Of a stretch of DNA of 64,000 nucleotides, positions 1-64,000 are shown one piece after another. Every line of letters begins with the position of its first letter. Position 1 is the stretch's first letter. The notes under the pieces were generated by a model that was given only the letters and a program-made list of their open reading frames with translations, was not told where the DNA came from and searched no databases. The translations under genes were made by a program, and so were the position numbers. The stretch is from Aminobacter carboxidus. GTDB taxonomy: Bacteria > Pseudomonadota > Alphaproteobacteria > Rhizobiales > Rhizobiaceae. The stretch covers positions 806,001-870,000 of the forward strand of contig NZ_JACZEP010000001.1 of NCBI RefSeq assembly GCF_014863355.1, given 5' to 3'.

Positions 1-1
1 C

Positions 2-754
2 GTCGGCGGCACCTTTCGTATGTTCGGCTTTCTTACGGCGCTCATAGCAGGCGATGTGCTTGCCCTTGGCCTTGGGCTGCTCGATTTCTCCAGCGTCGGC
101 CAGGCGCCCTGGCTGGCCTTCCCGAAACTGCTGCCCTATGGCGCGCTGACCTTCGATCCGGCGATCACCATCACCATGTGCATCGTCTTCGTCGTTGCCG
201 TCGTCGAGGCAATGGGTATGTATGAGGCGACGGCGCGGCTGACTGGCACCGAACTCGACGACCGCCGCGTCAACGCCGGCATTGCCGGCGAAGCCGGCGG
301 TTCGATGTTGGCTGCGCTGATCGGCGGTTTCGGTACGACTGCATACGCCCAGAATCTCGGCGTCATCAGGCTGACCGGCGTTGCCAGCCGGCATGTCGTC
401 CGCGTCACCGGCTTCATCTTCATCGCCTTGGCATTCCTGCCCAAGGTCGCAGCGGTTCTGGTGGCGACACCGGCGGCGGTTGTCGGCGGGCTGTTCCTGC
501 CGGCGGCGGCAACCGTGGTCATGACCGGCATTCAGATGGCGAGCCAGGACCGGGGTTCACCTGTCAAGAACATGGTGGCTCCGCTCGGCCTGATGGCGGG
601 GCTGGGCATTCCTGCGCTGGCCGGAGCCCTGTCGGGCGGGTTGCCGCAGATCCTCGGCGAGATGCTTGCGCATTCCATCGTGGTCGGTGCGGTGACTGTC
701 ATGGTTGCCGAGATCGTCCTGGTTCGCCTTCCCGAGTTCCTGCGCTCGCGCTGA
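2..754 (+). CDS. NCS2-family nucleobase permease, 3' part
   Basis: The C-terminal 250 residues of an integral membrane carrier run in from the left edge. The sequence is almost entirely hydrophobic helices with short Gly-rich loops. The stretch GFGTTAYAQNLGVI followed by LTGVASRHV matches the conserved NCS2 core (TTxxAQNxGxIxLTGVxSR), and a later IPxPVxGG-like turn reads ATPAAVVGGLF. NCS2 carriers are proton symporters for xanthine, uric acid or uracil; the substrate here cannot be read from the sequence. The true start lies outside the window. It converges on a truncated carbamoylase gene, and with the hydantoinase operon beyond suggests purine or pyrimidine nitrogen scavenging. Confidence 0.85.
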   Translation, partial: VGGTFRMFGFLTALIAGDVLALGLGLLDFSSVGQAPWLAFPKLLPYGALTFDPAITITMCIVFVVAVVEAMGMYEATARLTGTELDDRRVNAGIAGEAGGSMLAALIGGFGTTAYAQNLGVIRLTGVASRHVVRVTGFIFIALAFLPKVAAVLVATPAAVVGGLFLPAAATVVMTGIQMASQDRGSPVKNMVAPLGLMAGLGIPALAGALSGGLPQILGEMLAHSIVVGAVTVMVAEIVLVRLPEFLRSR

Positions 755-766
755 ATCAGGAGGAAC

Positions 767-798
767 CCCTCGGGACACGTTCGGGCGCGTCCCGAGGG
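767..798. terminator. Hairpin between convergent genes
   Basis: Arms CCCTCGGGAC (767-776) and GTCCCGAGGG (789-798) pair over 10 bp around a 12-base loop, just past the permease stop and abutting the stop of the opposing carbamoylase remnant. There is no clean T-run on either side, so its role as a terminator for either gene is only likely. Confidence 0.5.
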
Positions 799-1335
799 CT
801 ACAAGCTGTTGTCCAGTTTGAGCACCGCATAAAGCAGTGTCTGAACTCCGGCCTGGCACTGCTCTTTCGTCGACGACTCCGCTTCGTTGTGGCTGAGGCC
901 GTCGAGGCAAGGAATGAAGATCATCGATGTCGGTGCGACACGGGCGATGTAGGCGGAGTCTTGACCGGCGCCGGAATGCAGCCTCAGGCTGCTGTAGCCG
1001 GCGGCCGCCGCGCCCGACGCAACGGCGTCGATGCACCTGCCGTCGAACTTGGCGGCCGGGCTGCGCCAGATCTCGGTCAGGCTGCAGGTGAGGCGTCCGT
1101 CGAAGCGGGCGTGGATCTCCTGCCGCAGCATGGCTTCCATGGTTTCAACCAGGCCGTCTTCGGGGTGGCGCAGGTCGACGGTCATGCTGACCTGGCCGGG
1201 TACGACGTTGCGCGAACTCGGATGGACGTCGAGGCAGCCGGCGGTGTCGACCGCCGATGCATGCGACCTGGAGATGCGCTCGACAAGCAGCACGACCTCG
1301 GCCGCGGCGACGAGCGCGTCGCGCCGCGCATCCAT
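799..1335 (-). pseudogene. C-terminal remnant of an M20 carbamoylase/allantoate amidohydrolase-type enzyme
   Basis: This 178-residue frame is the second half of a roughly 410-residue family that includes N-carbamoyl-L-amino-acid hydrolase. Diagnostic pieces are the lid/dimerisation segment (NVVPGQVSMTVDLRHPED) and the C-terminal SGAGQDSAYIARVAPTSMIF followed by GLSHNEAE, which carries the last metal-binding histidine. The N-terminal catalytic half with the other metal ligands is missing: the frame begins at MDARRDAL, where family members read about TPMxxRRDAL, and an in-frame TAG lies directly upstream (1336-1338). It trails the hydantoinase/importer operon on the same strand, where an intact carbamoylase would make pathway sense. 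A short stable product is possible but cannot be catalytic. Confidence 0.8.
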
Positions 1336-1440
1336 CTACTGCAGTAAGCGTCGGCTCAACTGCGGCTCCGGCGAAGTAGCGACCATCTCGCCGAAATCCA
1401 CTTCCGCTGCTGAACCGGCCTGATCTAACCGTCGCGAGCC

Positions 1441-2247
1441 CTACGCCGGTACCTTCACCTCCGGCATCGCGCCGATCAACATGCGGGCATACTCGCTTTT
1501 CGGCGCGTCGAAAATCTGGGCGCAATCGCCTTGTTCGACGATTTCGCCGCGGTTGATCAGGGCCACCCGGTCGCAGAGGTAGCGCACGACGGCGAGGTCG
1601 TGGCTGATGAAAAAGTAGGTCAGGCCGAGGCGATCTTGCAACTCGCACAGAAGATTGAGCACCTGCGCCTGCACCGAGACGTCGAGCGCCGAAGTCGGCT
1701 CGTCGAGAAGCAGCAGTTCCGGGCCCGATGCGAGGGCGCGCGCTATGCAGATGCGTTGGCGCTGGCCGCCGGAGAATTCATGCGGATAGCGGTGTAGGTG
1801 CTGCGAGCCCATGCCGACGAGCGAAAGCAACTCTGCGGCGCGGTCGCTGCGCTGCCGGTTCGTCAGGCCAAGGGTCTCATGGTGGATGACAAGCGGCTCG
1901 GTGACGATATCGTAGACCGACATGCGCGGGTTGAGAGACGCATAAGGATCCTGGAAGACGATCTGGACGCGCGAGCGCAGGCGACGCAGTTCGGCCTCCG
2001 AAAGCTTGCCGAGGTCCTGGCCTTGCACGCGGATGCTGCCCGAAGTCGGCGTTTCCAGATGCAGAATGGAGCGGGTCAACGTCGTCTTGCCCGAGCCACT
2101 TTCGCCGACGAGGCCAAAACTCTCGCCCTTGCGCACGCTGAGCGAGACGTTTTTCAGCGCGTGGACTTCTGGCGATGTCCCGAAGATGCCGCGACGCCCC
2201 GGGTAGATTTTCGAGACGTTGTCGATCTCAAGCATGATCTCAGTCAT
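1441..2247 (-). CDS. Dipeptide/oligopeptide-type ABC importer ATPase (DppF-like)
   Basis: A 268-residue nucleotide-binding subunit that powers uptake by the permease pair encoded upstream. Walker A GESGSGKTT is at about residues 48-56, followed by a Q-loop (IVFQDPYASLNP), signature FSGGQRQRICIARAL, Walker B LLLLDEP and switch ISHD. The ATG at 2247 was chosen because it overlaps the stop of the preceding ATPase gene by 8 bp; a longer frame from 2349 would run over that gene. The usual C-terminal cysteine-rich OppF/DppF tail is short, ending soon after MLIGAMPEV. Last intact gene of the operon. Confidence 0.92.
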   Translation of the reverse strand: MTEIMLEIDNVSKIYPGRRGIFGTSPEVHALKNVSLSVRKGESFGLVGESGSGKTTLTRSILHLETPTSGSIRVQGQDLGKLSEAELRRLRSRVQIVFQDPYASLNPRMSVYDIVTEPLVIHHETLGLTNRQRSDRAAELLSLVGMGSQHLHRYPHEFSGGQRQRICIARALASGPELLLLDEPTSALDVSVQAQVLNLLCELQDRLGLTYFFISHDLAVVRYLCDRVALINRGEIVEQGDCAQIFDAPKSEYARMLIGAMPEVKVPA

Positions 2248-3277
2248 CGACGAGCGCCTCCATTTCATTGACGCGGATGCAAGCGGCAGCATGGTTGTCG
2301 CCGACCGAAACCGGCGCCGGCATGGCCGTGGTGCAGGCGGGTTGGGCAAACTGGCAGCGTGGGGCGAAGCGGCAGCCCGGCGGCGGCGTGATCAGGTTCG
2401 GCACCGAACCCGCCAGGCCGCGAAGCTCGCCGCGCCTGGTCTCGCGGGTCGGGATCGCCGACATCAGGGCGCGTGTGTAGGGATGGACCGGGTTGCCGAT
2501 GACGGCCGCGACCGGGCCGCTTTCGACGATGTTTCCGGCATACATGACGGCGACATGGCTGCATGTCTGGGCAACGACGCCGAGATTGTGGGTGATCAGC
2601 ACAACGCCCATGTCGAAGTCCTTGACGCTGTTCTTGATCAGCTCAAGAATCTGCGCCTGGACCGACACGTCGAGCGCCGTCGTCGGCTCGTCGGCGATCA
2701 AAAGGTCCGGACGGCCGATTAGCGCCATGGCGATCAGCACGCGCTGGCGCATGCCACCGGAAAACTGATGCGGATAGTCGTCGAGCCGCGCCAGTGCGTT
2801 GGGGATGCCGACGCGGGTCAGCATCTCGCCGGCCAGCTTGCGCGCGGCCTGGCGGCATTCGCGCCGGCCGGCATTGGGCGCGCATCCGATCACCTCAGGA
2901 TCGCGGTCAGCCGCAGCCAGCGCCACGTCGACCAACTGCTCGCCGATGCGGAAGGCCGGGTTGAGGTTTGTCGTTGGGTCCTGGAAGATCATGCCGATGC
3001 GCTTGCCGCGCAGGCGCTGCATCTGGGATGGGCTGAGCTTGAGCAGATCCTGGCCTTCGAGCAGGATCTCGCCCGCCGTGTAATGGGCCGGCGGCGTCGG
3101 CTGCAGGCGCGACACCGACAGGCCGGTGAGCGACTTGCCGCAGCCGCTTTCGCCAACGAGGCCCCAGATCTCACCCCGGTTCACCGTGAGATTGATGCCA
3201 TTCAGGACATGCGCCCGGCCGTCGAAGCTGGACATTCTGAGGTGCAGGTCGCGGATTGAAAGGAGAGGGGCGGTCAT
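2240..3277 (-). CDS. Dipeptide/oligopeptide-type ABC importer ATPase (DppD-like)
   Basis: A 345-residue ATPase with Walker A GESGCGKS (residues 42-49), Q-loop [12 protein letters not shown], signature [15 protein letters not shown], Walker B LLIADEP and switch THN. The C-terminal oligopeptide-transport domain has the expected cysteine pattern ([17 protein letters not shown]). A stretch of about 20 residues before the signature ([18 protein letters not shown]) is longer than in typical family members. The ATG at 3277 lies 1 base from the stop of the preceding permease gene; longer versions read into it. It pairs with the following DppF-like subunit. Confidence 0.92.
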
Positions 3278-3278
3278 C

Positions 3279-4175
3279 TCAGCGCCTCGCTTTCGGATCG
3301 AGGATGTCGCGCAGACCGTCACCGAGCAGATTGAAGCCAAACACCGCAAGGAACATCGCCATGCCAGGGGCCATGGCCGTCCACCAGTAATCGGGCATGT
3401 AGGAGCGCGATATGGACAAAAGCGTGCCCCATTCCGGCGTCGGTGGGCGAACGCCGATGCCGATGAAGCCGAGGCCCGCAACGGTGAGGATGGCGAAGCC
3501 CATGTCGAGCGACATCTTGACGATGATCGGCGAGACGACATTGGGCAGGATGTGACGGAAGAGGATACGCTTGGGCGTGGCGCCGAGCGCGCGGGCGGCG
3601 GTCACGTAGACCTCTTCGCGCGCTGCCAGCACTTCGCCGCGTACCAGCCTGGCATAGCCGGGCCACCATGAGAGGGCGATGGCGATGACCATGTTGCCGA
3701 AGCCCGAGCCAAGGGCGGCGGCAATCGCCATGGCGAGGATCAGCCCGGGAATGGTCAGCGTGAGGTCGGTCAGCCGCATCAGCACCTCGTCGACCCAGCC
3801 ACGGGCGAAGCCGGCGACGGCGCCGACCAGCGTGCCGATCACCGAGCCGATGAGCACGACGCCGAAGCCGGCGAGCACCGAAACGGTGGTGCCGGCCATA
3901 ACCAGCGACAGTACGTCCTGGCCGAGTTCATTGGTGCCGAAGGGATGGGCGGCCGATGGGGGAATGAAGCGTGAGGCGGTGTCGACGCCACCCGCGACGT
4001 GATTGGGGTAGGGGGCAAGTACGGCGCCGAAGACGGTGAAGAAGATCACCACCGCAACGATGGCAGCCCCCAGCATCGACAGTTTGCTCTGTGAAAAGCG
4101 GAAGAAGGCGCGGCGCAGCCTGTCACGGCGCGGCGTGGCGAAGTCGTCCGCGCTGTTGTGCTCGGTCGTGGTCAT
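3279..4175 (-). CDS. PepT-family ABC permease (DppC-like)
   Basis: A 298-residue inner-membrane subunit. A cytoplasmic N-terminus rich in Arg leads into the first helix at about residues 35-55, then the OppC-type N-terminal signature (HPFGTNELGQDVLS). The cytoplasmic coupling (EAA) loop reads YVTAARALGATPKRILFRHI near residue 200. The start ATG overlaps the stop of the DppB-like gene in an ATGA, indicating translational coupling. It forms a heterodimer with that subunit. Confidence 0.93.
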   Translation of the reverse strand: MTTTEHNSADDFATPRRDRLRRAFFRFSQSKLSMLGAAIVAVVIFFTVFGAVLAPYPNHVAGGVDTASRFIPPSAAHPFGTNELGQDVLSLVMAGTTVSVLAGFGVVLIGSVIGTLVGAVAGFARGWVDEVLMRLTDLTLTIPGLILAMAIAAALGSGFGNMVIAIALSWWPGYARLVRGEVLAAREEVYVTAARALGATPKRILFRHILPNVVSPIIVKMSLDMGFAILTVAGLGFIGIGVRPPTPEWGTLLSISRSYMPDYWWTAMAPGMAMFLAVFGFNLLGDGLRDILDPKARR

Positions 4176-5179
4176 GAGTAGCGGACCTTGGGGTTGATGA
4201 CGCCGTAGAGCAGGTCGATGACGAGGTTGGCGAAGACGAAGAGCAGGCCGATGACCAGAGCGACGCCGATCACCGGCATCATGTCCTGCGAGACGATGGC
4301 CTTGGTGGCGTAGAGGCCGAGGCCCGGCCAGTCGAACACCGTTTCAACCAGCACCGTGCCGCCGAGCAGCCAGCCGAAATAGAGGCCGATCACGGTCAGC
4401 GTTGCCGAGACGGCGTTGCGGGCGACGTATTTGGTGATGATCTTGCGAGAGGGCAGGCCGAGCGCGCGTGCGGTCATCACATAGTCCTGCTGCATCACCT
4501 CGATCGTCGAGGCGCGCATCATGCGCATGATCGTGGCAAGCGGAGACAGCGACATGGCGATGGCCGGAAGTGCCAGGTGGCGGAGCGACATGAAAAAGGC
4601 ATTCCAGTTGCCTGCGATCAAGGAATCGATGGTTAGGAAGCCGGTGACGAAACGCGGCGGGATGACCACGATCGGCAGGCGGCCACCGAGCGGCAGCCAC
4701 ATCAGCCACATGGCAAAGCAAAGCTGCAGGAGCAGGCCGAGGAAGAAGCGCGGCATCGAGATCGCGCCGATGGCGCCGACCTGGGCGAGATAGTCGGGCC
4801 AGCGGTTACGCCACACTGCGGTGACGAGGCCGAGCGGGATGCCGACCGCGACCGCGATGAACATCGCCGCGAAGACGAGTTCGAGGGTCGCAGGCAGGTA
4901 GGCCTTGATATCGGCGGCGACGGGGCGGCGCGTCAGCAGCGACGTGCCGAGGTCGCCATGGACCAGGCCGGAAACATAATGGCCGTATTGCACCCAGATC
5001 GGCTGATCCAGGCCGTACTCCACGGCAAGTGCGGCGATTTCGGCTTGCGTTGCGTTCGGACCTGCGGCGAGCGCCACCGGATCGCCCGGCAGAAGGCGCG
5101 CGATGGCGAACATGATGATCGTCAGTCCGACGATGACCGGTATGAGCAGCAGAAGCCGCCGCAGGATGAAATGCAGCAT
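4172..5179 (-). CDS. PepT-family ABC permease (DppB-like)
   Basis: A 335-residue membrane subunit beginning MLHFILRRLLLLIPVIVG, the typical DppB/OppB N-terminal helix, followed by the periplasmic signature (RLLPGDPVALAAG, YGLDQPIWVQYG). The coupling loop reads YVMTARALGLPSRKIITKYV. The ATG at 5179 is preferred over an upstream in-frame codon at 5227 because it puts the positive RR pair directly before helix 1, as usual in the family. It follows the binding-protein gene by 57 bp. Confidence 0.93.
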   Translation of the reverse strand: MLHFILRRLLLLIPVIVGLTIIMFAIARLLPGDPVALAAGPNATQAEIAALAVEYGLDQPIWVQYGHYVSGLVHGDLGTSLLTRRPVAADIKAYLPATLELVFAAMFIAVAVGIPLGLVTAVWRNRWPDYLAQVGAIGAISMPRFFLGLLLQLCFAMWLMWLPLGGRLPIVVIPPRFVTGFLTIDSLIAGNWNAFFMSLRHLALPAIAMSLSPLATIMRMMRASTIEVMQQDYVMTARALGLPSRKIITKYVARNAVSATLTVIGLYFGWLLGGTVLVETVFDWPGLGLYATKAIVSQDMMPVIGVALVIGLLFVFANLVIDLLYGVINPKVRYS

Positions 5180-5236
5180 TGCCGATGTCCTCTGTTTGGA
5201 GCTTTGGCGGGCCCGAAGGCCCGCCAAATGTTCGAC

Positions 5237-6808
5237 TTAGCCGAGCGACAGGCCCCAGGCCTCGATCGCGTTGGAGGCGACCGGCGTGAAGTGATAGTCC
5301 TTCACGTTGTCGCGCATGGCGAGCTTGCGACGCTCCAGCACGCCGAAGACATCAGGTGCGTCCTCGACGACCTTCTTCTGGAATTCGCCGTAGATCGCCA
5401 CGCGCTTGGCCTGGTCGATCTCCTTGCGGCCGGCCTCGATGAGAGCGTCGACTTCCGGGTTCTTGTAGACGGCGTTCTGCCAGGCGCCGTTGCGCGACGA
5501 GTGGTAGGCGGCATAGGCGATGTTGTCTGGATCGCCGTAGTTCGCCGTCTGGTAGACGGGGAACAGGTCCGGGAAGGTTTCGGCCGACTTGCAGGCGCTC
5601 ACCATGTCGGGCCAGTTCATCGGCACGATCTCGAGGTCGATGTTGAGCTGCTTGAGGCTGTCGAGCATGATGAGTGCCCACCGGCGCTGCTGCTCAAGGC
5701 CTGAGACATGGTACATCTTGAGCTTGAAGCCGCCCTCGGGCTTGGCCGACTTCGCCATGTATTCCTTCGCCTTGGCCATGTCGGTGCCATAGGCGACGAG
5801 ATTGGCGTCGAAGCCGAGGATGCCGCTGGGCAACGGGCCGTTCATCGGGTCGGCATAACCCGCAGCGTCGAGGATCGCCTTGTAGTTGGTGGCGTATGAG
5901 ATCGCCTTGCGCAGGTTGATGTCGGCGCAATGACCGTGCTGCGTGTTCATCTTGATCGAGAAGGTGCGGTATTCCGGCTCGATGACGCTGACGACGCCGG
6001 GTGCATCCTTCAGCGCGTCCATGTCCTCGCTGGTAAGGTCGGTGGCGATATGGGCCTCGCCGCGCTGGATCATGAGCCGCTGGGTGGCCGTTTCACGCAC
6101 GATCTGCCAGATCACCCCTTCGAGGTTGCCGCCGCCGGCCTGCCAGGCTTCGGGAGCACGGGCCAGTTGGTAGAGCGTGCCGACCTCGAAGCGGGCGACG
6201 GCGAACGGGCCGGAGCCGGCAGCATTGGTCATGAGATAGGTTTCGCCTGAGTCACTGCCGAGATTGGCCTCGACCACCGCCTTCTCGACGATGAATATCC
6301 ACGGCAGCACCTGCAGGAACGGCGCGAACGGCGTTGCGAGCTTGAACTTGACGGTACCTGCGTCAACGGCGGTCACGCCTTCCGGGGTAACGATGTCGCG
6401 GATCATCCACGAATTGCCCTTGGCGAGCTTCAGCGCGCGGGCGAACGAGTAGACGACGTCGTCGGCGGTGACAGCACTGCCGGAGTGGAACTTGGCGGCC
6501 TTGTTCAGCACGAAGGTGTACTCGGTGCCGTCGGCGCTGACGGTCCAGCTCTCGGCGATGCCAGGTGCCGGCACCGGCGGGTTGCCGGAGATGCGCACCA
6601 GCGGATCATAGACGTTGCGCATGAAGAACGAGGCCGAATAGCCGGTCGCGGTGTGCGGGTCGAAATTGGGGATGTCCTGGCCGGCCGCGATGATCAGGAC
6701 GCCGCCCGACTGGGCGAAGAGCTGACGCGGGAAAACCGTGGTGGCGAGGCCCACGCCGGCGAGGGCCAGCAGGCCGCGCCGCGAGATGTTGAACTGGTCA
6801 GAGGTCAT
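5237..6808 (-). CDS. PepT-family periplasmic substrate-binding protein (SBP_bac_5)
   Basis: A 523-residue solute receptor. The N-terminus carries a twin-arginine-type signal (ISRRGLLALAGVGLATTV) with a cut likely after LFAQ, so export may be by Tat. SBP_bac_5 features are DIPNFDPHTATGYSASFF near the mature N-terminus and the VYSFARALKL and AAGSGPFAVARFEVGTLYQL segments. Ligand type in this family (peptide, opine, glutathione, Ni-chelate) cannot be read from sequence. Its place directly after a HyuA-HyuB fusion suggests a cyclic amide or derived amino-acid conjugate. A 57-bp gap separates it from the permease genes. Confidence 0.92.
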   Translation of the reverse strand: MTSDQFNISRRGLLALAGVGLATTVFPRQLFAQSGGVLIIAAGQDIPNFDPHTATGYSASFFMRNVYDPLVRISGNPPVPAPGIAESWTVSADGTEYTFVLNKAAKFHSGSAVTADDVVYSFARALKLAKGNSWMIRDIVTPEGVTAVDAGTVKFKLATPFAPFLQVLPWIFIVEKAVVEANLGSDSGETYLMTNAAGSGPFAVARFEVGTLYQLARAPEAWQAGGGNLEGVIWQIVRETATQRLMIQRGEAHIATDLTSEDMDALKDAPGVVSVIEPEYRTFSIKMNTQHGHCADINLRKAISYATNYKAILDAAGYADPMNGPLPSGILGFDANLVAYGTDMAKAKEYMAKSAKPEGGFKLKMYHVSGLEQQRRWALIMLDSLKQLNIDLEIVPMNWPDMVSACKSAETFPDLFPVYQTANYGDPDNIAYAAYHSSRNGAWQNAVYKNPEVDALIEAGRKEIDQAKRVAIYGEFQKKVVEDAPDVFGVLERRKLAMRDNVKDYHFTPVASNAIEAWGLSLG

Positions 6809-6890
6809 TGCATTGCTCCTGTCGAATGTCTGGTCGTCGTTGCAAATGGGCGGCGCCGGTTGGTCGGGCGCCGCCGGATCTCGGAGGGGC

Positions 6891-9800
6891 TCACGCCCAG
6901 GCCACGTTCTCTTGCGGCGCCACGGTTCCAGGTGTGCCTGGTTCCTTGCGGTAGTTGAGCGCCACGTGATCAGGCGTCACGAAGCCGAGCGCGAGATCGC
7001 GGGAGATCGCAGCGTGGTCGCGCTCGGCGGAGTTGCCGTAGCCGGAGCCACCGGCGAGGACGAGTTCGACCACCTGATCGGTGCGGTGCAGCGACACCAG
7101 CTCGCCGGTGCCGCAATCGCGCAGCACGCGACCGTCGGTTGACAGCACGCGACCGCGAGCGCCGCCGCCGGCCTTGCCGCCGAACAGGCCGTCGATCGGA
7201 TTGTCGACGCCCTCGGGATAGACGGAGACGAGCATCTCAAGGCCGTCTTCTTCGAGCTTGCGGAAGCGCACGACCTGGCCAAGCCCGCCGCGCGTCTTGC
7301 CTGCGCCGCCGCTGTCGGCCCGGAACGCCTTTTCCAGCACCAGCACGGGTACCCGGCTTTCCATCAGTTCGATGGAGGTGTTGGCCGCGGACGTTGGCCA
7401 CAGCAGCGAGGAATGACCGTCGCCGCGTTCGGAGCCGCCCTGGCCGCCACCACAGAAGAGCATGTCCGAGTAGAACTGCCCGTCCTTGGTCTGGCCGTAG
7501 ACATTTGCCGCGACCGCGAGCCCGGTGAACGACTGGACCATGTCGGGCGAGGCGGAGGCGAGCGCCGAAAAGATGTTGGGCGCGAGATACCAGCCGGTGC
7601 GGGTCCGCAGGTTCACGGCAGCCGGGTAGGTCGGGTTGAGGATCGAACCCTCGGGCGCGGTCACCGTGAACGGACGATAGCAGCCGGCATTGCCCCGCAC
7701 CGCTGGCGTCAGCATGCATTTCAGCGGGTAGGTGGCATGGGCCGCCGTGTAGTTCAGCGTCGAGTTGAGACCACCTTGCGGCAGCTGCGGTGGCGCGCCG
7801 GCGAAGTCGACTGATATGCTGTCGCCCTCGACCTTGACCAGAACAGGGTAGCTGATCGTCTCGCCCAACGGGTTGTTGGTGATGACCGAACGGTATTCGC
7901 CATCGGGCAGCGCGCGGATTGCGTCGCGCATCGCCTTTTCCGACAGACCCTGGACGACTTCGGCAAGGGCGCCGAGGTCATGCATGCCATAGTCATGCAT
8001 GAAGGCATCGAGCCGCTCCGCGCCGAGCTTGTTGGCCGCGACGAAGGAGAAGATGTCGCCCAGCACCTGCTCGCCGTTGCGGACGTTCTGGCGGATGAGC
8101 TGAATCAGCGTCTCGTTGGGCCGTCCCTCCTCGAAAATCTTCATCGGCGGGATCTGCAGGCCTTCCTCGTAGATCTCGCGGGCATGGAGCGAGTCCTTGG
8201 TGCCGCCAATGTCGGAGACGTGGCCGACAGTGCCCATCAGGCCCACCAGCTTGCCATTGCGGAAGGCCGGCGTGACGATGGCGATGTCGAACAGATGGCC
8301 GGCGCAGAGCCACGGATCGTTGGTGATCAACACGTCTCCGGGCTTGAGCGTCTCGGCCGGATAGCGTGCCAGCAGCGCCTTGACCGCGCGCGGAAGCGTC
8401 AGGTTGAAGACCGGCATGGCGCGCGGGCTGTGGGCCAGCGTTTCGCCGTCCTTGTCGAGCAGTTCGCAGGCAAAGTCCTGCGCCTCGGCGATGACGAGCG
8501 AGAATGCAGTCCGGCAGACGGTAAGCCACATCTCCTCGACGACATTGACGAGGCGCGACCACATGATCTCGAGGCCGATCGGGTCGCCCTTGATGCGGGC
8601 GACCGCCTCGGCACGGGTCATGTCGTCGGTGACGAACGCATCGGCGGCCTTGAGTGCACCGACCTGGACGCAGAGGTTCTGGCCGGCGTCGATCGTGACG
8701 CTGTCGGATGGACCAACGACGGTGGTGGACTCGCGTTCTTCGATGATCGCAGGGCCGGGAATGATGTCGCCGCTGCGCAGCGCGTAGCGGTCGTAGACTG
8801 CCGTTTCGAACCTGCCCTCGTCGAACCAGCAGATGCGGTGACCCTTGATCCGGGCCGCCGTATCGCCGCCACCGGTGGCGCCGGTGAGCGAAAGCTGCGG
8901 CGTCGGGCCGGCGACGCGTGCGCGGAAGTTGACTGATTCGAAGCGCGCGCCCTCGAAAGGCTCGGCATAGCGGGCGGAATAGGCGCGAACGAAGGCCTCG
9001 CGGATGGCGGGCAGGTCGGCTTCGCCGAGCGTGGTGGCGGGGAGCGGCACGCTGATGTCATGCATCTGGCCGACGAGGCGCATGTCGGCGCTGCGCTCGA
9101 CCACGATATCGGCTGCCGCGATACCCGAACGGGTAAGCTGGTGACGTCCCTCATCTTCGAGGGCCGTCAGCACGCCATTGACGGCTTGCGCGTCAAAACC
9201 TGTCTTCAGCTCGACACGCAGCGACCGCACGCCTTCGAAGGACAGGGGCGCTGCGAGGAAGCCGAGCGCCGATGCCGCGCCCGATGCGGGCGGGATCAGG
9301 ACGGAGCTGATGCCCATGGCACGCGCCACGTCGACTGCATGTGCCGGACCGGCGCCACCGAAACCGACCATGGAGTATTCGCGCGGATCCTTGCCGCGCT
9401 CGACAAGGTGCACACGCGCCGCCGAGGCCATGCTCTCGACGACGACCTTGTGGATGCCGAGTGCAGCTTCTTCGATGGTCAGGTTCAACGGCTCAGCCAC
9501 GCGCGCAATGGCAGCGCGTGCCGCCTCGAGGTCGAGCTTCATGCGACCGCCGAGGAAGAAGTTGGGATCGTAGTAGCCAAGCGTGAGATTGGCGTCGGTG
9601 ACTGTCGGCTGCTTGCCGCCCATGCCGTAGCAGGCCGGGCCTGGGTCGGAGCTGGCGGAATGAGGGCCGACCTTCAGCAGGCCGACGTCGTCGATGGCGG
9701 CGATCGAACCGCCGCCGGCGCCAATCTCGATCATCTCGATGACAGGGGCCTTGATCGGTAGGCCGGAGCCCTTGACGAAACGGTGGACGCGCGCGGCCTC

Positions 9801-10742
9801 CATCATCGGCGAGATCTCGGCGCGGCCGTCCTCGATCATGCAGGCCTTGGCGGTGGTGCCGCCCATGTCGAAGGAAATGACGTCGCACAGGCCGGCAGCC
9901 TTGCCGAACAGCGCGGTGGCGAGGCCGCCGCCCGCCGGGCCGCTTTCCAGCAGCCGGATCGGGAAGTCGCGTGCGGTTTCCAGCGACATCAGGCCGCCGG
10001 CGGAATGCATCAGCCGCAGCGCACCCGCAAAACCCGCGCCGCGCAGCGACCTCTCGAGCTTGGTCAGGTAGCGGTGCATCAGGGGCTGCACGAAGGCGTT
10101 GGCGCAGGTGGTGACCGTGCGCTGGTATTCGCCCATTTCGGCGACGACTTCGCTTGAAATCGAGATCGACAGCTCGGGGAATGCGGCGCGGATGATGTCG
10201 GCGGCGCGGCGCTCATGCGCTGAATTGGCATAGGAATGGATGAAGGCGATGGCCACCGCCTCGCAGCCCTGCGCGACAAGCGCCTTGGCGCCCAGCAGGA
10301 CCTGTGCTTCGTCGAGCGCGGTTTCCACGTCGCCCGAGGCGGTCATGCGCTCGTCGACCTCGAGGCGCAGGTCGCGGCTGACCATCGGATCGGGGAACGA
10401 GACGAACAGGTCATAGATGTCGTAGCGCTGCTCGGTTCCCATTTCGAGCAGGTCGCGGAAGCCGCGCGTCGTGATCAGGCCGACAGGCGCGCCCTTGCGC
10501 TCGATGACCGCGTTGGTGACCAGCGTCGTGCCGTGGACGATCTCGCTGACGTCGCTATGCTTGATGCTCTGCAGATCCAGCAATTCCTGCAGGCCAAGCA
10601 GCGCTGCCTGGGACGGATCGTGCGGCGTTGTCAGTCGCTTGTGCAGCGTGACGGAATGGTTCTGGCTGTCATAGAGCACGAAGTCGGTGAAGGTTCCACC
10701 AATGTCGAACCCGACGCGCCAGCGGTTGGGCAGATCACTCAT
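6891..10742 (-). CDS. Fused HyuA-HyuB protein (hydantoinase/5-oxoprolinase family)
   Basis: A 1283-residue single chain. The first ~690 residues are a HyuA-type ASKHA ATPase: phosphate-1 loop FDIGGTFTDFVLYD at the N-terminus, later SGPAGG, SFDMGGTTAKACMI and IGAGGGSIA. The second half, from about residue 715, is HyuB (IMWSRLVNVVEEM, ITNDPWLCAGHLFD, GHVSDIGGT). Families of this type use ATP to open 5-oxoproline, hydantoin or N-methylhydantoin rings; the length and fused order match 5-oxoprolinase, but the substrate is not decided by sequence. The ATG at 10742 has AAGGA upstream, whereas 10763 would overlap the iclR-type gene. It is the enzyme of the operon whose other products import the substrate. 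Confidence 0.92.
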   Translation of the reverse strand: MSDLPNRWRVGFDIGGTFTDFVLYDSQNHSVTLHKRLTTPHDPSQAALLGLQELLDLQSIKHSDVSEIVHGTTLVTNAVIERKGAPVGLITTRGFRDLLEMGTEQRYDIYDLFVSFPDPMVSRDLRLEVDERMTASGDVETALDEAQVLLGAKALVAQGCEAVAIAFIHSYANSAHERRAADIIRAAFPELSISISSEVVAEMGEYQRTVTTCANAFVQPLMHRYLTKLERSLRGAGFAGALRLMHSAGGLMSLETARDFPIRLLESGPAGGGLATALFGKAAGLCDVISFDMGGTTAKACMIEDGRAEISPMMEAARVHRFVKGSGLPIKAPVIEMIEIGAGGGSIAAIDDVGLLKVGPHSASSDPGPACYGMGGKQPTVTDANLTLGYYDPNFFLGGRMKLDLEAARAAIARVAEPLNLTIEEAALGIHKVVVESMASAARVHLVERGKDPREYSMVGFGGAGPAHAVDVARAMGISSVLIPPASGAASALGFLAAPLSFEGVRSLRVELKTGFDAQAVNGVLTALEDEGRHQLTRSGIAAADIVVERSADMRLVGQMHDISVPLPATTLGEADLPAIREAFVRAYSARYAEPFEGARFESVNFRARVAGPTPQLSLTGATGGGDTAARIKGHRICWFDEGRFETAVYDRYALRSGDIIPGPAIIEERESTTVVGPSDSVTIDAGQNLCVQVGALKAADAFVTDDMTRAEAVARIKGDPIGLEIMWSRLVNVVEEMWLTVCRTAFSLVIAEAQDFACELLDKDGETLAHSPRAMPVFNLTLPRAVKALLARYPAETLKPGDVLITNDPWLCAGHLFDIAIVTPAFRNGKLVGLMGTVGHVSDIGGTKDSLHAREIYEEGLQIPPMKIFEEGRPNETLIQLIRQNVRNGEQVLGDIFSFVAANKLGAERLDAFMHDYGMHDLGALAEVVQGLSEKAMRDAIRALPDGEYRSVITNNPLGETISYPVLVKVEGDSISVDFAGAPPQLPQGGLNSTLNYTAAHATYPLKCMLTPAVRGNAGCYRPFTVTAPEGSILNPTYPAAVNLRTRTGWYLAPNIFSALASASPDMVQSFTGLAVAANVYGQTKDGQFYSDMLFCGGGQGGSERGDGHSSLLWPTSAANTSIELMESRVPVLVLEKAFRADSGGAGKTRGGLGQVVRFRKLEEDGLEMLVSVYPEGVDNPIDGLFGGKAGGGARGRVLSTDGRVLRDCGTGELVSLHRTDQVVELVLAGGSGYGNSAERDHAAISRDLALGFVTPDHVALNYRKEPGTPGTVAPQENVAWA

Positions 10743-10759
10743 TACTGATGTCCTTTTCT

Positions 10760-11497
10760 TCAAATCCGGGGGGCGACGAAGGCGCTGTCGCCCAGGTCCT
10801 CGGCGATGCGGGCCGCCCCTTTGGCGAGGGCGGCGATCATCTCGTCGCGGCCTTTGGTGTCCACGAGTGCGTGGGGGTAAACGATGCAGAGGCTGACGGC
10901 TTCGTCGGTGCGCGGGTCGGCGACCGATATGGCGATGGCGTCCACCCCAGGTGTCGCCTCCTGGCTCGAATAGGCGAAGCCTTGGTGCCGTACTTTCGAG
11001 AGTTGTTCGCTGAGATCGGTAAGTGCGCCGTGTCCGGCGTAGAGCGCATGGACTGCTTCCTCGCCTAGCCTCGCCAGCAGCGACCGTCCGGTCGCGCTGA
11101 GATGGGCGGGCAGGCGCCGGCCGATATTGCTGACGACGCGCAGTGCATTGGTGCCCTGGAAATCAGCAACGGCGGTCACTTCCTTGCCGTCGCGGACGGA
11201 GATGTAACCAGTGTGGCCATAGGTGGCGCTGGCTTCGGCGACCACTTCGCTGGCGCGGCCGATCAGTAGCGAGGAACGTCGGTAGGCCGCGGCGAGGTCG
11301 AGCATCAGGCGGCCCGGGCGATGCCGGTGGCTGTCGCCGATGGTCTCCAGCATGTTCGCCTCGCGCATCGCCTTCAGCAGGCGGGAGGCGTTGGCTTTGG
11401 GCATGCCGAGCAGCCTCACGACGTCCGAGACCGTGAGGTCGGGACAGTCGTTGCCGAAGCACCTCAGCACATCCGCGGCATTGTTCAGGACCGACAT
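10760..11497 (-). CDS. IclR-family transcriptional regulator
   Basis: A 245-residue regulator with a winged helix at residues ~3-62 (LTVSDVVRLLGMPKANASRLLKAM, recognition helix included) and an IclR effector domain (HLSATGRSLLARL, GVDAIAISVADP, CIVYP). It is the first gene of the minus-strand operon, ending 17 bp before the hyuAB-type gene, so it probably controls its own operon. The ATG at 11497 is preceded by GGAGGA; alternatives at 11518 and 11548 would place operator-like palindromes inside the coding sequence. Effectors of the family are small aromatic or organic acids; none can be named here. Confidence 0.92.
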   Translation of the reverse strand: MSVLNNAADVLRCFGNDCPDLTVSDVVRLLGMPKANASRLLKAMREANMLETIGDSHRHRPGRLMLDLAAAYRRSSLLIGRASEVVAEASATYGHTGYISVRDGKEVTAVADFQGTNALRVVSNIGRRLPAHLSATGRSLLARLGEEAVHALYAGHGALTDLSEQLSKVRHQGFAYSSQEATPGVDAIAISVADPRTDEAVSLCIVYPHALVDTKGRDEMIAALAKGAARIAEDLGDSAFVAPRI

Positions 11498-11511
11498 TGC
11501 TCCTCCGAGTC

Positions 11512-11538
11512 GTTCCATTAAATGGAACTTGAGTTCCA
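11512..11538. promoter_or_regulatory. Two overlapping IclR-type operator palindromes
   Basis: Palindrome 1 (11512-11528) is GTTCCATT-A-AATGGAAC with 8-bp perfect arms. Palindrome 2 (11523-11538) is TGGAACT-TG-AGTTCCA with 7-bp perfect arms and shares its left arm with the first. The TGGAA/TTCCA core is the form bound by several IclR-family regulators. The pair lies 15-41 bases upstream of the chosen iclR-type start, where bound protein would block transcription of the whole operon. Confidence 0.75.
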
Positions 11539-11600
11539 CTTTATGCAACTAATGCTCTCGCCTGTTCATTCGGTCAAGCTCAAAAATGAGCCGACTTCCC

Positions 11601-11672
11601 GATGCCGCCGGGCAGGCGGCATCGCGGATCGCAAAGGCAATGCTCCGCCCATCCCGGCAGCTATGCCGGGAT
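11601..11672. repeat. Two consecutive perfect hairpins in the intergenic gap
   Basis: GATGCCGCC (11601-11609) pairs with GGCGGCATC (11615-11623), and ATCCCGGCA (11651-11659) pairs with TGCCGGGAT (11664-11672), with 5- and 4-base loops. They lie 3' of the minus-strand amidohydrolase and upstream of the iclR-type gene. They could be a terminator region or a copy of a dispersed palindromic element; no second copy is seen in the window. Confidence 0.5.
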
Positions 11673-11720
11673 CGAGCGAAGTCCTCAGATCAAGAATTTG
11701 ATTTTATTGGCGCAGTCGCC

Positions 11721-12875
11721 TCAGGCGGCGCCGCGTACCTCGACGAGCCGGGCCAGAAGGCTGGCGCCGACGGGCAGGATCGTGTCGTCGAAAATGAATC
11801 CGGAATTGTGCAGCGGAACGGTTCCGCCATGCCCCAGATTGAAGAAGGCACCTGGAACCACGCGCAGCAGATCGGCCATATCCTCCGATCCCATCGTCAG
11901 GTCGGCGCTCGGTTGCGCCTTGTCGCCGACGATCTCCTGCGCCACCTCGATGAGGTTGCCGACCCGCTCCGGATCGTTGGACAGCACGTCGAAGATGTTG
12001 CGGATATCGGCCACGATCTCGATTTCGTGGGCAAGGGCGAAGCCGGCGCAGAGCTTGCGGATGCGGTCTTCGATCATCACGCCGTCGGCTTCGTCGAAAT
12101 AGCGGAAGGTGCCGCGCAGCACAGCGGTTTCCGGGATGACGTTGTAGGCGGAGCCGGCATGGAACTGCGTGACCGAAACGACGGCGGGATGCGTCGGGTC
12201 CATGTTGCGCGAGACGATCTCCTGCATCTCCTTGATCAAGCCGGAGCCGATGGTGATCGGATCGCGGCTGGCCTGGGGCATGGCGCCGTGGCTGCCGCGG
12301 CCATGCAGCGTGATGTCGAAGAAACTGGCGCCTGCCTGTGCCTTGCCCGGCCGGATCGTCAGCTGGGAATGGCCCTGGTAGGGCGAATTGTGCATGCCAT
12401 AGAGTTCGTCGCAGGGGAAACGGTCGAACAGGCCGTCGCGCAGCATGGCCCGGGCGCCGCCGAGACCTTCCTCCGCCGGCTGGAAGATCAGCACGGCGCG
12501 ACCGGAAAAATCGCGATTGCCGGCGAGGTAGCGCGCGGCACCGAGCAGCATGGTGGTGTGCCCGTCATGGCCGCAGCCATGGAACACGCCGGGGTTTCTT
12601 GACGCATAGGGCAGGTTGGTCAGTTCATCCATCGGCAGTGCGTCCATGTCGGCGCGCAAGCCGATGCTGCGCCCTGGCCGCGCGCCTTCGATGATGCCGA
12701 CAAGGCCGGTTCCGCCGATGCCGCGCTCGACAGCGACACCCCAGCTTGCAAGCAGATCCGCCACGCGCTGGGAGGTGCGATGCTCTTCGAAGCCGAGTTC
12801 GGGATGCTGGTGGAAATCCTGGCGTATCGCGGTGAGATCGTCGGCGAACTGGGCAATCTGTTCAATCACAGGCAT
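11721..12875 (-). CDS. M20 amidohydrolase (HipO/aminoacylase-like)
   Basis: A 384-residue metallohydrolase that probably removes an acyl or similar group from an amino acid. Metal and catalytic motifs are in order: HQHPELGFEE, LRADMDALPMDE, GCGHDGHTTMLL (about residues 100-111), FQPAEEGLGGA with the catalytic glutamate pair, GMHNSP, and a C-terminal GSEDMADL and LHN. A lid domain sits between about residues 180 and 290. Cytoplasmic, with no signal peptide. It is transcribed divergently from a paralogue 160 bp away with the same motif set, so both may share a control region. Confidence 0.93.
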   Translation of the reverse strand: MPVIEQIAQFADDLTAIRQDFHQHPELGFEEHRTSQRVADLLASWGVAVERGIGGTGLVGIIEGARPGRSIGLRADMDALPMDELTNLPYASRNPGVFHGCGHDGHTTMLLGAARYLAGNRDFSGRAVLIFQPAEEGLGGARAMLRDGLFDRFPCDELYGMHNSPYQGHSQLTIRPGKAQAGASFFDITLHGRGSHGAMPQASRDPITIGSGLIKEMQEIVSRNMDPTHPAVVSVTQFHAGSAYNVIPETAVLRGTFRYFDEADGVMIEDRIRKLCAGFALAHEIEIVADIRNIFDVLSNDPERVGNLIEVAQEIVGDKAQPSADLTMGSEDMADLLRVVPGAFFNLGHGGTVPLHNSGFIFDDTILPVGASLLARLVEVRGAA

Positions 12876-12968
12876 GGTGGACCGTCATTTTTGGCTTTGG
12901 CCAGTCTCTGGCACTGGCGCCTTGTGAAGGCAAGCGTTTCGTCCTAGGCCTCGAAGATGTGAACGCAG

Positions 12969-13000
12969 GCGTCGGCCGACCGACCGTCGCGCGCCGACGC
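12969..13000. promoter_or_regulatory. Inverted repeat in the divergent promoter region of the M20 pair
   Basis: GCGTCGGC (12969-12976) and GCCGACGC (12993-13000) are perfect 8-bp arms separated by 16 bases, 35-66 bases upstream of the plus-strand M20 start. It may be an operator or a leader hairpin; no regulator next to it can be matched. Confidence 0.35.
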
Positions 13001-13034
13001 ATCCAGATTTGATAGACGCCTGAAAGAGGAAAAG

Positions 13035-14213
13035 ATGCCAGTACAAGAGACGATCGAGACGATTGCGGAAGAAGCCGGGCAGTGGCGCCGCCATCTCCAT
13101 CAGCATCCCGAACTCTTGTTTGATCTTCCCGCGACGTCGGCCTTCGTCGCCGACAAGCTGCGGTCGTTCGGCTGCGACGAGGTCGTCACCGGCATTGCCA
13201 AGACCGGTGTCGTTGCGGTGGTGAAGGGAAAGCTGGGCGCCGGCCGCACCATCGGCCTGCGCGCTGACATGGATGCGCTGCCGATCGCCGAACAGACCAA
13301 TTTGGCCCATGCTTCGAAAAACCCGGGCAAGATGCATGCCTGCGGCCATGACGGCCACACCGCGATGCTGCTCGGCGCTGCGCTTCACCTTGCTTCGACG
13401 CGGGATTTTGCCGGCACGGCCGTGCTCATCTTCCAGCCGGCCGAGGAGGGCGGTGCCGGCGGGCGCGTCATGCTCGAGGAGGGGCTGCTCGAGCGCTTCG
13501 GCATCGAGGAGGTCTTCGGCATGCACAACGAGCCCGGCCTGCCTGTCGGTTCGTTCGCCATTCGGCCAGGCCCGATGCTGGCCGCCGCCGACCGCTTCGT
13601 TGTGATGCTGCATGGCAAGGGCTCGCACGCCGCTTCGCCGCATGAATCGCGCGACCCCGTTCTGATTGCAGCGCATCTGGTTACGGCGCTGCAGTCGATC
13701 GCCTCGCGCAACGTCGATCCATTCGACCCGGTCGTCGTGTCGGTCACCTATCTTGCCGGCGGCAGTGAAGCTGCGCTGAACGTCATTCCGGAAACGGCGA
13801 TAGTCGGTGGCACGATCAGGACCATCGATACGAAAACGCGCAAGGCCGTCGAGCAGCGTTTCAGGGATATCGTGACCAACACCGCGCGCCTTTTCGAGGC
13901 CCAGGCCGAGATCGACTGGCGCCCGGGCTACCCGGTGACCGTCAACGACCCGGAAATGACGAAAGCAGCGATCGCGGTTGCCTCCGATGTCGCAGGAACC
14001 GACAAGGTCAATGGCGAATGCCAGTGCACGATGGGCGCGGAGGATTTCTCCTATATGCTCGAAAAGCGCCCCGGCGCGATCATCTGGCTGGGCAATGGCG
14101 ACTCCGCCGGGCTTCACAACCCTGCCTACGACTTTAACGACGACGCCATCGTCCACGGCCTTCGCTACTGGACGACGCTGGTAAATGACCGGCTGGGCAA
14201 GCCGGCGGTGTGA
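13035..14213 (+). CDS. M20 amidohydrolase (HipO/aminoacylase-like), paralogue
   Basis: A 392-residue enzyme with the same ordered motifs as its divergent neighbour: HLHQHPELLFD, LRADMDALPIAEQ, CGHDGHTAMLLG, FQPAEEGGAGG, GMHNEPG, and C-terminal MGAEDFSYML and GLHNPAYDF. GAGG in place of GLGG and a less similar lid suggest a different acyl or amino-acid preference. The start has AGAGGAAAAG closely upstream. No signal peptide; cytoplasmic. A hairpin follows the stop. Confidence 0.93.
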   Translation: MPVQETIETIAEEAGQWRRHLHQHPELLFDLPATSAFVADKLRSFGCDEVVTGIAKTGVVAVVKGKLGAGRTIGLRADMDALPIAEQTNLAHASKNPGKMHACGHDGHTAMLLGAALHLASTRDFAGTAVLIFQPAEEGGAGGRVMLEEGLLERFGIEEVFGMHNEPGLPVGSFAIRPGPMLAAADRFVVMLHGKGSHAASPHESRDPVLIAAHLVTALQSIASRNVDPFDPVVVSVTYLAGGSEAALNVIPETAIVGGTIRTIDTKTRKAVEQRFRDIVTNTARLFEAQAEIDWRPGYPVTVNDPEMTKAAIAVASDVAGTDKVNGECQCTMGAEDFSYMLEKRPGAIIWLGNGDSAGLHNPAYDFNDDAIVHGLRYWTTLVNDRLGKPAV

Positions 14214-14305
14214 TGGGCTTCTGGCTGGTCCGCATATCATCCACGTCCAAGCTTCGGGCGCGACCTCATGGTCGTTGCCGATAGACATCGTCAATCCTTA
14301 GCATT

Positions 14306-14334
14306 CGCCTGACGAAATCCGTGTTCGTCAGGCG
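14306..14334. terminator. Hairpin downstream of the M20 gene
   Basis: CGCCTGACGAA (14306-14316) pairs perfectly with TTCGTCAGGCG (14324-14334) over 11 bp around a 7-base loop, about 95 bases past the M20 stop and before recQ. There is no T-run on the plus strand, so an intrinsic terminator is plausible rather than certain. Confidence 0.5.
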
Positions 14335-14453
14335 ACGGCGATCGTCCAGTTCGGCTTTCTGCAGCAAGGAGACGGATACACGGCGCGTCAACCATCGCTA
14401 GCACGGCGAAGCTGCTATGAAAGACGTTTCCATGATTCTCCGTTCTGCAGCCG

Positions 14454-16253
14454 ATGACCATGACCGCCCTCGAAATCCTCAAGACCGTCTATGGCTACGA
14501 TGCGTTCAGGGGACCGCAGGCGGACATCGTCGAGCATGTCATCGCCGGCAACAACGCCTTCGTGCTGATGCCGACGGGCGGCGGCAAGTCGCTCTGCTAC
14601 CAGATTCCCGCGATCGTCCGTCCCGGCATGGGCCTCGTCGTTTCGCCGCTGCTGGCGCTGATGGCCGACCAGGTGGCAGCTCTGCGTCAGGCGGGGGTGC
14701 GGGCGGCCGGGCTCAACTCCGACCTGTCTCTTGACGACCGCCGGGCTCTGTGGCGCGATATCCGCGCTGGTGCGCTCGACCTTCTCTACGTCTCACCTGA
14801 AACCCTGCTGCGGCCTGATGTTCTGGAACTGCTGGATGGCGTGAAGCTTTCGCTGGTCGCCATCGACGAGGCGCACTGCCTGTCGCAGTGGGGACACGAT
14901 TTCCGTCCGTCCTATCGCCAGCTCGACGCGATCGTTTCGCGCTTTGCCGGCACCCCGCGCATGGCGCTGACGGCCACGGCGGACGAGCCGACGCGCGCCG
15001 AAATCCTGTCGCATCTCGCCATCGACGAGAACGACGCCTTCGTCGCCGGTTTCGATCGGCCCAACATTCGCTACGCCATCGAGGAAAAGGACAATCCGCG
15101 CGCCCAGCTCAAGGAATTCCTCAAGCGCTACGAGGGCGAGAGCGGCATCGTCTACTGCCTGTCGAAACGCCGGACCGAGGAAACCGCCGCCTGGCTAAAG
15201 GGTCTCGGTTACGATGCGCTCGCCTATCATGCCGGCATGGACAAGGCAGCGCGCGAGGCCAACCAGATGCGCTTCCAGCATGGCGAGGCGGTCATCATGG
15301 TCGCCACCGTCGCTTTCGGCATGGGCATCGACAAGCCGGATGTACGCTTCGTCGCCCATATCGACCTGCCGGGCAGCATCGAGGCCTACTATCAGGAGAC
15401 CGGGCGCGCCGGGCGCGACGGCCTGCCGTCCGACACGCTGATGCTTTACGGCTATGACGATATCGCGTTGCGCAGCCGGTTCATCGAGGAGTCGGAGGCG
15501 CCCGACCAGCGCAAGCGCATGGAACGGCAGAAACTCGACGCGCTGCTGGGATTGGCTGAAACGGCAAGCTGCCGCCGCCAGGTTCTGTTGTCCTATTTTG
15601 GCGATCACTGCGAACCGTGCGGCAATTGCGACACCTGCGCGGAGCCGCCAAAATTGTTCGACGGCGCCATTGCGGCGCAAAAGGCGCTGTCGTGCATCTA
15701 CCGCACCGGCGAGCGTTTCGGCCAAGCCTACATTGTCGACGTGCTTTTGGGCGTGGAAAACGAGCGCATCGCCCAGTTCGGCCATAACAGCATTTCCACC
15801 TTCGGCATCGGCTCCGAGCACGATAACCGTACATGGCGGGCGATCCTGCGCCAGCTGATCGCGCTGCGGCTCATCGACGTCGATCTCACTGGTCATGGTG
15901 GCCTGGCGATCGCGCCCGCCGGGCGTGACTTCCTGCGTGACAAGCCGACCCTGATGCTGCGCGTACCGGCGCCAGCGCGCGCCAAACGTGGCAAGGTCGC
16001 ACGCAGTGCGGCGCAAACAGCCGTCACCGATGCGGATCAGGACCTGTTTCAGGCATTGCGGCGGAAACGCACGGAAATCGCGCGCCTGCAGAACGTGCCG
16101 CCCTATGTGATTTTCCACGACAAGACGCTGATCGAGCTGGCAGCGGCGCGCCCCGCCTCGCGCGCCGAGATGGCGAGCGTGCCCGGCGTCGGCGAAGCCA
16201 AGCTCGACCGCTACGGCCCCGCCTTCCTTTCGGTGATCGCCGAGCACGTGTAA
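14454..16253 (+). CDS. recQ: ATP-dependent DNA helicase RecQ
   Basis: A 599-residue superfamily-2 3'-5' helicase for recombination and fork repair. In order: motif 0 YDAFRGPQADI, motif I TGGGKSLCYQIPA (about residues 42-54), motif II DEAHCLSQWGHDFRP (DEAH plus the RecQ aromatic-rich loop), motif III LTATAD, motif VI QETGRAGRDG. The zinc-binding RQC cysteines appear as CRRQVLLSYFGDHC followed by CGNCDTC, and an HRDC domain (FQALRRKRTEIARLQNVPPYV) closes the protein. Full length for the family. Starts at 14454 or at the second Met (14460). It stands alone between unrelated genes. Confidence 0.97.
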   Translation: MTMTALEILKTVYGYDAFRGPQADIVEHVIAGNNAFVLMPTGGGKSLCYQIPAIVRPGMGLVVSPLLALMADQVAALRQAGVRAAGLNSDLSLDDRRALWRDIRAGALDLLYVSPETLLRPDVLELLDGVKLSLVAIDEAHCLSQWGHDFRPSYRQLDAIVSRFAGTPRMALTATADEPTRAEILSHLAIDENDAFVAGFDRPNIRYAIEEKDNPRAQLKEFLKRYEGESGIVYCLSKRRTEETAAWLKGLGYDALAYHAGMDKAAREANQMRFQHGEAVIMVATVAFGMGIDKPDVRFVAHIDLPGSIEAYYQETGRAGRDGLPSDTLMLYGYDDIALRSRFIEESEAPDQRKRMERQKLDALLGLAETASCRRQVLLSYFGDHCEPCGNCDTCAEPPKLFDGAIAAQKALSCIYRTGERFGQAYIVDVLLGVENERIAQFGHNSISTFGIGSEHDNRTWRAILRQLIALRLIDVDLTGHGGLAIAPAGRDFLRDKPTLMLRVPAPARAKRGKVARSAAQTAVTDADQDLFQALRRKRTEIARLQNVPPYVIFHDKTLIELAAARPASRAEMASVPGVGEAKLDRYGPAFLSVIAEHV

Positions 16254-16625
16254 CGGAGGGACGGCAAGCTATTCCGCTTCGGTGCGGAAGAGCGCTTCGA
16301 TCTTGTCTTTTTCGGTAGAGGTCTGGCTGGGGAACCATGATTCCCAGCCAGACAAATGCAATGCCTTAGCTAAATCGTTATGAACTGTGTGCCCAGACCC
16401 GCGGGCGGCATCGCTTACGGCGATTTGGGGCGCATTGCTGCCATTCAAAACGCAGACGACGATGGTTACCGATAGGTCATTTAGTGAGACGGGCAAAGCT
16501 TGCCGATCGACAATTCTCACACCCTGACGACTTCTCGGGGGCACTCAAACACGCCGTGGACGCTCTGCAATGCTGGCCATTGATGAGACCATTGCCACTG
16601 CCTGAAGCAGGTAAGGTTGGGCCAA
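16254..16625. other. Gap between recQ and the AraC remnant
   Basis: 372 bases without a convincing gene. Two hairpins are visible: a 6-bp stem at 16272-16289 shortly after recQ, followed by a T-rich stretch (CTTTTTC near 16307), and the larger one at 16321-16353. A 91-codon minus-strand frame (16269-16544) crosses the large hairpin and matches nothing I recognise. Confidence 0.5.
16321..16353. terminator. Strong hairpin downstream of recQ
   Basis: GTCTGGCTGGG (16321-16331) pairs perfectly with CCCAGCCAGAC (16343-16353) around an 11-base loop. It lies between recQ and the minus-strand AraC remnant, whose 3' end faces it, so it could end transcription from both sides. No T-run follows on the plus strand. 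Confidence 0.5.
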
Positions 16626-17048
16626 TCAAGCTTCTCGCGCGTTCTCAACCGTCGAGATCCCATAGCCCTCTCGAAGCCTAAGCTCCGTCGGCGACCTGCC
16701 AAAGTGCAACCTGATCTGACGCGAGAAATGGTAGGGGTTCTTGTAACCGCACCGCTCGGCTATTTCCATCACCGGCAGATCGCTGTGAAGGAGCAGTTGC
16801 CGGCCATGGGTAACCGTCAGTTCTTTCGCGAAATTTTCTTCCAGATAGCGGCGGGCGCGATGAATGGAGCGAGGCGTGTGTCGTTCGCGCTCCGATATCT
16901 GCGCCTCATGGAAATATGCGGCGAGCGGCGACTGTCCCAAAGTGTCGCAAAGAACATGGATATCCTCTTTGCGCCCTTGCGTCAGCGCCATGCCCAATCG
17001 CTGGATCGTCCGTGAGGAGATTGGAATCTTGCTGACCGCAGTGCGCAA
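16626..17048 (-). pseudogene. AraC-family regulator remnant lacking the first HTH
   Basis: A 140-residue frame. Its C-terminal part is a typical AraC second helix-turn-helix (HSDLPVMEIAERCGYKNPYH, then FSRQIRLHFGRSPTELR). Directly before it the domain's opening helix (ARRYLEENFAKELTVT) joins HGRQLLLHSD, which normally follows about 37 residues later: the first HTH and the linker helix are gone, in frame. No effector-binding domain is encoded. Compared with the usual ~100-residue, two-HTH AraC domain the product should bind DNA poorly if at all. No neighbouring gene is an obvious target. Confidence 0.7.
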
Positions 17049-17238
17049 GCTCAGCGCGGCAGATTCTGGAAGGTTCGCAGGAAACGCCTCGCATCAGCCT
17101 ACCTTGTTGCGCGTACCTTTCTGATGCTCGAACAAGGAAAGCTGCGGGCCCAGAAACAAGCCGCATTCACCAGCTTCGCGGGTCGATCACGTCCATCACC
17201 AGTGAAGGGTCATCTGGGCACCTATAGGGCCAAAGCAA

Positions 17239-17263
17239 AACGGGGAGGCTAAGCCTCCCCGTT
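17239..17263 (-). terminator. Rho-independent terminator of the sugar operon
   Basis: AACGGGGAGG and CCTCCCCGTT pair over 10 bp around a CTAAG loop. On the minus strand the stem is followed by TTTT within CGTTTTGCTTT. It lies about 30 bases past the stop of the sugar-binding-protein gene. Confidence 0.85.
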
Positions 17264-17290
17264 GCACAAGTTATCTCCTGCAACCGTCGA

Positions 17291-18238
17291 TCAGAACGGC
17301 GAATCCGGGAAATGGTAGTTGGCGGCGTTGTCCTTGGTCACCAGCGTGGCGTCGAGGATGTAGGTGCCGTGAACCGGAACCTGATCGAACAGCTGTGCTG
17401 CCGTCAGTTCCATCGCGGTGCCAACCATCGCCGGTGGATAGAGAACGTCAACCGGGACCATCTTGTCGCCGTCCATGACCTTCTTGATCATGTCCTTCGA
17501 GCCGGCGCCGCCGACGACGTACTGAATGTCGGTGCGCTTGGCCTGTTCGATGGCTTCGAGGATGCCGACGACCATGTCGTCATCCTGCGCCCAGACCACG
17601 TCGATCTTCGGATATTTGGTCAGGTAGTCCTGCATGACCTTGAAGGCGTCGTCGCGGTTCCAGTTCCCGAACTGGCGGTCGAGAATCTTGACACCGGAGC
17701 CGGCAATTCCCTTATCAAAACCATCCTGGCGCTGCTGGTCGATCGGGATCGGCATGCCGCGCACAATGACGACTTCCGCGTTCGGGGTGGTGGCGGCAAT
17801 GTACTTGCCGGCGACTTCGCCCAGCGCCGGATTGTTGCCGGCAACATAGAGGTCGCGGACCGAATCGTCATTGCTAGAGGGCGCACGGTCGACGAGCGCA
17901 ACGAACTTGCCCTTGGCCTTGATTTCCTTGATCGCGCTGACGAGCGGATCGGGATCGGTCGGCAGGATCACGAGCGCGTCAATGCCCTGCGTTTCGAGAT
18001 CCTGCACGGCATTGGCCTGCGACGCCGGGTCGGGCGAAGTCTTCACCACGACGTTCAGGTTCGGATATTCCTCCATCAGCTTCTTGGCGACGCGTTCGGC
18101 ATGAAATACCACACCAGCGGTCCAACCATGGTCCGCGGCGGGGATCGAGACGCCGATGGTCTTTTTGTCTTGCGCCAGGGCTGTGCCCATGGTCGCGGCG
18201 AGCGCAACGGCCGCCAGTCCCAGTAGAATTTTACGCAT
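17291..18238 (-). CDS. Sugar ABC transporter periplasmic binding protein (CUT2, RbsB-like)
   Basis: A 315-residue protein with a Sec signal (MRKILLGLAAVALAATMGTALAQ) and a Peripla_BP_4 fold: TIGVSIPAADHGWTAGVVFH at the mature N-terminus, DLETQGIDALVILPTDPDPL, and the interlobe segment VVIVRGMPIPIDQQRQDGF. Aromatic and aspartate residues there (W, D, R) are the usual pyranose/pentose contacts. The start has GGGAGAGAG upstream. Last gene of the transporter set, 66 bp after the permease gene, with a strong terminator behind it. The sugar is not identifiable; xylA in the locus suggests a pentose or related sugar. Confidence 0.93.
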   Translation of the reverse strand: MRKILLGLAAVALAATMGTALAQDKKTIGVSIPAADHGWTAGVVFHAERVAKKLMEEYPNLNVVVKTSPDPASQANAVQDLETQGIDALVILPTDPDPLVSAIKEIKAKGKFVALVDRAPSSNDDSVRDLYVAGNNPALGEVAGKYIAATTPNAEVVIVRGMPIPIDQQRQDGFDKGIAGSGVKILDRQFGNWNRDDAFKVMQDYLTKYPKIDVVWAQDDDMVVGILEAIEQAKRTDIQYVVGGAGSKDMIKKVMDGDKMVPVDVLYPPAMVGTAMELTAAQLFDQVPVHGTYILDATLVTKDNAANYHFPDSPF

Positions 18239-18304
18239 TCATCTCTCTCCCAAAAATGCAGGCCTGTCTTGTACCGACCGGGCGACCCGCAGCCCCGATT
18301 TACG

Positions 18305-19309
18305 TCACGATTTTCGCGTCAGCGAACGCTGCACCAACATCGCGACAATGACGATTGCTCCCTGGATCGCGCCGAGCAGATACTCGCTGACATATGTCGT
18401 CAGCAGCATGATGTTGCCGATGATTTCCAGGATGAAGGCGCCGGCTACGGTTCCCCAGACGCGACCTACGCCGCCACGCAAGGCGGTGCCACCGACCACG
18501 ACGGCCGTGATCGCGTTCAGTTCCCACATAGTGCCCGTCGTGGCCGTGGTGGAAGAAAGGCGCGGAATATAGATCAGGCAGGCACCCGCCACGCATAGCC
18601 CCTGGATCAGGTAGGTCATGGTGCGCACGCGCGCAACCGAGATGCCAGAATAGCGCGCGACGTCCTCATTGGAGCCGACCGCGATCACATGGCGGCCAAA
18701 CGAGGTGCGGTACAGGATGAATGCCGCAATGGCCGCCGTGACGAAGATTGCAAGCACGGGGTAAGGAATGCCGAAAAGATTGCCGAAATAAACCGGGCGA
18801 TAGATCGCCTGCACATCCGGATTGCGCAGCGTGATCGCGCCGCCTTGTGAAAGCCAGGTGGTCAGGCCGCGATAAATGCCCATCATGCCAAGCGTGGCGA
18901 TGAAAGGCTCGATCTTGCCCAAGGTTATGACCAGTCCATTGGTCAGCCCACAGGCCATGCCGATTGCCAGCATCAGCGCCGTGGCAGCCAGAACCATCGT
19001 CAACGGATTGGCGATGCCGTCCGAATTCATGAACATGATAGCGAGCGAGGCGATGAAGGCGGTCATTGCGCCGACAGAGAGATCAAGTCCTCCGGCGGTG
19101 ATGACAAAGGTCGCGCCAATCGCAATGATCGCGATATAGGCCGAGCGCGTCATGACGTTCAGCAGGTTGTTGGCCGTCAGGAAGTTGTCGTGGGCAAACG
19201 AGCCCAGCACCAGAAGCAGCGCCAGCGCGATGAAGGGCGCGACGGCGCGCAGGTCCACATCCCGCCAGAGGTTGCGCCTTTGTGGAGTGGTGGTCGTCGT
19301 GTCAGTCAT
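18305..19309 (-). CDS. Sugar ABC transporter permease (CUT2, RbsC-like)
   Basis: A 334-residue BPD_transp_2 membrane protein of roughly ten hydrophobic segments. The N-terminus is a short cytoplasmic Arg-rich tail before the first helix (VAPFIALALLLVLGSFAHDN). Family marks are ITAGGLDLSVGAMTA, LITLGKIEPFIATLGMMGIYRGLT and the cytoplasmic FGRHVIAVGSNEDVARYSGI coupling region. It follows the ATPase gene by 3 bases and would form a homodimer with two copies of the RbsA-like subunit. Confidence 0.94.
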   Translation of the reverse strand: MTDTTTTTPQRRNLWRDVDLRAVAPFIALALLLVLGSFAHDNFLTANNLLNVMTRSAYIAIIAIGATFVITAGGLDLSVGAMTAFIASLAIMFMNSDGIANPLTMVLAATALMLAIGMACGLTNGLVITLGKIEPFIATLGMMGIYRGLTTWLSQGGAITLRNPDVQAIYRPVYFGNLFGIPYPVLAIFVTAAIAAFILYRTSFGRHVIAVGSNEDVARYSGISVARVRTMTYLIQGLCVAGACLIYIPRLSSTTATTGTMWELNAITAVVVGGTALRGGVGRVWGTVAGAFILEIIGNIMLLTTYVSEYLLGAIQGAIVIVAMLVQRSLTRKS

Positions 19310-19312
19310 GTC

Positions 19313-20845
19313 TCAAGCCGCCTCAGAAGGTTTTACGCCCGTCGCAAGCACGACGATCTCTCGCTCGTTCATGTGTTTGCCGCTCACCTCATCGGCGATC
19401 ACGCCCTCGCGCATCACAATGATGCGGTCAGAGACGCCGATCAGTTCTGGCATTTCGGAAGAGACCACGATCACCGACTTGCCCTGCCGGGCGAGGTCGG
19501 CGATGAACATGTAGATCTGCTCCTTGGTGCCGATGTCGATGCCGCGCGTCGGCTCGTCGATGATGACGATGTTGGGCTTCAGCAGCATCATCTTGGCGAT
19601 GAGCAGTTTCTGCTGGTTGCCGCCGGAAAGCTGGCCGGCCAGCAGGTCCTTGTTGCGGGTGCGAATGTCGAATTCGGCGATCGCCTGATCGAGAGCGGCG
19701 CGTTCCGCCTTGCGGTCAAGCATTATGCCGCGCACGAATTTCTTCAGGCCGGCCAGCGTCAGGTTCACGCCGAGGGCCTCTTGCAGCAGCAAGCCCTTGC
19801 CCTTGCGATCTTCGGAAAGATAGACGATGCCCGCCTTCATGCTTTGCCCGGCATTGGCGAAGGAAACCGGCCTTCGGTTCAGACGGATCTTGCCCTTTGC
19901 GGGACGCAGGCCGACGATGCCCTCCATCAATTCGGTACGCCCGGCGCCGACAAGGCCGGCGAAGCCGAGGATCTCGCCGCGCCTCAGTTTGAACGAGGCG
20001 TTGCGGGCATAACCGGGCACATCCATGTTCTCGACTTCGAGGACATAGTCCTCGCCCTCAGGCGCGACATGATCCGGATATAGCTTGGACACGTCGCGGC
20101 CCACCATCAACTGCGCCATGTCCAGCGGTTCAAGGCCGGCTGCCTCACGAGTGGTGACCAGCTTGCCGTCGCGCAGCACGGTGACACGGTCGGCCAAGGT
20201 CTTCACTTCCGGCAGGCGATGGGAAATGTAGAGGACCGCCGCACCCGATTTGCTGATATCTGAAATCACCTTGAGCAGCGCATCGGTTTCAATCGGCGTC
20301 AGCGACGCCGTCGGCTCATCGAAAATGACCAGACGGTGCGGCACCAAAAGCGCGCGGGCAATCTGCACCAATTGGCGCTGGGCGATCGAAAGGCGGCCGA
20401 CGACGGTTTTCGGATCGATATTGGCGCCGAGGTTGCGCACGGCCTTGGCGGCACCCGCATTCATGGCCTTGTCGTCGACGCTCAAGCCCTTTTTGATCTC
20501 GCGACCAAGATAAATATTCTGCGCCACCGTCAGGTCCGGCGCCAGCAGGATTTCCTGATGCACCAGCACGATACCACGATGCTCGGCGTCCACCGGTCCG
20601 CTCAAGGCGACGGTCTCGCCGTCAATGGTGAGCGATCCGCGCGTCGGCGCAAGATGGCCCGCGAGGATCTTGAGCAGGGTGGATTTGCCTGCGCCGTTCT
20701 CGCCGATGATGGCGTGCACTTCACCGGAGCGGATATCGAGCGAGATGTCCTTCAGCACCTCAACACCACCAAATGTCTTAGCCAGCCCATGTCCGGCCAT
20801 GAAACCCTTGTGGTCCTGCGACGGAGAGACGACGGACATGGTCAT
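19313..20845 (-). CDS. Sugar ABC transporter ATPase (CUT2, RbsA/MglA-like)
   Basis: A 510-residue tandem nucleotide-binding protein. The N-domain has Walker A GENGAGKS, signature LSIAQRQLVQIARAL and Walker B LVIFDEPTASL. The C-domain has the degenerate Walker A GLVGAGRTE, a good signature LSGGNQQKLLIAKMM and IVIIDEPTRGIDIG. This asymmetry is normal in CUT2 ATPases. The ATG at 20845 overlaps the stop of the upstream dehydrogenase gene in an ATGA; a second Met at 20839 is possible. Confidence 0.94.
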   Translation of the reverse strand: MTMSVVSPSQDHKGFMAGHGLAKTFGGVEVLKDISLDIRSGEVHAIIGENGAGKSTLLKILAGHLAPTRGSLTIDGETVALSGPVDAEHRGIVLVHQEILLAPDLTVAQNIYLGREIKKGLSVDDKAMNAGAAKAVRNLGANIDPKTVVGRLSIAQRQLVQIARALLVPHRLVIFDEPTASLTPIETDALLKVISDISKSGAAVLYISHRLPEVKTLADRVTVLRDGKLVTTREAAGLEPLDMAQLMVGRDVSKLYPDHVAPEGEDYVLEVENMDVPGYARNASFKLRRGEILGFAGLVGAGRTELMEGIVGLRPAKGKIRLNRRPVSFANAGQSMKAGIVYLSEDRKGKGLLLQEALGVNLTLAGLKKFVRGIMLDRKAERAALDQAIAEFDIRTRNKDLLAGQLSGGNQQKLLIAKMMLLKPNIVIIDEPTRGIDIGTKEQIYMFIADLARQGKSVIVVSSEMPELIGVSDRIIVMREGVIADEVSGKHMNEREIVVLATGVKPSEAA

Positions 20846-22017
20846 CCGATCTTTGTCCACACGTTGCCGGCTTTCGATGAGGCGACGGAGGCTTCGATGA
20901 ACTTCATACCGTCAATGCCGTCGTCGACGGTCGGGTAAATCACATCGGCGTCGGGCTTATTGCCTTCGCGCGCTGCGCGGATGGCGCGGGCTGCTTCTGC
21001 GTAGATGGTGGCGAAACCTTCGAGATAGCCTTCGGGGTGGCCGCTCGGAATGCGCGTGACGCGGGTCGCAGCGGGGCCCGCGCCGGACCCGGCACGGGTG
21101 AACAACTGCTTCGGTTTGCCGAAGGGCGTGAACCAGAGATAGTTCGGGTCGGCCTGCGTCCATTCCAGGCCGCCCTTTGTACCGTATACTCGCAACTTCA
21201 GCCCGTTTTCGTTGCCGACAGCCACCTGGCTTGCCCACAGCATGCCGCGCGCGCCTCCATGGTAGCGAAGCAGGATTTGCACATCATCGTCGAGAGGGCG
21301 GCCCTCGACGAAGGAGGTCAGTTGCGCTAGCACCTGTTCGCTCTTCAGCCCGGTTACGAAGGCCGCCAGGTTATAGGCGTGGGTGCCGATATCGCCGATC
21401 GCACCGCCAGCGCCGGAGCGCTTGGGGTCGGTGCGCCATTCGGCTTGCTTGGAGCCTAAGCGTTCCGCGGGCTCGGTCAGCCAGTCCTGCGGGTATTCGG
21501 CCTGCACGACGCGGATTTCGCCGAGGTCGCCATTGGCGACCATTTCGCGCGCCTGCCGTATCATCGGATAGCCGGTGTAATTGTGTGTCAATACAAACAG
21601 CTTGCCCGACTTCTTCACCAGCGCGGCGAGTTCTTCGGCCTCCTTGACGGTGGTGGTGATCGGCTTGTCGCAGATCACATGGATACCAGCCTCAAGGAAG
21701 GCTTTGGCAGCAGGCGCGTGCATGTGGTTCGGCGTCACGATGGAGACGGCCTCTATGCCATCGGGGCGGGCAGCCTCTGCTTTGGCCATTTCTTCAAACG
21801 AACCGTAGGATCGGTCGGCGGGAAGGCCGAGATCGGCAGCCGAGGCCTTCGCCTTTTCGACGCTGGACGACAGTGCGCCGGCGACCAGTTCATACTGGTC
21901 GTCGAGCCGCGCGGCCATGCGGTGGATAGCGCCGATGAAAGCGCCCTGTCCGCCGCCAACCATACCCAGGCGAATGCGGCCGCCGCCAGCTTCTTTGTTA
22001 CTTGCTTCAATGGCCAT
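20842..22017 (-). CDS. Gfo/Idh/MocA-family NAD(P)-dependent oxidoreductase
   Basis: A 391-residue dehydrogenase. The N-terminal Rossmann fold shows LGMVGGGQGAFIGAIHRMAA (GxGxxG type), and EAVSIVTPNHMHAPAAKAFLEAG leads into the family's active-site lysine motif (HVICDKPITTTVKEAEEL). The C-terminal domain has SGAGGAIGDIGTHAYNLAAF with the conserved Asp/His pair. Such enzymes oxidise or epimerise sugars and inositols. Translationally coupled to the importer ATPase and 12 bp after the isomerase gene, so it probably acts on the imported compound. Confidence 0.93.
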   Translation of the reverse strand: MAIEASNKEAGGGRIRLGMVGGGQGAFIGAIHRMAARLDDQYELVAGALSSSVEKAKASAADLGLPADRSYGSFEEMAKAEAARPDGIEAVSIVTPNHMHAPAAKAFLEAGIHVICDKPITTTVKEAEELAALVKKSGKLFVLTHNYTGYPMIRQAREMVANGDLGEIRVVQAEYPQDWLTEPAERLGSKQAEWRTDPKRSGAGGAIGDIGTHAYNLAAFVTGLKSEQVLAQLTSFVEGRPLDDDVQILLRYHGGARGMLWASQVAVGNENGLKLRVYGTKGGLEWTQADPNYLWFTPFGKPKQLFTRAGSGAGPAATRVTRIPSGHPEGYLEGFATIYAEAARAIRAAREGNKPDADVIYPTVDDGIDGMKFIEASVASSKAGNVWTKIG

Positions 22018-22029
22018 GTCGCGCTCCCC

Positions 22030-23085
22030 TCAGCTCAGGCCGAGCATCTTGCGATTTGCGGCGTCGTCTGTGCCGGCATTGGCGAAATCGTCAAAGGCGT
22101 GTTCGGTGACGCGGATGATATGCGCCTTGATGAACTCGGCGCCTTCACGCGCGCCGTCCTCGGGGTGCTTCAACGCGCATTCCCATTCCAGCACCGCCCA
22201 GCCGTCGAAATCGTTGGCGGTCAGCTTGGAAAAGATCGAACCGAAATCGACCTGGCCGTCGCCCAGCGAACGGAACCGTCCAGCGCGGTTGACCCAACTC
22301 TGGAAGCCGCCATAGACCCCCTGCCGACCCGTCGGGTTGAACTCGGCGTCCTTGACGTGAAACATTCGAATACGATCGTGATAGATGTCGATGTAGTCGA
22401 GATAGTCGAGCTGCTGCAGCACGAAATGCGAGGGATCATAGAGCAGGTTGGCGCGGGCGTGGTTGTTGACGCGTTCGAGGAACATCTCAAAGGAGACGCC
22501 ATCGTGCAGGTCTTCGCCCGGGTGGATTTCGTAGCAGACGTCAACGCCATTATCGTCGGCATAGTCGAGCAGCGGGGTCCAGCGCTTGGCCAACTCATCG
22601 AACGCGGCCTCGACCAAACCGGCCGGACGCTGCGGCCAGGGATAGACATAGGGCCAGGCGAGCGCGCCAGAGAAGGTGGCGTGGGCTTTGATCCCCATAT
22701 GCCTGGAGGCGCGCAGTGCGCGCTTGACCTGGTCAACCGCCCATTCCTGACGCGCCTTCGGATTGCCACGAACCTCCGGGGCCGCAAAGCCGTCAAATGC
22801 GGTGTCATAGGCGGGATGAACCGCAACAAGCTGACCTTGCAGGTGGGTTGAGAGCTCTGTCACTTCCAGACCATGTGAGGCGGCGACGCCTTTGATCTCG
22901 TCGCAATAACCCTTGGAGTCTGACGCCTTGTTCAGATCGATCAGCCGCGCATCCCAGGTCGGAATCTGGACACCCTTGTAACCAAGGTCAGACGCCCATT
23001 TGCAGATTGAGTCGAACGAGTTGAACGGCGCTGCGTCGCCGGCGAACTGCGCCAGGAAAATGGCGGGGCCCTTGATCGTCTTCAT
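22030..23085 (-). CDS. Sugar phosphate isomerase/epimerase-type TIM-barrel protein
   Basis: A 351-residue AP-endonuclease-2/xylose-isomerase-like TIM barrel. Segments SDLGYKGVQIPTWDARLIDL, DVCYEIHPGEDLHDGVSFEM and NLLYDPSHFVLQQLDYLDYI carry the Glu/Asp/His metal ligands, followed by MFHVKDAEF and GWAVLEWECALKHP. It sits between xylA and the Gfo/Idh gene on one strand; the three probably process a shared sugar through keto intermediates. Exact reaction unknown. The ATG at 23085 has a GGAGG-like site upstream (rc of CTTCCTCC). Confidence 0.88.
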   Translation of the reverse strand: MKTIKGPAIFLAQFAGDAAPFNSFDSICKWASDLGYKGVQIPTWDARLIDLNKASDSKGYCDEIKGVAASHGLEVTELSTHLQGQLVAVHPAYDTAFDGFAAPEVRGNPKARQEWAVDQVKRALRASRHMGIKAHATFSGALAWPYVYPWPQRPAGLVEAAFDELAKRWTPLLDYADDNGVDVCYEIHPGEDLHDGVSFEMFLERVNNHARANLLYDPSHFVLQQLDYLDYIDIYHDRIRMFHVKDAEFNPTGRQGVYGGFQSWVNRAGRFRSLGDGQVDFGSIFSKLTANDFDGWAVLEWECALKHPEDGAREGAEFIKAHIIRVTEHAFDDFANAGTDDAANRKMLGLS

Positions 23086-23250
23086 GAACTTCCTCCCGTG
23101 GCGCGCTCGCGCCGAAACCTCGCTCCAGATTGGGACAGCATGCCCAGTTCACCCTGCGAGCGGAATTGATGTCATCCTAAAGCCTGCGACCCACCTTCAC
23201 CTTCCATGCCGCCAGCTCGCATACGCGCGTGTGACACCGTCTATTGCACC

Positions 23251-24561
23251 TTACACGTAGCGGTTGACGATGTTTTCGAGCAGTTCCTGTCGGCCGGACT
23301 TGGGCTGCGGCTGAATCCTCTCCTTGACGACGCGCTCGGCCACTTCCTCAAGCGTGCGCTTGCCCGACAGCATGGCCTCACCCTCGGCGGTCTTCCAGCC
23401 GGCATAGCGCTCGGCCAAAGGCCCTGAGAGAGCCTTGTCCTCGATCATGCGCGCCGCAGCCTTGAGGCCGCGGGCGCAAGCGTCCATGCCGCCGATATGG
23501 GCGATCAGCAAATCCTGCGGATCGAGCGATTGGCGGCGAACCTTGGCGTCGAAATTGGTGCCGCCCGTCTTCAGGCCACCGGCCTGGAGGATATGATAAT
23601 AGGCCAGCGCCATTTCCGGCACGTTGTTCGGGAACTGATCTGTGTCCCAGCCCGACTGATAGTCGTTGCGGTTCATGTCGATCGAACCAAGGATGCCAAG
23701 CGAGCCGGCCAACGCCAGTTCGTGCTCGAACGAGTGGCCGGCGAGGATCGCGTGGCCTTGCTCGATATTGACCTTGACCTCGTTCTCCAGTCCGAAGTCC
23801 TTCAGGAAACCATATACCGTCGCGACGTCATAGTCGTACTGGTGCTTGGTCGGTTCCTGCGGCTTCGGCTCGATCAGGATGGTCCCCTTGAAGCCGATCT
23901 TCTTCTTATAGTTGACGACCATCGAGAGAAAGCGGCCGGCCTGCAAGCGCTCCTGCTTAAGGTCAGTGTTGAGCAGCGTCTCGTAACCTTCGCGCCCGCC
24001 CCAAAGAACATAGTTCTCGCCGCCAAGCTTCATGGTGGCATCCAAGCAGGCCTTAACCGTGGCTGCCGCATAAGCAAAGACGTCAGGATCAGGGTTCGTC
24101 GCTGCGCCCCCCATCCAGCGCCGGTTGGAGAACATATTGGCAGTGCCCCAAAGCAGCTTCACGCCGCTCTGGGCCTGCTTCTCTGCAAAAATGTCGACGA
24201 TCTCGTCGAGCCGGTCCTTGCTTTCGGCGAAGCTGTCGCCTTCGGGACGTACGTCAGCATCATGGAAACAGTAGTAAGGCGTGCCGAGCAACGAAAACAT
24301 TTCGAAAGCGACATCTGCTTTCAGTTTGGCGTGTTCCATGGTGGGGCCAAACCAGGGACGGTCAAACGTTTGGCCGCCGAAGGGGTCGCCGCCTTCCCAG
24401 GCAAAGGAATGCCAGTAGGCAACGGCAAAGCGCAGATGGTCCTCCATGCGCTGGCCGAGTACCAGCTCGTCCTTGTTATAGAAGCGGTAGGCCAAGGGAC
24501 TTGCCGAGTCCGGCCCCTCATACTGGATCGGCTTGATGTCACCAAAAAATCCGGTGGTCAT
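23251..24561 (-). CDS. xylA: Xylose isomerase
   Basis: A 436-residue enzyme converting D-xylose to D-xylulose (often also D-glucose to D-fructose), cytoplasmic, with two divalent metals. Family residues are present: [11 protein letters not shown] with catalytic His100 and Asp103, [13 protein letters not shown] with Glu and Lys metal/substrate ligands, [17 protein letters not shown], and the second metal site [20 protein letters not shown]. Length and motif order are those of the larger group-II enzymes. No xylulokinase (xylB) lies next to it in the window. A LacI-type operator lies 30-45 bases before the start. Confidence 0.97.
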
Positions 24562-24590
24562 GTCCTGTTCGGTCCCATTTCTGCAATTTC

Positions 24591-24606
24591 TGATGTACGT
24601 ATATCA
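24591..24606. promoter_or_regulatory. LacI-type operator upstream of xylA
   Basis: TGATGTACGTATATCA is a near-perfect 16-bp palindrome (15 of 16 positions symmetric-compatible in the two half-sites, one mismatch pair) with the central CG typical of LacI-family operators. It matches a second site before the adjacent regulator gene at 14 of 16 positions. Confidence 0.8.
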
Positions 24607-24650
24607 GGAATGATCGAGCGCGCCAGAGGGCGCAGCCAAGAATCCGCCGA

Positions 24651-25676
24651 TCAGGGTAGATTGTCGCGCAGGTATACCTCGATCCGAATATGCTCCTGCC
24701 CCTCAATGAGGGTCCGCTGATCGGTCAGCGAACGGAGCGTCCGAATGGCGCTGCGGACCTCATGGCCGGCATCCTGATTGATGATGGCGTGGAACAAGCC
24801 GCTTTCCAACGCGGCTCGCGTATGGACGCTCAGTTCGTGCGCCACCACCATCGGACGCCTTTCGGTTGGCCGTTCGGACAACGCTTCGATCAGACCGAGA
24901 TTGCCCGCGCCGATATTGTAAAGGCCGACAATATCCGGGTCGCGATCCAGGCACTCCTCCACAATGCGCCGTGTCGAGGGTCGGTCGTCCCGACCCTCGA
25001 CCACCGGCAGCGCTTCCAGATTGGGATACTCGGTGCGGATGACCTGATCGAAACCCATGCGGCGCTCCACATGGTCGCGCACCAGCATGGAGCCGGCGAC
25101 CAGCGCGATCTTGCCGCTCACGCCGCGCAGGAAGCGCCCGAGCAGGCTCGCCGCCGTGCGTCCCGCCGCGACATTATCGATGCCTACATAGCGATGGCGC
25201 TGAAAGGACGGCGCATCGGAGACAAGGGTGACAACGGGAACATTCGCGCTATGCAGCCGCGCCAAGGCCTGACGCACCGGCGGCGCTTCGGTTGCGACCA
25301 ACGCCACGCCGCCAATCTCGTTGGGGTCCAGCCCGTTGAGGATGTCGGCCAGTGCCTGCCCGTCAAAGGCGGGCGCCGTGACGACGCAAAGTTCGATCCC
25401 GTCTGGCGCCATCTGGCGACCGGCTTCGCGCGCTTCGCTCTCGAGCCTGCGCATGAAGGTGTTTGCGCCTTCGGGTATGATGAAGACGATGCGGTAGACG
25501 CGGCCCTTGGCCAGATTGGCCGCCGCCTGGTTGCGGACGAAGCCAAGTTGTCGGATGACTGCTTCCACGCGCTGCACTGTCGAGGCCCGAACACCTTCCC
25601 GGCCATTGATGACACGATCGACCGTTGCGAGGCTGACGCCGGCTGCGTGGGCGACGTCATGGACCGTGGGGCGCAT
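24651..25676 (-). CDS. LacI-family transcriptional regulator
   Basis: A 341-residue repressor-type protein. The N-terminal HTH reads PTVHDVAHAAGVSLATVDRV, the hinge INGREGVRASTVQRVEAVIR, then a periplasmic-binding-like effector domain (YRIVFIIPEGANTFMRRLE). It differs from classic LacI proteins in the DRV for SRV change at the recognition helix, seen in a rhizobial sugar-regulator subgroup. The start at 25676 has GGAAG five bases upstream; an ATG at 25688 has no visible ribosome site. It reads into xylA on the same strand, and both genes carry the same operator-like palindrome. Confidence 0.92.
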   Translation of the reverse strand: MRPTVHDVAHAAGVSLATVDRVINGREGVRASTVQRVEAVIRQLGFVRNQAAANLAKGRVYRIVFIIPEGANTFMRRLESEAREAGRQMAPDGIELCVVTAPAFDGQALADILNGLDPNEIGGVALVATEAPPVRQALARLHSANVPVVTLVSDAPSFQRHRYVGIDNVAAGRTAASLLGRFLRGVSGKIALVAGSMLVRDHVERRMGFDQVIRTEYPNLEALPVVEGRDDRPSTRRIVEECLDRDPDIVGLYNIGAGNLGLIEALSERPTERRPMVVAHELSVHTRAALESGLFHAIINQDAGHEVRSAIRTLRSLTDQRTLIEGQEHIRIEVYLRDNLP

Positions 25677-25691
25677 TGCGACTTCCATATT

Positions 25692-25707
25692 TGAGTTACG
25701 TACATCA
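25692..25707. promoter_or_regulatory. LacI-type operator upstream of the regulator gene
   Basis: The minus-strand sequence TGATGTACGTAACTCA shares its first 11 bases and 14 of 16 overall with the xylA site. It lies 16-31 bases before the regulator's start, consistent with autoregulation. Confidence 0.75.
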
Positions 25708-26136
25708 TTACATTCGTTTGGATGTTTGCGTCAACGACGCAGCCAAAAGACAAATTATGCACGATGTCGGGCATAGCTCACATAAAGGACTCAGCAACCC
25801 AGTGGAGAATTCGCATATGGCGGGTCGACGTCGGGAACGAGGTGTGATCCGGTTCAATTCGGCACAACAATGTCAGTGCCTCGAGCCCAGCCACGTTGGG
25901 GTTGGGTTTGTGCATGATGAACTCACGCGTTGAACGATAGCTGAGGACCTTGCGCGGATGAAGTCTATGTAGTGTCCGATCCACAAGGGTCGCTCTCAGG
26001 ATCCCGCAAACCGCCTTCATCGGGAGCCGTGCCTCGGTCACGATAACGACCTAAACATCTTTCTTCTCTCGCCGCAGAATTTCATCGGCGCCAGCACGTC
26101 ATGCGGCTTATCCAATCTTCGACCGCAGCCAGAAAT
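25708..26136. other. Gene-poor gap between the LacI regulator and the GMC oxidoreductase
   Basis: About 430 bases with lower coding quality than its surroundings. A minus-strand frame at 25778-26041 contains the piece LHRLHPRKVLSYRSTREFI, which loosely resembles the C-terminal end of DDE transposases (xxRPRKxLGYRTPxEF). If real, it is a decayed fragment; no inverted repeats or target duplication were found. Otherwise nothing recognisable. Confidence 0.35.
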
Positions 26137-27738
26137 TCACGCGATCAACTTAGCTGCCTTTTCAGCGATCATCACCGCCGGAGCGTGGGTGTTGCCGGAG
26201 ACGATCGTCGGCATGATCGAGCAATCGGCAACGTAGAGTCCATCGATCCCGCGCACGCGCAGTTGAGGATCGACCACCGCCATGTCGTCGCGGCCCATTC
26301 GTGCAGTACCGACGGGATGGAAGATCGTCGTAGCGATGTCGCCGGCGGCGCGGGCGAGCTCCTCGGGCGCCTGGATATGGGCGCCCGGCTTGAATTCCTC
26401 CGGGCGGAACTGGGCCATTCGTCGGGTTTCCATCAACCGGCGGGCGATCGTGATCGACGCAGCCGCAATCTCGCGGTCTCCTTCGGTAGAGAGATAGTTA
26501 GGGGCTATCTCTGGATGATCGTCGGGTCTGGGTGAGACGATGCGCACATGGCCGCGCGCCTCAGGCCTGAGATTACAGACCGAGACGGTGATCGCCGGGA
26601 AGCTGTGCAGCGGCTGGCCAAAGGCTTCCAGCGACAGCGGTTGGACATGGAACTCGATGTTGGGTGTCGAGAAGCGCGCGTCCGACTTCATGAAGATGCC
26701 GAGCTGGCTCGGCGCCATGGACATTGGGCCGGTACGCTTGACCGCATATTCGAGCGCAATCAGTGCCTTGCCGGCAAGGCTTGCTTGGCGCTCATTGAGC
26801 GTCTTTGTTCCCGAAACCTTGAACGCCGTCCGGATTTGCAGATGGTCCTGGAGGTTCTCGCCGACACCGGGCAAGTGGTGCACGACTTCGATGCCGTGAC
26901 GTCCGAGCAGGCCGGCTGGCCCCACGCCCGACAGCTGCAGCAGCTGCGGCGTGCCGATGGCACCGCCTGACAGGATGAGTTCACCGGTTACCTTCACATG
27001 GGCAGGTTTGCCGGCGAGGCGCAGTTCGAGCCCAGTGGCCCGACGACCGGAAAACAGAATGCGTTCGGCCTTCGCATGGGTGAGGATGGTCAGGTTCCTG
27101 CGGTGCCGAACAGGCTTGATGAAGGCGCGCACGGCATTGAAACGGAAACCGGATTTCTGGTTCACCTCGAAATAGGATGAGCCAAAATTGTTACCGTCGT
27201 TAAAATCCTCGACCTTCGGCACGCCGAGTTCTTCGGCAGCCTCGCGCACGGCGTCGAGGATCGGCCAGCTCAGTCGCTGGCGTTCGACCCTGAGTTCGCC
27301 GCCCTGGCCGTGAAACGGACCGGAAAAGCCGTGGTGGTCTTCCGACTTCCTGAACAGCGGCAGCACGTCGTCCCAGCCCCAGCCTGGATTTCCGAGCTGG
27401 CGCCAGTGGTCGTAGTCGGCGGCCTGGCCGCGCATGTAGATCATGCCGTTGATGGACGAGCAGCCGCCCATTACCTTGCCGCGTGGATAGGCGAGGGAGC
27501 GGCCGTTCAGGCCGGGCTCCTTCACTGTCCGGTAGCCCCAGTCCGTACGCGGATTGCCCATGCAGTAGAGGTAGCCGACCGGGATGTGGATCCAGTGATA
27601 GTTGTCCGAACCGCCGGCTTCCAGAAGCAGCACGCGCTTGCCGGGATCGGCGCTCAGCCGGTTTGCCAACACGCAACCGGACGAGCCGGCCCCGACGATG
27701 ACATAGTCATAGCTGCCGATGTCAGTACGCATGGTCAT
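26137..27738 (-). CDS. GMC-family FAD-dependent oxidoreductase (choline dehydrogenase-like)
   Basis: A 533-residue flavoenzyme that oxidises a primary or secondary alcohol. The FAD Rossmann motif is YVIVGAGSSGCVLANRLS near the N-terminus, the GMC signature is GKVMGGCSSINGMIYMRGQ, a second signature is SGGAIGTPQLLQLSGVG, and the C-terminal HPVGTARMG and SGNTHAPAVMIAEKAA hold the catalytic His and His/Asn. No signal peptide. The start at 27738 avoids overlap with the preceding gene (27752). Last gene of a minus-strand catabolic operon; its alcohol substrate would feed the aldehyde dehydrogenase of the same unit. Confidence 0.92.
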   Translation of the reverse strand: MTMRTDIGSYDYVIVGAGSSGCVLANRLSADPGKRVLLLEAGGSDNYHWIHIPVGYLYCMGNPRTDWGYRTVKEPGLNGRSLAYPRGKVMGGCSSINGMIYMRGQAADYDHWRQLGNPGWGWDDVLPLFRKSEDHHGFSGPFHGQGGELRVERQRLSWPILDAVREAAEELGVPKVEDFNDGNNFGSSYFEVNQKSGFRFNAVRAFIKPVRHRRNLTILTHAKAERILFSGRRATGLELRLAGKPAHVKVTGELILSGGAIGTPQLLQLSGVGPAGLLGRHGIEVVHHLPGVGENLQDHLQIRTAFKVSGTKTLNERQASLAGKALIALEYAVKRTGPMSMAPSQLGIFMKSDARFSTPNIEFHVQPLSLEAFGQPLHSFPAITVSVCNLRPEARGHVRIVSPRPDDHPEIAPNYLSTEGDREIAAASITIARRLMETRRMAQFRPEEFKPGAHIQAPEELARAAGDIATTIFHPVGTARMGRDDMAVVDPQLRVRGIDGLYVADCSIMPTIVSGNTHAPAVMIAEKAAKLIA

Positions 27739-27751
27739 CCCATGAACGCTC

Positions 27752-28501
27752 TTAGACGACATGTTCCGCGGCAACGCCCCGCAGATCCATCTCGTATTCC
27801 AGATCCACGACGGGCGGATTGTTGTAGTGCCAGGTCAGGCCGGTGCGCGCAGCACCGCGCTTGACGATTTCGTCGGCCAGGAACGGGTAGAGATTGTGCA
27901 CGGTGTAGACTTGGACCGCCGTCGCGTTTTCCCATCCGAAGCCCAGCGTGGCGGCACGACGCTCCATTTCCTCCAGCACAAATTGTGCCTTGGTGCGCAA
28001 GCCGTGGGCGGAGAGATCGCCACGGCTGACGATATGCTCGCGATAGGCCGCATGGCCTTCGGGCACCTCGGCGGATCCGGAGATGACGAAGGAAGGCGTG
28101 GCTTCGGTGGTCGGCACCGTAAACGAGAACGCATAGATCGACGGCACCGGCGGCGGTGCGATCTGGGGACAGACATTGCTGCGCGCCACGGGATTGTGAC
28201 CCGTCTCAAGCAGGCCCCACGCCTTCAGCGTCTTCGTGTAGCTGCTGTTGAAGGCAACAAAGCCCTCTTCGCTAAACGGTGCCGGCGAGCGCAGTTCACA
28301 TGCGGCGAATGCCGTGAGGGGGCGGTCTGCGGCCGTGATGATCTTCTCGATCTCGGCAAAACCTTCCGCAAGAGGCAATGGCTGGGTAAACCGCACGCGT
28401 TCCAGCCGAAAGCCGGGTAATGCCGCTACGCCGCCCGAATATTGCGACACACCCTTGATGAACCGGTAGCCGCCAGACGTAAATTCAATCACTTCGCCCA
28501 T
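27752..28501 (-). CDS. RidA-like protein, possible aminomuconate-type deaminase (CnbZ-like)
   Basis: A 249-residue cytoplasmic protein beginning MGEVIEFTSGGYRFIKGV. The C-terminal half has RidA/YjgF-like features (SFVISGSAEVPEG, TKAQFVLEEMERRAATLGFG, ATAVQVYTVHNLYPFL), a family that hydrolyses enamines and imines. From memory, the overall pattern resembles proteins annotated as 2-amino-5-chloromuconate deaminase (CnbZ); that assignment is tentative. The ATG at 28501 has GGAGAGAC just upstream; the longer frame from 28654 would overlap the FAH gene. Context with aldehyde dehydrogenase and FAH hydrolase fits aminomuconate-like chemistry. Confidence 0.6.
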   Translation of the reverse strand: MGEVIEFTSGGYRFIKGVSQYSGGVAALPGFRLERVRFTQPLPLAEGFAEIEKIITAADRPLTAFAACELRSPAPFSEEGFVAFNSSYTKTLKAWGLLETGHNPVARSNVCPQIAPPPVPSIYAFSFTVPTTEATPSFVISGSAEVPEGHAAYREHIVSRGDLSAHGLRTKAQFVLEEMERRAATLGFGWENATAVQVYTVHNLYPFLADEIVKRGAARTGLTWHYNNPPVVDLEYEMDLRGVAAEHVV

Positions 28502-28625
28502 AGTGTCTCTCCTGAAAATGAAAATGCCAGATGGGCCTGTCGCCATCGGGATAAACAAACGCACCCCTCGCCAAATGCCGGGCTGAGCCGACACGGCAGT
28601 CACAGTCTTCTTGCACGCATTGCCG

Positions 28626-29489
28626 CTAGGCGCTTGGCACGGTTTCCCGCGCAACCTTGTTGCTCAGCAGTCCGACACCTTCGATGTCGACTTCGACAAG
28701 ATCGCCCTCCTTCATGAACAGGGGCGGTACGCGCGCGAAGCCGACACCGCCGGGCGTGCCTGTTACGATCACGTCGCCGGGGGAGAGCGGGGTGATGCGC
28801 GAGATGTAGGCAATCAGCTGAGCCACGGAATGTATCATCTGGCCGGTGCACGCCATCTGGACGGCTTCGCCGTTCAAGCGGCAGCTGATCGCAAGGTCCT
28901 GCGGGTCCGGAATTTCGTCTGATGTGACCAGGAACGGTCCGAACGCGCCCGTCGCCGGGAAGTTCTTGCCCGGCAAGAACTGCGATGTGTGGACCTGCCA
29001 GTCGCGAACCGAGCCATCGTTGTAGCACGAGTAGCCGGCGACATGATCCAACGCTGCATCAGCAGGGATGTTACGGCCGCTTCTGCCGATGATGACGGCG
29101 AGTTCCGCCTCGAAGTCGAACTGGGTGGACACCGATGGCATCAACATCGGCTCGCCATGCGCGCATTGGGAATCGGCGAAGCGGGCAAACAAGGTCGGAT
29201 GCTGTGTCGGCGCATGGCGGGTCTCGACCATGTGGTCGTGGTAGTTCAGCCCGACGCAGATGATCTTTCCCGGATTGGGAATCGGCGCCTGCAGCACGAT
29301 GCCGGCAAGCGGCAGCTCGGGGCTGCGGCCGATGGCCTGCGCGCAGATGCCAAGGAAGTCCTCAGCGACCAACAGATTAGCCAGCGTTGGAAAGCTGTCG
29401 CCAAGGACGCTGCTGATGGCGATGACGCGGTCGTCCGCCACCACGCCATATCCGGCTCGGCCGTTGTGGAGATAACTACAAATTCGCAT
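28626..29489 (-). CDS. Fumarylacetoacetate hydrolase (FAH)-family protein
   Basis: A 287-residue metal-dependent C-C hydrolase, decarboxylase or isomerase. Family motifs are ICVGLNYHDHM, the metal ligands in FDFEAELAVIIGRSGRNI, VAGYSCYNDGSVRDWQ, and the C-terminal TPLSPGDVIVTGTPGGVGFA. Length is typical for the bacterial ~280-residue group acting on 2-oxo acids such as ring-cleavage intermediates. In the minus-strand operon between the aldehyde dehydrogenase and CnbZ-like genes; gaps of 118 and 124 bp separate it from them, so internal promoters are possible. Confidence 0.9.
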   Translation of the reverse strand: MRICSYLHNGRAGYGVVADDRVIAISSVLGDSFPTLANLLVAEDFLGICAQAIGRSPELPLAGIVLQAPIPNPGKIICVGLNYHDHMVETRHAPTQHPTLFARFADSQCAHGEPMLMPSVSTQFDFEAELAVIIGRSGRNIPADAALDHVAGYSCYNDGSVRDWQVHTSQFLPGKNFPATGAFGPFLVTSDEIPDPQDLAISCRLNGEAVQMACTGQMIHSVAQLIAYISRITPLSPGDVIVTGTPGGVGFARVPPLFMKEGDLVEVDIEGVGLLSNKVARETVPSA

Positions 29490-29607
29490 CGTTCCTCACT
29501 GCGATTGGCTGGAGTTTGGTCCGGGAACCGGGTGGCCGGCGCGATGCCGGCGCGAGTTTGATTGTCGGCATGGCGGACCGGGTGGACACAGCCGCCCGGC
29601 CTGTTCC

Positions 29608-31056
29608 TCAGCTGATGTCGAACGTGATCGTCTTGACGTCGGTGACTTCGCGCAGCGTGTGCTTGCCGCCGAGGCGGCCCAGGCCACTGGCCTTGCCGGA
29701 GGCGCCGCCAAACGGCAGGTGAAGTTCCCAGTAGCAACTCGCGCTGTTGATGTTGACGAGACCGGCCTGCAGCTTTTCACCGAATGAAAAGGCGCGGCTC
29801 AAGTCGCGAGTGAACACACTGGCGGCGAGACCGTGCGACGAAGCATTGGCGGTGTCGAGCAGGTCGGCGTCATCGGCACAAACCACCAGTGGCGCCACGG
29901 GACCGAAGGTCTCGGAGGTGTTGAGCAGCGCCTGGCGGTCGACGCGTCCCATCACCGTGGGGTGGTACAACAGGCCCGCCCCCTTCTTTCCGCCGGTGAG
30001 AAGGTTTGCCCCGCGAGCCAAGCCGTCCGCCACATGCTGTTCGACCTTGGCGACCACCTGGGGGTTGTTCAGCGGCCCCATCGTCGTCTCGGCGAGCAGC
30101 GGATCGCCAAGACGGATCGTCTCTGCAATGCCTGCGATGCGGGCCGCGAGCGTGTCGTGGTTCTTTTCGGTGACGAGAATTCGGCCGGTCGCAGCGCAAA
30201 CCTGCCCGGCATTGAAGAAGCAGCCAAAGGCGGCGGCCTGCGCCGCACGATCCAGATCTGCGTCATCGAGCACGATGACTGGTCCGTTGCCGCCGAGTTC
30301 CAGCAGCATTGGCTTGCCGGCTCCACGCTTTGCGATGGCGCTTCCGGTCTGCGGACTGCCGGTGAACCCGATACCATGCGTGCCGGGGTTGGAGACGATC
30401 TCGTCGCCGACAATCGCGCCGGGGCCGAGGACAAGGTTTACCGCCCCATCGGGAAGGCCAGCTTCGGCGATGCATTCCATCAGCTTGACGGCACAAAGCG
30501 ATGTCGTCGGCGCAGGCACCCACACCACCGCATTGCCTGCGGCTAGGCAGGGGGCGAGGTACTCGACTGGAATGTTGATCGGAAAATTCCAAGGTGTCAC
30601 GATCGCGTAGACGCCGCGTGCCTGGCGGAAACTTATGGCCCGTTTGCCGGGCGTCTCGACCGGGATGAACTCGCCTTCGAGCCATTTGATCAGTTCGGCA
30701 GCTTCCCGAAATCCGGTAGCGGCGGCATCGATCTCGCCATAAGCCTCCGACGCCAGCGGCTTGCCTTGTTCGCGGGCAAGGATAAGGGCGAGTTCGCCAC
30801 GTCGCTTCTCGATGACATCGGCGACGCGATTGCAGAGACGTGCTCGATCCCATGCCGACATTTGCGACAACGCATTGTGACCGGCTTCAGCCGCTTTGAT
30901 CGCATCCTGCGCGTCGGAGCGGTCGCCCTCGGCAAGCACTGCCAGGAGACTGCCGTCGTAAGGTGACCGCGCTTCAAACGTTTGACCGCTGTGCGAGGGC
31001 GTCCACTTGCCCGCTATGAAATGGTGCGCCTGAACTACGCTGTGTTGCATCGTCAT
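29608..31056 (-). CDS. NAD(P)+-dependent aldehyde dehydrogenase
   Basis: A 482-residue ALDH-superfamily enzyme. Motifs: VTPWNFPINIPVEYLAPCLA (cofactor and catalytic Asn), GFTGSPQTGSAIAKRGAGKP, LELGGNGPVIVLDDADL (general-base Glu), and FFNAGQVCAATGRILV with the catalytic Cys. ETFGPVAPL near the C-terminus is the second cofactor contact. It most resembles semialdehyde dehydrogenases acting on polar substrates. Start at 31056 or the second Met (31050). It follows the amidohydrolase gene by 16 bp and probably oxidises the aldehyde made in this pathway. Confidence 0.93.
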   Translation of the reverse strand: MTMQHSVVQAHHFIAGKWTPSHSGQTFEARSPYDGSLLAVLAEGDRSDAQDAIKAAEAGHNALSQMSAWDRARLCNRVADVIEKRRGELALILAREQGKPLASEAYGEIDAAATGFREAAELIKWLEGEFIPVETPGKRAISFRQARGVYAIVTPWNFPINIPVEYLAPCLAAGNAVVWVPAPTTSLCAVKLMECIAEAGLPDGAVNLVLGPGAIVGDEIVSNPGTHGIGFTGSPQTGSAIAKRGAGKPMLLELGGNGPVIVLDDADLDRAAQAAAFGCFFNAGQVCAATGRILVTEKNHDTLAARIAGIAETIRLGDPLLAETTMGPLNNPQVVAKVEQHVADGLARGANLLTGGKKGAGLLYHPTVMGRVDRQALLNTSETFGPVAPLVVCADDADLLDTANASSHGLAASVFTRDLSRAFSFGEKLQAGLVNINSASCYWELHLPFGGASGKASGLGRLGGKHTLREVTDVKTITFDIS

Positions 31057-31072
31057 TGTTCCGCTTGGATTC

Positions 31073-32233
31073 TTACTGGGACTGCATGGGATGGCTGCCG
31101 CCCGCCGGGTCGATCTGGCGACCCTTCACGATCAGGCGATCGCATACCAGCCTTGTGGAGACGTCGAGGCCTTCGCCGGCCGCGTCCCTGAAGGTCCAGG
31201 GCTCGTCGCGCCATTTCAGCACGGCAACATTAGCTTCGTCGCCGACGGCGATGCGGCCGAGGTCGGGACGGCCGATGACCTTCGCCGGGTTGGTGCTGCC
31301 GGCGGCAAGGGCGGTCGTCAGGTCCACGCCGAGCGCAATCATCTTGTTGATCGTGGTCAGAAGGTCGTAGGCAGGACCGTTGACCGAAAGGGAATGGATG
31401 TCCGAACTGATCAGGTCGGGCACAAAGCCTTCGGCCAACATCTCGCGGCAGACACGGAAGGAAAAGCCGCCCATGCCATGGCCGATGTCGAAGTGTACGC
31501 CGCTCTCGCGCGCCCGCCATACCGCATCTCGGACGCGGCCATTTTCAGTCGCGGCATTCGGATCCGGCCTGCAACAATGGGTGATGATGTCACCGGGACG
31601 CAGGCGCTGCAGGACCTCCTCGATGCTCGGAGGGTCAAGGTCGACGTGGCACATCACCGGCAGGTTGAGCCGCTCGGCCACCTCAAGTGCAATTTCGAGC
31701 GCTGCGCCGCCATTTTCGCCGGAAGCCTTGCGGCCGGCCCGCACCTTGATGCCGACGATTTGCTCTGGATAGGCCTGCGCCGCCTCGATGCAGCTTTCAG
31801 CATCGACGAGGCGCATGTCGCAGCATTCGCCGACCATCACGCGCTTGGAGAAACCGAAGATTCCCGGAAACGAGATGTTGAGGAAGGCAAAGGCGTGGAA
31901 GGGCAGGGGTTCGAAGATGAAGGTTTTCAGGCCTTCGAAGTTTCCCGCTCCGGCCGAACCGGCGTCAACGAAGGTACCGGTCGCGGATCGATGCGCAACA
32001 AGTTCGGGCCGCACGCCCAGCGAGGTGGCGCCCCAGTAGATGTGCGTGTGGATGTCGGTCAGCGCCGGCAGGACGATTGCACCTCGCGCATCGACGACGA
32101 CATCGTCCGGGCGCGACAGGTCGGTGCCGATGGCGGCAATGCGACCGTCGGCGATGGCGACGTCGGCAATTGCACCCGGTGTGTCGCCGAAGGCCAAGAC
32201 ATGGCCGCCCTGTAGAATTGTCCGTCGTGCCAT
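31073..32233 (-). CDS. Amidohydrolase/deacetylase-family metallohydrolase (EF_0837-like)
   Basis: A 386-residue TIM-barrel hydrolase. It has the N-terminal HxH (DIHTHIYWGATSLGVRPE), a probable carbamylated lysine in EQIVGIKVRAG, later metal histidines in LPVMCHVDLD and DIITHCCRPDP, and the catalytic aspartate in LISSDIHSLSV. This subgroup hydrolyses or deacetylates small amino compounds; the substrate is unknown. The ATG at 32233 starts MARRTILQGGHV at the usual beta-sandwich; the longer frame adds an unrelated tail. First gene of the minus-strand unit, divergent from the CUT1 importer across a TetR-type operator. Confidence 0.9.
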   Translation of the reverse strand: MARRTILQGGHVLAFGDTPGAIADVAIADGRIAAIGTDLSRPDDVVVDARGAIVLPALTDIHTHIYWGATSLGVRPELVAHRSATGTFVDAGSAGAGNFEGLKTFIFEPLPFHAFAFLNISFPGIFGFSKRVMVGECCDMRLVDAESCIEAAQAYPEQIVGIKVRAGRKASGENGGAALEIALEVAERLNLPVMCHVDLDPPSIEEVLQRLRPGDIITHCCRPDPNAATENGRVRDAVWRARESGVHFDIGHGMGGFSFRVCREMLAEGFVPDLISSDIHSLSVNGPAYDLLTTINKMIALGVDLTTALAAGSTNPAKVIGRPDLGRIAVGDEANVAVLKWRDEPWTFRDAAGEGLDVSTRLVCDRLIVKGRQIDPAGGSHPMQSQ

Positions 32234-32326
32234 TGGCGAGTTCGTCTCCGGTGGGGCCCTCTTGCTGCACCTGTAGGTGGGCTCGGGCCGTTCAAATGGA
32301 TCAGCGATCTGTCGGCAAAAAAGCAC

Positions 32327-32352
32327 ATACTGACTGGTCAGTCAATATTGAC
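32327..32352. promoter_or_regulatory. TetR-type operator between divergent operons
   Basis: TGACTG-GT-CAGTCA (32331-32344) has perfect 6-bp arms, and outer ATA/TAT pairs extend the symmetry to 32327-32348. It overlaps a second perfect palindrome GTCAATATTGAC (32341-32352). A -35-like TTGACA (32348-32353) lies inside it for rightward transcription. It sits between the starts of the amidohydrolase (32233, minus) and binding-protein (32420, plus) genes, so one regulator could control both. Confidence 0.8.
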
Positions 32353-32419
32353 AACGGCACCATTTTCATTCCAGATGGCTGCGTCATTCGACATCTGCAG
32401 CGCCATATGGGAGGTACTT

Positions 32420-33664
32420 ATGGGCAAGAAGTTTTTGGCCGCGTTGATTGTTGGTACGGCCACCGCAGCGGCATCGCTGCATTCTGGTAGCGCTTGGGCC
32501 AAGGAAACGGTTCGGGTCAGAGTTGCGGAATACAGCACCAAGACGGGGCCGTTTTTCCAGGGCCTGGCGGAAAAATTCAATTCGGCCAATCCTGACATCG
32601 AGGTCAAGATCGAGCATCTGCCCTGGCCGGAGATGCAGCAGCAGCTGGTGAGCGACATTTCCGCCGGCACCGCGCCTGATGTCTCGCATATGGCGACGCG
32701 CTGGATGGCGGGTTTTGCCAAGGACGGGGCACTCGCCCCGATCGAGGGGTTGATGTCGCCCGGCTTCGCCGACACCTTCGTGCCGACCTATCTCGACCTT
32801 CAGAAGCAGGGCGACCATACTTGGGGGCTGCCGATTGCTGCATCCGCGCGGGGGCTGTTCTACAACAAGAAGCTGCTCGAGCAGGCGGGGGTCGCAAATC
32901 CGCCGGCAACCTGGGACGAGGCATTCGAGGCGGCCAAGAAGATCGATGCGCTGGGCGAGGGGGTCTACGGCATCGGCGTCCAGGGGCGGGACCTCGATAC
33001 TGAAGGCTATTGGTTCTACAGCCTCTGGACCCATGGCGGCAGCATCCTGGGGCCTGATGGCAAGAGCGGGTTCGCCTCGCCTGAGGCTGTGACGGCGACC
33101 AACAACTATCTGCGCATGATCAAGGCGAATGTCACCCAGCCGGGCGTCACCGGTTCCAGCCGCGAGGACCTGCAGAATCTCTTCGCCGCCGGAAAGATGG
33201 GCATGGTCCTGTCGGGTCCCTGGTTCAATGCGCAGCTCGCCGAACAGGGCAAGGATGTCGAGTACGGCATCAGCCGAATCCCGGTTGCCACGACCGAGGC
33301 GACCTATGGCGTCACCGACACCATCGCGGTCCTTGAATCCTCGAAGGTTAAGCCGCAGGCGATGAAGTTCCTGGAGTTCATCTTCAACAAGGAAAACCGG
33401 CTTGAATTCGGCAAGCTCGAAGGCTTCGTGCCGGTCCTGAAGGCGGAATCGACCGAGCCCTTCTTCACCGAGAATCCGAACATGTCGGTGTTTCTGGAAA
33501 TGGGATCGGTGGCAAAGTTCGCGCCGCTGTTCCCGCGTTGGGAAGAGATGGCGGATGGCCTCAAGACCGAACTGTCCAGGATTTACGCGGGTGAGGTTTC
33601 GGCTGAGGAGGGGCTGAAGCAGGCCGCCGCGAAGATGGACGCGATTCTCGCAGAAGAAGAATAG
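32420..33664 (+). CDS. CUT1-family ABC transporter substrate-binding protein
   Basis: A 414-residue SBP_bac_1 protein. Signal peptide MGKKFLAALIVGTATAAASL ends near SAWA-KE. Mature motifs: FFQGLAEKFNSANPDIEVKI, ISAGTAPDVSHMATRWM, LPIAASARGLFYNKKLLEQA and GKMGMVLSGPWFN. The start at 32420 follows GGGAGG by 5 bases; upstream frame (from 32348) overlaps the operator. Family ligands are oligosaccharides, polyols, glycerol phosphates or similar. First gene of the plus-strand operon. Confidence 0.93.
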   Translation: MGKKFLAALIVGTATAAASLHSGSAWAKETVRVRVAEYSTKTGPFFQGLAEKFNSANPDIEVKIEHLPWPEMQQQLVSDISAGTAPDVSHMATRWMAGFAKDGALAPIEGLMSPGFADTFVPTYLDLQKQGDHTWGLPIAASARGLFYNKKLLEQAGVANPPATWDEAFEAAKKIDALGEGVYGIGVQGRDLDTEGYWFYSLWTHGGSILGPDGKSGFASPEAVTATNNYLRMIKANVTQPGVTGSSREDLQNLFAAGKMGMVLSGPWFNAQLAEQGKDVEYGISRIPVATTEATYGVTDTIAVLESSKVKPQAMKFLEFIFNKENRLEFGKLEGFVPVLKAESTEPFFTENPNMSVFLEMGSVAKFAPLFPRWEEMADGLKTELSRIYAGEVSAEEGLKQAAAKMDAILAEEE

Positions 33665-33703
33665 ATCCTGAAATCATCGCCTGCGAGCGATCCCATCTAC
33701 TGA

Positions 33704-33726
33704 GGTGGCGTGACGACCACGCCACC
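33704..33726 (+). promoter_or_regulatory. Intercistronic hairpin after the binding-protein gene
   Basis: GGTGGCGTG (33704-33712) pairs perfectly with CACGCCACC (33718-33726) around a 5-base loop, in the 86-bp gap between binding-protein and permease genes. No T-run follows. Such stems commonly protect the upstream message or partly terminate, giving more binding protein than permease. Confidence 0.6.
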
Positions 33727-33750
33727 GCCTTCCTCAAAGGTAAAGCGCGT

Positions 33751-34695
33751 ATGCCGGGAATTGAAAAGACCGCTCCCAGACGGGCCTTAAGCGCAGGCCG
33801 GTCGAGCAAGATGGGGCTGCCGGGGCCGGCTTTCGCGCTGATCCTGATTGCGCCTTGTCTGCTGCTTTCGGTCGCCGTGATCGGCTATCCGATATTCGAC
33901 GTGATCCGCATGTCGCTCTTTGACGTCAGCCGCACGGGTGTCGTCAGGGAGTTTTCTGGCCTGGCCAATTTTGCCAAGGCGTTCGCCGACCCGGTTTTCC
34001 TGCAGGCCGCGCGCCAGACAGTGATCTGGACAGTTTGCGTGGTCGCAGGAACGCTGCTGGTTTCGGTGCCGATTGCCTTGATCCTCAATGAGGATTTCTA
34101 CGGCCGGACAATCGCCCGAACGATCGTGCTGCTGCCGTGGGCCATCTCGCTGGCGATGACGGCGGTGGTCTGGCGTTATGTCGTAAATGGTGATTTCGGC
34201 ACGCTCAACATGACGCTGGCCGCACTTGGCCTGCCATTCGAGAATTATCCGTGGTTGGCCGATGCCAGAATGGCATTCCTCATCGAGATACTGATCGGAA
34301 TTCTGGTGTCGGTGCCATTTACCGTGACCATTCTGCTCGGTGGGCTGACGTCCATTCCAGAGTCCTTGTACGAGGCGTCCGCCATCGACGGAGCGGCATC
34401 TACCAGGAGTTTCTACTACATCACGCTGCCGCTGCTGTGGCCGTTCATGCAGATCGCGCTCGTCCTCAACGTCATCTATGTTTTCAATTCTTTCCCGATC
34501 ATCTGGATCATGACCAATGGCGGTCCCGCCAACCGGACCGACATTCTGATCACCTACGTCTACAAGCAGGCTTTCGCATTCGGCAAACTTGGCAATGCAG
34601 CCGCCGGCTCCATGGTCATGTTCGCGATTCTCCTGGTGTTTGCCATCGTCTATCTGTTTCTGACCAGAGCACAGGGAGCGAAAAACGATGACTAA
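33751..34695 (+). CDS. CUT1-family ABC permease (MalF/UgpA-like)
   Basis: A 314-residue membrane protein with six expected helices. The N-terminal tail is basic, with helix 1 at about residues 28-50 (FALILIAPCLLLSVAVIGYP). YPIFDVIRMSLFDVSRTG is typical of the group, and the coupling loop reads SLYEASAIDGAASTRSFYYI. The last 8 bases overlap the next permease gene. Forms a heterodimer with it. Confidence 0.93.
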   Translation: MPGIEKTAPRRALSAGRSSKMGLPGPAFALILIAPCLLLSVAVIGYPIFDVIRMSLFDVSRTGVVREFSGLANFAKAFADPVFLQAARQTVIWTVCVVAGTLLVSVPIALILNEDFYGRTIARTIVLLPWAISLAMTAVVWRYVVNGDFGTLNMTLAALGLPFENYPWLADARMAFLIEILIGILVSVPFTVTILLGGLTSIPESLYEASAIDGAASTRSFYYITLPLLWPFMQIALVLNVIYVFNSFPIIWIMTNGGPANRTDILITYVYKQAFAFGKLGNAAAGSMVMFAILLVFAIVYLFLTRAQGAKNDD

Positions 34696-35515
34696 GGCGA
34701 AGAAAAGTCTCGTTTGCTGGGCGCTTCTTTCGCCTTTCCTGCTGGTCGTTCTGTTTCCCTACGCGACGATGCTGTCGACTTCGTTGAAGCAGAAGGACGA
34801 AATATTCACCTTCCATCGCACCTGGTTGCCGCGAGAGCTCTATCTGGGCAACTTCGCGGAACTCATCTTCGAGAAAGGTTTTGGACGGGCATTGGCGAAT
34901 TCGCTGGCGATCAGTGTCGGGGCGACCGTGCTGTCGTTGGCCGTGGCCATACCTGCCGCCTATGCGCTCACCCGGATGAGAGTTCCCGGCAAGGGGGCGC
35001 TGACCAACTACCTGCTCATCACCCAGATGATCTCACCGATCGTCCTGATTGTCGGCCTGTTTCGAATGTTTGCCTATTTCGGCCTGGTCAACAGCCTGCT
35101 GTCGGTGATCATCGCACACAGCGCCTTCTTCATGGCATTTGCCGTGTGGATGCTGCAGAGCTATTTCGCGACTATTCCGAAGGATCTCGAGGAGGCAGCG
35201 TGGATCGACGGAGCCGGCCGGTTCAGCGCCTTCATCCGGGTCTTCCTGCCGCTGTGCCTTCCCGGGATCGTCGTCACGGCAATCTTCACCTTCGTCAATT
35301 CCTGGAACGAATATGCGATGTCGCTGACGCTGTTGCGTCAAGTCACCCAGCAGACCGCGCCGGTTCAGATCGCATTCCTGACAGGCACTCTCTACCAAAT
35401 TGAATGGCATCTCATCATGGCCGCGACGTTGCTTGCGTCGGTGCCCGTCGCAATCGTCTTTGCTTCCATCCAGCGCTATCTCATCGGGGGAATGGCGCTT
35501 GGTGGGGTCAAGTAG
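34688..35515 (+). CDS. CUT1-family ABC permease (MalG/UgpE-like)
   Basis: A 275-residue membrane subunit. Helix 1 (VCWALLSPFLLVVLFPYATM) leads into TSLKQKDEIF, a common MalG-group pattern. The coupling loop is LEEAAWIDGAGRFSAFIRVF and the C-terminal end has ASIQRYLIGGMALGGVK, the standard QRYxxxGxxxGAVKG-like ending. Overlap with the preceding gene indicates translational coupling; the ATPase gene starts 11 bases after its stop. Confidence 0.94.
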   Translation: MTKAKKSLVCWALLSPFLLVVLFPYATMLSTSLKQKDEIFTFHRTWLPRELYLGNFAELIFEKGFGRALANSLAISVGATVLSLAVAIPAAYALTRMRVPGKGALTNYLLITQMISPIVLIVGLFRMFAYFGLVNSLLSVIIAHSAFFMAFAVWMLQSYFATIPKDLEEAAWIDGAGRFSAFIRVFLPLCLPGIVVTAIFTFVNSWNEYAMSLTLLRQVTQQTAPVQIAFLTGTLYQIEWHLIMAATLLASVPVAIVFASIQRYLIGGMALGGVK

Positions 35516-35525
35516 GAGGAGCTGA

Positions 35526-36605
35526 ATGGCTTCGATCAATCTCACAAATATTCGCAAGCAATATGGCGCGGTCACAATCATAGACGACGTCAGTATCGCA
35601 ATCGAGGATCGCGAATTCGTCGTCCTGGTCGGTCCGTCCGGATGCGGCAAGTCTACGCTCTTGCGGATGATCGCTGGACTGGAAACCATCTCGGCAGGCA
35701 CCATCGCCATCGACGGCGAGGTCGTGAACGACATCGGGCCGCAGAGACGCGATCTTGCGATGGTGTTTCAGACCTATGCGCTTTACCCGCACATGACGAC
35801 AGCGCAGAACATCGGCTTTCCCCTGAAGCTGCGCGGCGCCAGCCAGGACGAAATTGGTCGTTCTGTCGCCGAGGTTGCCAACACGCTGCATCTCGATGCG
35901 CTTCTTGACCGGCAGCCGCGTGCCCTGTCGGGGGGACAGCGCCAGCGCGTCGCGATGGGCAGGGCGATGGTGCGAGAGCCGCGGGCTTTCCTTTTCGACG
36001 AACCGTTGAGCAATCTCGACGCGAAACTCAGGCACCACATGCGCATCGAGCTCCGGCAACTGCACAAGTCGTTGGGCGCCACGTCGATCTATGTCACGCA
36101 CGACCAGATCGAGGCGATGACCATGGCCGATCGCATTGTGGTGATGAACCGGGGCAAGGTCGAGCAGGTCGGCACGCCACTCGAACTTTTCGACAAGCCG
36201 GCAAATGTTTTCGTCGCCGGGTTTCTTGGCTCTCCGACGATCAACCTGGGCAACGCAACCTTGGCGGCCCAAGACGGATCAGCCACGCTCGAATTCCATG
36301 CCGGTTCAGGTCCGATCGACCTTGCCAACGTACCGCCATCGCCCCACAAGGAGGTTGTGGCCGGGGTGCGGCCACAACACTTGGAAGTTGTTTCTCCCGA
36401 GGGCGTCAAGCTCACCGGCACGGTCGATCTCGTCGAGCATACCGGGTGCGAAACCAATGTTATCCTCTCAGTCGGTTCCGAAAAGTGGACGGTCCAGTCC
36501 CGGACCCGCCAGCATCTCACACAAGGAGAGAACGTTGGGCTCGTCTTCGACCCGACCAACCTCCATCTCTTCGCAGCTGACACGAAGGAGCGTATCCGGT
36601 GGTAG
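35526..36605 (+). CDS. CUT1-family ABC ATPase (UgpC/MsmK-like)
   Basis: A 359-residue nucleotide-binding subunit. Walker A GPSGCGKSTLLRM (about residues 38-50), Q-loop MVFQTYALYPHMT, signature LSGGQRQRVAMGRAM, Walker B AFLFDEPLSNLDAKLR and switch YVTHDQ. The C-terminal MOI_OB domain (VAGVRPQHLEVV, GTVDLVEHTGCET) can receive regulatory input. The final 7 bases overlap the TetR-type gene, which therefore belongs to the same transcript. Confidence 0.94.
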   Translation: MASINLTNIRKQYGAVTIIDDVSIAIEDREFVVLVGPSGCGKSTLLRMIAGLETISAGTIAIDGEVVNDIGPQRRDLAMVFQTYALYPHMTTAQNIGFPLKLRGASQDEIGRSVAEVANTLHLDALLDRQPRALSGGQRQRVAMGRAMVREPRAFLFDEPLSNLDAKLRHHMRIELRQLHKSLGATSIYVTHDQIEAMTMADRIVVMNRGKVEQVGTPLELFDKPANVFVAGFLGSPTINLGNATLAAQDGSATLEFHAGSGPIDLANVPPSPHKEVVAGVRPQHLEVVSPEGVKLTGTVDLVEHTGCETNVILSVGSEKWTVQSRTRQHLTQGENVGLVFDPTNLHLFAADTKERIRW

Positions 36606-37288
36606 AAAAGCGCAAGCGCGACTCCGCAAGCGACGCAAAGCCGGTTGGCAAGAAGCGTGACGCCGAGCGTACAAGGCTCGTGATCATCCAGGCGGCTCGC
36701 GAGGAATTCGCCGAAAATGGCTACGATGGTGCGCGAACCGATCGCATCGCCGTCCGTACTGGCATGAGCAAGGGCGTGCTTTATCACTACTTCAATTCGA
36801 AAGACGACCTGTTCGTGGCCGTCCTGGAGGACATCTATCTGGAGCTTCGCTCGCAGAATGAGGCTCTGGTTCTCGATGACTTCGAGCCGGAAGCCGGCAT
36901 CCGCGAACTCATCGCTCACACATACAACTACTTCGTCAACCATCCGGAATTCATCGTGCTGGTGAACTCCGAAAATCTGATGAAATCCCAACACCTGGAG
37001 AGATCGCAGAGTGTCCGCAGCATGTTTGCGCCGCTCTCCCATCGCCTTGGCGAATTGATATCTCGTGGCCAGGAACAGGGTATCTTCCGGGCAAACGTCG
37101 ATATTATTGAGCTTTACATCTCGATAGTTGGCCTGGGCTACTTCTTCTTGTCCAATCGATGGACACTCAGCGTGGTTTTCAATCGTGATCTTCTGGCAGA
37201 GGGAGCGGAGGAGAAGCGGCTCGCGCATATGACGGAGCTCGTTCTCGACTATCTGCGCAACGTCAAGCCAATGGATGGACTGAAATGA
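36599..37288 (+). CDS. TetR-family transcriptional regulator
   Basis: A 229-residue regulator starting at GTG (36599) inside the end of the ATPase gene. A basic N-terminal arm precedes the HTH: FAENGYDGARTDRIAVRTGM followed by SKGVLYHYFNSKDDLF (about residues 37-72). The C-terminal helical domain (TetR_C) would bind the inducer. Encoded within the importer operon, so it is a good candidate for binding the palindromes at 32327-32352 that lie between this operon and the divergent catabolic one. The next gene overlaps its stop in an ATGA. Confidence 0.9.
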   Translation: MVEKRKRDSASDAKPVGKKRDAERTRLVIIQAAREEFAENGYDGARTDRIAVRTGMSKGVLYHYFNSKDDLFVAVLEDIYLELRSQNEALVLDDFEPEAGIRELIAHTYNYFVNHPEFIVLVNSENLMKSQHLERSQSVRSMFAPLSHRLGELISRGQEQGIFRANVDIIELYISIVGLGYFFLSNRWTLSVVFNRDLLAEGAEEKRLAHMTELVLDYLRNVKPMDGLK

Positions 37289-38382
37289 GCGACAACCCGT
37301 TGAAGCTGCCGGCGGCCGGAGCTTTGCGCTGGCGCGAGGTTGTCGAAACACCGGCGGTCCTGATCGATCTCGATGTCGTTGAGCGAAACATCAGGCGCTG
37401 CCAGGATCAGTGTGATCGGCTGGGCGTTGCGATCAGGCCCCATATCAAAACGCACAAGTTGCCGCTGCTTGCCCACGCGCAGCTGGCGGCTGGAGCGATC
37501 GGCATCACCGCGCAGAAGATCGGCGAAGCTGAGGTGATGGCCAACGAGGGTATCGATGACATCCTGATTACCTTCAACATCGTTGGTGAGCGCAAGCTTG
37601 AGCGTCTCAGACGTCTCGCGGAAAGGTGCCGCCTGTCGGTGGTTGCCGATAGCGCTTCAGTCATCGAGGGGCTGGCCCGCGCATTCGCCAATGCCAGCAG
37701 CGAAATCGACGTTCTGGTAGAATGTGATACCGGAATGCACCGTTGCGGGGTGTTGACGCCGGAAGAAGCCCTCAATCTCGCCCGGTTGATCTCGGATTCT
37801 CCGGGCTTGCGCTTCGCCGGCGTGATGACGTATCCGGCTCCAGGACAGGGCAACGCGGCCTGCGAATGGCTAGACCATGCCGCGCGCCTCATTCGCGAGG
37901 CGGGCATCGAGACCCGGACCGTATCCAGCGGTGGGACCCCCGATCTCTATGCAATGAAACGACACACAAGTCTGAGCGAATACAGGCCGGGCAGCTACAT
38001 CTACAACGATAGGTCACTCGTTAACGCCGGCGCATGCGGCGTCGAGGATTGTGCGCTGACGGTTCTCACCACCGTCATCAGCGCGCCGGCGGATGGGCGT
38101 GCCATCGTAGACGCAGGGACAAAGGTGCTGACTTCCGACCTTTTCGGCATGAGCGGCTACGGCATGGTACTGGAGCGTCCAGATTGCGCGGTCATTTCTC
38201 TCAACGAGGAACATGGACGGATCGAGTACGCCGGCGAACAGGCGTCTGTCGTCGGCGAACTTCTGCGCATTGTTCCCAACCACGCCTGCGTCGTCAGCAA
38301 CATGGTCGATTCCGTGCATCTCGTCAGGGGCGATTATTATGTCCGGGCGGAGCCGGTGGCAGCGCGGGGGCGGATCACTTGA
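37285..38382 (+). CDS. D-threonine aldolase/D-serine dehydratase-like PLP enzyme (DSD1 family)
   Basis: A 365-residue fold-III (alanine-racemase-like) enzyme. The PLP lysine is Lys55 in RPHIKTHKLP. ECDTGMHRCGV, SSGGTPDLYAM and ECRPGSY-like SEYRPGSYIYND are conserved PLP or substrate segments. A C-terminal HxC (VPNHACVVSN) is the zinc site used by D-serine dehydratases and metal site of D-threonine aldolases. It would cleave or deaminate a beta-hydroxy-D-amino acid. Fused to the transporter/TetR operon by an ATGA overlap, so the imported compound may yield such an amino acid. Confidence 0.9.
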   Translation: MSDNPLKLPAAGALRWREVVETPAVLIDLDVVERNIRRCQDQCDRLGVAIRPHIKTHKLPLLAHAQLAAGAIGITAQKIGEAEVMANEGIDDILITFNIVGERKLERLRRLAERCRLSVVADSASVIEGLARAFANASSEIDVLVECDTGMHRCGVLTPEEALNLARLISDSPGLRFAGVMTYPAPGQGNAACEWLDHAARLIREAGIETRTVSSGGTPDLYAMKRHTSLSEYRPGSYIYNDRSLVNAGACGVEDCALTVLTTVISAPADGRAIVDAGTKVLTSDLFGMSGYGMVLERPDCAVISLNEEHGRIEYAGEQASVVGELLRIVPNHACVVSNMVDSVHLVRGDYYVRAEPVAARGRIT

Positions 38383-38429
38383 ATTCCTGAACGGAATGTC
38401 GGCATGCGTTCTAGCTGAGCCACCCGCTA

Positions 38430-38456
38430 CGCCAAAGAAGGACCCCTTCGTTGGCG
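38430..38456. terminator. Hairpin between convergent transcripts
   Basis: CGCCAAAGAAGG (38430-38441) and CCTTCGTTGGCG (38445-38456) form a 12-bp stem with one A/G mismatch and a 3-base loop, between the stop of the DSD1-like gene and the 3' end of the RND gene. No T-run; probable bidirectional terminator. Confidence 0.5.
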
Positions 38457-38563
38457 ATGACAATGTGGCACGTCTCGGGAACGCGCAGGCAGTGTCGGCC
38501 AAACCGAAACAGAGGCAGGCCTCCACGCGCCGGTCATGGATGTGGCATGGCATCGTGTTCCAT

Positions 38564-41500
38564 CTAGCGAACGAGATCGCTTTCGGAGGCGGCGATCGCC
38601 TCTCTGGTGCTGCGGTCACGCCGCAGCACCAGCCGTCTGATCGCGACGTAGAAGACCGGCGTCAGAACCAGTCCGAATACCGTAACGCCAAGCATGCCGG
38701 CGAACACGGCGATGCCCATGGCATGGCGCATCTCGGCGCCAGCGCCGGTCGCGATGACCAGAGGCACGACGCCGGCAATGAAGGCAAGCGACGTCATCAG
38801 GATCGGTCTGAGGCGCAGGCGTGCGGCTTCGAGTACCGCCGCCAGAGGATCCCGGCCTTTCTTTTCCTTCTCATGGGCGAACTCCACGATGAGGATCGCG
38901 TTCTTGGCAGCAAGCCCGACAAGCACGACAAACGCGATTTGCGTGAAGATGTTGTTGTCGCCGCTGGAGAGCCAGACGCCGCCGATGGCCGAGAGCAGCG
39001 CCAGCGGCGCGATGAGCAGGACAGCAAAAGGCAAGGACCAGCTGTTGTATTGCGCTGCCAGGATCAGGAAGGCCAACAGGACCGCTAGCGGGAACACGAT
39101 CATGGCCGTGTTGCCAGCCTGCTTCTCCTGGAAGGTCAGGTCGGTCCATTCGAAGGCCATGCCAGCCGGCAGCGTCTCGCGCATGATCCGTTCAATTGCA
39201 GCCGTTGCCTGCCCGGACGAATAGCCTGACGCCGGCCCTCCGGTAATGTCCACCGACGGATAGCCGTTGTAGTGCATCACACGGTCGGGGCCTGAGCTGG
39301 TTGTGATGGTGGCGAGTGCCGCAAGCGGCACCATTTCACCTGCAGCGTTGCGAACTTTCAGGCGTGCGATGTCATCCACTTCGGCGCGGAAGGGAGCATC
39401 GGCCTGTACGATGACGCGATAGGTGCGGCCGAAGCGATTGAAGTCGTTGGCGTAGAGGGAGCCGAGATTGACCTGAAGGGTCTCGAAGATCCCCGTCAGC
39501 GGAACATGCTGCGTCTTTGCCTTGACGCGATCGAGATCGACATGGACCTGCGGGGCATTGACCTGAAAACTCGCCATCATGCCGGCGAGTTCAGGTGCGG
39601 CGGCCGCCTTTGCCATGATCTCGCCCTGCACCGTGGCCAGGGCCCCGAGGCCCATGCCGGCGCGATCTTCGACCTGAAGCTTGAAGCCGCCTGTCGTGCC
39701 GAGCCCAGGGACCGGCGGCGGCGGGAAGATGCCGACGAAGCCGTCGGGGATCTGGCTGTATCTGCCCATCAGGCGTTCGGCGATGGCGCTGGCTGAAAGC
39801 GACGGATCCTTGCGCTGATCGAAGGGGTCGAGCATGGCGAAGACGACGGCGGCGTTGGGCAGGTTGACGAAGCCGTTCACCGAGAGGCCGGGGAAGGCGA
39901 CGATGCTTTCGACTCCGGGTTCGGCCAGCGCGATCCTGGACATCTCCTTGACGACAGCTTCGGTGCGGTCGAGCGAAGCGCCAGAGGGCAACTGCGCGAT
40001 GCCGACGAGGTAGTACTTGTCCTGAGCCGGCACGAAGCCGCTCGGGATGCTCTGGAACCCGAAATAGGTCGCTCCCAGCAGCCCCGCATAGATGACGAAC
40101 ACCACACTGCTGATGCGGATGGCGCGACGCGTGGTTCCGACATAAGCATTCGACGCCTGGTCGAAGAAGCGGTTGAACAGCCGGAAAAACCTTCCGAACA
40201 TGAAGTCGATGCCACGGGTCAGCCAATCGCGGCTGCCACCGCCGTGGTGCGGTTTCAGGAGCATGGCGGCCAATGCCGGCGAAAGCGTCAGCGAATTGAT
40301 CGCCGAAAGCACCGTCGAAATCGCGATCGTCACCGCGAACTGGCGGTAGAACTCACCTTGTAGCCCCGACAGAAATGCGGATGGAATGAACACGGCGGCA
40401 AGAACCGACGTGATCGCGATGATCGGTGCGGTCACCTCATCCATCGCCTTGCGGGCCGCTTCCTTCGGCGTTTCGCCAAGGCCGATGTGTCGTTCCACAT
40501 TTTCGACCACAACGATGGCGTCGTCGACCACGATGCCGATCGAAAGGACCAGGCCGAACAGCGACAAGGTATTGAGCGAAAAGCCCATGAGATACATCAC
40601 CGCAAGCGTGCCCACGAGCGATATGGGCACGGCAACCAGCGGAATGATTGAGGCACGCCACGTCTGCAGGAACAGGACGACGACGATGACGACCAGAACG
40701 ATCGCTTCGAGCAGCGTCGTCATGACGGCGGCCAGGGACGCGCGTACGAAGACGGTCGGATCGTAAGCCACCCGGTACTCCAGACCCTCTGGAAAACCTT
40801 TCTGCAATTGCTCCATCTCGGCGCGCACGGCGTTGGAAACGTCCAGCGCATTTGCGCCGGGGCGCTGGATGATCTGCAATGCAACGGCCGGTTCACCGTC
40901 GAGCAGGCTACGCAATGCGTAGCCGTCGGAACCAAGACCAATTCGCGCAACATCGCGCAGCCGCACGATCTGCCCGTCATCGCCTGTCTTGACGACGATC
41001 TCGCCGAATTGCTCCTCGCTGGACAGCCGCCCCAGTGTACTGACAGTGACCTCATAGCTGGCCGCCTCCGATGGCTGCTGGCCAACCGAGCCGGCTGCGA
41101 CCTGGACGTTTTGTTCGCGAATGGCTGCGACGACATCGCCTGCCGTCAGGCCACGTGCAGCAACCTTGGCGGGGTCCAGCCAGACGCGCATGGCGTATTC
41201 GCCGGCACCCCAGATGATGACATCGCCGACCCCGGGCAGGCGGGCAAGAGTGTCGCGAATTTGGAGAGTAGCAAAATTGGAGATGTAGAGCGGATCGTAG
41301 CGTTTGTTGGGCGATACAAGGTGCACCACCATCAAGATGTCGGGGGACGTCTTTTGGGTGACGACGCCGATGCGTTGAACTTCTTCCGGCAGGCGGGGCA
41401 GGGCGCGTGACACGCGGTTCTGCACCTGGATCTGAGCCATGTCAGGATCTGTACCCTGTGCGAAGGTAACGGTGAGCGTCATCCGGCCGTCGGTCGCGGC

Positions 41501-41749
41501 CTGTGAGCTCATGTAAAGCATGCCTTCAACGCCGTTGATCGACTGTTCGAGCGGCGATGCGACTGTCTCGGCGATCACCTCGGGATTGGCACCCGGATAG
41601 CTTGCCGACACCTGCACGGTGGGCGGGGTGACGGACGGATACTCGCTCAGGGAGAGCCGGAACAGCGCCATCGCGCCGGCGATCAGCATGAGAGCCGACA
41701 GCACGATCGCAAAGATCGGGCGATTGATGAAAAAGTGCGGCAGGCTCAT
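38564..41749 (-). CDS. RND efflux transporter, HAE1/AcrB-like inner-membrane pump
   Basis: A 1061-residue proton-driven drug/solvent exporter. Twelve helices are expected; helix 1 is IFAIVLSALMLIAGAMALFR after MSLPHFFINRP. TM4 carries the proton-relay Asp pair in LSIGIVVDDAIVVVENVERH, and TM10 the relay lysine in GLAAKNAILIVEFAHEKE. Porter-domain marks are SYPGANPEVIAETVASPLEQ and QVQNRVSRALPRLPEEV. It overlaps the adaptor gene by an ATGA. No TolC-like gene lies in the window, so an outer-membrane partner is elsewhere. Confidence 0.96.
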   Translation of the reverse strand: MSLPHFFINRPIFAIVLSALMLIAGAMALFRLSLSEYPSVTPPTVQVSASYPGANPEVIAETVASPLEQSINGVEGMLYMSSQAATDGRMTLTVTFAQGTDPDMAQIQVQNRVSRALPRLPEEVQRIGVVTQKTSPDILMVVHLVSPNKRYDPLYISNFATLQIRDTLARLPGVGDVIIWGAGEYAMRVWLDPAKVAARGLTAGDVVAAIREQNVQVAAGSVGQQPSEAASYEVTVSTLGRLSSEEQFGEIVVKTGDDGQIVRLRDVARIGLGSDGYALRSLLDGEPAVALQIIQRPGANALDVSNAVRAEMEQLQKGFPEGLEYRVAYDPTVFVRASLAAVMTTLLEAIVLVVIVVVLFLQTWRASIIPLVAVPISLVGTLAVMYLMGFSLNTLSLFGLVLSIGIVVDDAIVVVENVERHIGLGETPKEAARKAMDEVTAPIIAITSVLAAVFIPSAFLSGLQGEFYRQFAVTIAISTVLSAINSLTLSPALAAMLLKPHHGGGSRDWLTRGIDFMFGRFFRLFNRFFDQASNAYVGTTRRAIRISSVVFVIYAGLLGATYFGFQSIPSGFVPAQDKYYLVGIAQLPSGASLDRTEAVVKEMSRIALAEPGVESIVAFPGLSVNGFVNLPNAAVVFAMLDPFDQRKDPSLSASAIAERLMGRYSQIPDGFVGIFPPPPVPGLGTTGGFKLQVEDRAGMGLGALATVQGEIMAKAAAAPELAGMMASFQVNAPQVHVDLDRVKAKTQHVPLTGIFETLQVNLGSLYANDFNRFGRTYRVIVQADAPFRAEVDDIARLKVRNAAGEMVPLAALATITTSSGPDRVMHYNGYPSVDITGGPASGYSSGQATAAIERIMRETLPAGMAFEWTDLTFQEKQAGNTAMIVFPLAVLLAFLILAAQYNSWSLPFAVLLIAPLALLSAIGGVWLSSGDNNIFTQIAFVVLVGLAAKNAILIVEFAHEKEKKGRDPLAAVLEAARLRLRPILMTSLAFIAGVVPLVIATGAGAEMRHAMGIAVFAGMLGVTVFGLVLTPVFYVAIRRLVLRRDRSTREAIAASESDLVR

Positions 41750-42984
41750 CGACGTGCCTCCTGGCTATTGCCATTGGCAACGCCGTCGACCGAACGCCGG
41801 TCGGGCGTCATCGCGATCCGTTTCGGGGCAACCCGCATGCCAGGTCGGACGAGCCCTTTGATGATGATCGTGTCGCCAGAGTTGAGGCCGCTTTTTACGA
41901 CGCGCAACCCCGCGTTCATCGCGCCCAATTCGACCGGCCGGTATTCGACCATGTCACCGGCACCCAGCACCAGGACGTAGCGGCGTCCCTGATCGGTCCC
42001 GACTGCTTGATCGTCGATGAGAACGGTCTCTTTGGGCGCGCTCGTGGCAAGTTTCACCCGCGCAAACAGGCCCGGTGTCAGCCGGCCGTCGGGGTTGGCC
42101 AGCACGGCTCGGGCGCGGATCGTCCCGGTGCCTGGATCGAGCCGATTTCCGAGGAAGTCCAAGGTGCCCGAATGGGGGTATCCGCTCTCGCTGGCAAGCC
42201 CGACCTCGACCGGGAGCGAGACGCCCTTGCGCCCGACATCCTCCGGGCGGGTTTGGCTCAGAAAGCTCAGATAGGTCGATTCATCGATATCGAAATAGAC
42301 ATGAACCGGGTCGACCGAAACGATCGTGGTGAGCAATGTCGCCGCGGCTCCTGACGCGCCGGTGACGAGGTTTCCTTCCGTCACGAGTACCCTGTCGACG
42401 CGTCCGGCGATCGGGGCGATCACGCGGGAATAGGATAGGTCGAGGCTGGCTGCGGCCCTTGCGGCCTTTGCCTCCAGCACCTGCGCTTGCCGCTCCTGCT
42501 TGCCGGACACGTCATCATCATAGGTCTTGCTGGCGATGGCGCCGCTAGGCAGCAGCCGCTGCGACCGATCGAGGTCGGTCTCGGCCCGGGAGAGCAGAAC
42601 CTCGGCCCGTTGCAGCTGCGCGTCCGCATTCTGGAGCGCGACTTCGAAAGCCCTGGGATCGATCTGGAAGAGCAATTGGCCGCGATCGACAAGTCCTCCT
42701 TCGGGAACGCTCACCGTTTCGATTGTCCCACCGACGCGGGAGCGGAGCTCGACGGTCCTGGCGGCTGCAACGACGCCGGTAAACTCCGACGACGGTGCAA
42801 GCTCACGGGTGACCACTTCTGCCACCGGCACCTGCGGAGGAGGGGGCATTAAGACGGGCTGGGTTGCCTCTTCCGAGGCCAGAGCCTGCCTGACATAGGC
42901 TGGTACGCCATCGATGTATGCCAACCATGCGGCGCCACCGAACGCTGCCGCGGCCAGCAGTATTGTTCTCGTCTTCCCAGTCAT
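41746..42984 (-). CDS. RND efflux periplasmic adaptor (AcrA/HlyD-like)
   Basis: A 412-residue membrane-fusion protein with an N-terminal hydrophobic anchor (TILLAAAAFGGAAWLAYIDG). The lipoyl/hairpin regions are VELRSRVGGTIETVSVPEGG and a coiled coil (NADAQLQRAEVLLSRAETDL), and the beta-barrel domain contains VYFDIDESTYLSFL. There is no lipobox cysteine. The ATG at 42984 was chosen; an upstream in-frame TTG at 43005 would add seven residues. First gene of the two-gene efflux operon. No regulator gene is adjacent. Confidence 0.93.
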   Translation of the reverse strand: MTGKTRTILLAAAAFGGAAWLAYIDGVPAYVRQALASEEATQPVLMPPPPQVPVAEVVTRELAPSSEFTGVVAAARTVELRSRVGGTIETVSVPEGGLVDRGQLLFQIDPRAFEVALQNADAQLQRAEVLLSRAETDLDRSQRLLPSGAIASKTYDDDVSGKQERQAQVLEAKAARAAASLDLSYSRVIAPIAGRVDRVLVTEGNLVTGASGAAATLLTTIVSVDPVHVYFDIDESTYLSFLSQTRPEDVGRKGVSLPVEVGLASESGYPHSGTLDFLGNRLDPGTGTIRARAVLANPDGRLTPGLFARVKLATSAPKETVLIDDQAVGTDQGRRYVLVLGAGDMVEYRPVELGAMNAGLRVVKSGLNSGDTIIIKGLVRPGMRVAPKRIAMTPDRRSVDGVANGNSQEARR

Positions 42985-43557
42985 TCGATACGATCCCGTC
43001 GACAATAATGCGGCGTCTGCGACGACACCGCTGGATGATTTTCGGCGACGCTAGGGTTTCCGGTGACTGGAAGGTCAACCGTCTTTTGTTGCTGGAACCC
43101 ATTTGCATGGATTGCCGCAACAAACCTCTGATCGGCAACGAATCGACCGCGCTCGCATCCTCACGAAAATGGCCAGATGCCCTCGCATCGCGGTGCTTGG
43201 TGCTGATCTGCAGAGAGGTTTCTGCCGAACGCGCCACCACCCTGCACGCTCCAGAGTGACGCGCGGTGCCGAGTTTTCTGCCGGCAAAGCCATCGGAAAA
43301 AGCCGCCCATCACCACGCTTGACTTGCCAGTAACTGGAACGCGCAGCCTTCAACAACGGCTCGAAAAGCCGTCAACCAGGAAGGAGGCAGAAATGCCCTG
43401 TTGATAGTCGAACACGGTTTGCGGCCAAGCTGCGAGCCCGCTTCACCGGTCATCAGACCGAAGTCAAATCTTTATGAAAAGCACTGGCGTGGACGGCCCA
43501 GCATCGAGTGATGCCGGGTAGCGCCCCTCCATTGTCCAAAAACTGAAGGCACCCAAA
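42985..43557. other. Intergenic region between efflux operon and DUF1344 gene
   Basis: 573 bases holding the divergent promoters. No convincing gene. At 43381-43404 a strong ribosome-site-like AAGGAGG is followed by ATG CCC TGT TGA; one frame over, about 33 codons stay open, so this may be a frameshifted small gene or chance. No clear operator palindrome found. Confidence 0.4.
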
Positions 43558-43800
43558 ATGAAGACCATCCTCCTCATCGCTTCGCCTCTCATCTTACTTG
43601 CTGGCGCGGCAATCGCATCCTCCTCCGACGGCGTTGTTGCCAAGTACAACCACGACGTACGCGTCATCACGCTCGAGAACGGCAAGAGCTACACAGTGCC
43701 GCGCGACGTTGCCTTGCCTCCACTCCAGGCCGGCGAGAAGGTGTCGATCATCTTGAACGGCGAAGGGGACCGTGTGACTGCGGTGCTGAAGTCGTATTAG
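43558..43800 (+). CDS. DUF1344-family small exported protein
   Basis: An 80-residue protein. A Sec signal (MKTILLIASPLILLAGAAIA) is followed by SSSDGVVAKYNHDVRVITLE, then NGKSYTVPRDVALP and a final beta-rich GEKVSIILNGEGDRVTAVLK. This pattern is DUF1344, small periplasmic proteins common in Rhizobiales with no known function; an OB-like small beta-barrel is suggested by alternating hydrophobics. GAAGG lies 8 bases before the ATG. Monocistronic, closed by a strong hairpin. Confidence 0.88.
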   Translation: MKTILLIASPLILLAGAAIASSSDGVVAKYNHDVRVITLENGKSYTVPRDVALPPLQAGEKVSIILNGEGDRVTAVLKSY

Positions 43801-43824
43801 TCGGCACGGCCAAGCCACCAACAA

Positions 43825-43859
43825 GACAACCGCCACGGGAACCACCCGTGGCGGTTGTC
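43825..43859. terminator. 15-bp perfect hairpin after the DUF1344 gene
   Basis: GACAACCGCCACGGG (43825-43839) pairs with CCCGTGGCGGTTGTC (43845-43859) around AACCA. It is 25 bases past the DUF1344 stop and 68 bases from the 3' end of the opposing racemase remnant, so it can serve both directions. The T-content after the stem is modest. Confidence 0.75.
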
Positions 43860-43926
43860 GTTGCCGTATGAACCATCGACGTGGGGGACGCCATCTCGGG
43901 CAGATTGGCGAAATCGAGATCCATGG

Positions 43927-44189
43927 TCAGCTCCGCCGGATCGCTAGACAGGCGGGGCCCTCGCGCTCCTTGGCTGGAAACAGCGTTGCCGGCGCATAGG
44001 CGGTGAGCTTGTCCAGGTACAGTCGGGGGAGCGGATACGCCAGTCGCCAGCTTTGGCCGTGCGCAGCCGCATGCCCACGATTGCCTCGGCAAATTTGATT
44101 GCAGCGGCCACGCCGTCGATCACCGGCACGTGGAGCCGCTCTGCTTCGCCCATAAACTCGGTCATCGATGCAGCGGTATCGGGGTTCAT
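43927..44189 (-). pseudogene. Hydantoin/Asp-Glu racemase remnant with internal deletion and frameshift
   Basis: The frame starts like the N-terminus of the family (IKLMNPDTAASMTE, compare IRLINPNSTASMT in the intact paralogue at 60389) and jumps at once to the C-terminal region (FMGEAERLHVPVIDGVAAAI, then KFAEAIVGMRLRTAKAGD). About 170 residues with both catalytic cysteines are missing. After GD the frame shifts by one base near 44037: adding one base restores WAYPLPRLYLDKLTAYAPAT and a stop at 43927. Both lesions together make it non-functional. It is divergent from the NikA-like operon and still has a perfect GntR-type palindrome upstream. Confidence 0.8.
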
Positions 44190-44230
44190 CAGCTTAATTG
44201 GAGATCAGTTTCTCCATTAAAGTATACGGT

Positions 44231-44242
44231 ATTGTGCACAAT
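44231..44242. promoter_or_regulatory. GntR/FCD-type operator, site 1
   Basis: ATTGTGCACAAT, a perfect 12-bp palindrome, 42 bases before the racemase remnant. It fits the TNGTNNNACNA/TTGT-NN-ACAA pattern of FadR-type GntR regulators and the ATTGT-NN-ACAAT motif recurring in this region. Confidence 0.7.
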
Positions 44243-44496
44243 GCGTATTCACATTCGAACGGGAGTGTTCGCTTCCGTATCCGTGTCGATGACTGCGTTC
44301 CGCTCCGTTGCGACATGGACAGGCTCCGAAATTCAGGCGATTTTAGGCCAAGTCCCAGCGTGAGCCTGAAGGCTTCCAATCCTTCGCACTTCGTTCATCC
44401 GCCTCATTGGCGTGAGCTGGCACCCCTTCCAAGTGGCTGCCGCACTGATAGTTCGCTCACGAAACTTCATTTCAAAAAATACGATATTGACGAAAG

Positions 44497-44508
44497 ATTG
44501 TATACATG
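44497..44508. promoter_or_regulatory. GntR/FCD-type operator, weaker site 2
   Basis: ATTGT-AT-ACATG has a perfect TGTATACA core and matches the motif at 8 of the 10 arm positions. It lies about 93 bases before the NikA-like start, a suitable promoter position. Confidence 0.45.
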
Positions 44509-44600
44509 CCTAGAATGATATGTCTATACAAGTGAGCGCCAATTTCCGTTGCGGAAGTTTCAAGGCGCCAGGGAACGACAGCAAAGAGAGGAGCTACCCA

Positions 44601-46178
44601 ATGACACTGAACAGGCGTTCATTTTTGCAGGTCTCGTCCGCGGCCGTAGGGCTGGTCATGGCCGAGGCCGCATTCGCCAGGATCGCCTATGCCGAGGGCG
44701 CAGCAGGCACGCTCCGCGTCGCGATTGCCAAGCCTGCGGGCAATCTCGATCCACAGAGCCACTACGCCATCTGGGCGATCCAGGACCTGATGTTCGAGCC
44801 GCTGGTCAAGTACGGCAAGGGCGGTCAGATCGAGCCCTGCCTTGCGACCGACTGGAAGATCGAGGATGGCGGCAAGACCCTTCATCTCACGCTTCGGCAG
44901 GGCGTAACCTTCCAGGACGGCACGGTGTTCGATGCCGCGTCGTGCAAGTGGAATCTCGATCGCTGGCTGGGCAAGGAACAGTTCAGCTGGATGAATTGCT
45001 CCAAGTACTTCGACTCCCTTGATGTGGTCGACGACTATCACGTCACTCTCCATTTCAAGGAGCCAGTCCTCGCGCTCATGCAGGAGCTCTCCTACACTCG
45101 CCCCGTCCGCTTCCTGAGCCCGAAGTCTGTCGGCGCCGACGGCAAATTCGGCGAACCGGTCGGTACCGGGCCATGGCGCCAGGTCAGTGCCGACGACACC
45201 CAGAGTGTGTTTGAGCACCACGAAGGCTATTGGGGCGAGATGCCGTCTTATGAACGGCTCGAAGCCAAGGTCATCCCGGACGCGCGGTCGCGGGTTGCGG
45301 CACTGCGCGCCGGCGAGATCGACCTGATCGGCGGTTTCTGGATCGCGCCGTTGACCCCGGAGGAGGGCAAGCAACTCGAGGCGGCAGGCTTCAACGTCGC
45401 CATCGACCCGGGCAACGTCTCACTGGTGATGGCCTTCAACCCCGACCGTGCGGAGGCGCTGAAGGACCAGCAGGTTCGCAAGGCAATCAGCATCGGCGTC
45501 GACCGGGCGGCCATTTCCCAGGCTCTCTACCACGGCTATGCGAAGCCCGCCGGCAACCTGTTTTCGTCGGCGCTGCCTTATGCAGGCAAGCAGCACGACG
45601 CTCCTTTACGCGACGTGGCTGCTGCTTCGGCGCTGCTGGAAAAGGCGGGTTGGACGGGCAGTCCCATCCGCTCCAAGGATGGCAAGTCGCTGACGCTCGA
45701 GATGGTCGTCAGCCCTGATGCTATTCCCGGCTCTCGCGTGATCGCCGAGGTGATCCAGTCCGAGATGAAGGAGATCGGCATCGACCTCGTCGTTCGTTCC
45801 GTCGACCATGCCTCCAAGCACACCGACATGCTCGAGAAGAAATACGATCTCGGCTTCTTCCTGACCTATGGCGCTCCCTATGATCCTTTCGGATCTGTTG
45901 TGGCACTCTGCCTGTCGACCTTCAAGAACGACGTCGAAGGCAAGCTGGTCACTGACGCTGCCAATCTGGACCCGCTGATCAATGCGGCGACGGCGGCGAG
46001 CGGGGATCAGATCGAACCGACGATCCAGAAGGTCTACGACTGGCTCTATGACAACGACGCGATCGCGCCGCTGGTCTACGTTCCCAGCATCTGGGCGCAT
46101 TCCAAGCGTGTCCAGGGCTTCACCAGCCCGGTCACCGAATACGACATGCCGTACGAAAAAATCGTCCTGGCCGACTAA
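44601..46178 (+). CDS. NikA-like PepT-family substrate-binding protein
   Basis: A 525-residue receptor with a twin-arginine signal (LNRRSFLQVSSAAVGLVMAE). It resembles NikA more than DppA: GNLDPQSHYAIWAIQDLMFE, ELSYTRPVRFLSPKS (the RPxRF segment of NikA), IGTGPW-like VGTGPWRQVS, LTYGAPYDPFGSV, and the C-terminal TEYDMPYEKIV. NikA binds nickel through a small organic chelator; an organic ligand is equally possible here. GAGAGGAG precedes the ATG at 44601. First gene of a complete five-gene importer. Confidence 0.85.
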   Translation: MTLNRRSFLQVSSAAVGLVMAEAAFARIAYAEGAAGTLRVAIAKPAGNLDPQSHYAIWAIQDLMFEPLVKYGKGGQIEPCLATDWKIEDGGKTLHLTLRQGVTFQDGTVFDAASCKWNLDRWLGKEQFSWMNCSKYFDSLDVVDDYHVTLHFKEPVLALMQELSYTRPVRFLSPKSVGADGKFGEPVGTGPWRQVSADDTQSVFEHHEGYWGEMPSYERLEAKVIPDARSRVAALRAGEIDLIGGFWIAPLTPEEGKQLEAAGFNVAIDPGNVSLVMAFNPDRAEALKDQQVRKAISIGVDRAAISQALYHGYAKPAGNLFSSALPYAGKQHDAPLRDVAAASALLEKAGWTGSPIRSKDGKSLTLEMVVSPDAIPGSRVIAEVIQSEMKEIGIDLVVRSVDHASKHTDMLEKKYDLGFFLTYGAPYDPFGSVVALCLSTFKNDVEGKLVTDAANLDPLINAATAASGDQIEPTIQKVYDWLYDNDAIAPLVYVPSIWAHSKRVQGFTSPVTEYDMPYEKIVLAD

Positions 46179-46189
46179 GGGAGGGTGCT

Positions 46190-47125
46190 TTGATCCACTT
46201 CATCAGCAAGCGGCTGAAGCATTCCCTGGTGCTGTTGTTTCTGGCTTCCGTGGTCTGCTTCACGCTCGTCGTCTCGGCCCCGGGCAACGTCGCGGTTCTG
46301 ATTGCCGAACTGCGCGGCGCGGTTGCCGTCCCGGGATACGTCGCTCAGGTCGCCGAAGAGATAGGACTGAACAAGCCACTGCTGATGCGCTACGTGGATT
46401 GGCTTGGTGATGCCGTTACAGGAGATTTCGGCATCTCCTACAGGACGGGCCAGGCGGTCAGTGCGGACCTGCCACAGCGCATGATGGTCACCGGGACACT
46501 TATCGCGGGCAGCGCTTTGATTGCGACCCTGCTCAGCCTGCTTCTCGGCTTCCTCGGTGCCTTCTGGCCCTACAAACTGCCAGACCGCGTTTCGCGCGGT
46601 CTGGCGCTCATCGGGGCGTCGACACCGACTTTCTTCGTCGGTGCGCTGATGATCTACGGCTTCTCCGTTACCTTTCAGCTGTTCCCGTCCTTCGGGTTCA
46701 ACGGCCCAATCAGCTGGGTGCTGCCATGGCTGACCGTTGCGGTCTTGCCGGCAGCCGTGCTCAGCCGTGTCGTGCGTGTCGGACTGGAGGAGGCCATGAC
46801 CAGCCCCTACGTGCTGACAGCCAAAAGCAAGGGACTGGGGCGCACCGCCATCCTGTTCCGCGAAGCGCTGCCAAACATCACGCCTGTCTTTATCAATGCG
46901 CTTGGCACCCAGGTGGGATTGATGACGGCCACGGGCATCATCGTCGAGCCGCTCTTCGCCTGGCAGGGTGTTGGCGACTACTTCCTCGCCGGCGTGCGCT
47001 TCCGCGACTTCATGGTCGTGCAGGCATGCCTGCTGATCTTCCTCACCTTCTTCATCGTGGTGAACCTCGTCGTCGATCTAGCGGTCCTGATGACCGATCC
47101 CCGCATCCGGCGCCAATGGAGCTGA
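46190..47125 (+). CDS. PepT-family ABC permease (NikB/DppB-like)
   Basis: A 311-residue membrane subunit starting at TTG (46190), with GGGAGG five bases before. N-terminal IHFISKRLKHSLVLLFLASV is the typical first helix; AEEIGLNKPLLMRYVDWLGD and GDFGISYRTGQAVSADLPQR are the DppB-like periplasmic signature. The coupling loop reads YVLTAKSKGLGRTAILFREA. It is 11 bases after the receptor gene. TTG may moderate expression relative to the receptor. Confidence 0.92.
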   Translation: MIHFISKRLKHSLVLLFLASVVCFTLVVSAPGNVAVLIAELRGAVAVPGYVAQVAEEIGLNKPLLMRYVDWLGDAVTGDFGISYRTGQAVSADLPQRMMVTGTLIAGSALIATLLSLLLGFLGAFWPYKLPDRVSRGLALIGASTPTFFVGALMIYGFSVTFQLFPSFGFNGPISWVLPWLTVAVLPAAVLSRVVRVGLEEAMTSPYVLTAKSKGLGRTAILFREALPNITPVFINALGTQVGLMTATGIIVEPLFAWQGVGDYFLAGVRFRDFMVVQACLLIFLTFFIVVNLVVDLAVLMTDPRIRRQWS

Positions 47126-47127
47126 TC

Positions 47128-48024
47128 ATGGACAAACTCAATCCACTTTTCGCCCGACTGAACAAGTTCCCCCGCGCGGCGCTGATCGTCATCTGCCTGT
47201 TCGTTGCCCTAGGCACCTTTGCCCCCTGGCTCGCCCCACAGGACCCTAGCGCGCAGAATCTGCTGGAGGGAAGTGCCGGGCCAAGTGCCGCCCACTGGCT
47301 CGGCACCGACCATCTCGGGCGCGATACCCTCAGTCGCCTGATCATTGCCGCCAACACCTCGCTGGTCAGCGTCGGTTCGGTCCTCATCATTGCGATGACG
47401 ATCGGCATCCTGATGGGCACGATCGCCGGCTATCACCGTGGCTGGGTCGATGATCTGCTGATGCGTGTCGTTGACGTCGGCCTGTCGGTCCCCAGCCTGA
47501 TTGTTGCGCTGGCGGTCATTGGTATTGTCGGCCCCGGCTACTGGACCATGGTGCTGGCACTTGCGCTTGCCTGGTGGCCGATGAGCGGTCGCATCAGCCG
47601 GGCGGTTGCGGTGAGCATCATGAGCAAGCCGCATATCGAGGCCCTGCGTGTGCTTGGCGCCAGCCCCTGGCGCATCTATTTCGGCCATCTGCTGCCCGGC
47701 ACCATCGGCGCGGTCATGGTCTATGCGACGGCAGATGCCGGCACGGCCGCGCTTGCCGTCGCGACGCTCAGCTTCCTTGGCCTGGGCATCCAGCCGCCGA
47801 CACCGGAATGGGGGCAGATGCTTGTCGACGCGCTGCCTTATCTCGAGTCCGATCCGCGACAGGTCATCCTGCCTGGCCTGGCCCTGACGGCGGCGGTCAT
47901 TGGCTTCAACACGCTCGGCGAAGCTATCGCGCTCAATCGCATCCCCAAACCATTGACGCGCCGCATGCTGGCCATACGGCGGATCGAAGTTGCCGGCTGG
48001 GGCAAGGAGAATTCCGATGCATGA
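47128..48024 (+). CDS. PepT-family ABC permease (NikC/DppC-like)
   Basis: A 298-residue subunit. MDKLNPLFARLNKFPRAALI leads to helix 1; AHWLGTDHLGRDTLSRLIIA is the OppC-type N-terminal signature. The coupling loop is HIEALRVLGASPWRIYFGHL, followed by GIQPPTPEWGQML. The ATG at 47128 has GGAG six bases before it; an ATG at 47116 is in frame but overlaps the preceding gene more. Pairs with the NikB-like subunit. Confidence 0.92.
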   Translation: MDKLNPLFARLNKFPRAALIVICLFVALGTFAPWLAPQDPSAQNLLEGSAGPSAAHWLGTDHLGRDTLSRLIIAANTSLVSVGSVLIIAMTIGILMGTIAGYHRGWVDDLLMRVVDVGLSVPSLIVALAVIGIVGPGYWTMVLALALAWWPMSGRISRAVAVSIMSKPHIEALRVLGASPWRIYFGHLLPGTIGAVMVYATADAGTAALAVATLSFLGLGIQPPTPEWGQMLVDALPYLESDPRQVILPGLALTAAVIGFNTLGEAIALNRIPKPLTRRMLAIRRIEVAGWGKENSDA

Positions 48025-49012
48025 CGAACCGCTTCTGAACGTCAGCAATCTGACTGTCGATCTGCTGACGGCCAAATCCGCCATCCGTCCTGTAGACGGG
48101 GTCAGCTACACCGTACGCCAGGGCGAGTGCCTTGCCATCGTCGGCGAAAGCGGCAGCGGCAAGACCGTGATGAATTTCGCTCCTCTCGGTCTCATGCCGA
48201 CGGGCGTGACGACGAGCCTGTCCGGGTCGGTGCGCTTTGGCGGGCGTGAGCTGATCGGACTGCCGGAACAGGAAGTCCGCAAGATACGCGGCAAGTCCAT
48301 CGGCTTCATCTTCCAGGATCCGATGAGCGCCCTCAATCCGGTGCGGCGCATCGGTCGCCAGATTGCCGAGATGGCGGAGCTTCACCTCGACATGACACCG
48401 CGTGCGGCAGAGGCGCGCGCGCTGGAACTCGTCAAGCTCGTCGGCATCTCCGATCCGGCCGCCCGGCTGCGCCAATATCCTCACGAGCTGTCGGGTGGCC
48501 TCAGGCAACGCATCGTCATTGCCACCGCGCTGGCGGGCGAACCCAAGCTCCTGATCGCCGACGAGCCGACGACCGCTCTCGACGTGACGGTTCAGGCCCA
48601 GATCCTGCGCCTGCTCAAGGACCTGCAGCGCCGGCTCAACATGGCCATGGTGCTGATCACTCACGACATGGGCGTGGTCGCAGGCGCTGCCGACAACATC
48701 GTCGTCATGTATGCGGCACGGGCAGCAGAACGCGGGCCGGTGGACAAGGTCCTGGTCAAGCCTCGCCACCCGTACACGCGAGGCCTTATCAATGCGATTC
48801 CGAAACGGGAGGACCCGATCGGCTCGCAGTTCCGTGGACTGCCTGGCATTCCACCGACGCTCGGAGCTCCGTTCAAGGGTTGCGCCTTTGCGCCGCGCTG
48901 CGACTTCTCGGTTCCCACATGCACGGCCAGCCGGCCTCCCTTGGTGCCTTCGGCGGATGGTTCGGTTTTTGTCGCTTGTCCCGTCGTCAACGAAGGAAGG
49001 GCAGCAGCATGA
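48017..49012 (+). CDS. PepT-family ABC ATPase (NikD/DppD-like)
   Basis: A 331-residue ATPase. Walker A GESGSGKTVM, Q-loop FIFQDPMSALNP, signature LSGGLRQRIVIATAL, Walker B LLIADEP, switch THDMGVV and the C-terminal cysteine domain (GCAFAPRCDFSVPTC). The ATG at 48017 overlaps the preceding stop by 8 bases; the longer frame is not supported. Its length suits a Dpp-type rather than the ~254-residue E. coli NikD subunit. Confidence 0.92.
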   Translation: MHDEPLLNVSNLTVDLLTAKSAIRPVDGVSYTVRQGECLAIVGESGSGKTVMNFAPLGLMPTGVTTSLSGSVRFGGRELIGLPEQEVRKIRGKSIGFIFQDPMSALNPVRRIGRQIAEMAELHLDMTPRAAEARALELVKLVGISDPAARLRQYPHELSGGLRQRIVIATALAGEPKLLIADEPTTALDVTVQAQILRLLKDLQRRLNMAMVLITHDMGVVAGAADNIVVMYAARAAERGPVDKVLVKPRHPYTRGLINAIPKREDPIGSQFRGLPGIPPTLGAPFKGCAFAPRCDFSVPTCTASRPPLVPSADGSVFVACPVVNEGRAAA

Positions 49013-50046
49013 CGCACAGACCCGTTCTCAAAGTCGAAAATCTGCAAACCAGGTTCAAGAGCGTCCAGCGCGGCAAGTTTGTGCATGCGGTCGACGACGT
49101 TTCCATCGAACTCTATCCGGGTGAAATCGTTGGCTTGGTCGGCGAGTCCGGCTGTGGCAAGTCGACGCTCGGGCGCACGATCGTCGGGCTCGAGAAAGCA
49201 ACATCCGGGCGGGTGCTGCTCGATGGTGTCGACCTCAGCACGCTTTCAGGCGGAGCACTCCGCGACAGCCGTCGCGCTTTGCAATACGTGTTCCAGGATC
49301 CCTATTCGTCGCTCAACGATCGCCAGACGGTCGGGGAGGCCCTTGACGAAGCCCTCCAGATTGATGGGATCAGATCCCGGACCGACCGCGACCGCCGCAC
49401 CAAGGAGCTTCTCGACCAGGTCGGTTTGGCCGATGTAGTCAAGGATCGCCATACGCGCGAGCTCTCCGGTGGCCAACGCCAGCGTGTTGCCATTGCGCGT
49501 TCACTTGCGGTCAATCCACGGGTGTTGATCTGCGACGAGCCGGTCAGCGCGCTGGACCTTTCGATCCGTGCCCAGGTGATGAACCTGTTCCTGCGATTGC
49601 AGAAGGATTTGGGTGTGGCCTGCCTGTTCATTGCCCACGACCTCGAACTCGTCAGGCAGGCCGCCTCGCGCGTCTATGTCATGTATCTCGGCAAGATCGT
49701 CGAGCATGGACCGTCGCAGGAACTCTACGACCATCCCAGCCATCCATACTCGCAGATGTTGCTCGCCTCGGTGCCCGAGGCTGACCCCATCGCCGAGAGA
49801 CAGCGCAAGGTCCCGCTGATGGTGGGGGAGGTGCCGAGCCCGACCAATCCGCCGTCCGGCTGCAGGTTCCGCACCCGCTGCCCGATGGTGGTCGACGACT
49901 GCAAGCAGCAGGTGCCGCCTGCCTTCAAGCTGTCCCCTGGACACGATGCGGCTTGCGTGTTTGCCAAGGATCTGCACCGGGGCAAGCGGTCGGCCCTGCT
50001 CGAGGCCGAGGTTGCGGCAACACGAGTTGCTGCCTTGGCTTCCTGA
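49009..50046 (+). CDS. PepT-family ABC ATPase (NikE/DppF-like)
   Basis: A 345-residue ATPase with Walker [15 protein letters not shown]-loop YVFQDPYSSLNDRQTV, signature LSGGQRQRVAIARSL, Walker B LICDEPVSALDLS and switch AHD. The C-terminal domain keeps the cysteines (PSGCRFRTRCPMVVDDC). Starts in an ATGA overlap with the previous ATPase. The nucleotide-binding part has an unusual QRGK insertion near residue 18 (RFKSVQRGKFVHAVDDV), common in DppF groups. Last gene of this operon, followed by a hairpin. Confidence 0.92.
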   Translation: MTHRPVLKVENLQTRFKSVQRGKFVHAVDDVSIELYPGEIVGLVGESGCGKSTLGRTIVGLEKATSGRVLLDGVDLSTLSGGALRDSRRALQYVFQDPYSSLNDRQTVGEALDEALQIDGIRSRTDRDRRTKELLDQVGLADVVKDRHTRELSGGQRQRVAIARSLAVNPRVLICDEPVSALDLSIRAQVMNLFLRLQKDLGVACLFIAHDLELVRQAASRVYVMYLGKIVEHGPSQELYDHPSHPYSQMLLASVPEADPIAERQRKVPLMVGEVPSPTNPPSGCRFRTRCPMVVDDCKQQVPPAFKLSPGHDAACVFAKDLHRGKRSALLEAEVAATRVAALAS

Positions 50047-50126
50047 TCCAGTCGCATAGAAACGCCTGGTTTTCCGCGGCGCGCTACCACTCCCGGCGCG
50101 CCGCGTGTTCCCAACTCCAGGCGTCT

Positions 50127-50173
50127 GCCGGCAGTGCGTTTGAGCCCCTATCTCAAAAGAGCGCACTGCCGGC
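50127..50173. terminator. Large hairpin after the NikABCDE-like operon
   Basis: GCCGGCAGTGCG (50127-50138) pairs perfectly with CGCACTGCCGGC (50162-50173); inside, TTTGAG pairs with CTCAAA with an AGAG bulge on the 3' side. It is 80 bases past the last ATPase stop. No T-run, so either a Rho-independent-like terminator or an mRNA 3' end stabiliser. Confidence 0.6.
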
Positions 50174-50483
50174 TCCTAATCAAATTTGCCGCAATGCCGG
50201 GTCTGCCTCTTGGATGGGGCCGCTGATCAGGCTCCGCTTTTGCCGTCTGTCAAGATATTGATCCTCGAATTGCTGCGGGCTGCGATACATCGCAGCCCAG
50301 TGGTGCTTGCTCAAGCGCCTTTCAGCCAAATTTTCCCACTCTCGCAACGTTCGCCGCCTGTGTGCCCCCTGGCACCCTTTGGGGCCAGACTGCATGCTGA
50401 CAGGTTGCTGCCCCATAGTCAGGCCAGTTGCCGACGGACCTGGTCAATATGATCGTCCAGATATGTTGGCAAAAATGGACCAC

Positions 50484-50507
50484 ATTGTCGACAATATGGT
50501 TGACAAG
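50484..50507. promoter_or_regulatory. Tandem GntR/FCD-type operators, site 3
   Basis: ATTGTCGACAAT (50484-50495) is a perfect palindrome; ATGGTTGACAAG (50496-50507) follows directly and matches ATTGT-NN-ACAAT at 8 of 10 arm positions. Centres are 12 bp apart, close to one helical turn, as expected for cooperative dimers. They lie about 200 bases upstream of the receptor gene. Confidence 0.75.
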
Positions 50508-50709
50508 GCAGGGGTGACTTCGTAGCTTTTGGGAAGCAGGCGCCAATGACAAAGAAGCAAGCGCCAGTCGACAACGCCTTGAGGTTCCGGCGCAGACAGC
50601 ACTGCTGGTTGATACAGCGATCGGATTAAGGGCCTTCGTACACCGTCGCTTCACGTACAAGATCCCCGCCAAGGGGACTGGGGTAACAAAGAGAAATGGG
50701 AGAACTGAC

Positions 50710-52269
50710 ATGCTGAGGAAACTGACCCTCGCGGCCATCGTGGCTGCGGGTTTTTCGACGCCCGGCCTTGCGGAGACCCTCAAATGGGGTTCTTCGCGCG
50801 ACATCTACTCGCTCGATCCCTATTCATATGGCGACAGCTACACGCTGTCTTTCCTCAACCACGTTTATGAAGGCCTTGTCCGCTACGACGCCAATCTGGA
50901 GATCGAGCCGGCGCTGGCGACGTCCTGGGAGACCGTGTCAGACACGGTCTGGCGATTTCATCTGCGCGAAGGCGTAAAATTCCACAACGGCGCGGATTTC
51001 ACCGCGGATGACGTGATCGCTTCGCTTACCCGCGTCAGCGATCCGGTTTCGCCGCTGCGAGGCAACCTCCCGGCCTACAAGGGCGCCAAGAAGGTCGACG
51101 ATCACACTGTCGACATCGAGCTGGTCGGCCCCTATCCGCTGCTGCTCAACGACCTGACGAACATTCACGTCTTCGACCTGACCTGGCTGACCGACAACAA
51201 GTCGCTGAAGCCGACCGATGTCGGCGCCAAGGTCGAGGGATATGCAACCTACAACGCCAACGGAACCGGCGCCTTCAAGGTGGAAAGCCGGGTTCCAGAC
51301 AGCAAGACCGTTCTGGTGAAAAACCCCGGCTGGTGGGACGCATCGAAATCCAACATCGACCGCATCGAATTCACGCCGATCACCTCGGCGGCGACCCGCG
51401 TTGCAGCGCTCCTGTCCGGCGAGATCAACTTCACCGAAAACGCGCCGTCCCAGGACCTGCCGCGCCTCGTCGCGCAGCCGGATCTGAAGGTGATGGAGCG
51501 TACCGACCTGCGCACGATCATGGTCGGCTTCAACCGCAAGCCGAAGCTGGCGAATGGCGCCGACAACAAGTTCAACGACCTGCGCGTGCGCCAGGCCTTT
51601 GCCCACGCTCTGGACAGCGAACTGGTCCAGAAGCGCATCATGCGCGGCAAATCGCGGACTGCAGGCGCGATCATCGCACCTGAGATCCCAGGTTATGTCG
51701 AGGCATTGGATTCGGTGCTTCCCTTTGATCCGGATCTGTCCAAGAAGCTGCTGGCCGAAGCCGGCGCCAGCGATCTTCCGTTCACGCTGGTCTGCACCAA
51801 TGACGCCTATGTAAACGAAGAGGAGCTGTGCCAGGGCCTGGTCAATATGCTGACCCGCGCTGGATTCAAGCCGCAGCTCGACATCGCCCCGGCCGCGGCG
51901 CAGACCCCCAAGCGCGCCGGTGGCCTGGCCGACGTCTATCTGATCGGCTGGGCGAACGAGCCGATGCTCGACAGCTATTCCATCCTGCTGCAGATGATAA
52001 AGACGAAGACCGACAAGGCCGGCGTCTTCAACTGGGGTGGCTGGACCTACCCGGAGATCGACAAGCTCATCGAGCAGGCGTCGACAGAGATGGACAGGAC
52101 GAAGCGTCTCGAGCTGCAGACCAAGGCGCTGCAGATGGCGAAAGACGACCTCATCATGCTGCCACTGCACCAGCAGCCAATGGCCTGGGTCATGAGCAAC
52201 AAGATCGATGGGATCACGCAGCTTGCCGACAACAAGCCGCGCCACTGGCTGACACATTTCGCGCAGTAA
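50710..52269 (+). CDS. PepT-family substrate-binding protein (SBP_bac_5)
   Basis: A 519-residue receptor with a Sec signal (MLRKLTLAAIVAAGFSTPGL, cut near LAET). Family segments: RDIYSLDPYSYGDSYTLSFL, HVYEGLVRYDANLEIEPALA, and ADFTADDVIASLTRVSDPVS. The partial gene at 62892 encodes a close paralogue sharing DIYSLDP, LSFLNH and LLSGE landmarks at the same positions. Ligand unknown; the same operon encodes two amidohydrolases, suggesting a cyclic amide or amidine. Under the tandem GntR-type sites. Confidence 0.92.
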   Translation: MLRKLTLAAIVAAGFSTPGLAETLKWGSSRDIYSLDPYSYGDSYTLSFLNHVYEGLVRYDANLEIEPALATSWETVSDTVWRFHLREGVKFHNGADFTADDVIASLTRVSDPVSPLRGNLPAYKGAKKVDDHTVDIELVGPYPLLLNDLTNIHVFDLTWLTDNKSLKPTDVGAKVEGYATYNANGTGAFKVESRVPDSKTVLVKNPGWWDASKSNIDRIEFTPITSAATRVAALLSGEINFTENAPSQDLPRLVAQPDLKVMERTDLRTIMVGFNRKPKLANGADNKFNDLRVRQAFAHALDSELVQKRIMRGKSRTAGAIIAPEIPGYVEALDSVLPFDPDLSKKLLAEAGASDLPFTLVCTNDAYVNEEELCQGLVNMLTRAGFKPQLDIAPAAAQTPKRAGGLADVYLIGWANEPMLDSYSILLQMIKTKTDKAGVFNWGGWTYPEIDKLIEQASTEMDRTKRLELQTKALQMAKDDLIMLPLHQQPMAWVMSNKIDGITQLADNKPRHWLTHFAQ

Positions 52270-52329
52270 ACATCCACATGGAGCCGGCGCGGCAGGCGCT
52301 CCGGCTCCATCCACCCTGCGAGGCTCCAC

Positions 52330-53298
52330 ATGCTGGTCTTCACAATAAGCCGCATCGCCAACGCCATCATGGTCATGCTCGCCGTGGCCATGCTCGCATT
52401 CGTGATCTTCCGCCTTGCGGGCGATCCGGTCGAGCTGATGGTCAACGAGCAGATGACCCAGGAGGATCGCGACAACATACGCGAGCGGCTCGGTCTCAAT
52501 GACGGCACCGCAACGCAGTTCGTGCGCTTCGTCACCAATGCCGCGCGGGGCGACTTCGGCATCTCCTACCGCAATGGCCAGGACGTTCTGACTCTGATCG
52601 GCGAGCGCTTTCCTGCAACGCTCGAGTTGGTTCTTGTGGCCACGCTGATTTCGCTGGTGGTCGGCCTGCCGCTCGGGGTGCTTACAGCCATCAAGCGAGG
52701 GCGATGGTATACCGAGTCGTTGCAGTTCCTGTCGATTATCGGCGTCTCGCTACCCAGCTTCGTCGTCGGAATCCTGCTTATCCTGGTCTTTTCGGTTGTA
52801 CTTGGGATTGCCCCATCGTTCGGTCGGGGTGAGGTCATCCAGATCGGTTGGTGGTCGACGGGCTTGCTCACGCCCTCGGGCCGCGCGGCGCTGATCCTGC
52901 CCGCCGTGGCTCTTTCGCTCTACCAGATCACACTCATCATGCGCCTTGTCCGCGCCGAGATGCTGGAAGTGCTGCGTTCCGACTTTGTGAAGTTTGCGCG
53001 CGCCAGAGGCATTCCGCGCTGGCGCATCTATTTCCGCCACGCGCTGAGGAACTGCCTGATGCCGGTGGTGACGATGACGGCCATGAATGTCGGTTCGCTG
53101 ATCGCCTTTGCCCTCATCACCGAGACTGTCTTCCAGTGGCCAGGCATGGGCATGCTGTTCATCCAGGCGGTTACCTTCCTCGATATCCCGGTGATGGCGG
53201 CCTACCTCTGCATCATCTCCTTTATTTTCGTCGCGCTGAACACGCTGGTCGACATCACCTACGCGGTGATCGATCCGCGCCTGCGCAACGCACGCTGA
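52330..53298 (+). CDS. PepT-family ABC permease (DppB-like)
   Basis: A 322-residue membrane protein. Helix 1 is AIMVMLAVAMLAFVIFRLAG followed by GDPVELMVNEQMTQEDRDNI, the DppB-type periplasmic signature. GDFGISYRNGQDVLTLIGER is shared with the NikB-like subunit. The coupling loop is FVKFARARGIPRWRIYFRHA. It follows the receptor gene after 60 bases and precedes the second permease by 16. Confidence 0.93.
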   Translation: MLVFTISRIANAIMVMLAVAMLAFVIFRLAGDPVELMVNEQMTQEDRDNIRERLGLNDGTATQFVRFVTNAARGDFGISYRNGQDVLTLIGERFPATLELVLVATLISLVVGLPLGVLTAIKRGRWYTESLQFLSIIGVSLPSFVVGILLILVFSVVLGIAPSFGRGEVIQIGWWSTGLLTPSGRAALILPAVALSLYQITLIMRLVRAEMLEVLRSDFVKFARARGIPRWRIYFRHALRNCLMPVVTMTAMNVGSLIAFALITETVFQWPGMGMLFIQAVTFLDIPVMAAYLCIISFIFVALNTLVDITYAVIDPRLRNAR

Positions 53299-53314
53299 CC
53301 ACAAGGGCGTCTCG

Positions 53315-54265
53315 ATGACGAGCGATACTTCAAAGCCGGGCGCGGCACAGCCCACCACCATGCTGCAGCGTGCGCGAGGCAGCGACGTCTGGTGGTCGTT
53401 CACGCACAGCAAATCGGCGATGATCGCCGCCACGGTTTTGGCCGTGCTGATCCTCACGGCGGTTTTTGCGCCGCTCATTGCGCCGCAGAACCCCTATGAC
53501 GCAGCACAGCTCGACATGTGGAAGGCGGAGTTGCCGCCGGTCTGGCAGGAGGGCGGCGAGTGGCCCTATTTGCTTGGCACCGACACGCAAGGTCGCGACA
53601 TGCTGTCGGCGATCCTTTACGGCACCCGTATATCGATCGTCATCGGCCTCGCCTCGGTTGCCCTGTCGCTGCTGATCGGCATGACGGCAGGTCTGGTCGC
53701 CGGCTTCTTCGGCGGCATGATCGAAAACGTCCTGATGCGCATCGGCGACATCACGCTGTCGATGCCAACGATCCTGATTGCCATTCTCGTTTCGACCGTG
53801 GTGCGGCAGCTGCTGCCAAGCGAGCTGCGCGAAATCGGGGCTTCGGCCGTGCTCATCCTCGCCATTTCGCTATCGGCGTGGGTGCAATATGCGCGCACGG
53901 TGCGTGCGCAGACCATCGTCGAGCGTAACAAGGAGTATGTTCAGGCGGCTCGGCTCCTGAAGGTGCCCGCCCGTCGCATCCTGGCGTACCATATCCTGCC
54001 CAACACGCTGACGCCGGTGCTGGTCGCCGCCACGTTGAATTTCGGCATGGCGATCCTCACCGAGGCGACGCTGTCATTCCTCGGCATTGGCATGCCGCCG
54101 GGACAGCCATCACTGGGAACCCTGATCCGCATCGGCAACCAGTTCCTGTTCTCAGGCTCGTGGTGGATCGTGCTCTTTCCAGTGATCCAGCTCTGCCTGC
54201 TCGTCGTCGTCGTCAATATCCTGGGTGACTGGCTGCGCGACGTTCTCAATCCGAAACTGAGGTAA
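53315..54265 (+). CDS. PepT-family ABC permease (DppC-like)
   Basis: A 316-residue subunit. The first helix (SAMIAATVLAVLILTAVFAP) is followed by a long periplasmic piece and the OppC-type signature PYLLGTDTQGRDMLSAILYG. The coupling loop reads YVQAARLLKVPARRILAYHI, and the C-terminal GIGMPPGQPSLGTLIRIGN is characteristic. Its start falls shortly after the DppB-like stop. It works with that subunit and the two ATPases at 56950-58907, which are separated from it by two enzyme genes. Confidence 0.93.
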   Translation: MTSDTSKPGAAQPTTMLQRARGSDVWWSFTHSKSAMIAATVLAVLILTAVFAPLIAPQNPYDAAQLDMWKAELPPVWQEGGEWPYLLGTDTQGRDMLSAILYGTRISIVIGLASVALSLLIGMTAGLVAGFFGGMIENVLMRIGDITLSMPTILIAILVSTVVRQLLPSELREIGASAVLILAISLSAWVQYARTVRAQTIVERNKEYVQAARLLKVPARRILAYHILPNTLTPVLVAATLNFGMAILTEATLSFLGIGMPPGQPSLGTLIRIGNQFLFSGSWWIVLFPVIQLCLLVVVVNILGDWLRDVLNPKLR

Positions 54266-54270
54266 GCGTG

Positions 54271-55464
54271 ATGACCAACCTGTTGCTCCGCAACGTGCGC
54301 CCCCATGGCGGTGCGAACTCCGATCTGCTGATACGCGACGGGCGGATCGCCGGCATCGGCCGTTTCGAGGCGGACCCCGGCATGCCGGTCGAGGACGGCA
54401 AGGGTGCTATCGCCATTCCGGGCCTGATCGACGCGCATACCCATCTCGACAAGACCACCTGGGGCATGCCCTGGCACGAGAACAACCGCCGTGCAGTGCT
54501 GCGCGAGCGCATCGACTTCGAGCGCGAGAACCGCATCGAGATCGGCATCGACCCGCACCGCCAGTCGATGCGCCACGCGATCGGCCTTGCCGCTCACGGC
54601 GCGACGCATATCCGCAGCCATGTCGACATCGATCCGGTCCACAAGTTGGCTCTCGTCGACGGCATCATGGAGACTCGCGAGAAGCTGAAGGGCGTCATCG
54701 ACATTGAGATCGTCGCCTTCCCGCAGTCGGGCTTGATGGTCATGCCGGGCACGCTGGAACTGCTCGACGAAGCGCTTAGCCAGGGCTGCGAGGTTCTCGG
54801 CGGCATCGACCCCTGCGGCATCGACCGCGATCCCAAGGGGCAGCTCGACGCCATCTTCGCGCTTGCGCTGAAGCACCAGAAGCCGATCGACATCCATCTG
54901 CACGAGGCGGGCGACCTCGGCGCCTTCACCATGGAACTGATGTTCGAGCGCATCCGCGCCAATGGCATGCAAGGCAAGGTCGCGATCAGCCACGCCTTCG
55001 CGCTCGGCATGAACGACTACCTCCGCGTCGGCCAGTTGATCGAACAGATCGCCGAACTCGACGTCGCGATCCTGACGACCGGTGCGCCGTCGGCGACTGT
55101 GCCGTCGATCATGCGCCTCAAGCAGGCCGGCGTGCGCGTCGGTGCCGGTTGCGACGGCATTCGTGACACCTGGGGGCCATGGGGCCAGCCCGACATGCTC
55201 GACCGCGCCAAGGTGGTTGGCATGAAGAACGGCCTGCGCTCGGACATCGAACTGGCCCACGTGCTGCACGTCGTTTCGCAAGGCGGGGCGGATGTTATGC
55301 GCATCGACGGTTACGGCCTCGCCGAAGGCTGCAATGCAGATCTCACGCTGCTGACGGGCGAGACGCTGGCCCATGCGGTCGTCGACGTCGCGCCACGTCC
55401 GCTGGTCATCAAAGGCGGCCGCGTTACCGCGCGCAACGGCCAGGCCACGGTGGAAATGCCATGA
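54271..55464 (+). CDS. Cytosine deaminase-like amidohydrolase (CodA type)
   Basis: A 397-residue metallohydrolase with the complete ligand set: PGLIDAHTHLDKTTWGMPWH (HxH), IRSHVDIDPVHKLAL, PIDIHLHEAGDLGAF, ISHAFALGM and GAGCDGIRDTWGPWG with the catalytic Asp. The CodA-like HLDK and CDGIRDxW motifs suggest deamination or hydrolysis of a pyrimidine, creatinine or other cyclic amidine. ATG at 54271 preferred over an adjacent GTG at 54268. It is embedded between permease and ATPase genes of one importer and overlaps the next hydrolase gene in an ATGA. Confidence 0.9.
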   Translation: MTNLLLRNVRPHGGANSDLLIRDGRIAGIGRFEADPGMPVEDGKGAIAIPGLIDAHTHLDKTTWGMPWHENNRRAVLRERIDFERENRIEIGIDPHRQSMRHAIGLAAHGATHIRSHVDIDPVHKLALVDGIMETREKLKGVIDIEIVAFPQSGLMVMPGTLELLDEALSQGCEVLGGIDPCGIDRDPKGQLDAIFALALKHQKPIDIHLHEAGDLGAFTMELMFERIRANGMQGKVAISHAFALGMNDYLRVGQLIEQIAELDVAILTTGAPSATVPSIMRLKQAGVRVGAGCDGIRDTWGPWGQPDMLDRAKVVGMKNGLRSDIELAHVLHVVSQGGADVMRIDGYGLAEGCNADLTLLTGETLAHAVVDVAPRPLVIKGGRVTARNGQATVEMP

Positions 55465-56957
55465 CACGACAGGTTCTCGACACACTCGAACTCGGCAAGC
55501 GTCCCGACGGGCGGACGCTGATCACCGCAGCCTGGGTGCTCGGTCATCGCGATGGCGGGCATAGGCTGGTTCCAAACGGCCAGGTCGCCATCGAAGACGG
55601 CGAGGTGGTCTTTGTCGGCACTGACTTCACTGGGGAGGTCGCTCGCCGGATCGATTTCGGCAATGCGCTGGTCAGCCCCGGCTTCATCGATCTCGACGCG
55701 CTCTCGGATCTCGACACCACCATTCTCGGCATCGACCATCATCCCGGTTGGGCCAAGGGTCGGGTGTGGCCGCGTCACTATGTTGAGGCCGGGCCCTACG
55801 AGATGTACTCGCAGGAAGAACTGGCGTTCCAGAAGCGCTTTGCCTTTGGCCAGTTGCTGCTGAACGGCATCACCACGGCGGCGCCCATTGCCTCGCTGTT
55901 TTATCGCGAGTGGGGCGAAACGGTCGCCGAGTTTGATGCTGCGGCGGATGCGGCCGGGGACCTTGGCCTGCGCGTCTATCTCAGCCCGGCGTATCGCGCC
56001 GGCGGCATGGTGCTTGAGGCGCCGGGCCGGATGGAAGCTGTGTTCGACGAGAAGCGCGGTCTCGATGGCTTGCGCGATGCGGTCGACTATATCGGCCTTC
56101 AGACCGGTCGCCATGGCGACCTTGTGCGCGGCCTGCTGGTGCCGGATCGCGTCGAGACCTGCACGGAAGCGCTGCTGCGCCAGACGCAGGCCGCGGCCGA
56201 CGAGCTCGGCTGCAAGATCCGCCTGCACATGGCGCAGGGCGCCATGGAGGTCGAAACCGTACGCAAGCTGCATGGCTCGACGGCTCCTGTTTGGCTGGCG
56301 CGCGCCGGCCTGCTCAGCGACAGGCTGATCGCGCCGCACGCCACCAACGCCACCGAGGAAGACCTCGGGCTCTATGCTCAGAACGGTGTGTCGATCGTTC
56401 ATTGCCCGCTGGTCTCGGCCCGCGGCGGCAGCACACTCAACTCGTTCTCGAAATGCAAGGAGCGCGGCATCAACATCGCGATGGGCACTGATACGACGCC
56501 TGCCGACATGCTGATGAACCTGCTCGTTGGCCTCATCACCTGCCGCATCAACGATCAGGCCCCCGATCGCGTTCGCAGCGCCGACCTGTTCGATGCGGCA
56601 ACGCTTGGCGGCGCCAAGGCACTCGGTCGCGACGACCTCGGGCGGCTTGCGCCGGGCGCACGCGCCGACATCGCAGTCTTCGGACTGGACGATGCGGTCA
56701 TGGCCCCGTCGATCGATCCGATCACCACGCTGGTAACAGGCGGTTCGGGCAAGGTCACGCAGGCCGTGTTTGTCGACGGGCGCATGTCGATGCGCTTCGG
56801 CGAGGTCGCCGGCATCGACATGAAGGCCGCACGGCAACGCGCCCAGCGCCAGTTCGACGGCCTCATCGCAAAGTATCCCGAACGCAGCTGGGATAACCCA
56901 CCTGTTTCGGAGATTTTTCCGCCAAGCTATCCGATCGAGGATAAACCCAATGGCTGA
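55461..56957 (+). CDS. Amidohydrolase-family protein lacking the HxH metal motif
   Basis: A 498-residue ATZ/TRZ-like protein. The position of the usual HxH metal motif (PGFxxxHxH) reads SPGFIDLDALSDLDTTILGI, with no histidine pair. The later ligands look present: RLHMAQGAMEVETV, LIAPHATNATEEDLGLYAQN, VSIVHCPLVSARGG and MGTDTTPADMLMN. The product could use a mononuclear site with different ligands or be a non-catalytic partner of the CodA-like enzyme, whose gene it overlaps in an ATGA. Ordinary length for the family. The next ATPase gene overlaps its end by 8 bases. Confidence 0.85.
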   Translation: MTRQVLDTLELGKRPDGRTLITAAWVLGHRDGGHRLVPNGQVAIEDGEVVFVGTDFTGEVARRIDFGNALVSPGFIDLDALSDLDTTILGIDHHPGWAKGRVWPRHYVEAGPYEMYSQEELAFQKRFAFGQLLLNGITTAAPIASLFYREWGETVAEFDAAADAAGDLGLRVYLSPAYRAGGMVLEAPGRMEAVFDEKRGLDGLRDAVDYIGLQTGRHGDLVRGLLVPDRVETCTEALLRQTQAAADELGCKIRLHMAQGAMEVETVRKLHGSTAPVWLARAGLLSDRLIAPHATNATEEDLGLYAQNGVSIVHCPLVSARGGSTLNSFSKCKERGINIAMGTDTTPADMLMNLLVGLITCRINDQAPDRVRSADLFDAATLGGAKALGRDDLGRLAPGARADIAVFGLDDAVMAPSIDPITTLVTGGSGKVTQAVFVDGRMSMRFGEVAGIDMKAARQRAQRQFDGLIAKYPERSWDNPPVSEIFPPSYPIEDKPNG

Positions 56958-57933
56958 AGTCGACAAACCAGTACTCGATGTCCGCAATCTCAGGGTTGAG
57001 TTCCCGGGTCGCCGGGGCGTGGCCACCGCGCTTTCCGACGTAAGCCTGTCGATCCGGCCGGGCGAGATCCTCGGGGTCGTCGGCGAATCCGGCGCCGGCA
57101 AGTCGATGACCGGGCTGGCGATCCAGGGCCTGCTCGAACAGCCGGGTCGTATCGCCGAAGGCGAGATCTGGCTCGCCGATCGTCGCATCGACAATCTCGA
57201 CGACCGCGCGATGGAGAAAATTCGTGGCCGCGAGATCGGCGCCATCTTTCAGGACCCGCTGACCTCGCTCAATCCGCTCTTCACAGTCGGCGCACAGCTG
57301 ACCGAAACGATACGGCAGCACCTCACATTGAAGAAGGGGGAGGCGAGGGCACGGGCAATCTCGCTGCTGAAAGACGTCGGCATTCCGTCGCCCGAGGAAC
57401 GCTTCGACCAGTATCCACATCAGTTCTCCGGCGGCATGCGCCAACGCGTGGTCATTGCCCTTGCACTCGCGGCCGCACCCAAGCTGATCATCGCCGACGA
57501 ACCCACCACCGCCCTCGACGTCTCGATCCAGGCCCAGATCACGTCATTGCTGCGTCGCCTGTGCAAGGAGAAGCGGACCGCGGTCATGCTGGTCACGCAC
57601 GACATGGGCGTCATTGCCGAGACTGCCGACCGGATTGCCGTGATGTATGCCGGTCGCCTTGTCGAGATCGGGCCCGTGGAGCAGGTGCTGAGCGCGCCCA
57701 CGCATCCCTACACACGAGGGCTCATGGCTTCCATTCCAGAGCTTGGCGCACGCGTCAAGCACCTGAACCAGATCGATGGCTCGATGCCGCGGCTCGATGC
57801 CGTTCCGGCCGGCTGCGCATTCAATCCGCGCTGCAAGGAGGCCGGGCCGCGTTGCCTGCGAGAGCGGCCGGGCCTGTTGCCGGTGGGCGCCGGCGCCAGC
57901 GCCTGCTGGCTGAATGCGGGAGGAACAGCATGA
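56950..57933 (+). CDS. PepT-family ABC ATPase (DppD-like)
   Basis: A 327-residue ATPase: Walker A GESGAGKSMTGLA, Q-loop IFQDPLTSLNP, signature [15 protein letters not shown], Walker [15 protein letters not shown], switch THDMGVI, C-terminal cysteines (AGCAFNPRCKEAGPRC). It overlaps the hydrolase gene at its start and the DppF-like gene at its end, so the operon from 50710 to 58907 is tightly coupled. Energises the permease pair at 52330-54265. Confidence 0.93.
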   Translation: MAEVDKPVLDVRNLRVEFPGRRGVATALSDVSLSIRPGEILGVVGESGAGKSMTGLAIQGLLEQPGRIAEGEIWLADRRIDNLDDRAMEKIRGREIGAIFQDPLTSLNPLFTVGAQLTETIRQHLTLKKGEARARAISLLKDVGIPSPEERFDQYPHQFSGGMRQRVVIALALAAAPKLIIADEPTTALDVSIQAQITSLLRRLCKEKRTAVMLVTHDMGVIAETADRIAVMYAGRLVEIGPVEQVLSAPTHPYTRGLMASIPELGARVKHLNQIDGSMPRLDAVPAGCAFNPRCKEAGPRCLRERPGLLPVGAGASACWLNAGGTA

Positions 57934-58907
57934 CCGCCATGACAGTACAGAAGACGCCGGCGCTCAGCGTCGACCGGCTCGTCAAGTCCTTCGACGTATC
58001 GGCGCCCTGGCTCAACCGGGTGGTCGAGCGCAAGCCGCGCCAGTATCTGCAGGCGGTCAGCGACATCAGCTTCGAGGTTCCACTGGGGGGCTGCCTCAGC
58101 CTTGTCGGCGAAAGCGGCTGCGGCAAGTCGACCGTCGCGCGCCTGGTAACCGGGCTCTACAGGGCTAATAGCGGCGAGATGCGCTTTGCGCTGGGCGCGG
58201 ATGGCAAGCCGCTATCGGCCCAGATGATCTTCCAGGATCCTTACGCCTCGCTCAATCCGCGTTGGCGCGTGAAGAACATCATCGCCGAGCCGCTGCGCGA
58301 GTTGAAGCTGCGGAACTCCGCTGCCGAGATCAACGAGCGGGTGGTGGAGCTTCTGAAGACCGTCGGCCTGTCGGCTTCAGACGGCGACAAGTTCCCGCAT
58401 GAGTTTTCCGGCGGGCAGCGGCAGCGAATCTCGATCGCGCGTGCCTTGGCAAGCGAGCCACGTTTCCTGGTGTGCGACGAGCCAACCTCGGCCCTGGATG
58501 TGTCGGTGCAGGCCCAGGTGCTCAATCTGATGCGGCGGTTGCAGGATGAATTCGGCCTGACCTATCTGTTCATCAGCCATGACATGAGCGTGGTCAGGCA
58601 CATGTCCGATCGCATTGCTGTCATGTATCTCGGCCGCATCGTCGAGGAAGGCGACACCGAGGATCTGTTCGCCAAGCCGCGCCATCCCTATACGCAACTG
58701 CTGCTGGAGACGATCCCGAACGTCAAGCATCCGCACCGGGATCGCATCGTTGCCGGTGGAGAGGTGCCGAGCCCGCTCAAGCCTCCGTCAGGCTGCCCGT
58801 TCCATCCAAGATGCCCGATCGCTACCGCGCGCTGTTCGGCCGAACTGCCGCCGATACGCACGCTGGCAGGCGGAACGCGTGTCGCCTGCCACCTTGTGGC
58901 CGAGTGA
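57930..58907 (+). CDS. PepT-family ABC ATPase (DppF-like)
   Basis: A 325-residue ATPase. After a long N-terminal lead (SFDVSAPWLNRVVERKPRQY) come Walker [15 protein letters not shown]-loop MIFQDPYASLNPRW, signature FSGGQRQRISIARAL, Walker B LVCDEPTSALDVS, switch SHDMSVV, and C-terminal cysteines (PSGCPFHPRCPIATARC). Starts in an ATGA overlap. The gene ends 19 bases from the 3' end of the GntR-type gene, with no obvious terminator between the convergent genes. Confidence 0.93.
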   Translation: MTAMTVQKTPALSVDRLVKSFDVSAPWLNRVVERKPRQYLQAVSDISFEVPLGGCLSLVGESGCGKSTVARLVTGLYRANSGEMRFALGADGKPLSAQMIFQDPYASLNPRWRVKNIIAEPLRELKLRNSAAEINERVVELLKTVGLSASDGDKFPHEFSGGQRQRISIARALASEPRFLVCDEPTSALDVSVQAQVLNLMRRLQDEFGLTYLFISHDMSVVRHMSDRIAVMYLGRIVEEGDTEDLFAKPRHPYTQLLLETIPNVKHPHRDRIVAGGEVPSPLKPPSGCPFHPRCPIATARCSAELPPIRTLAGGTRVACHLVAE

Positions 58908-58926
58908 TGACAATGCCGGATGTAGG

Positions 58927-59604
58927 CTATGCCAGGGCGGCCTTGAGGTCGTGCGACATGTCGCGGACTTCCCTAAGGTCCAGCTCGGCCTCCACATGAT
59001 CGAGATGATGTTGCATCAACCGCAAAGCCTTTTCGCCGTCGCCAGCGGAGATAGCCTCGACGATTTCGTCATGTTCGTCGGGCCCGCAGTTGAAGCGTGC
59101 TGTGTTGCGGTACACGGCGGTGATCAACGACGTGCGCGAGATCAGGTCGCGCATCATGCCGAAGAGGAAGTCCGAGCCGGAGAGCTCGGCGAGCAAGAGG
59201 TGGAAGCCGCCGGACAGTTTTATGATGTCGGTGGTCGCGTCATTCGCGTTCGCCACCCTCTCGCGGGCGACATGGCTGCGCAACCTGGAGACATCGGCCT
59301 TCGACGTCGACTTGCAGATGCGCTCGACGACGCAGCGCTCGACCGAGCGTCGCACGAAGAACACGTCGCGGGCCTCGTCGACGGAGGGCTGGCACACGTA
59401 AGCACCGCGATTTGGTATGATCGTCACAAGGCCTTCGCGCTCAAGCGCCGTCAGCGCCTGGCGAATGCGCGCGCGGCTGACGTCGAAGATTTCAGCGAGA
59501 TGGCCTTCCTTGAGCTGGACGCCCGGACGGAGCCGGCGCTCGGCAATCGAAAGCCATACCTTTTCGACAATCTGCTGCGTCGAAACGCTTGCTTGTTCGG
59601 TCAT
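58927..59604 (-). CDS. GntR-family regulator, FCD (FadR-type) subfamily
   Basis: A 225-residue regulator. The winged HTH occupies about residues 10-75 (RPGVQLKEGHLAEIFDVSRA, then RIRQALTALEREGLVTIIPN). The FCD all-helical effector domain follows (DVFFVRRSVERCVVERICKS, and DEHDEIVEAISAGDGEKALR with the metal-binding D/H set). Effectors in this subfamily are small carboxylates or amino acids. The ATG at 59604 follows AGGAGG by 9 bases. Divergent from the flavin reductase gene across a region with two ATTGT-NN-ACAAT-like sites, so autoregulation is likely; the same motif precedes the neighbouring operons. Confidence 0.92.
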   Translation of the reverse strand: MTEQASVSTQQIVEKVWLSIAERRLRPGVQLKEGHLAEIFDVSRARIRQALTALEREGLVTIIPNRGAYVCQPSVDEARDVFFVRRSVERCVVERICKSTSKADVSRLRSHVARERVANANDATTDIIKLSGGFHLLLAELSGSDFLFGMMRDLISRTSLITAVYRNTARFNCGPDEHDEIVEAISAGDGEKALRLMQHHLDHVEAELDLREVRDMSHDLKAALA

Positions 59605-59684
59605 GAAGCGATGCCTCCTACAAAGGCCGACATTCGTCATGGCCAACTAAAAGTCAACATTCCAATAAATTTTCCGAAACCAAT

Positions 59685-59718
59685 TTTGCCGACAATTTAG
59701 TTTAAAATTGTGTACCAA
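59685..59718. promoter_or_regulatory. GntR/FCD-type operators at the regulator's own promoter, site 4
   Basis: TTTGCCGACAAT (59685-59696) and ATTGTGTACCAA (59707-59718) each match ATTGT-NN-ACAAT at 8 of 10 arm positions; centres are 22 bp apart (two helical turns). They lie between the divergent GntR-type and flavin-reductase genes. Confidence 0.65.
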
Positions 59719-59741
59719 ATAGTTCGGAACTGAGAGGGCTT

Positions 59742-60377
59742 ATGGAGTTCGATTTCACCAAGCTGGAGATGGACGGCCGCTATCGCCTGCTGACCAATTT
59801 CATTGGTCCGCGTCCGATCGCGCTCGTCACCACCCGCTCGGCCACCGGGCACAGCAACGCAGCACCCATGAGCTTCTTCAACGTGTTCTCGCATGAACCG
59901 CCGATCGTGGTTCTCGGTATCCAGCCGCGCCTTTCCGGCGAGGACAAGGACACCATGGTCAATATCAGGCGTACCGGCGAGTTCGTGGTCAACATGGTCG
60001 ACATGGCGCTGTCTCAGCAGATGCTCGTCTGTGGCTTAGGCTTCGACAGCGATGTCGATGAGCTTGAGATGGCCGGGCTGCCCACCGCCAAGGGGGCACA
60101 GCTCGATGTCGAATACGTCACCAGTGCGCCGTGCGCCTTCGAATGTCGCGTTGAGCGGCTGATCGAGTACCCGCGTCGCGTGCTCGTGTTGGGCGAAGTG
60201 GTGCACATGCACGTCCGCCGCGATTGTCTCGACGAGGCCGGGCGCTACGTGAACCCTGAAGTTTATCAGCCGATCGCCCGACTTCATGCGGACAATTACA
60301 TCACCTCCGACCGCCAGTTCGTGCTCAAGGCGCCGGCGATGGCGGATGTGCTCAAGGCAAACCAAAGCGGCGAGTAG
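59742..60377 (+). CDS. Flavin reductase-like FMN-binding protein
   Basis: A 211-residue split-barrel protein of the flavin reductase domain family. GPRPIALVTTRSATGHSNAA followed by PMSFFNVFSHEPPIVVLGI is the FMN-binding signature; VNIRRTGEFVVNMVD and CAFECRVERLIEYP continue the barrel. Such proteins reduce FMN for a two-component monooxygenase or act alone on a substrate. No monooxygenase gene is present in the window. GAGAGGG precedes the ATG. 11 bases before the racemase gene, probably one transcript under the GntR-type sites. Confidence 0.85.
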   Translation: MEFDFTKLEMDGRYRLLTNFIGPRPIALVTTRSATGHSNAAPMSFFNVFSHEPPIVVLGIQPRLSGEDKDTMVNIRRTGEFVVNMVDMALSQQMLVCGLGFDSDVDELEMAGLPTAKGAQLDVEYVTSAPCAFECRVERLIEYPRRVLVLGEVVHMHVRRDCLDEAGRYVNPEVYQPIARLHADNYITSDRQFVLKAPAMADVLKANQSGE

Positions 60378-60388
60378 GATCCAGCAAA

Positions 60389-61135
60389 GTGCATATCCGC
60401 CTGATCAATCCAAATTCGACCGCTTCCATGACCAACCAGGCGCTTGAAAGCGCGCTGCGCGTGGCAAGTGCGGGAACGCATGTCAGCGCCGTCAACCCGA
60501 CCCGGACGCCTGTCAGCATCGAAGGCAGCGCCGACGAGGCTCTGGCCGTACCTGATATGCTGTCGGAAATCCGCAAGGGCGAGGAACAGGGCGTCGACGC
60601 CTATGTGATCGCCTGCTTCGACGATCCGGGCCTGCATGCTGCCCGCGAAGTCGCCAAGGGGCCGGTTATCGGCATCTGCCAGGCTGCCGTGCAGGTGGCC
60701 ATGACAATCAGCCGGCGCTTTTCGGTGGTGACCACCTTGCCGCGATCGGTGCCGATCATCGAAGACATCGTCCAGGCCTATGGCGCGGGGCATCATTGCC
60801 GCGCCGTGCATGCCATCGACCTGCCGGTTCTTGGCCTTGAGGAAGACCCCGAGACGGCCGAGCGCCTGCTGATCGAGACGATCGAGCGCGCAAAGCTCTA
60901 TGATCGTGCCGAGGCGATAATCCTCGGCTGCGCCGGCATGTCGAGCCTGTGCGACCGATTGGCCAAGGCAACGGGCGTGCCTGTCATCGACGGGGTGACC
61001 GCAGCCCTCAAGATCGCCGAAGCGCTTGTCGGCGCCGGTTACATAACGTCGAAAGTCAACGCTTATGATTTTCCGCGCCAGAAGGGGCCGGCGATCGCTG
61101 ATGCCGACCTGCTGCTGAGGGCGGCGAACAGATGA
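60389..61135 (+). CDS. Hydantoin/Asp-Glu-family racemase
   Basis: A 248-residue cofactor-independent racemase starting at GTG (60389). N-terminal HIRLINPNSTASMT binds substrate carboxylate/amide in the family. Both catalytic cysteines are present: Cys76 in YVIACFDDPGL and Cys181 in IILGCAGM. GVPVIDGVTAALKIAEALVG is the C-terminal signature. Likely interconverts enantiomers of a hydantoin or a dicarboxylic amino acid so that stereospecific hydrolases can use both. An intact paralogue of the broken gene at 43927-44189. Confidence 0.9.
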   Translation: MHIRLINPNSTASMTNQALESALRVASAGTHVSAVNPTRTPVSIEGSADEALAVPDMLSEIRKGEEQGVDAYVIACFDDPGLHAAREVAKGPVIGICQAAVQVAMTISRRFSVVTTLPRSVPIIEDIVQAYGAGHHCRAVHAIDLPVLGLEEDPETAERLLIETIERAKLYDRAEAIILGCAGMSSLCDRLAKATGVPVIDGVTAALKIAEALVGAGYITSKVNAYDFPRQKGPAIADADLLLRAANR

Positions 61136-61148
61136 AGCCGGAAAAGAA

Positions 61149-61170
61149 AAAGGGGCCGTTGGGCCCCTTT
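61149..61170. terminator. Bidirectional terminator between racemase and amidohydrolase genes
   Basis: AAAGGGGCC (61149-61157) pairs with GGCCCCTTT (61162-61170) around GTTG. On the minus strand the stem is followed by a T-rich run (TTTTTCTTTT), a good signal for the amidohydrolase transcript; on the plus strand the T-run is short. Confidence 0.85.
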
Positions 61171-61223
61171 GCCTTGGTGCATGGTGGCGGCTTACTTCGG
61201 CAGGCCGCGATGGATGCGGGATT

Positions 61224-62696
61224 TTACATGGGCGGTGTCGGTGGCACCACAGGTTCCTCGAAGGTGCGATAGAGCTTGCCCCAGGCCGGGTCGTGCATAT
61301 GCGCTTGCAGGCCGGCCCGGTCGACAAGAGCCTGCGCTTCCCGCTCGCCGAAATCGAGTGCCTGTTCGACATCCGTCGTCAGCACCTTGCCGCCTTCCAT
61401 CAACACCTTGCCGTCGACGATGACGGTGTCCACGTCGCTGCCAAGCACCTGATGAACCAGCCGGTGAACGACCATCCAGTTGGGCGTCAGATGCGGCTGG
61501 CGCATGTTGATGATGGCGATGTCAGCCTTCTTGCCGATCTCGAGCGAGCCGATCTCGTGGTCCATGCCGAGCGCTCTCGCGGCGTCGATGGTGATCATCT
61601 CGAACATCTTGCCCGGCGGCAGCAGGTAGCGGTCGTGGTTGTGCAAGAGGTGTTGGGTGTATTGGGCAAGCCGCGCCATCTGGAACATGTCGAAGTGGCG
61701 GCTTGGCGAGACGCCGTCGGAGGTGACGGCCACCGGCACGCCCTTGGAAATCATGTCGAGGATCGGCGTCGAACGTCCGGGCGGTGCGTGAGTGACGAAG
61801 GTGCCGGTCTCGGCCAGGATATCGACTTCCTCATGCGAGATGCCCCAGCAGTGTTGTAAATGAACATCAGGGCCGAGGAGGGCGTTCTCCTTGTCCTGGA
61901 AGGCCATGCGGATCTGGCCGGCGAAGGCGTCGGAATGGATGCGCACGCCCCATTTGCGGGCCGTCTCGCGCACGCGGCGAGCCTGCATGCGGTCGTTGTC
62001 GGTGAGCTTGACCGCCCGGTCCGGCGTCGTCGTGTTGGAGGGATCAAGCGACGGCACGATGGTGAAAGGCGTCAGGAACACCTTGATGCGCCCTTCTGCA
62101 TCGCCGTTCAGTTCCTGAATGGTTGCCTCCGCTCCCTCGATCATTTCTTCGAACGAGACGTTGCGCCGTTCCGGCTTGCCGCCCTCCCAGCGTGTCACCG
62201 GATGTGGCCAGGGCAACCCTGCCGGGCCGACGCAGATGATTTCCCTCAGCCCTATCTGGCCATAGGCCTTGGCATGGTTGCTGGCGAAGACCGGATCGTC
62301 GCTCCTCGGCATGGATGAGATGATGCTGACACCCGTCGTGACGCCGGCACGCAGGCGCTCGAGGCCGGAAACCAGTCCGTCCGCATACCAGTAGTCGCGG
62401 GTGGTGTAGTGGTAGTAGGTCGGCGTGACGATCTGCATCCACATGGAGTTGGTGTCCGCTGCGATACTGCGGATCAGCACGTGGCCGGCGTGGCCATGCG
62501 CGTCGATGAGGCCCGGAATGATCAGCTTGCCGCGGCAGTCGACGACCTTCTTGTCTTGATGTCGGGGCTCAAGTTCGCTCGCCAAACCAATGTCGACAAT
62601 CTTGTCGCCCGATATGGCGACCGCGCCGTCCTCGATGATCCGCCGTTCGGCATCGACGGTGACGATGGTTCCATGGAGCAACAGCAGTTCGCTCAT
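61224..62696 (-). CDS. ATZ/TRZ-type amidohydrolase
   Basis: A 490-residue metallohydrolase of the cytosine-deaminase/chlorohydrolase group. HxH present in IPGLIDAHGHAGHVLIRSIA, then metal His in GVRIHSDAFAGQI and LQHCWGISHEEVDILAETGT, and the catalytic Asp in VAVTSDGVSPS. The C-terminal beta-sandwich ends in IVDGKVLMEGGKVLTTDVEQ. Hydrolyses or deaminates a ring or amine; substrate unknown. ATG at 62696 begins MSELLLLHGTIVTVDAERR; the longer frame overlaps the operator region. Divergent from the last receptor gene and under the shared GntR-type site. Confidence 0.9.
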   Translation of the reverse strand: MSELLLLHGTIVTVDAERRIIEDGAVAISGDKIVDIGLASELEPRHQDKKVVDCRGKLIIPGLIDAHGHAGHVLIRSIAADTNSMWMQIVTPTYYHYTTRDYWYADGLVSGLERLRAGVTTGVSIISSMPRSDDPVFASNHAKAYGQIGLREIICVGPAGLPWPHPVTRWEGGKPERRNVSFEEMIEGAEATIQELNGDAEGRIKVFLTPFTIVPSLDPSNTTTPDRAVKLTDNDRMQARRVRETARKWGVRIHSDAFAGQIRMAFQDKENALLGPDVHLQHCWGISHEEVDILAETGTFVTHAPPGRSTPILDMISKGVPVAVTSDGVSPSRHFDMFQMARLAQYTQHLLHNHDRYLLPPGKMFEMITIDAARALGMDHEIGSLEIGKKADIAIINMRQPHLTPNWMVVHRLVHQVLGSDVDTVIVDGKVLMEGGKVLTTDVEQALDFGEREAQALVDRAGLQAHMHDPAWGKLYRTFEEPVVPPTPPM

Positions 62697-62823
62697 GCGA
62701 TTTTGTCCATTCCAGTCAAGTGGTTGAGCCCAGATAGTGTCTTCCGAAGCGGTGAGCGTCCTGCGGCGGATAAGGACGCGCATACCAATTTTGCTACCGT
62801 TTTGGGTACTTTACGTCAACGAT

Positions 62824-62847
62824 ATTGTTGACAATGTCGTCGACCAT
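62824..62847. promoter_or_regulatory. GntR/FCD-type operator, site 5
   Basis: ATTGTTGACAAT (62824-62835) has perfect ATTGT/ACAAT arms; a weaker GTCGTCGACCAT follows at once (62836-62847), repeating the 12-bp tandem seen at 50484. Between the divergent amidohydrolase and receptor genes, 57-68 bases before the receptor start. Confidence 0.75.
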
Positions 62848-62891
62848 CGTGATGGTGGAGATCGAGAAGCGACAGGATATGGGGAGGTAAC

Positions 62892-64000
62892 ATGTCTCGC
62901 TTGAAACGGATTATTCTTGGCGCGGTGGCGGCAGTCGCCCTGGCCGCACCGGCCAGCGCGGAAACCCTGCGTTGGGGCGGCCGAGCCGATATCTATTCGC
63001 TCGATCCCGACTCGATCGCGTCGACGTTCAACCTGTCGTTCCTCAACCATATCTATGAGGGACTGGTCCGCTACGATGCGAACTTCAAGATCGAGCCGGC
63101 GCTGGCGACCGAGTGGAAGCTCATCGACAACAAGGTCTGGCGCTTCACTTTGCGCAAGGGCGTCAAGTTCCATGACGGCGCGGACTTCACTGCCGACGAC
63201 GTGATTGCCTCGCTCAATCGCGTTGCCGATCCGTCCTCGCCGCTGCGCGGCAACATCCCGCTCTACGTCAGCAGCAAGAAGGTCGACGACTACACCGTCG
63301 ATGTCGAGGTCTCGGCTCCGACGTCGCTGTTCCTCAACGACATGACGAACATCTTCATGTTCAGCGGCAAATGGCTGAAGGCCAACAACACCGAAAAGCC
63401 GACTGCCGTCGACACGAAGACGGAAGGCTACGCAACCCACAACACCAACGGCACGGGGCCGTTCAAGCTCGAAAGCCGCGTGGCCGACAGCAAGACCGTG
63501 CTGCTCGTCAACGATCTGTGGTGGGACGAGAAGAAGCACAATCTCGACCGCATCGAATACATGCCAATCGCCTCGCCGGCGACCCGCGTCGCAGCGCTGC
63601 TGTCGGGCGAAGTGGACCTTGTCGATTCCGCGCCGATCCAGGATCTGCCGCGTCTCGAAAGCTCGCCGGGCCTGACGGTCCTGAAGAAGCAGGAGTTCCG
63701 CACGGTCTTCCTCGGCTTCAACCGCAAGGACAGGCTCGAGGATGGACGCCCCAATCCGTTCAACGACGTGCGTGTTCGTGAAGCCGTGGAAGCGGCGATC
63801 GACCGCGATCTGATCAATGCCAAGGTGATGCGCGGGCTTGCCCGTCCGTCCGGCTCGTTGATCGCGCCCGAGATTGCGGGTTATGCCAAGTCGCTCGACA
63901 CCTACAGCAAGGCCGATCCGGAACGCGCCAAGAAGCTGCTCGCCGAGGCTGGCCAGGAAGGTCTCAAGTTCACCTATATGTGCTCCAACGACGAGAGCAT
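62892..64000 (+). CDS. PepT-family substrate-binding protein, 5' part
   Basis: At least 369 codons run off the right edge. Signal peptide MSRLKRIILGAVAAVALAAP with a cut near ASAE. Mature sequence closely follows the receptor at 50710: RADIYSLDPDSIASTFNLSF, HIYEGLVRYDANFKIEPALA, RVAALLSGEVDLVDSAPIQD. GGGGAGG lies four bases before the ATG. It presumably opens another importer operon to the right and is under the site at 62824. The duplicated receptor suggests uptake of two related ligands. Confidence 0.92.
   Translation, partial: MSRLKRIILGAVAAVALAAPASAETLRWGGRADIYSLDPDSIASTFNLSFLNHIYEGLVRYDANFKIEPALATEWKLIDNKVWRFTLRKGVKFHDGADFTADDVIASLNRVADPSSPLRGNIPLYVSSKKVDDYTVDVEVSAPTSLFLNDMTNIFMFSGKWLKANNTEKPTAVDTKTEGYATHNTNGTGPFKLESRVADSKTVLLVNDLWWDEKKHNLDRIEYMPIASPATRVAALLSGEVDLVDSAPIQDLPRLESSPGLTVLKKQEFRTVFLGFNRKDRLEDGRPNPFNDVRVREAVEAAIDRDLINAKVMRGLARPSGSLIAPEIAGYAKSLDTYSKADPERAKKLLAEAGQEGLKFTYMCSNDES

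Follow-up and report, generated by a model that had tools for sequence, protein, structure and literature searches.

Candidate operators of a GntR/FCD regulator in three control regions of an importer and amidohydrolase gene cluster of Aminobacter carboxidus

Results

Genes of the locus and their occurrence in relatives

The stretch of DNA analysed here (the window) comprises 64,000 nucleotides of the Aminobacter carboxidus genome. It contains a seven-gene operon on the forward strand (50710..58907) that encodes SBP1 (50710-52269), two permeases (52330-53298 and 53315-54265), an AtzC/cytosine-deaminase-like amidohydrolase (54268-55464), a PRK06151 chlorohydrolase-family protein (55464-56957) and two ATPases (56950-57933 and 57930-58907). 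Next to it lies gntR1 on the reverse strand (58927..59604), followed on the forward strand (59742..61135) by genes for a flavin reductase (59742-60377) and an Asp/Glu/hydantoin racemase (60389-61135), the nearest solved chains to the latter being 3qvj, a putative hydantoin racemase (215 bits), and 5lfd, an allantoin racemase (158 bits). A third amidohydrolase, of the TRZ/ATZ type and with atrazine chlorohydrolase 4v1x as its nearest solved chain, is encoded on the reverse strand (61224..62696), and SBP2 is encoded on the forward strand from 62892 through 64000 and past the window edge to the window-equivalent position 64460; after it comes the second gene for a PRK06151 chlorohydrolase-family protein (window-equivalent 64576-66060). 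A small nitrogen-containing compound is probably taken up and hydrolysed by the products of the cluster; it may be a cyclic amide or N-heterocycle, a reading that fits the enzymes.

The initial annotation had taken the gene at 58927-59604 to code for a GntR-type regulator with an FCD domain, and the Pfam matches bear this out (PF07729, FCD, 79.8 bits against a cut-off of 24.3; PF00392, GntR, 56.1 bits against 27). The 225-residue protein, GntR1, has the N-terminal winged helix-turn-helix and the C-terminal FCD ligand domain of the FadR subfamily, with the recognition helix VSRARIRQ. Orthologues of 86-95% identity are present in six of the nine other genomes of the genus. Plasmid records with a match number 1140, of which 985 reach a cover of at least 80%; in the 20 that were listed, identity is 75.6-79.6%. 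We compared the window with 12 relatives, namely all six genus orthologues and six plasmid-borne clusters taken from those 20 records.

The SRAR[IV]R helix is found in 13/13 GntR1 sequences, and the cluster occurs in several Rhizobiales genera as well as on symbiotic plasmids. The SBP1 operon from its first permease onward is matched in all 12 relatives (in S. medicae the match to one ATPase covers just half of it), as are the flavin reductase and racemase genes, while the third amidohydrolase is present in 11 of the 12 loci. SBP1 is found in five of the 12 and has been lost in the six genus relatives.

A palindrome enriched in the window

We found three exact copies of ATTGT-NN-ACAAT in the window, at 44231 (ATTGTGCACAAT), 50484 (ATTGTCGACAAT) and 62824 (ATTGTTGACAAT), against 0.010-0.020 expected under Markov models of order 0-3. 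The whole 6.29-Mb genome has seven exact copies, compared with one of a reversed control word, and 68 copies with at most one mismatch, compared with 11. With the rate taken from outside the window, the clustering of three exact copies has P = 1.1e-5 for 64 kb and P = 2.8e-7 for the 18.6-kb span that they occupy; the latter value is post hoc, the sites themselves having defined the span. All seven exact copies sit between likely genes. Mechanically called open reading frames cross all three of those in the window and were judged to be spurious.

All motif positions given in the initial annotation hold; however, its description of them as perfect or near-perfect applies to three perfect copies, whereas the four two-mismatch copies (44497, 50496, 59685 and 59707) match at 8/10 positions, and the wording was generous for 59685 and 59707. 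With two mismatches allowed, the window has 16 copies against a shuffle mean of 9.95 (3/100 shuffles reach 16), an excess only mildly above chance, and counts at this level were therefore rejected as evidence by themselves. The palindrome is not equally frequent elsewhere in the genome, yet it is not exclusive to the cluster: of the four exact copies outside the window, one is at a paralogous regulator and three precede genes with no demonstrated relation to the cluster. A further one-mismatch copy at 62589 was rejected as an operator, being within the amidohydrolase-3 coding sequence, with counterparts confined to the six genus relatives. The tandem pattern GTNNACAA-N4-GTTGACA, allowing one mismatch, has six separate occurrences in the 6.29-Mb genome: the promoters b and c described below, the promoter of the paralogous regulator and three others. 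An Rfam scan of 43000-64000 gave nothing at gathering thresholds.

Arrangement of boxes in three control regions

In the SBP1 operon promoter (region b), box b1 (50484..50495) is the exact match ATTGTCGACAAT, and box b2 (ATGGTTGACAAG, 50496..50507) follows 12 bp from it and contains TTGACA at 50500-50505, with a weak -10-like TAGCTT (3/6 matching) at 50523-50528. Between amidohydrolase-3 and SBP2 (region c), the exact box c2 (ATTGTTGACAAT, 62824..62835) likewise carries TTGACA (62828-62833), with a weak -10-like GATGGT (3/6) at 62851-62856, and it has a degenerate upstream partner c1 (TACGTCAACGAT, 62812..62823) at an offset of 12 bp. Clearer c1 copies are found in relatives, for example ATTGTCAACAAT in S. 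mexicanum. A weak tandem had been proposed at 62824; the upstream partner at 62812 is conserved, but a downstream one at 62836 (GTCGTCGACCAT, 7/10) is not listed in relatives and was rejected. A promoter scan made no call at the TTGACA of b or c and none in regions a or c; its one promoter in region b lies off the b2 TTGACA.

Between gntR1 and the flavin reductase gene (region a), both boxes are degenerate in the window, as c1 is. Box a1 (TTTGCCGACAAT, 59685..59696) matches at 8/10 positions, and at its position there is an exact copy in five of the six plasmid-borne relatives and a 9/10 match in the sixth. Box a2 (ATTGTGTACCAA, 59707..59718) lies 22 bp from a1, a spacing seen in 13/13 clusters. 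The pair is not in the middle of the divergon, with 81 bp between it and the gntR1 start and 24 bp between it and that of the flavin reductase, so autoregulation of gntR1 is uncertain. In the gntR1 leader, AAAGTCAACATT (59650..59661) has a GTCAAC core in 13/13 aligned a regions and, on the reverse strand, a -35-like TTGACT (59657-59652); it may be a gntR1 promoter element or a half-box.

Conservation of the boxes in relatives

Comparison of upstream regions of orthologous clusters, which had been suggested with the initial annotation, showed that the boxes are conserved together with GntR1 orthologues in these three control regions, while the flanking DNA mostly diverges or is unalignable. Among 7,168 inverted-repeat words, ATTGT-N2-ACAAT ranks first in the 35 control regions of the 12 relatives; it is present with at most one mismatch in 31 of them and exactly in 20, the four beyond this limit being the gntR divergons of relatives G002, G003, G004 and G006. 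These counts overstate the evidence since the relatives are not independent. The relatives' loci, 428 kb in all, hold 22 exact copies, of which 20 are inside the control regions, which together make up 9.2 kb. Boxes were listed only as 12-mers matching at 7/10 or more positions with four allowed core types.

Box b1 is found with no more than one mismatch in all 12 relatives; the cluster of Rhizobium rhizoryzae has neither SBP1 nor a c region, and its b region was set manually as the DNA upstream of SBP2, whereas in the six genus relatives the b region was the 600 bp before the permease, SBP1 having been lost. Box c2 is within one mismatch in 11/11 c regions of relatives. The TTGACA is at a constant offset in 13/13 b promoters and present in 12/12 c promoters (window included), and in all 25 it lies 16 bases downstream of the first base of box 1. 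Downstream of it, the -10-like hexamer matches at a mean of 3.4/6 positions against 2.19/6 at random positions. Footprinting across relatives thus supports the GntR/flavin-reductase divergon, the SBP1 promoter and the amidohydrolase-3/SBP2 divergon as putative control regions.

A proposed role for GntR1 and its paralogue

We conclude that the palindrome is probably the operator of GntR1, which would control, mainly by repression, three regions of its own cluster; judged from sequence, we put the probability of this at roughly 0.8. GntR1 would repress the SBP1/ABC/amidohydrolase operon, the flavin reductase-racemase operon and the divergent amidohydrolase-3 and SBP2(-chlorohydrolase-2) units, and possibly also the divergent gntR1. 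At the SBP1 and SBP2 promoters two dimers would sit side by side, 12 bp apart, and with the inner box on the -35-like TTGACA their binding would keep RNA polymerase out. In the gntR1 divergon the two boxes are about two helical turns apart. The inducer that frees the operators from GntR1 would be a small molecule, probably of carboxylate type, which is either the imported compound itself or a product of it.

It is possible, though less likely than not, that these operators are also, or instead, bound by the paralogous FCD regulator at C1:215186-215875, such that the two systems are cross-regulated. This protein is 50% identical to GntR1, its orthologues carry SRAR[IV]R in 8/8 cases, and at least one box within one mismatch lies upstream in 8/8 loci, with a run of three boxes in its own genome; cross-talk may therefore occur, and with the same recognition helix and similar boxes the two proteins are not separable as binders by sequence. 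The surrounding system (C1:206-226 kb) shares with the cluster, besides the regulator and similar boxes, an amidohydrolase, SBP_bac_5, a permease and a flavin reductase; however, its gene order differs and its three-box run has spacings of 12 and 13 bp, compared with 12 bp here. It also argues against the paralogue that GntR1 and the boxes occur together on plasmids of other genera, where GntR1 alone was looked at.

The Nik-like operon

Upstream of the cluster, a NikA-like SBP gene and four more importer genes (44520..50046, forward strand) had been placed in the same regulon. Compared with the NikABCDE nickel importer, the SBP encoded at 44520 has NikA as its best NCBIfam match, at 312.1 bits, below the curated cut-off of 393. 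The promoter (44487..44531, forward strand) has TTGACG at 44487, ATTGTATACATG at 44497, TAGAAT and TGTCTATACAA at 44521-44531. It can be seen that TTGACG, ATTG(T/C)ATACATG and TGTCTATACAA are kept in all five aligned Nik-like promoters, with a promoter-like match in the window, and that the elements retained there (GTATAC, GTCTATAC) are unlike GntR1 boxes. GTATAC boxes accompany FCD proteins with an SRT-type helix, and TGTCTATACAA has the HutC-type shape given in PMC4494728; at C27, another operon with TGTCTATACAA-type sites has a UTRA regulator 8 kb away.

That GntR1 also controls this operon, through 44231 and 44497, is unlikely. In favour of it, 44231..44242 is an exact palindrome (ATTGTGCACAAT) about 15 kb from gntR1, and an AATG(T/C)C-N-ACAA(T/C)-like box is found just upstream of TTGACG in the Nik-like promoters of 4/4 relatives (AATGTCGACAAT, AATGCCGACAAT, AATGCCAACAAT and AATGCCTACAAC), so that FCD control of the operon in these relatives is likely, by whichever protein. 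A takeover by GntR1 is conceivable, since three GntR queries gave no further match within the window and the GntR protein next to the operon in S. meliloti has nearest relatives here of at most 38% identity. However, the window promoter has lost the upstream box and keeps only ATTG(T/C)ATACATG and TGTCTATACAA, and the operon is absent from the cluster in all 12 relatives whose loci were read. Nik-like orthologues on two annotated Sinorhizobium/Ensifer plasmids adjoin other GntR genes.

The 44231 palindrome precedes a racemase remnant by about 30-40 bp, and AAAGTATACGGT begins 12 bp before the palindrome; it has no aligned counterpart in the relatives' Nik-like promoters, none of the boxes listed for their control regions has its GC centre, and its assignment to GntR1 is doubtful. 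We rejected the operon as a member of the putative regulon, on the grounds that it is unlinked in relatives and its promoter keeps other conserved elements, and judged it to be a separate unit. The system of more than 20 kb initially envisaged is thereby reduced to about 15.6 kb, from 50484 to about 66060, 2 kb beyond the window edge.

Discussion

Repression is the mode of action that we favour for GntR1. An operator over the -35 element is typical of repression, and in 25/25 promoters the -35-like TTGACA lies within the inner box. That GntR1 is instead an activator of these promoters is distinctly unlikely, although the -10 hexamers of the window are weak and an activating FCD protein, CitO, is known (PMC4746285). 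Less likely again is a composite arrangement in which two sister FCD regulators with the unusual SRAR helix share an operator code of tandem boxes whose inner member is merged with the -35 hexamer. Together they would cross-regulate a pair of paralogous systems for the import and hydrolysis of an N-heterocycle, and the Nik-like operon, now without its own box, would be drawn in via 44231. The mildly high window count at two mismatches would suit palindromes due to chance or shared ancestry without function, but this can hardly be so given their rank among 7,168 words and their conservation in intergenic DNA that is mostly otherwise unalignable.

The hpx allantoin regulon of Klebsiella includes HpxS and HpxA. 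Compared at the level of gene content, the two systems have in common a GntR/FCD regulator, a racemase (3qvj/5lfd-like) and amidohydrolases; the cluster described here differs in its peptide-type ABC importer and in having one AtzC-like and one AtzA-like enzyme among its amidohydrolases. The common helix of the FadR subfamily is SRTP, whereas that of GntR1 is SRAR.

FadR-type proteins had been cited as binding sites of this shape, in agreement with the TKGT/ACMA consensus in PMC4494728, which describes operators of the subfamily as A/T-rich palindromes with a spacer of 2 or 3 nt and extra adjacent boxes; the three control regions carry such a TKGT/ACMA-type palindrome with a 2-nt spacer. The regulons of HpxS, HypR, MdcY, PrpR and UxuR listed there with a 2-nt spacer share with the present one, in a comparison of site arrangement, the palindrome type, 2-nt centre, extra boxes and constant-distance divergon pair. 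The double sites in divergons that the same source describes are at a constant distance and roughly central in the intergenic DNA; the gntR1 pair keeps the former (22 bp in 13/13) but is off-centre (81 and 24 bp from the starts).

We found no published description of the operator or regulon in the open-licence literature, and the proposed regulon is new, although the kind of gene control is already known and this is an ordinary example of it. The cluster now has a proposed operator, a likely regulator and a set of member genes, and a reporter of the SBP1 promoter could reveal the inducer and so give a pointer to the substrate. The sister regulators, together with contrasting paralogues, provide a test set for site choice by FCD proteins, in which an SRAR helix goes with centres such as CG, CA, TG and CT and an SRT helix with GTATAC.

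Conservation of the GntR1 gene cluster

The product of gntR1 (58927–59604, minus strand) combines a GntR helix-turn-helix with an FCD domain; the genome has 31 FCD matches in all, this protein included. Close orthologues (86–95% identity) are found in six of the nine other genus genomes, and relatives at 75.6–79.6% in the 20 plasmid records listed, from Rhizobium rhizoryzae, Sinorhizobium and Nitratireductor. We compared 12 clusters, those of the six genus genomes and of six among the 20 listed plasmid records, and found that all 12 keep the same gene order: two permeases, AtzC-like and PRK06151 amidohydrolases, two ATPases, the regulator, a flavin reductase and a racemase, with one ATPase of the Sinorhizobium medicae cluster matched across half its length only. 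A third amidohydrolase is present in 11 of these clusters. Besides the window's genome, five plasmid clusters encode SBP1; among the 12 clusters read it is missing from the loci of R. rhizoryzae and of all six genus relatives. The latter (L047–L058) retain the promoter and its boxes upstream of the permeases despite the missing gene, and one of them (G002) still has a 23-residue C-terminal stub of SBP1 there. SBP2 and a second chlorohydrolase-family gene lie just beyond the window edge.

The palindrome is over-represented and conserved

A word scan of the window gave three exact copies of ATTGT-NN-ACAAT, at 44231, 50484 and 62824; window-fitted Markov models (orders 0–3) predict 0.010 to 0.020. 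Across the whole genome (6,287,532 bases) the word occurs exactly seven times, whereas the reversed control word occurs once; all seven copies sit between likely genes. Mechanical ORFs cross the three copies in the window, and we take these ORFs as spurious. The weaker copies listed in the initial annotation were correctly placed, each with two mismatches. At up to two mismatches the window holds 16 copies against 9.95 by chance, so that the signal is nearly lost and weak copies count as evidence through conservation alone.

We aligned three control regions: a, between gntR1 and the flavin reductase gene (boxes at 59685 and 59707); b, the SBP1 promoter (50484 and 50496); and c, between amidohydrolase-3 and SBP2 (62812 and 62824). 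When the genus group is compared with the Sinorhizobium/Nitratireductor group, little can be aligned beyond the boxes, TTGACA and a GTCAAC element of the gntR leader. For an unbiased test, all 1,024 five-base half-sites were combined with seven spacings, and each of the resulting 7,168 inverted-repeat words was scored by how many of the relatives' 35 regions contain it with at most one mismatch. It can be seen that ATTGT with a spacer of 2 ranks first, in 31 of 35 regions (20 exact) from 12 relatives, although these footprint counts cannot be used as probabilities because the relatives are not independent. The runner-up words reached 25, 23 and 20 regions and are at least partly shifted readings of the same palindrome. 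The regions missed were region a of G002, G003, G004 and G006 (four genus genomes), where the first box matches at 8 of 10 positions. The relatives' loci (428,044 bases) contain 22 exact copies, of which 20 fall within the control regions, which make up 9,214 bases; with up to one mismatch there are 56 copies, 35 of them in control regions. Among the 21 outside, six share the letters of the coding-sequence copy at 62589, all from the six genus relatives. A further box lies just 3' of the racemase gene on plasmids of S. medicae (L061, about 16460–16471), where it is exact, and S. mexicanum (L063, about 16459–16470); no clear adjoining gene was found for it on either plasmid.

Arrangement of the boxes at the promoters

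In regions b and c the boxes are paired at 12 bp spacing, and a perfect TTGACA lies within the second box, at the same offset, in all 25 b and c promoters including those of the window. The best -10-like hexamer 16–18 bp downstream matches a mean of 3.4 of 6 positions, compared with 2.19 for random positions. For the window's own b and c promoters the figure is 3 of 6 only, and a promoter scan of the window did not list these promoters at TTGACA. The position of the boxes suggests a repressor seated on the -35 element.

In region a, all 13 cases have two boxes with a spacing of 22 bp. For the FadR subfamily, PMC4494728 describes extra boxes beside the main palindrome, 2-nt centres, and divergons with paired sites at a constant distance near the intergenic middle. 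Region a resembles these in its constant distance; however, its pair is off-middle, the flavin reductase start being 24 bp away and the gntR1 start 81 bp, so that the two genes may or may not be under common control.

The Nik-like operon and the site at 44231

The initial annotation had placed the Nik-like operon (44520–50046, plus strand) within a GntR1 regulon of more than 20 kb. On balance this was not borne out, since the operon is missing from the relatives' clusters and 44231 has no aligned counterpart across five Nik-like promoter loci; the regulon spans about 15.6 kb, with the operon not clearly in it. The SBP encoded at 44520 is NikA-like with a score below the NikA cut-off, and matches at E ≤1e-100 occur in five of 199 family genomes, this one included. 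On one S. meliloti and one Ensifer plasmid its neighbours are a different set of GntR, flavin reductase and racemase genes; the two GntR proteins share 36–37% identity with GntR1 and 32% with one another.

The five aligned promoters keep TTGACG, ATTG(T/C)ATACATG and TGTCTATACAA. All four relatives also have an AATG(T/C)C-N-ACAA(T/C) box immediately before the -35-like TTGACG (L071–L075), which is lost from the window's copy, and three of the four have ATTG-type palindromes, with centres AT, TG or similar, farther upstream. These two results point the other way, and in the relatives some FCD protein may well act on the operon.

The 44231 copy itself lies some 30–40 bp upstream of an Asp/Glu-type racemase remnant (43942–44198, minus strand), and we therefore read the site as belonging to the lost racemase gene. 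The start (residues 3–23) and, in more than one frame, the end (residues 192–256) of the remnant match the S. meliloti pSymA racemase, and both ends also match a racemase encoded at C31 elsewhere in the genome; the middle is missing. The remnant is divergent to the Nik-like operon, like the intact gene in S. meliloti.

TGTCTATACAA agrees with the HutC-type consensus quoted in PMC4494728, from which we infer a HutC-type site; close copies occur at C27, where a UTRA-domain regulator lies 8 kb away. Because this conserved element and the ORF start at 44520 overlap, and relatives align from residue 21–28 on, the true start of the SBP probably lies downstream. Genes for an HlyD-type adaptor and a 1061-aa ORF (38564–43005, minus strand) adjoin the operon; an RND pump lies near the orthologous operon on S. 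meliloti pSymA, a likeness by position.

Paralogous regulators

An FCD paralogue at C1:215186-215875 is 50% identical to GntR1 and may share operator sites with it. At least one box within one mismatch lies upstream of this paralogue in all eight genus loci, an SRAR[IV]R helix is common to it and all 13 GntR1 proteins, and its neighbours (amidohydrolase, SBP_bac_5 protein, permease and flavin reductase) are of the same kinds as those of GntR1. Between the paralogue and a divergent SBP_bac_5 gene, three successive boxes stand at spacings of 12 and 13 bp (L017 9943-9976, C1:215943-215976). The tandem pattern GTNNACAA-N4-GTTGACA, with at most one mismatch, occurs at six distinct genomic places: promoters b and c, the C1 paralogue and three others. 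A more distant paralogue group (C31) has GTATAC boxes in six of six loci, and the helix of the one member read is SRTIIRK. Outside the window and the C1 paralogue, the remaining three exact genomic sites stand before amidohydrolase, GGDEF-EAL protein and CoA-transferase genes. Boxes AATGTATACAAT and ATTGTCGACAAT, 23 bp apart, lie upstream of an Amidohydro_3 gene at C15 (L018 11747-11781, C15:42747-42781).

The regulon and its possible substrate

The nearest solved match of the first amidohydrolase is N-isopropylammelide isopropylaminohydrolase (6nbo, 346 bits) and that of the third is atrazine chlorohydrolase (151 bits); for the PRK06151 protein no solved match was found at E ≤1e-30. The racemase is nearest to putative hydantoin and allantoin racemases, and the flavin reductase to 2-nitrobenzoate nitroreductase. 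That the imported compound is a ring-shaped nitrogen compound or a cyclic amide is no more than a fair guess.

A description of this regulon was not found in the open-licence papers searched. We conclude that the operator set is real and conserved, that the local FCD protein GntR1 is its probable regulator, and that the regulon is of an ordinary, known kind.
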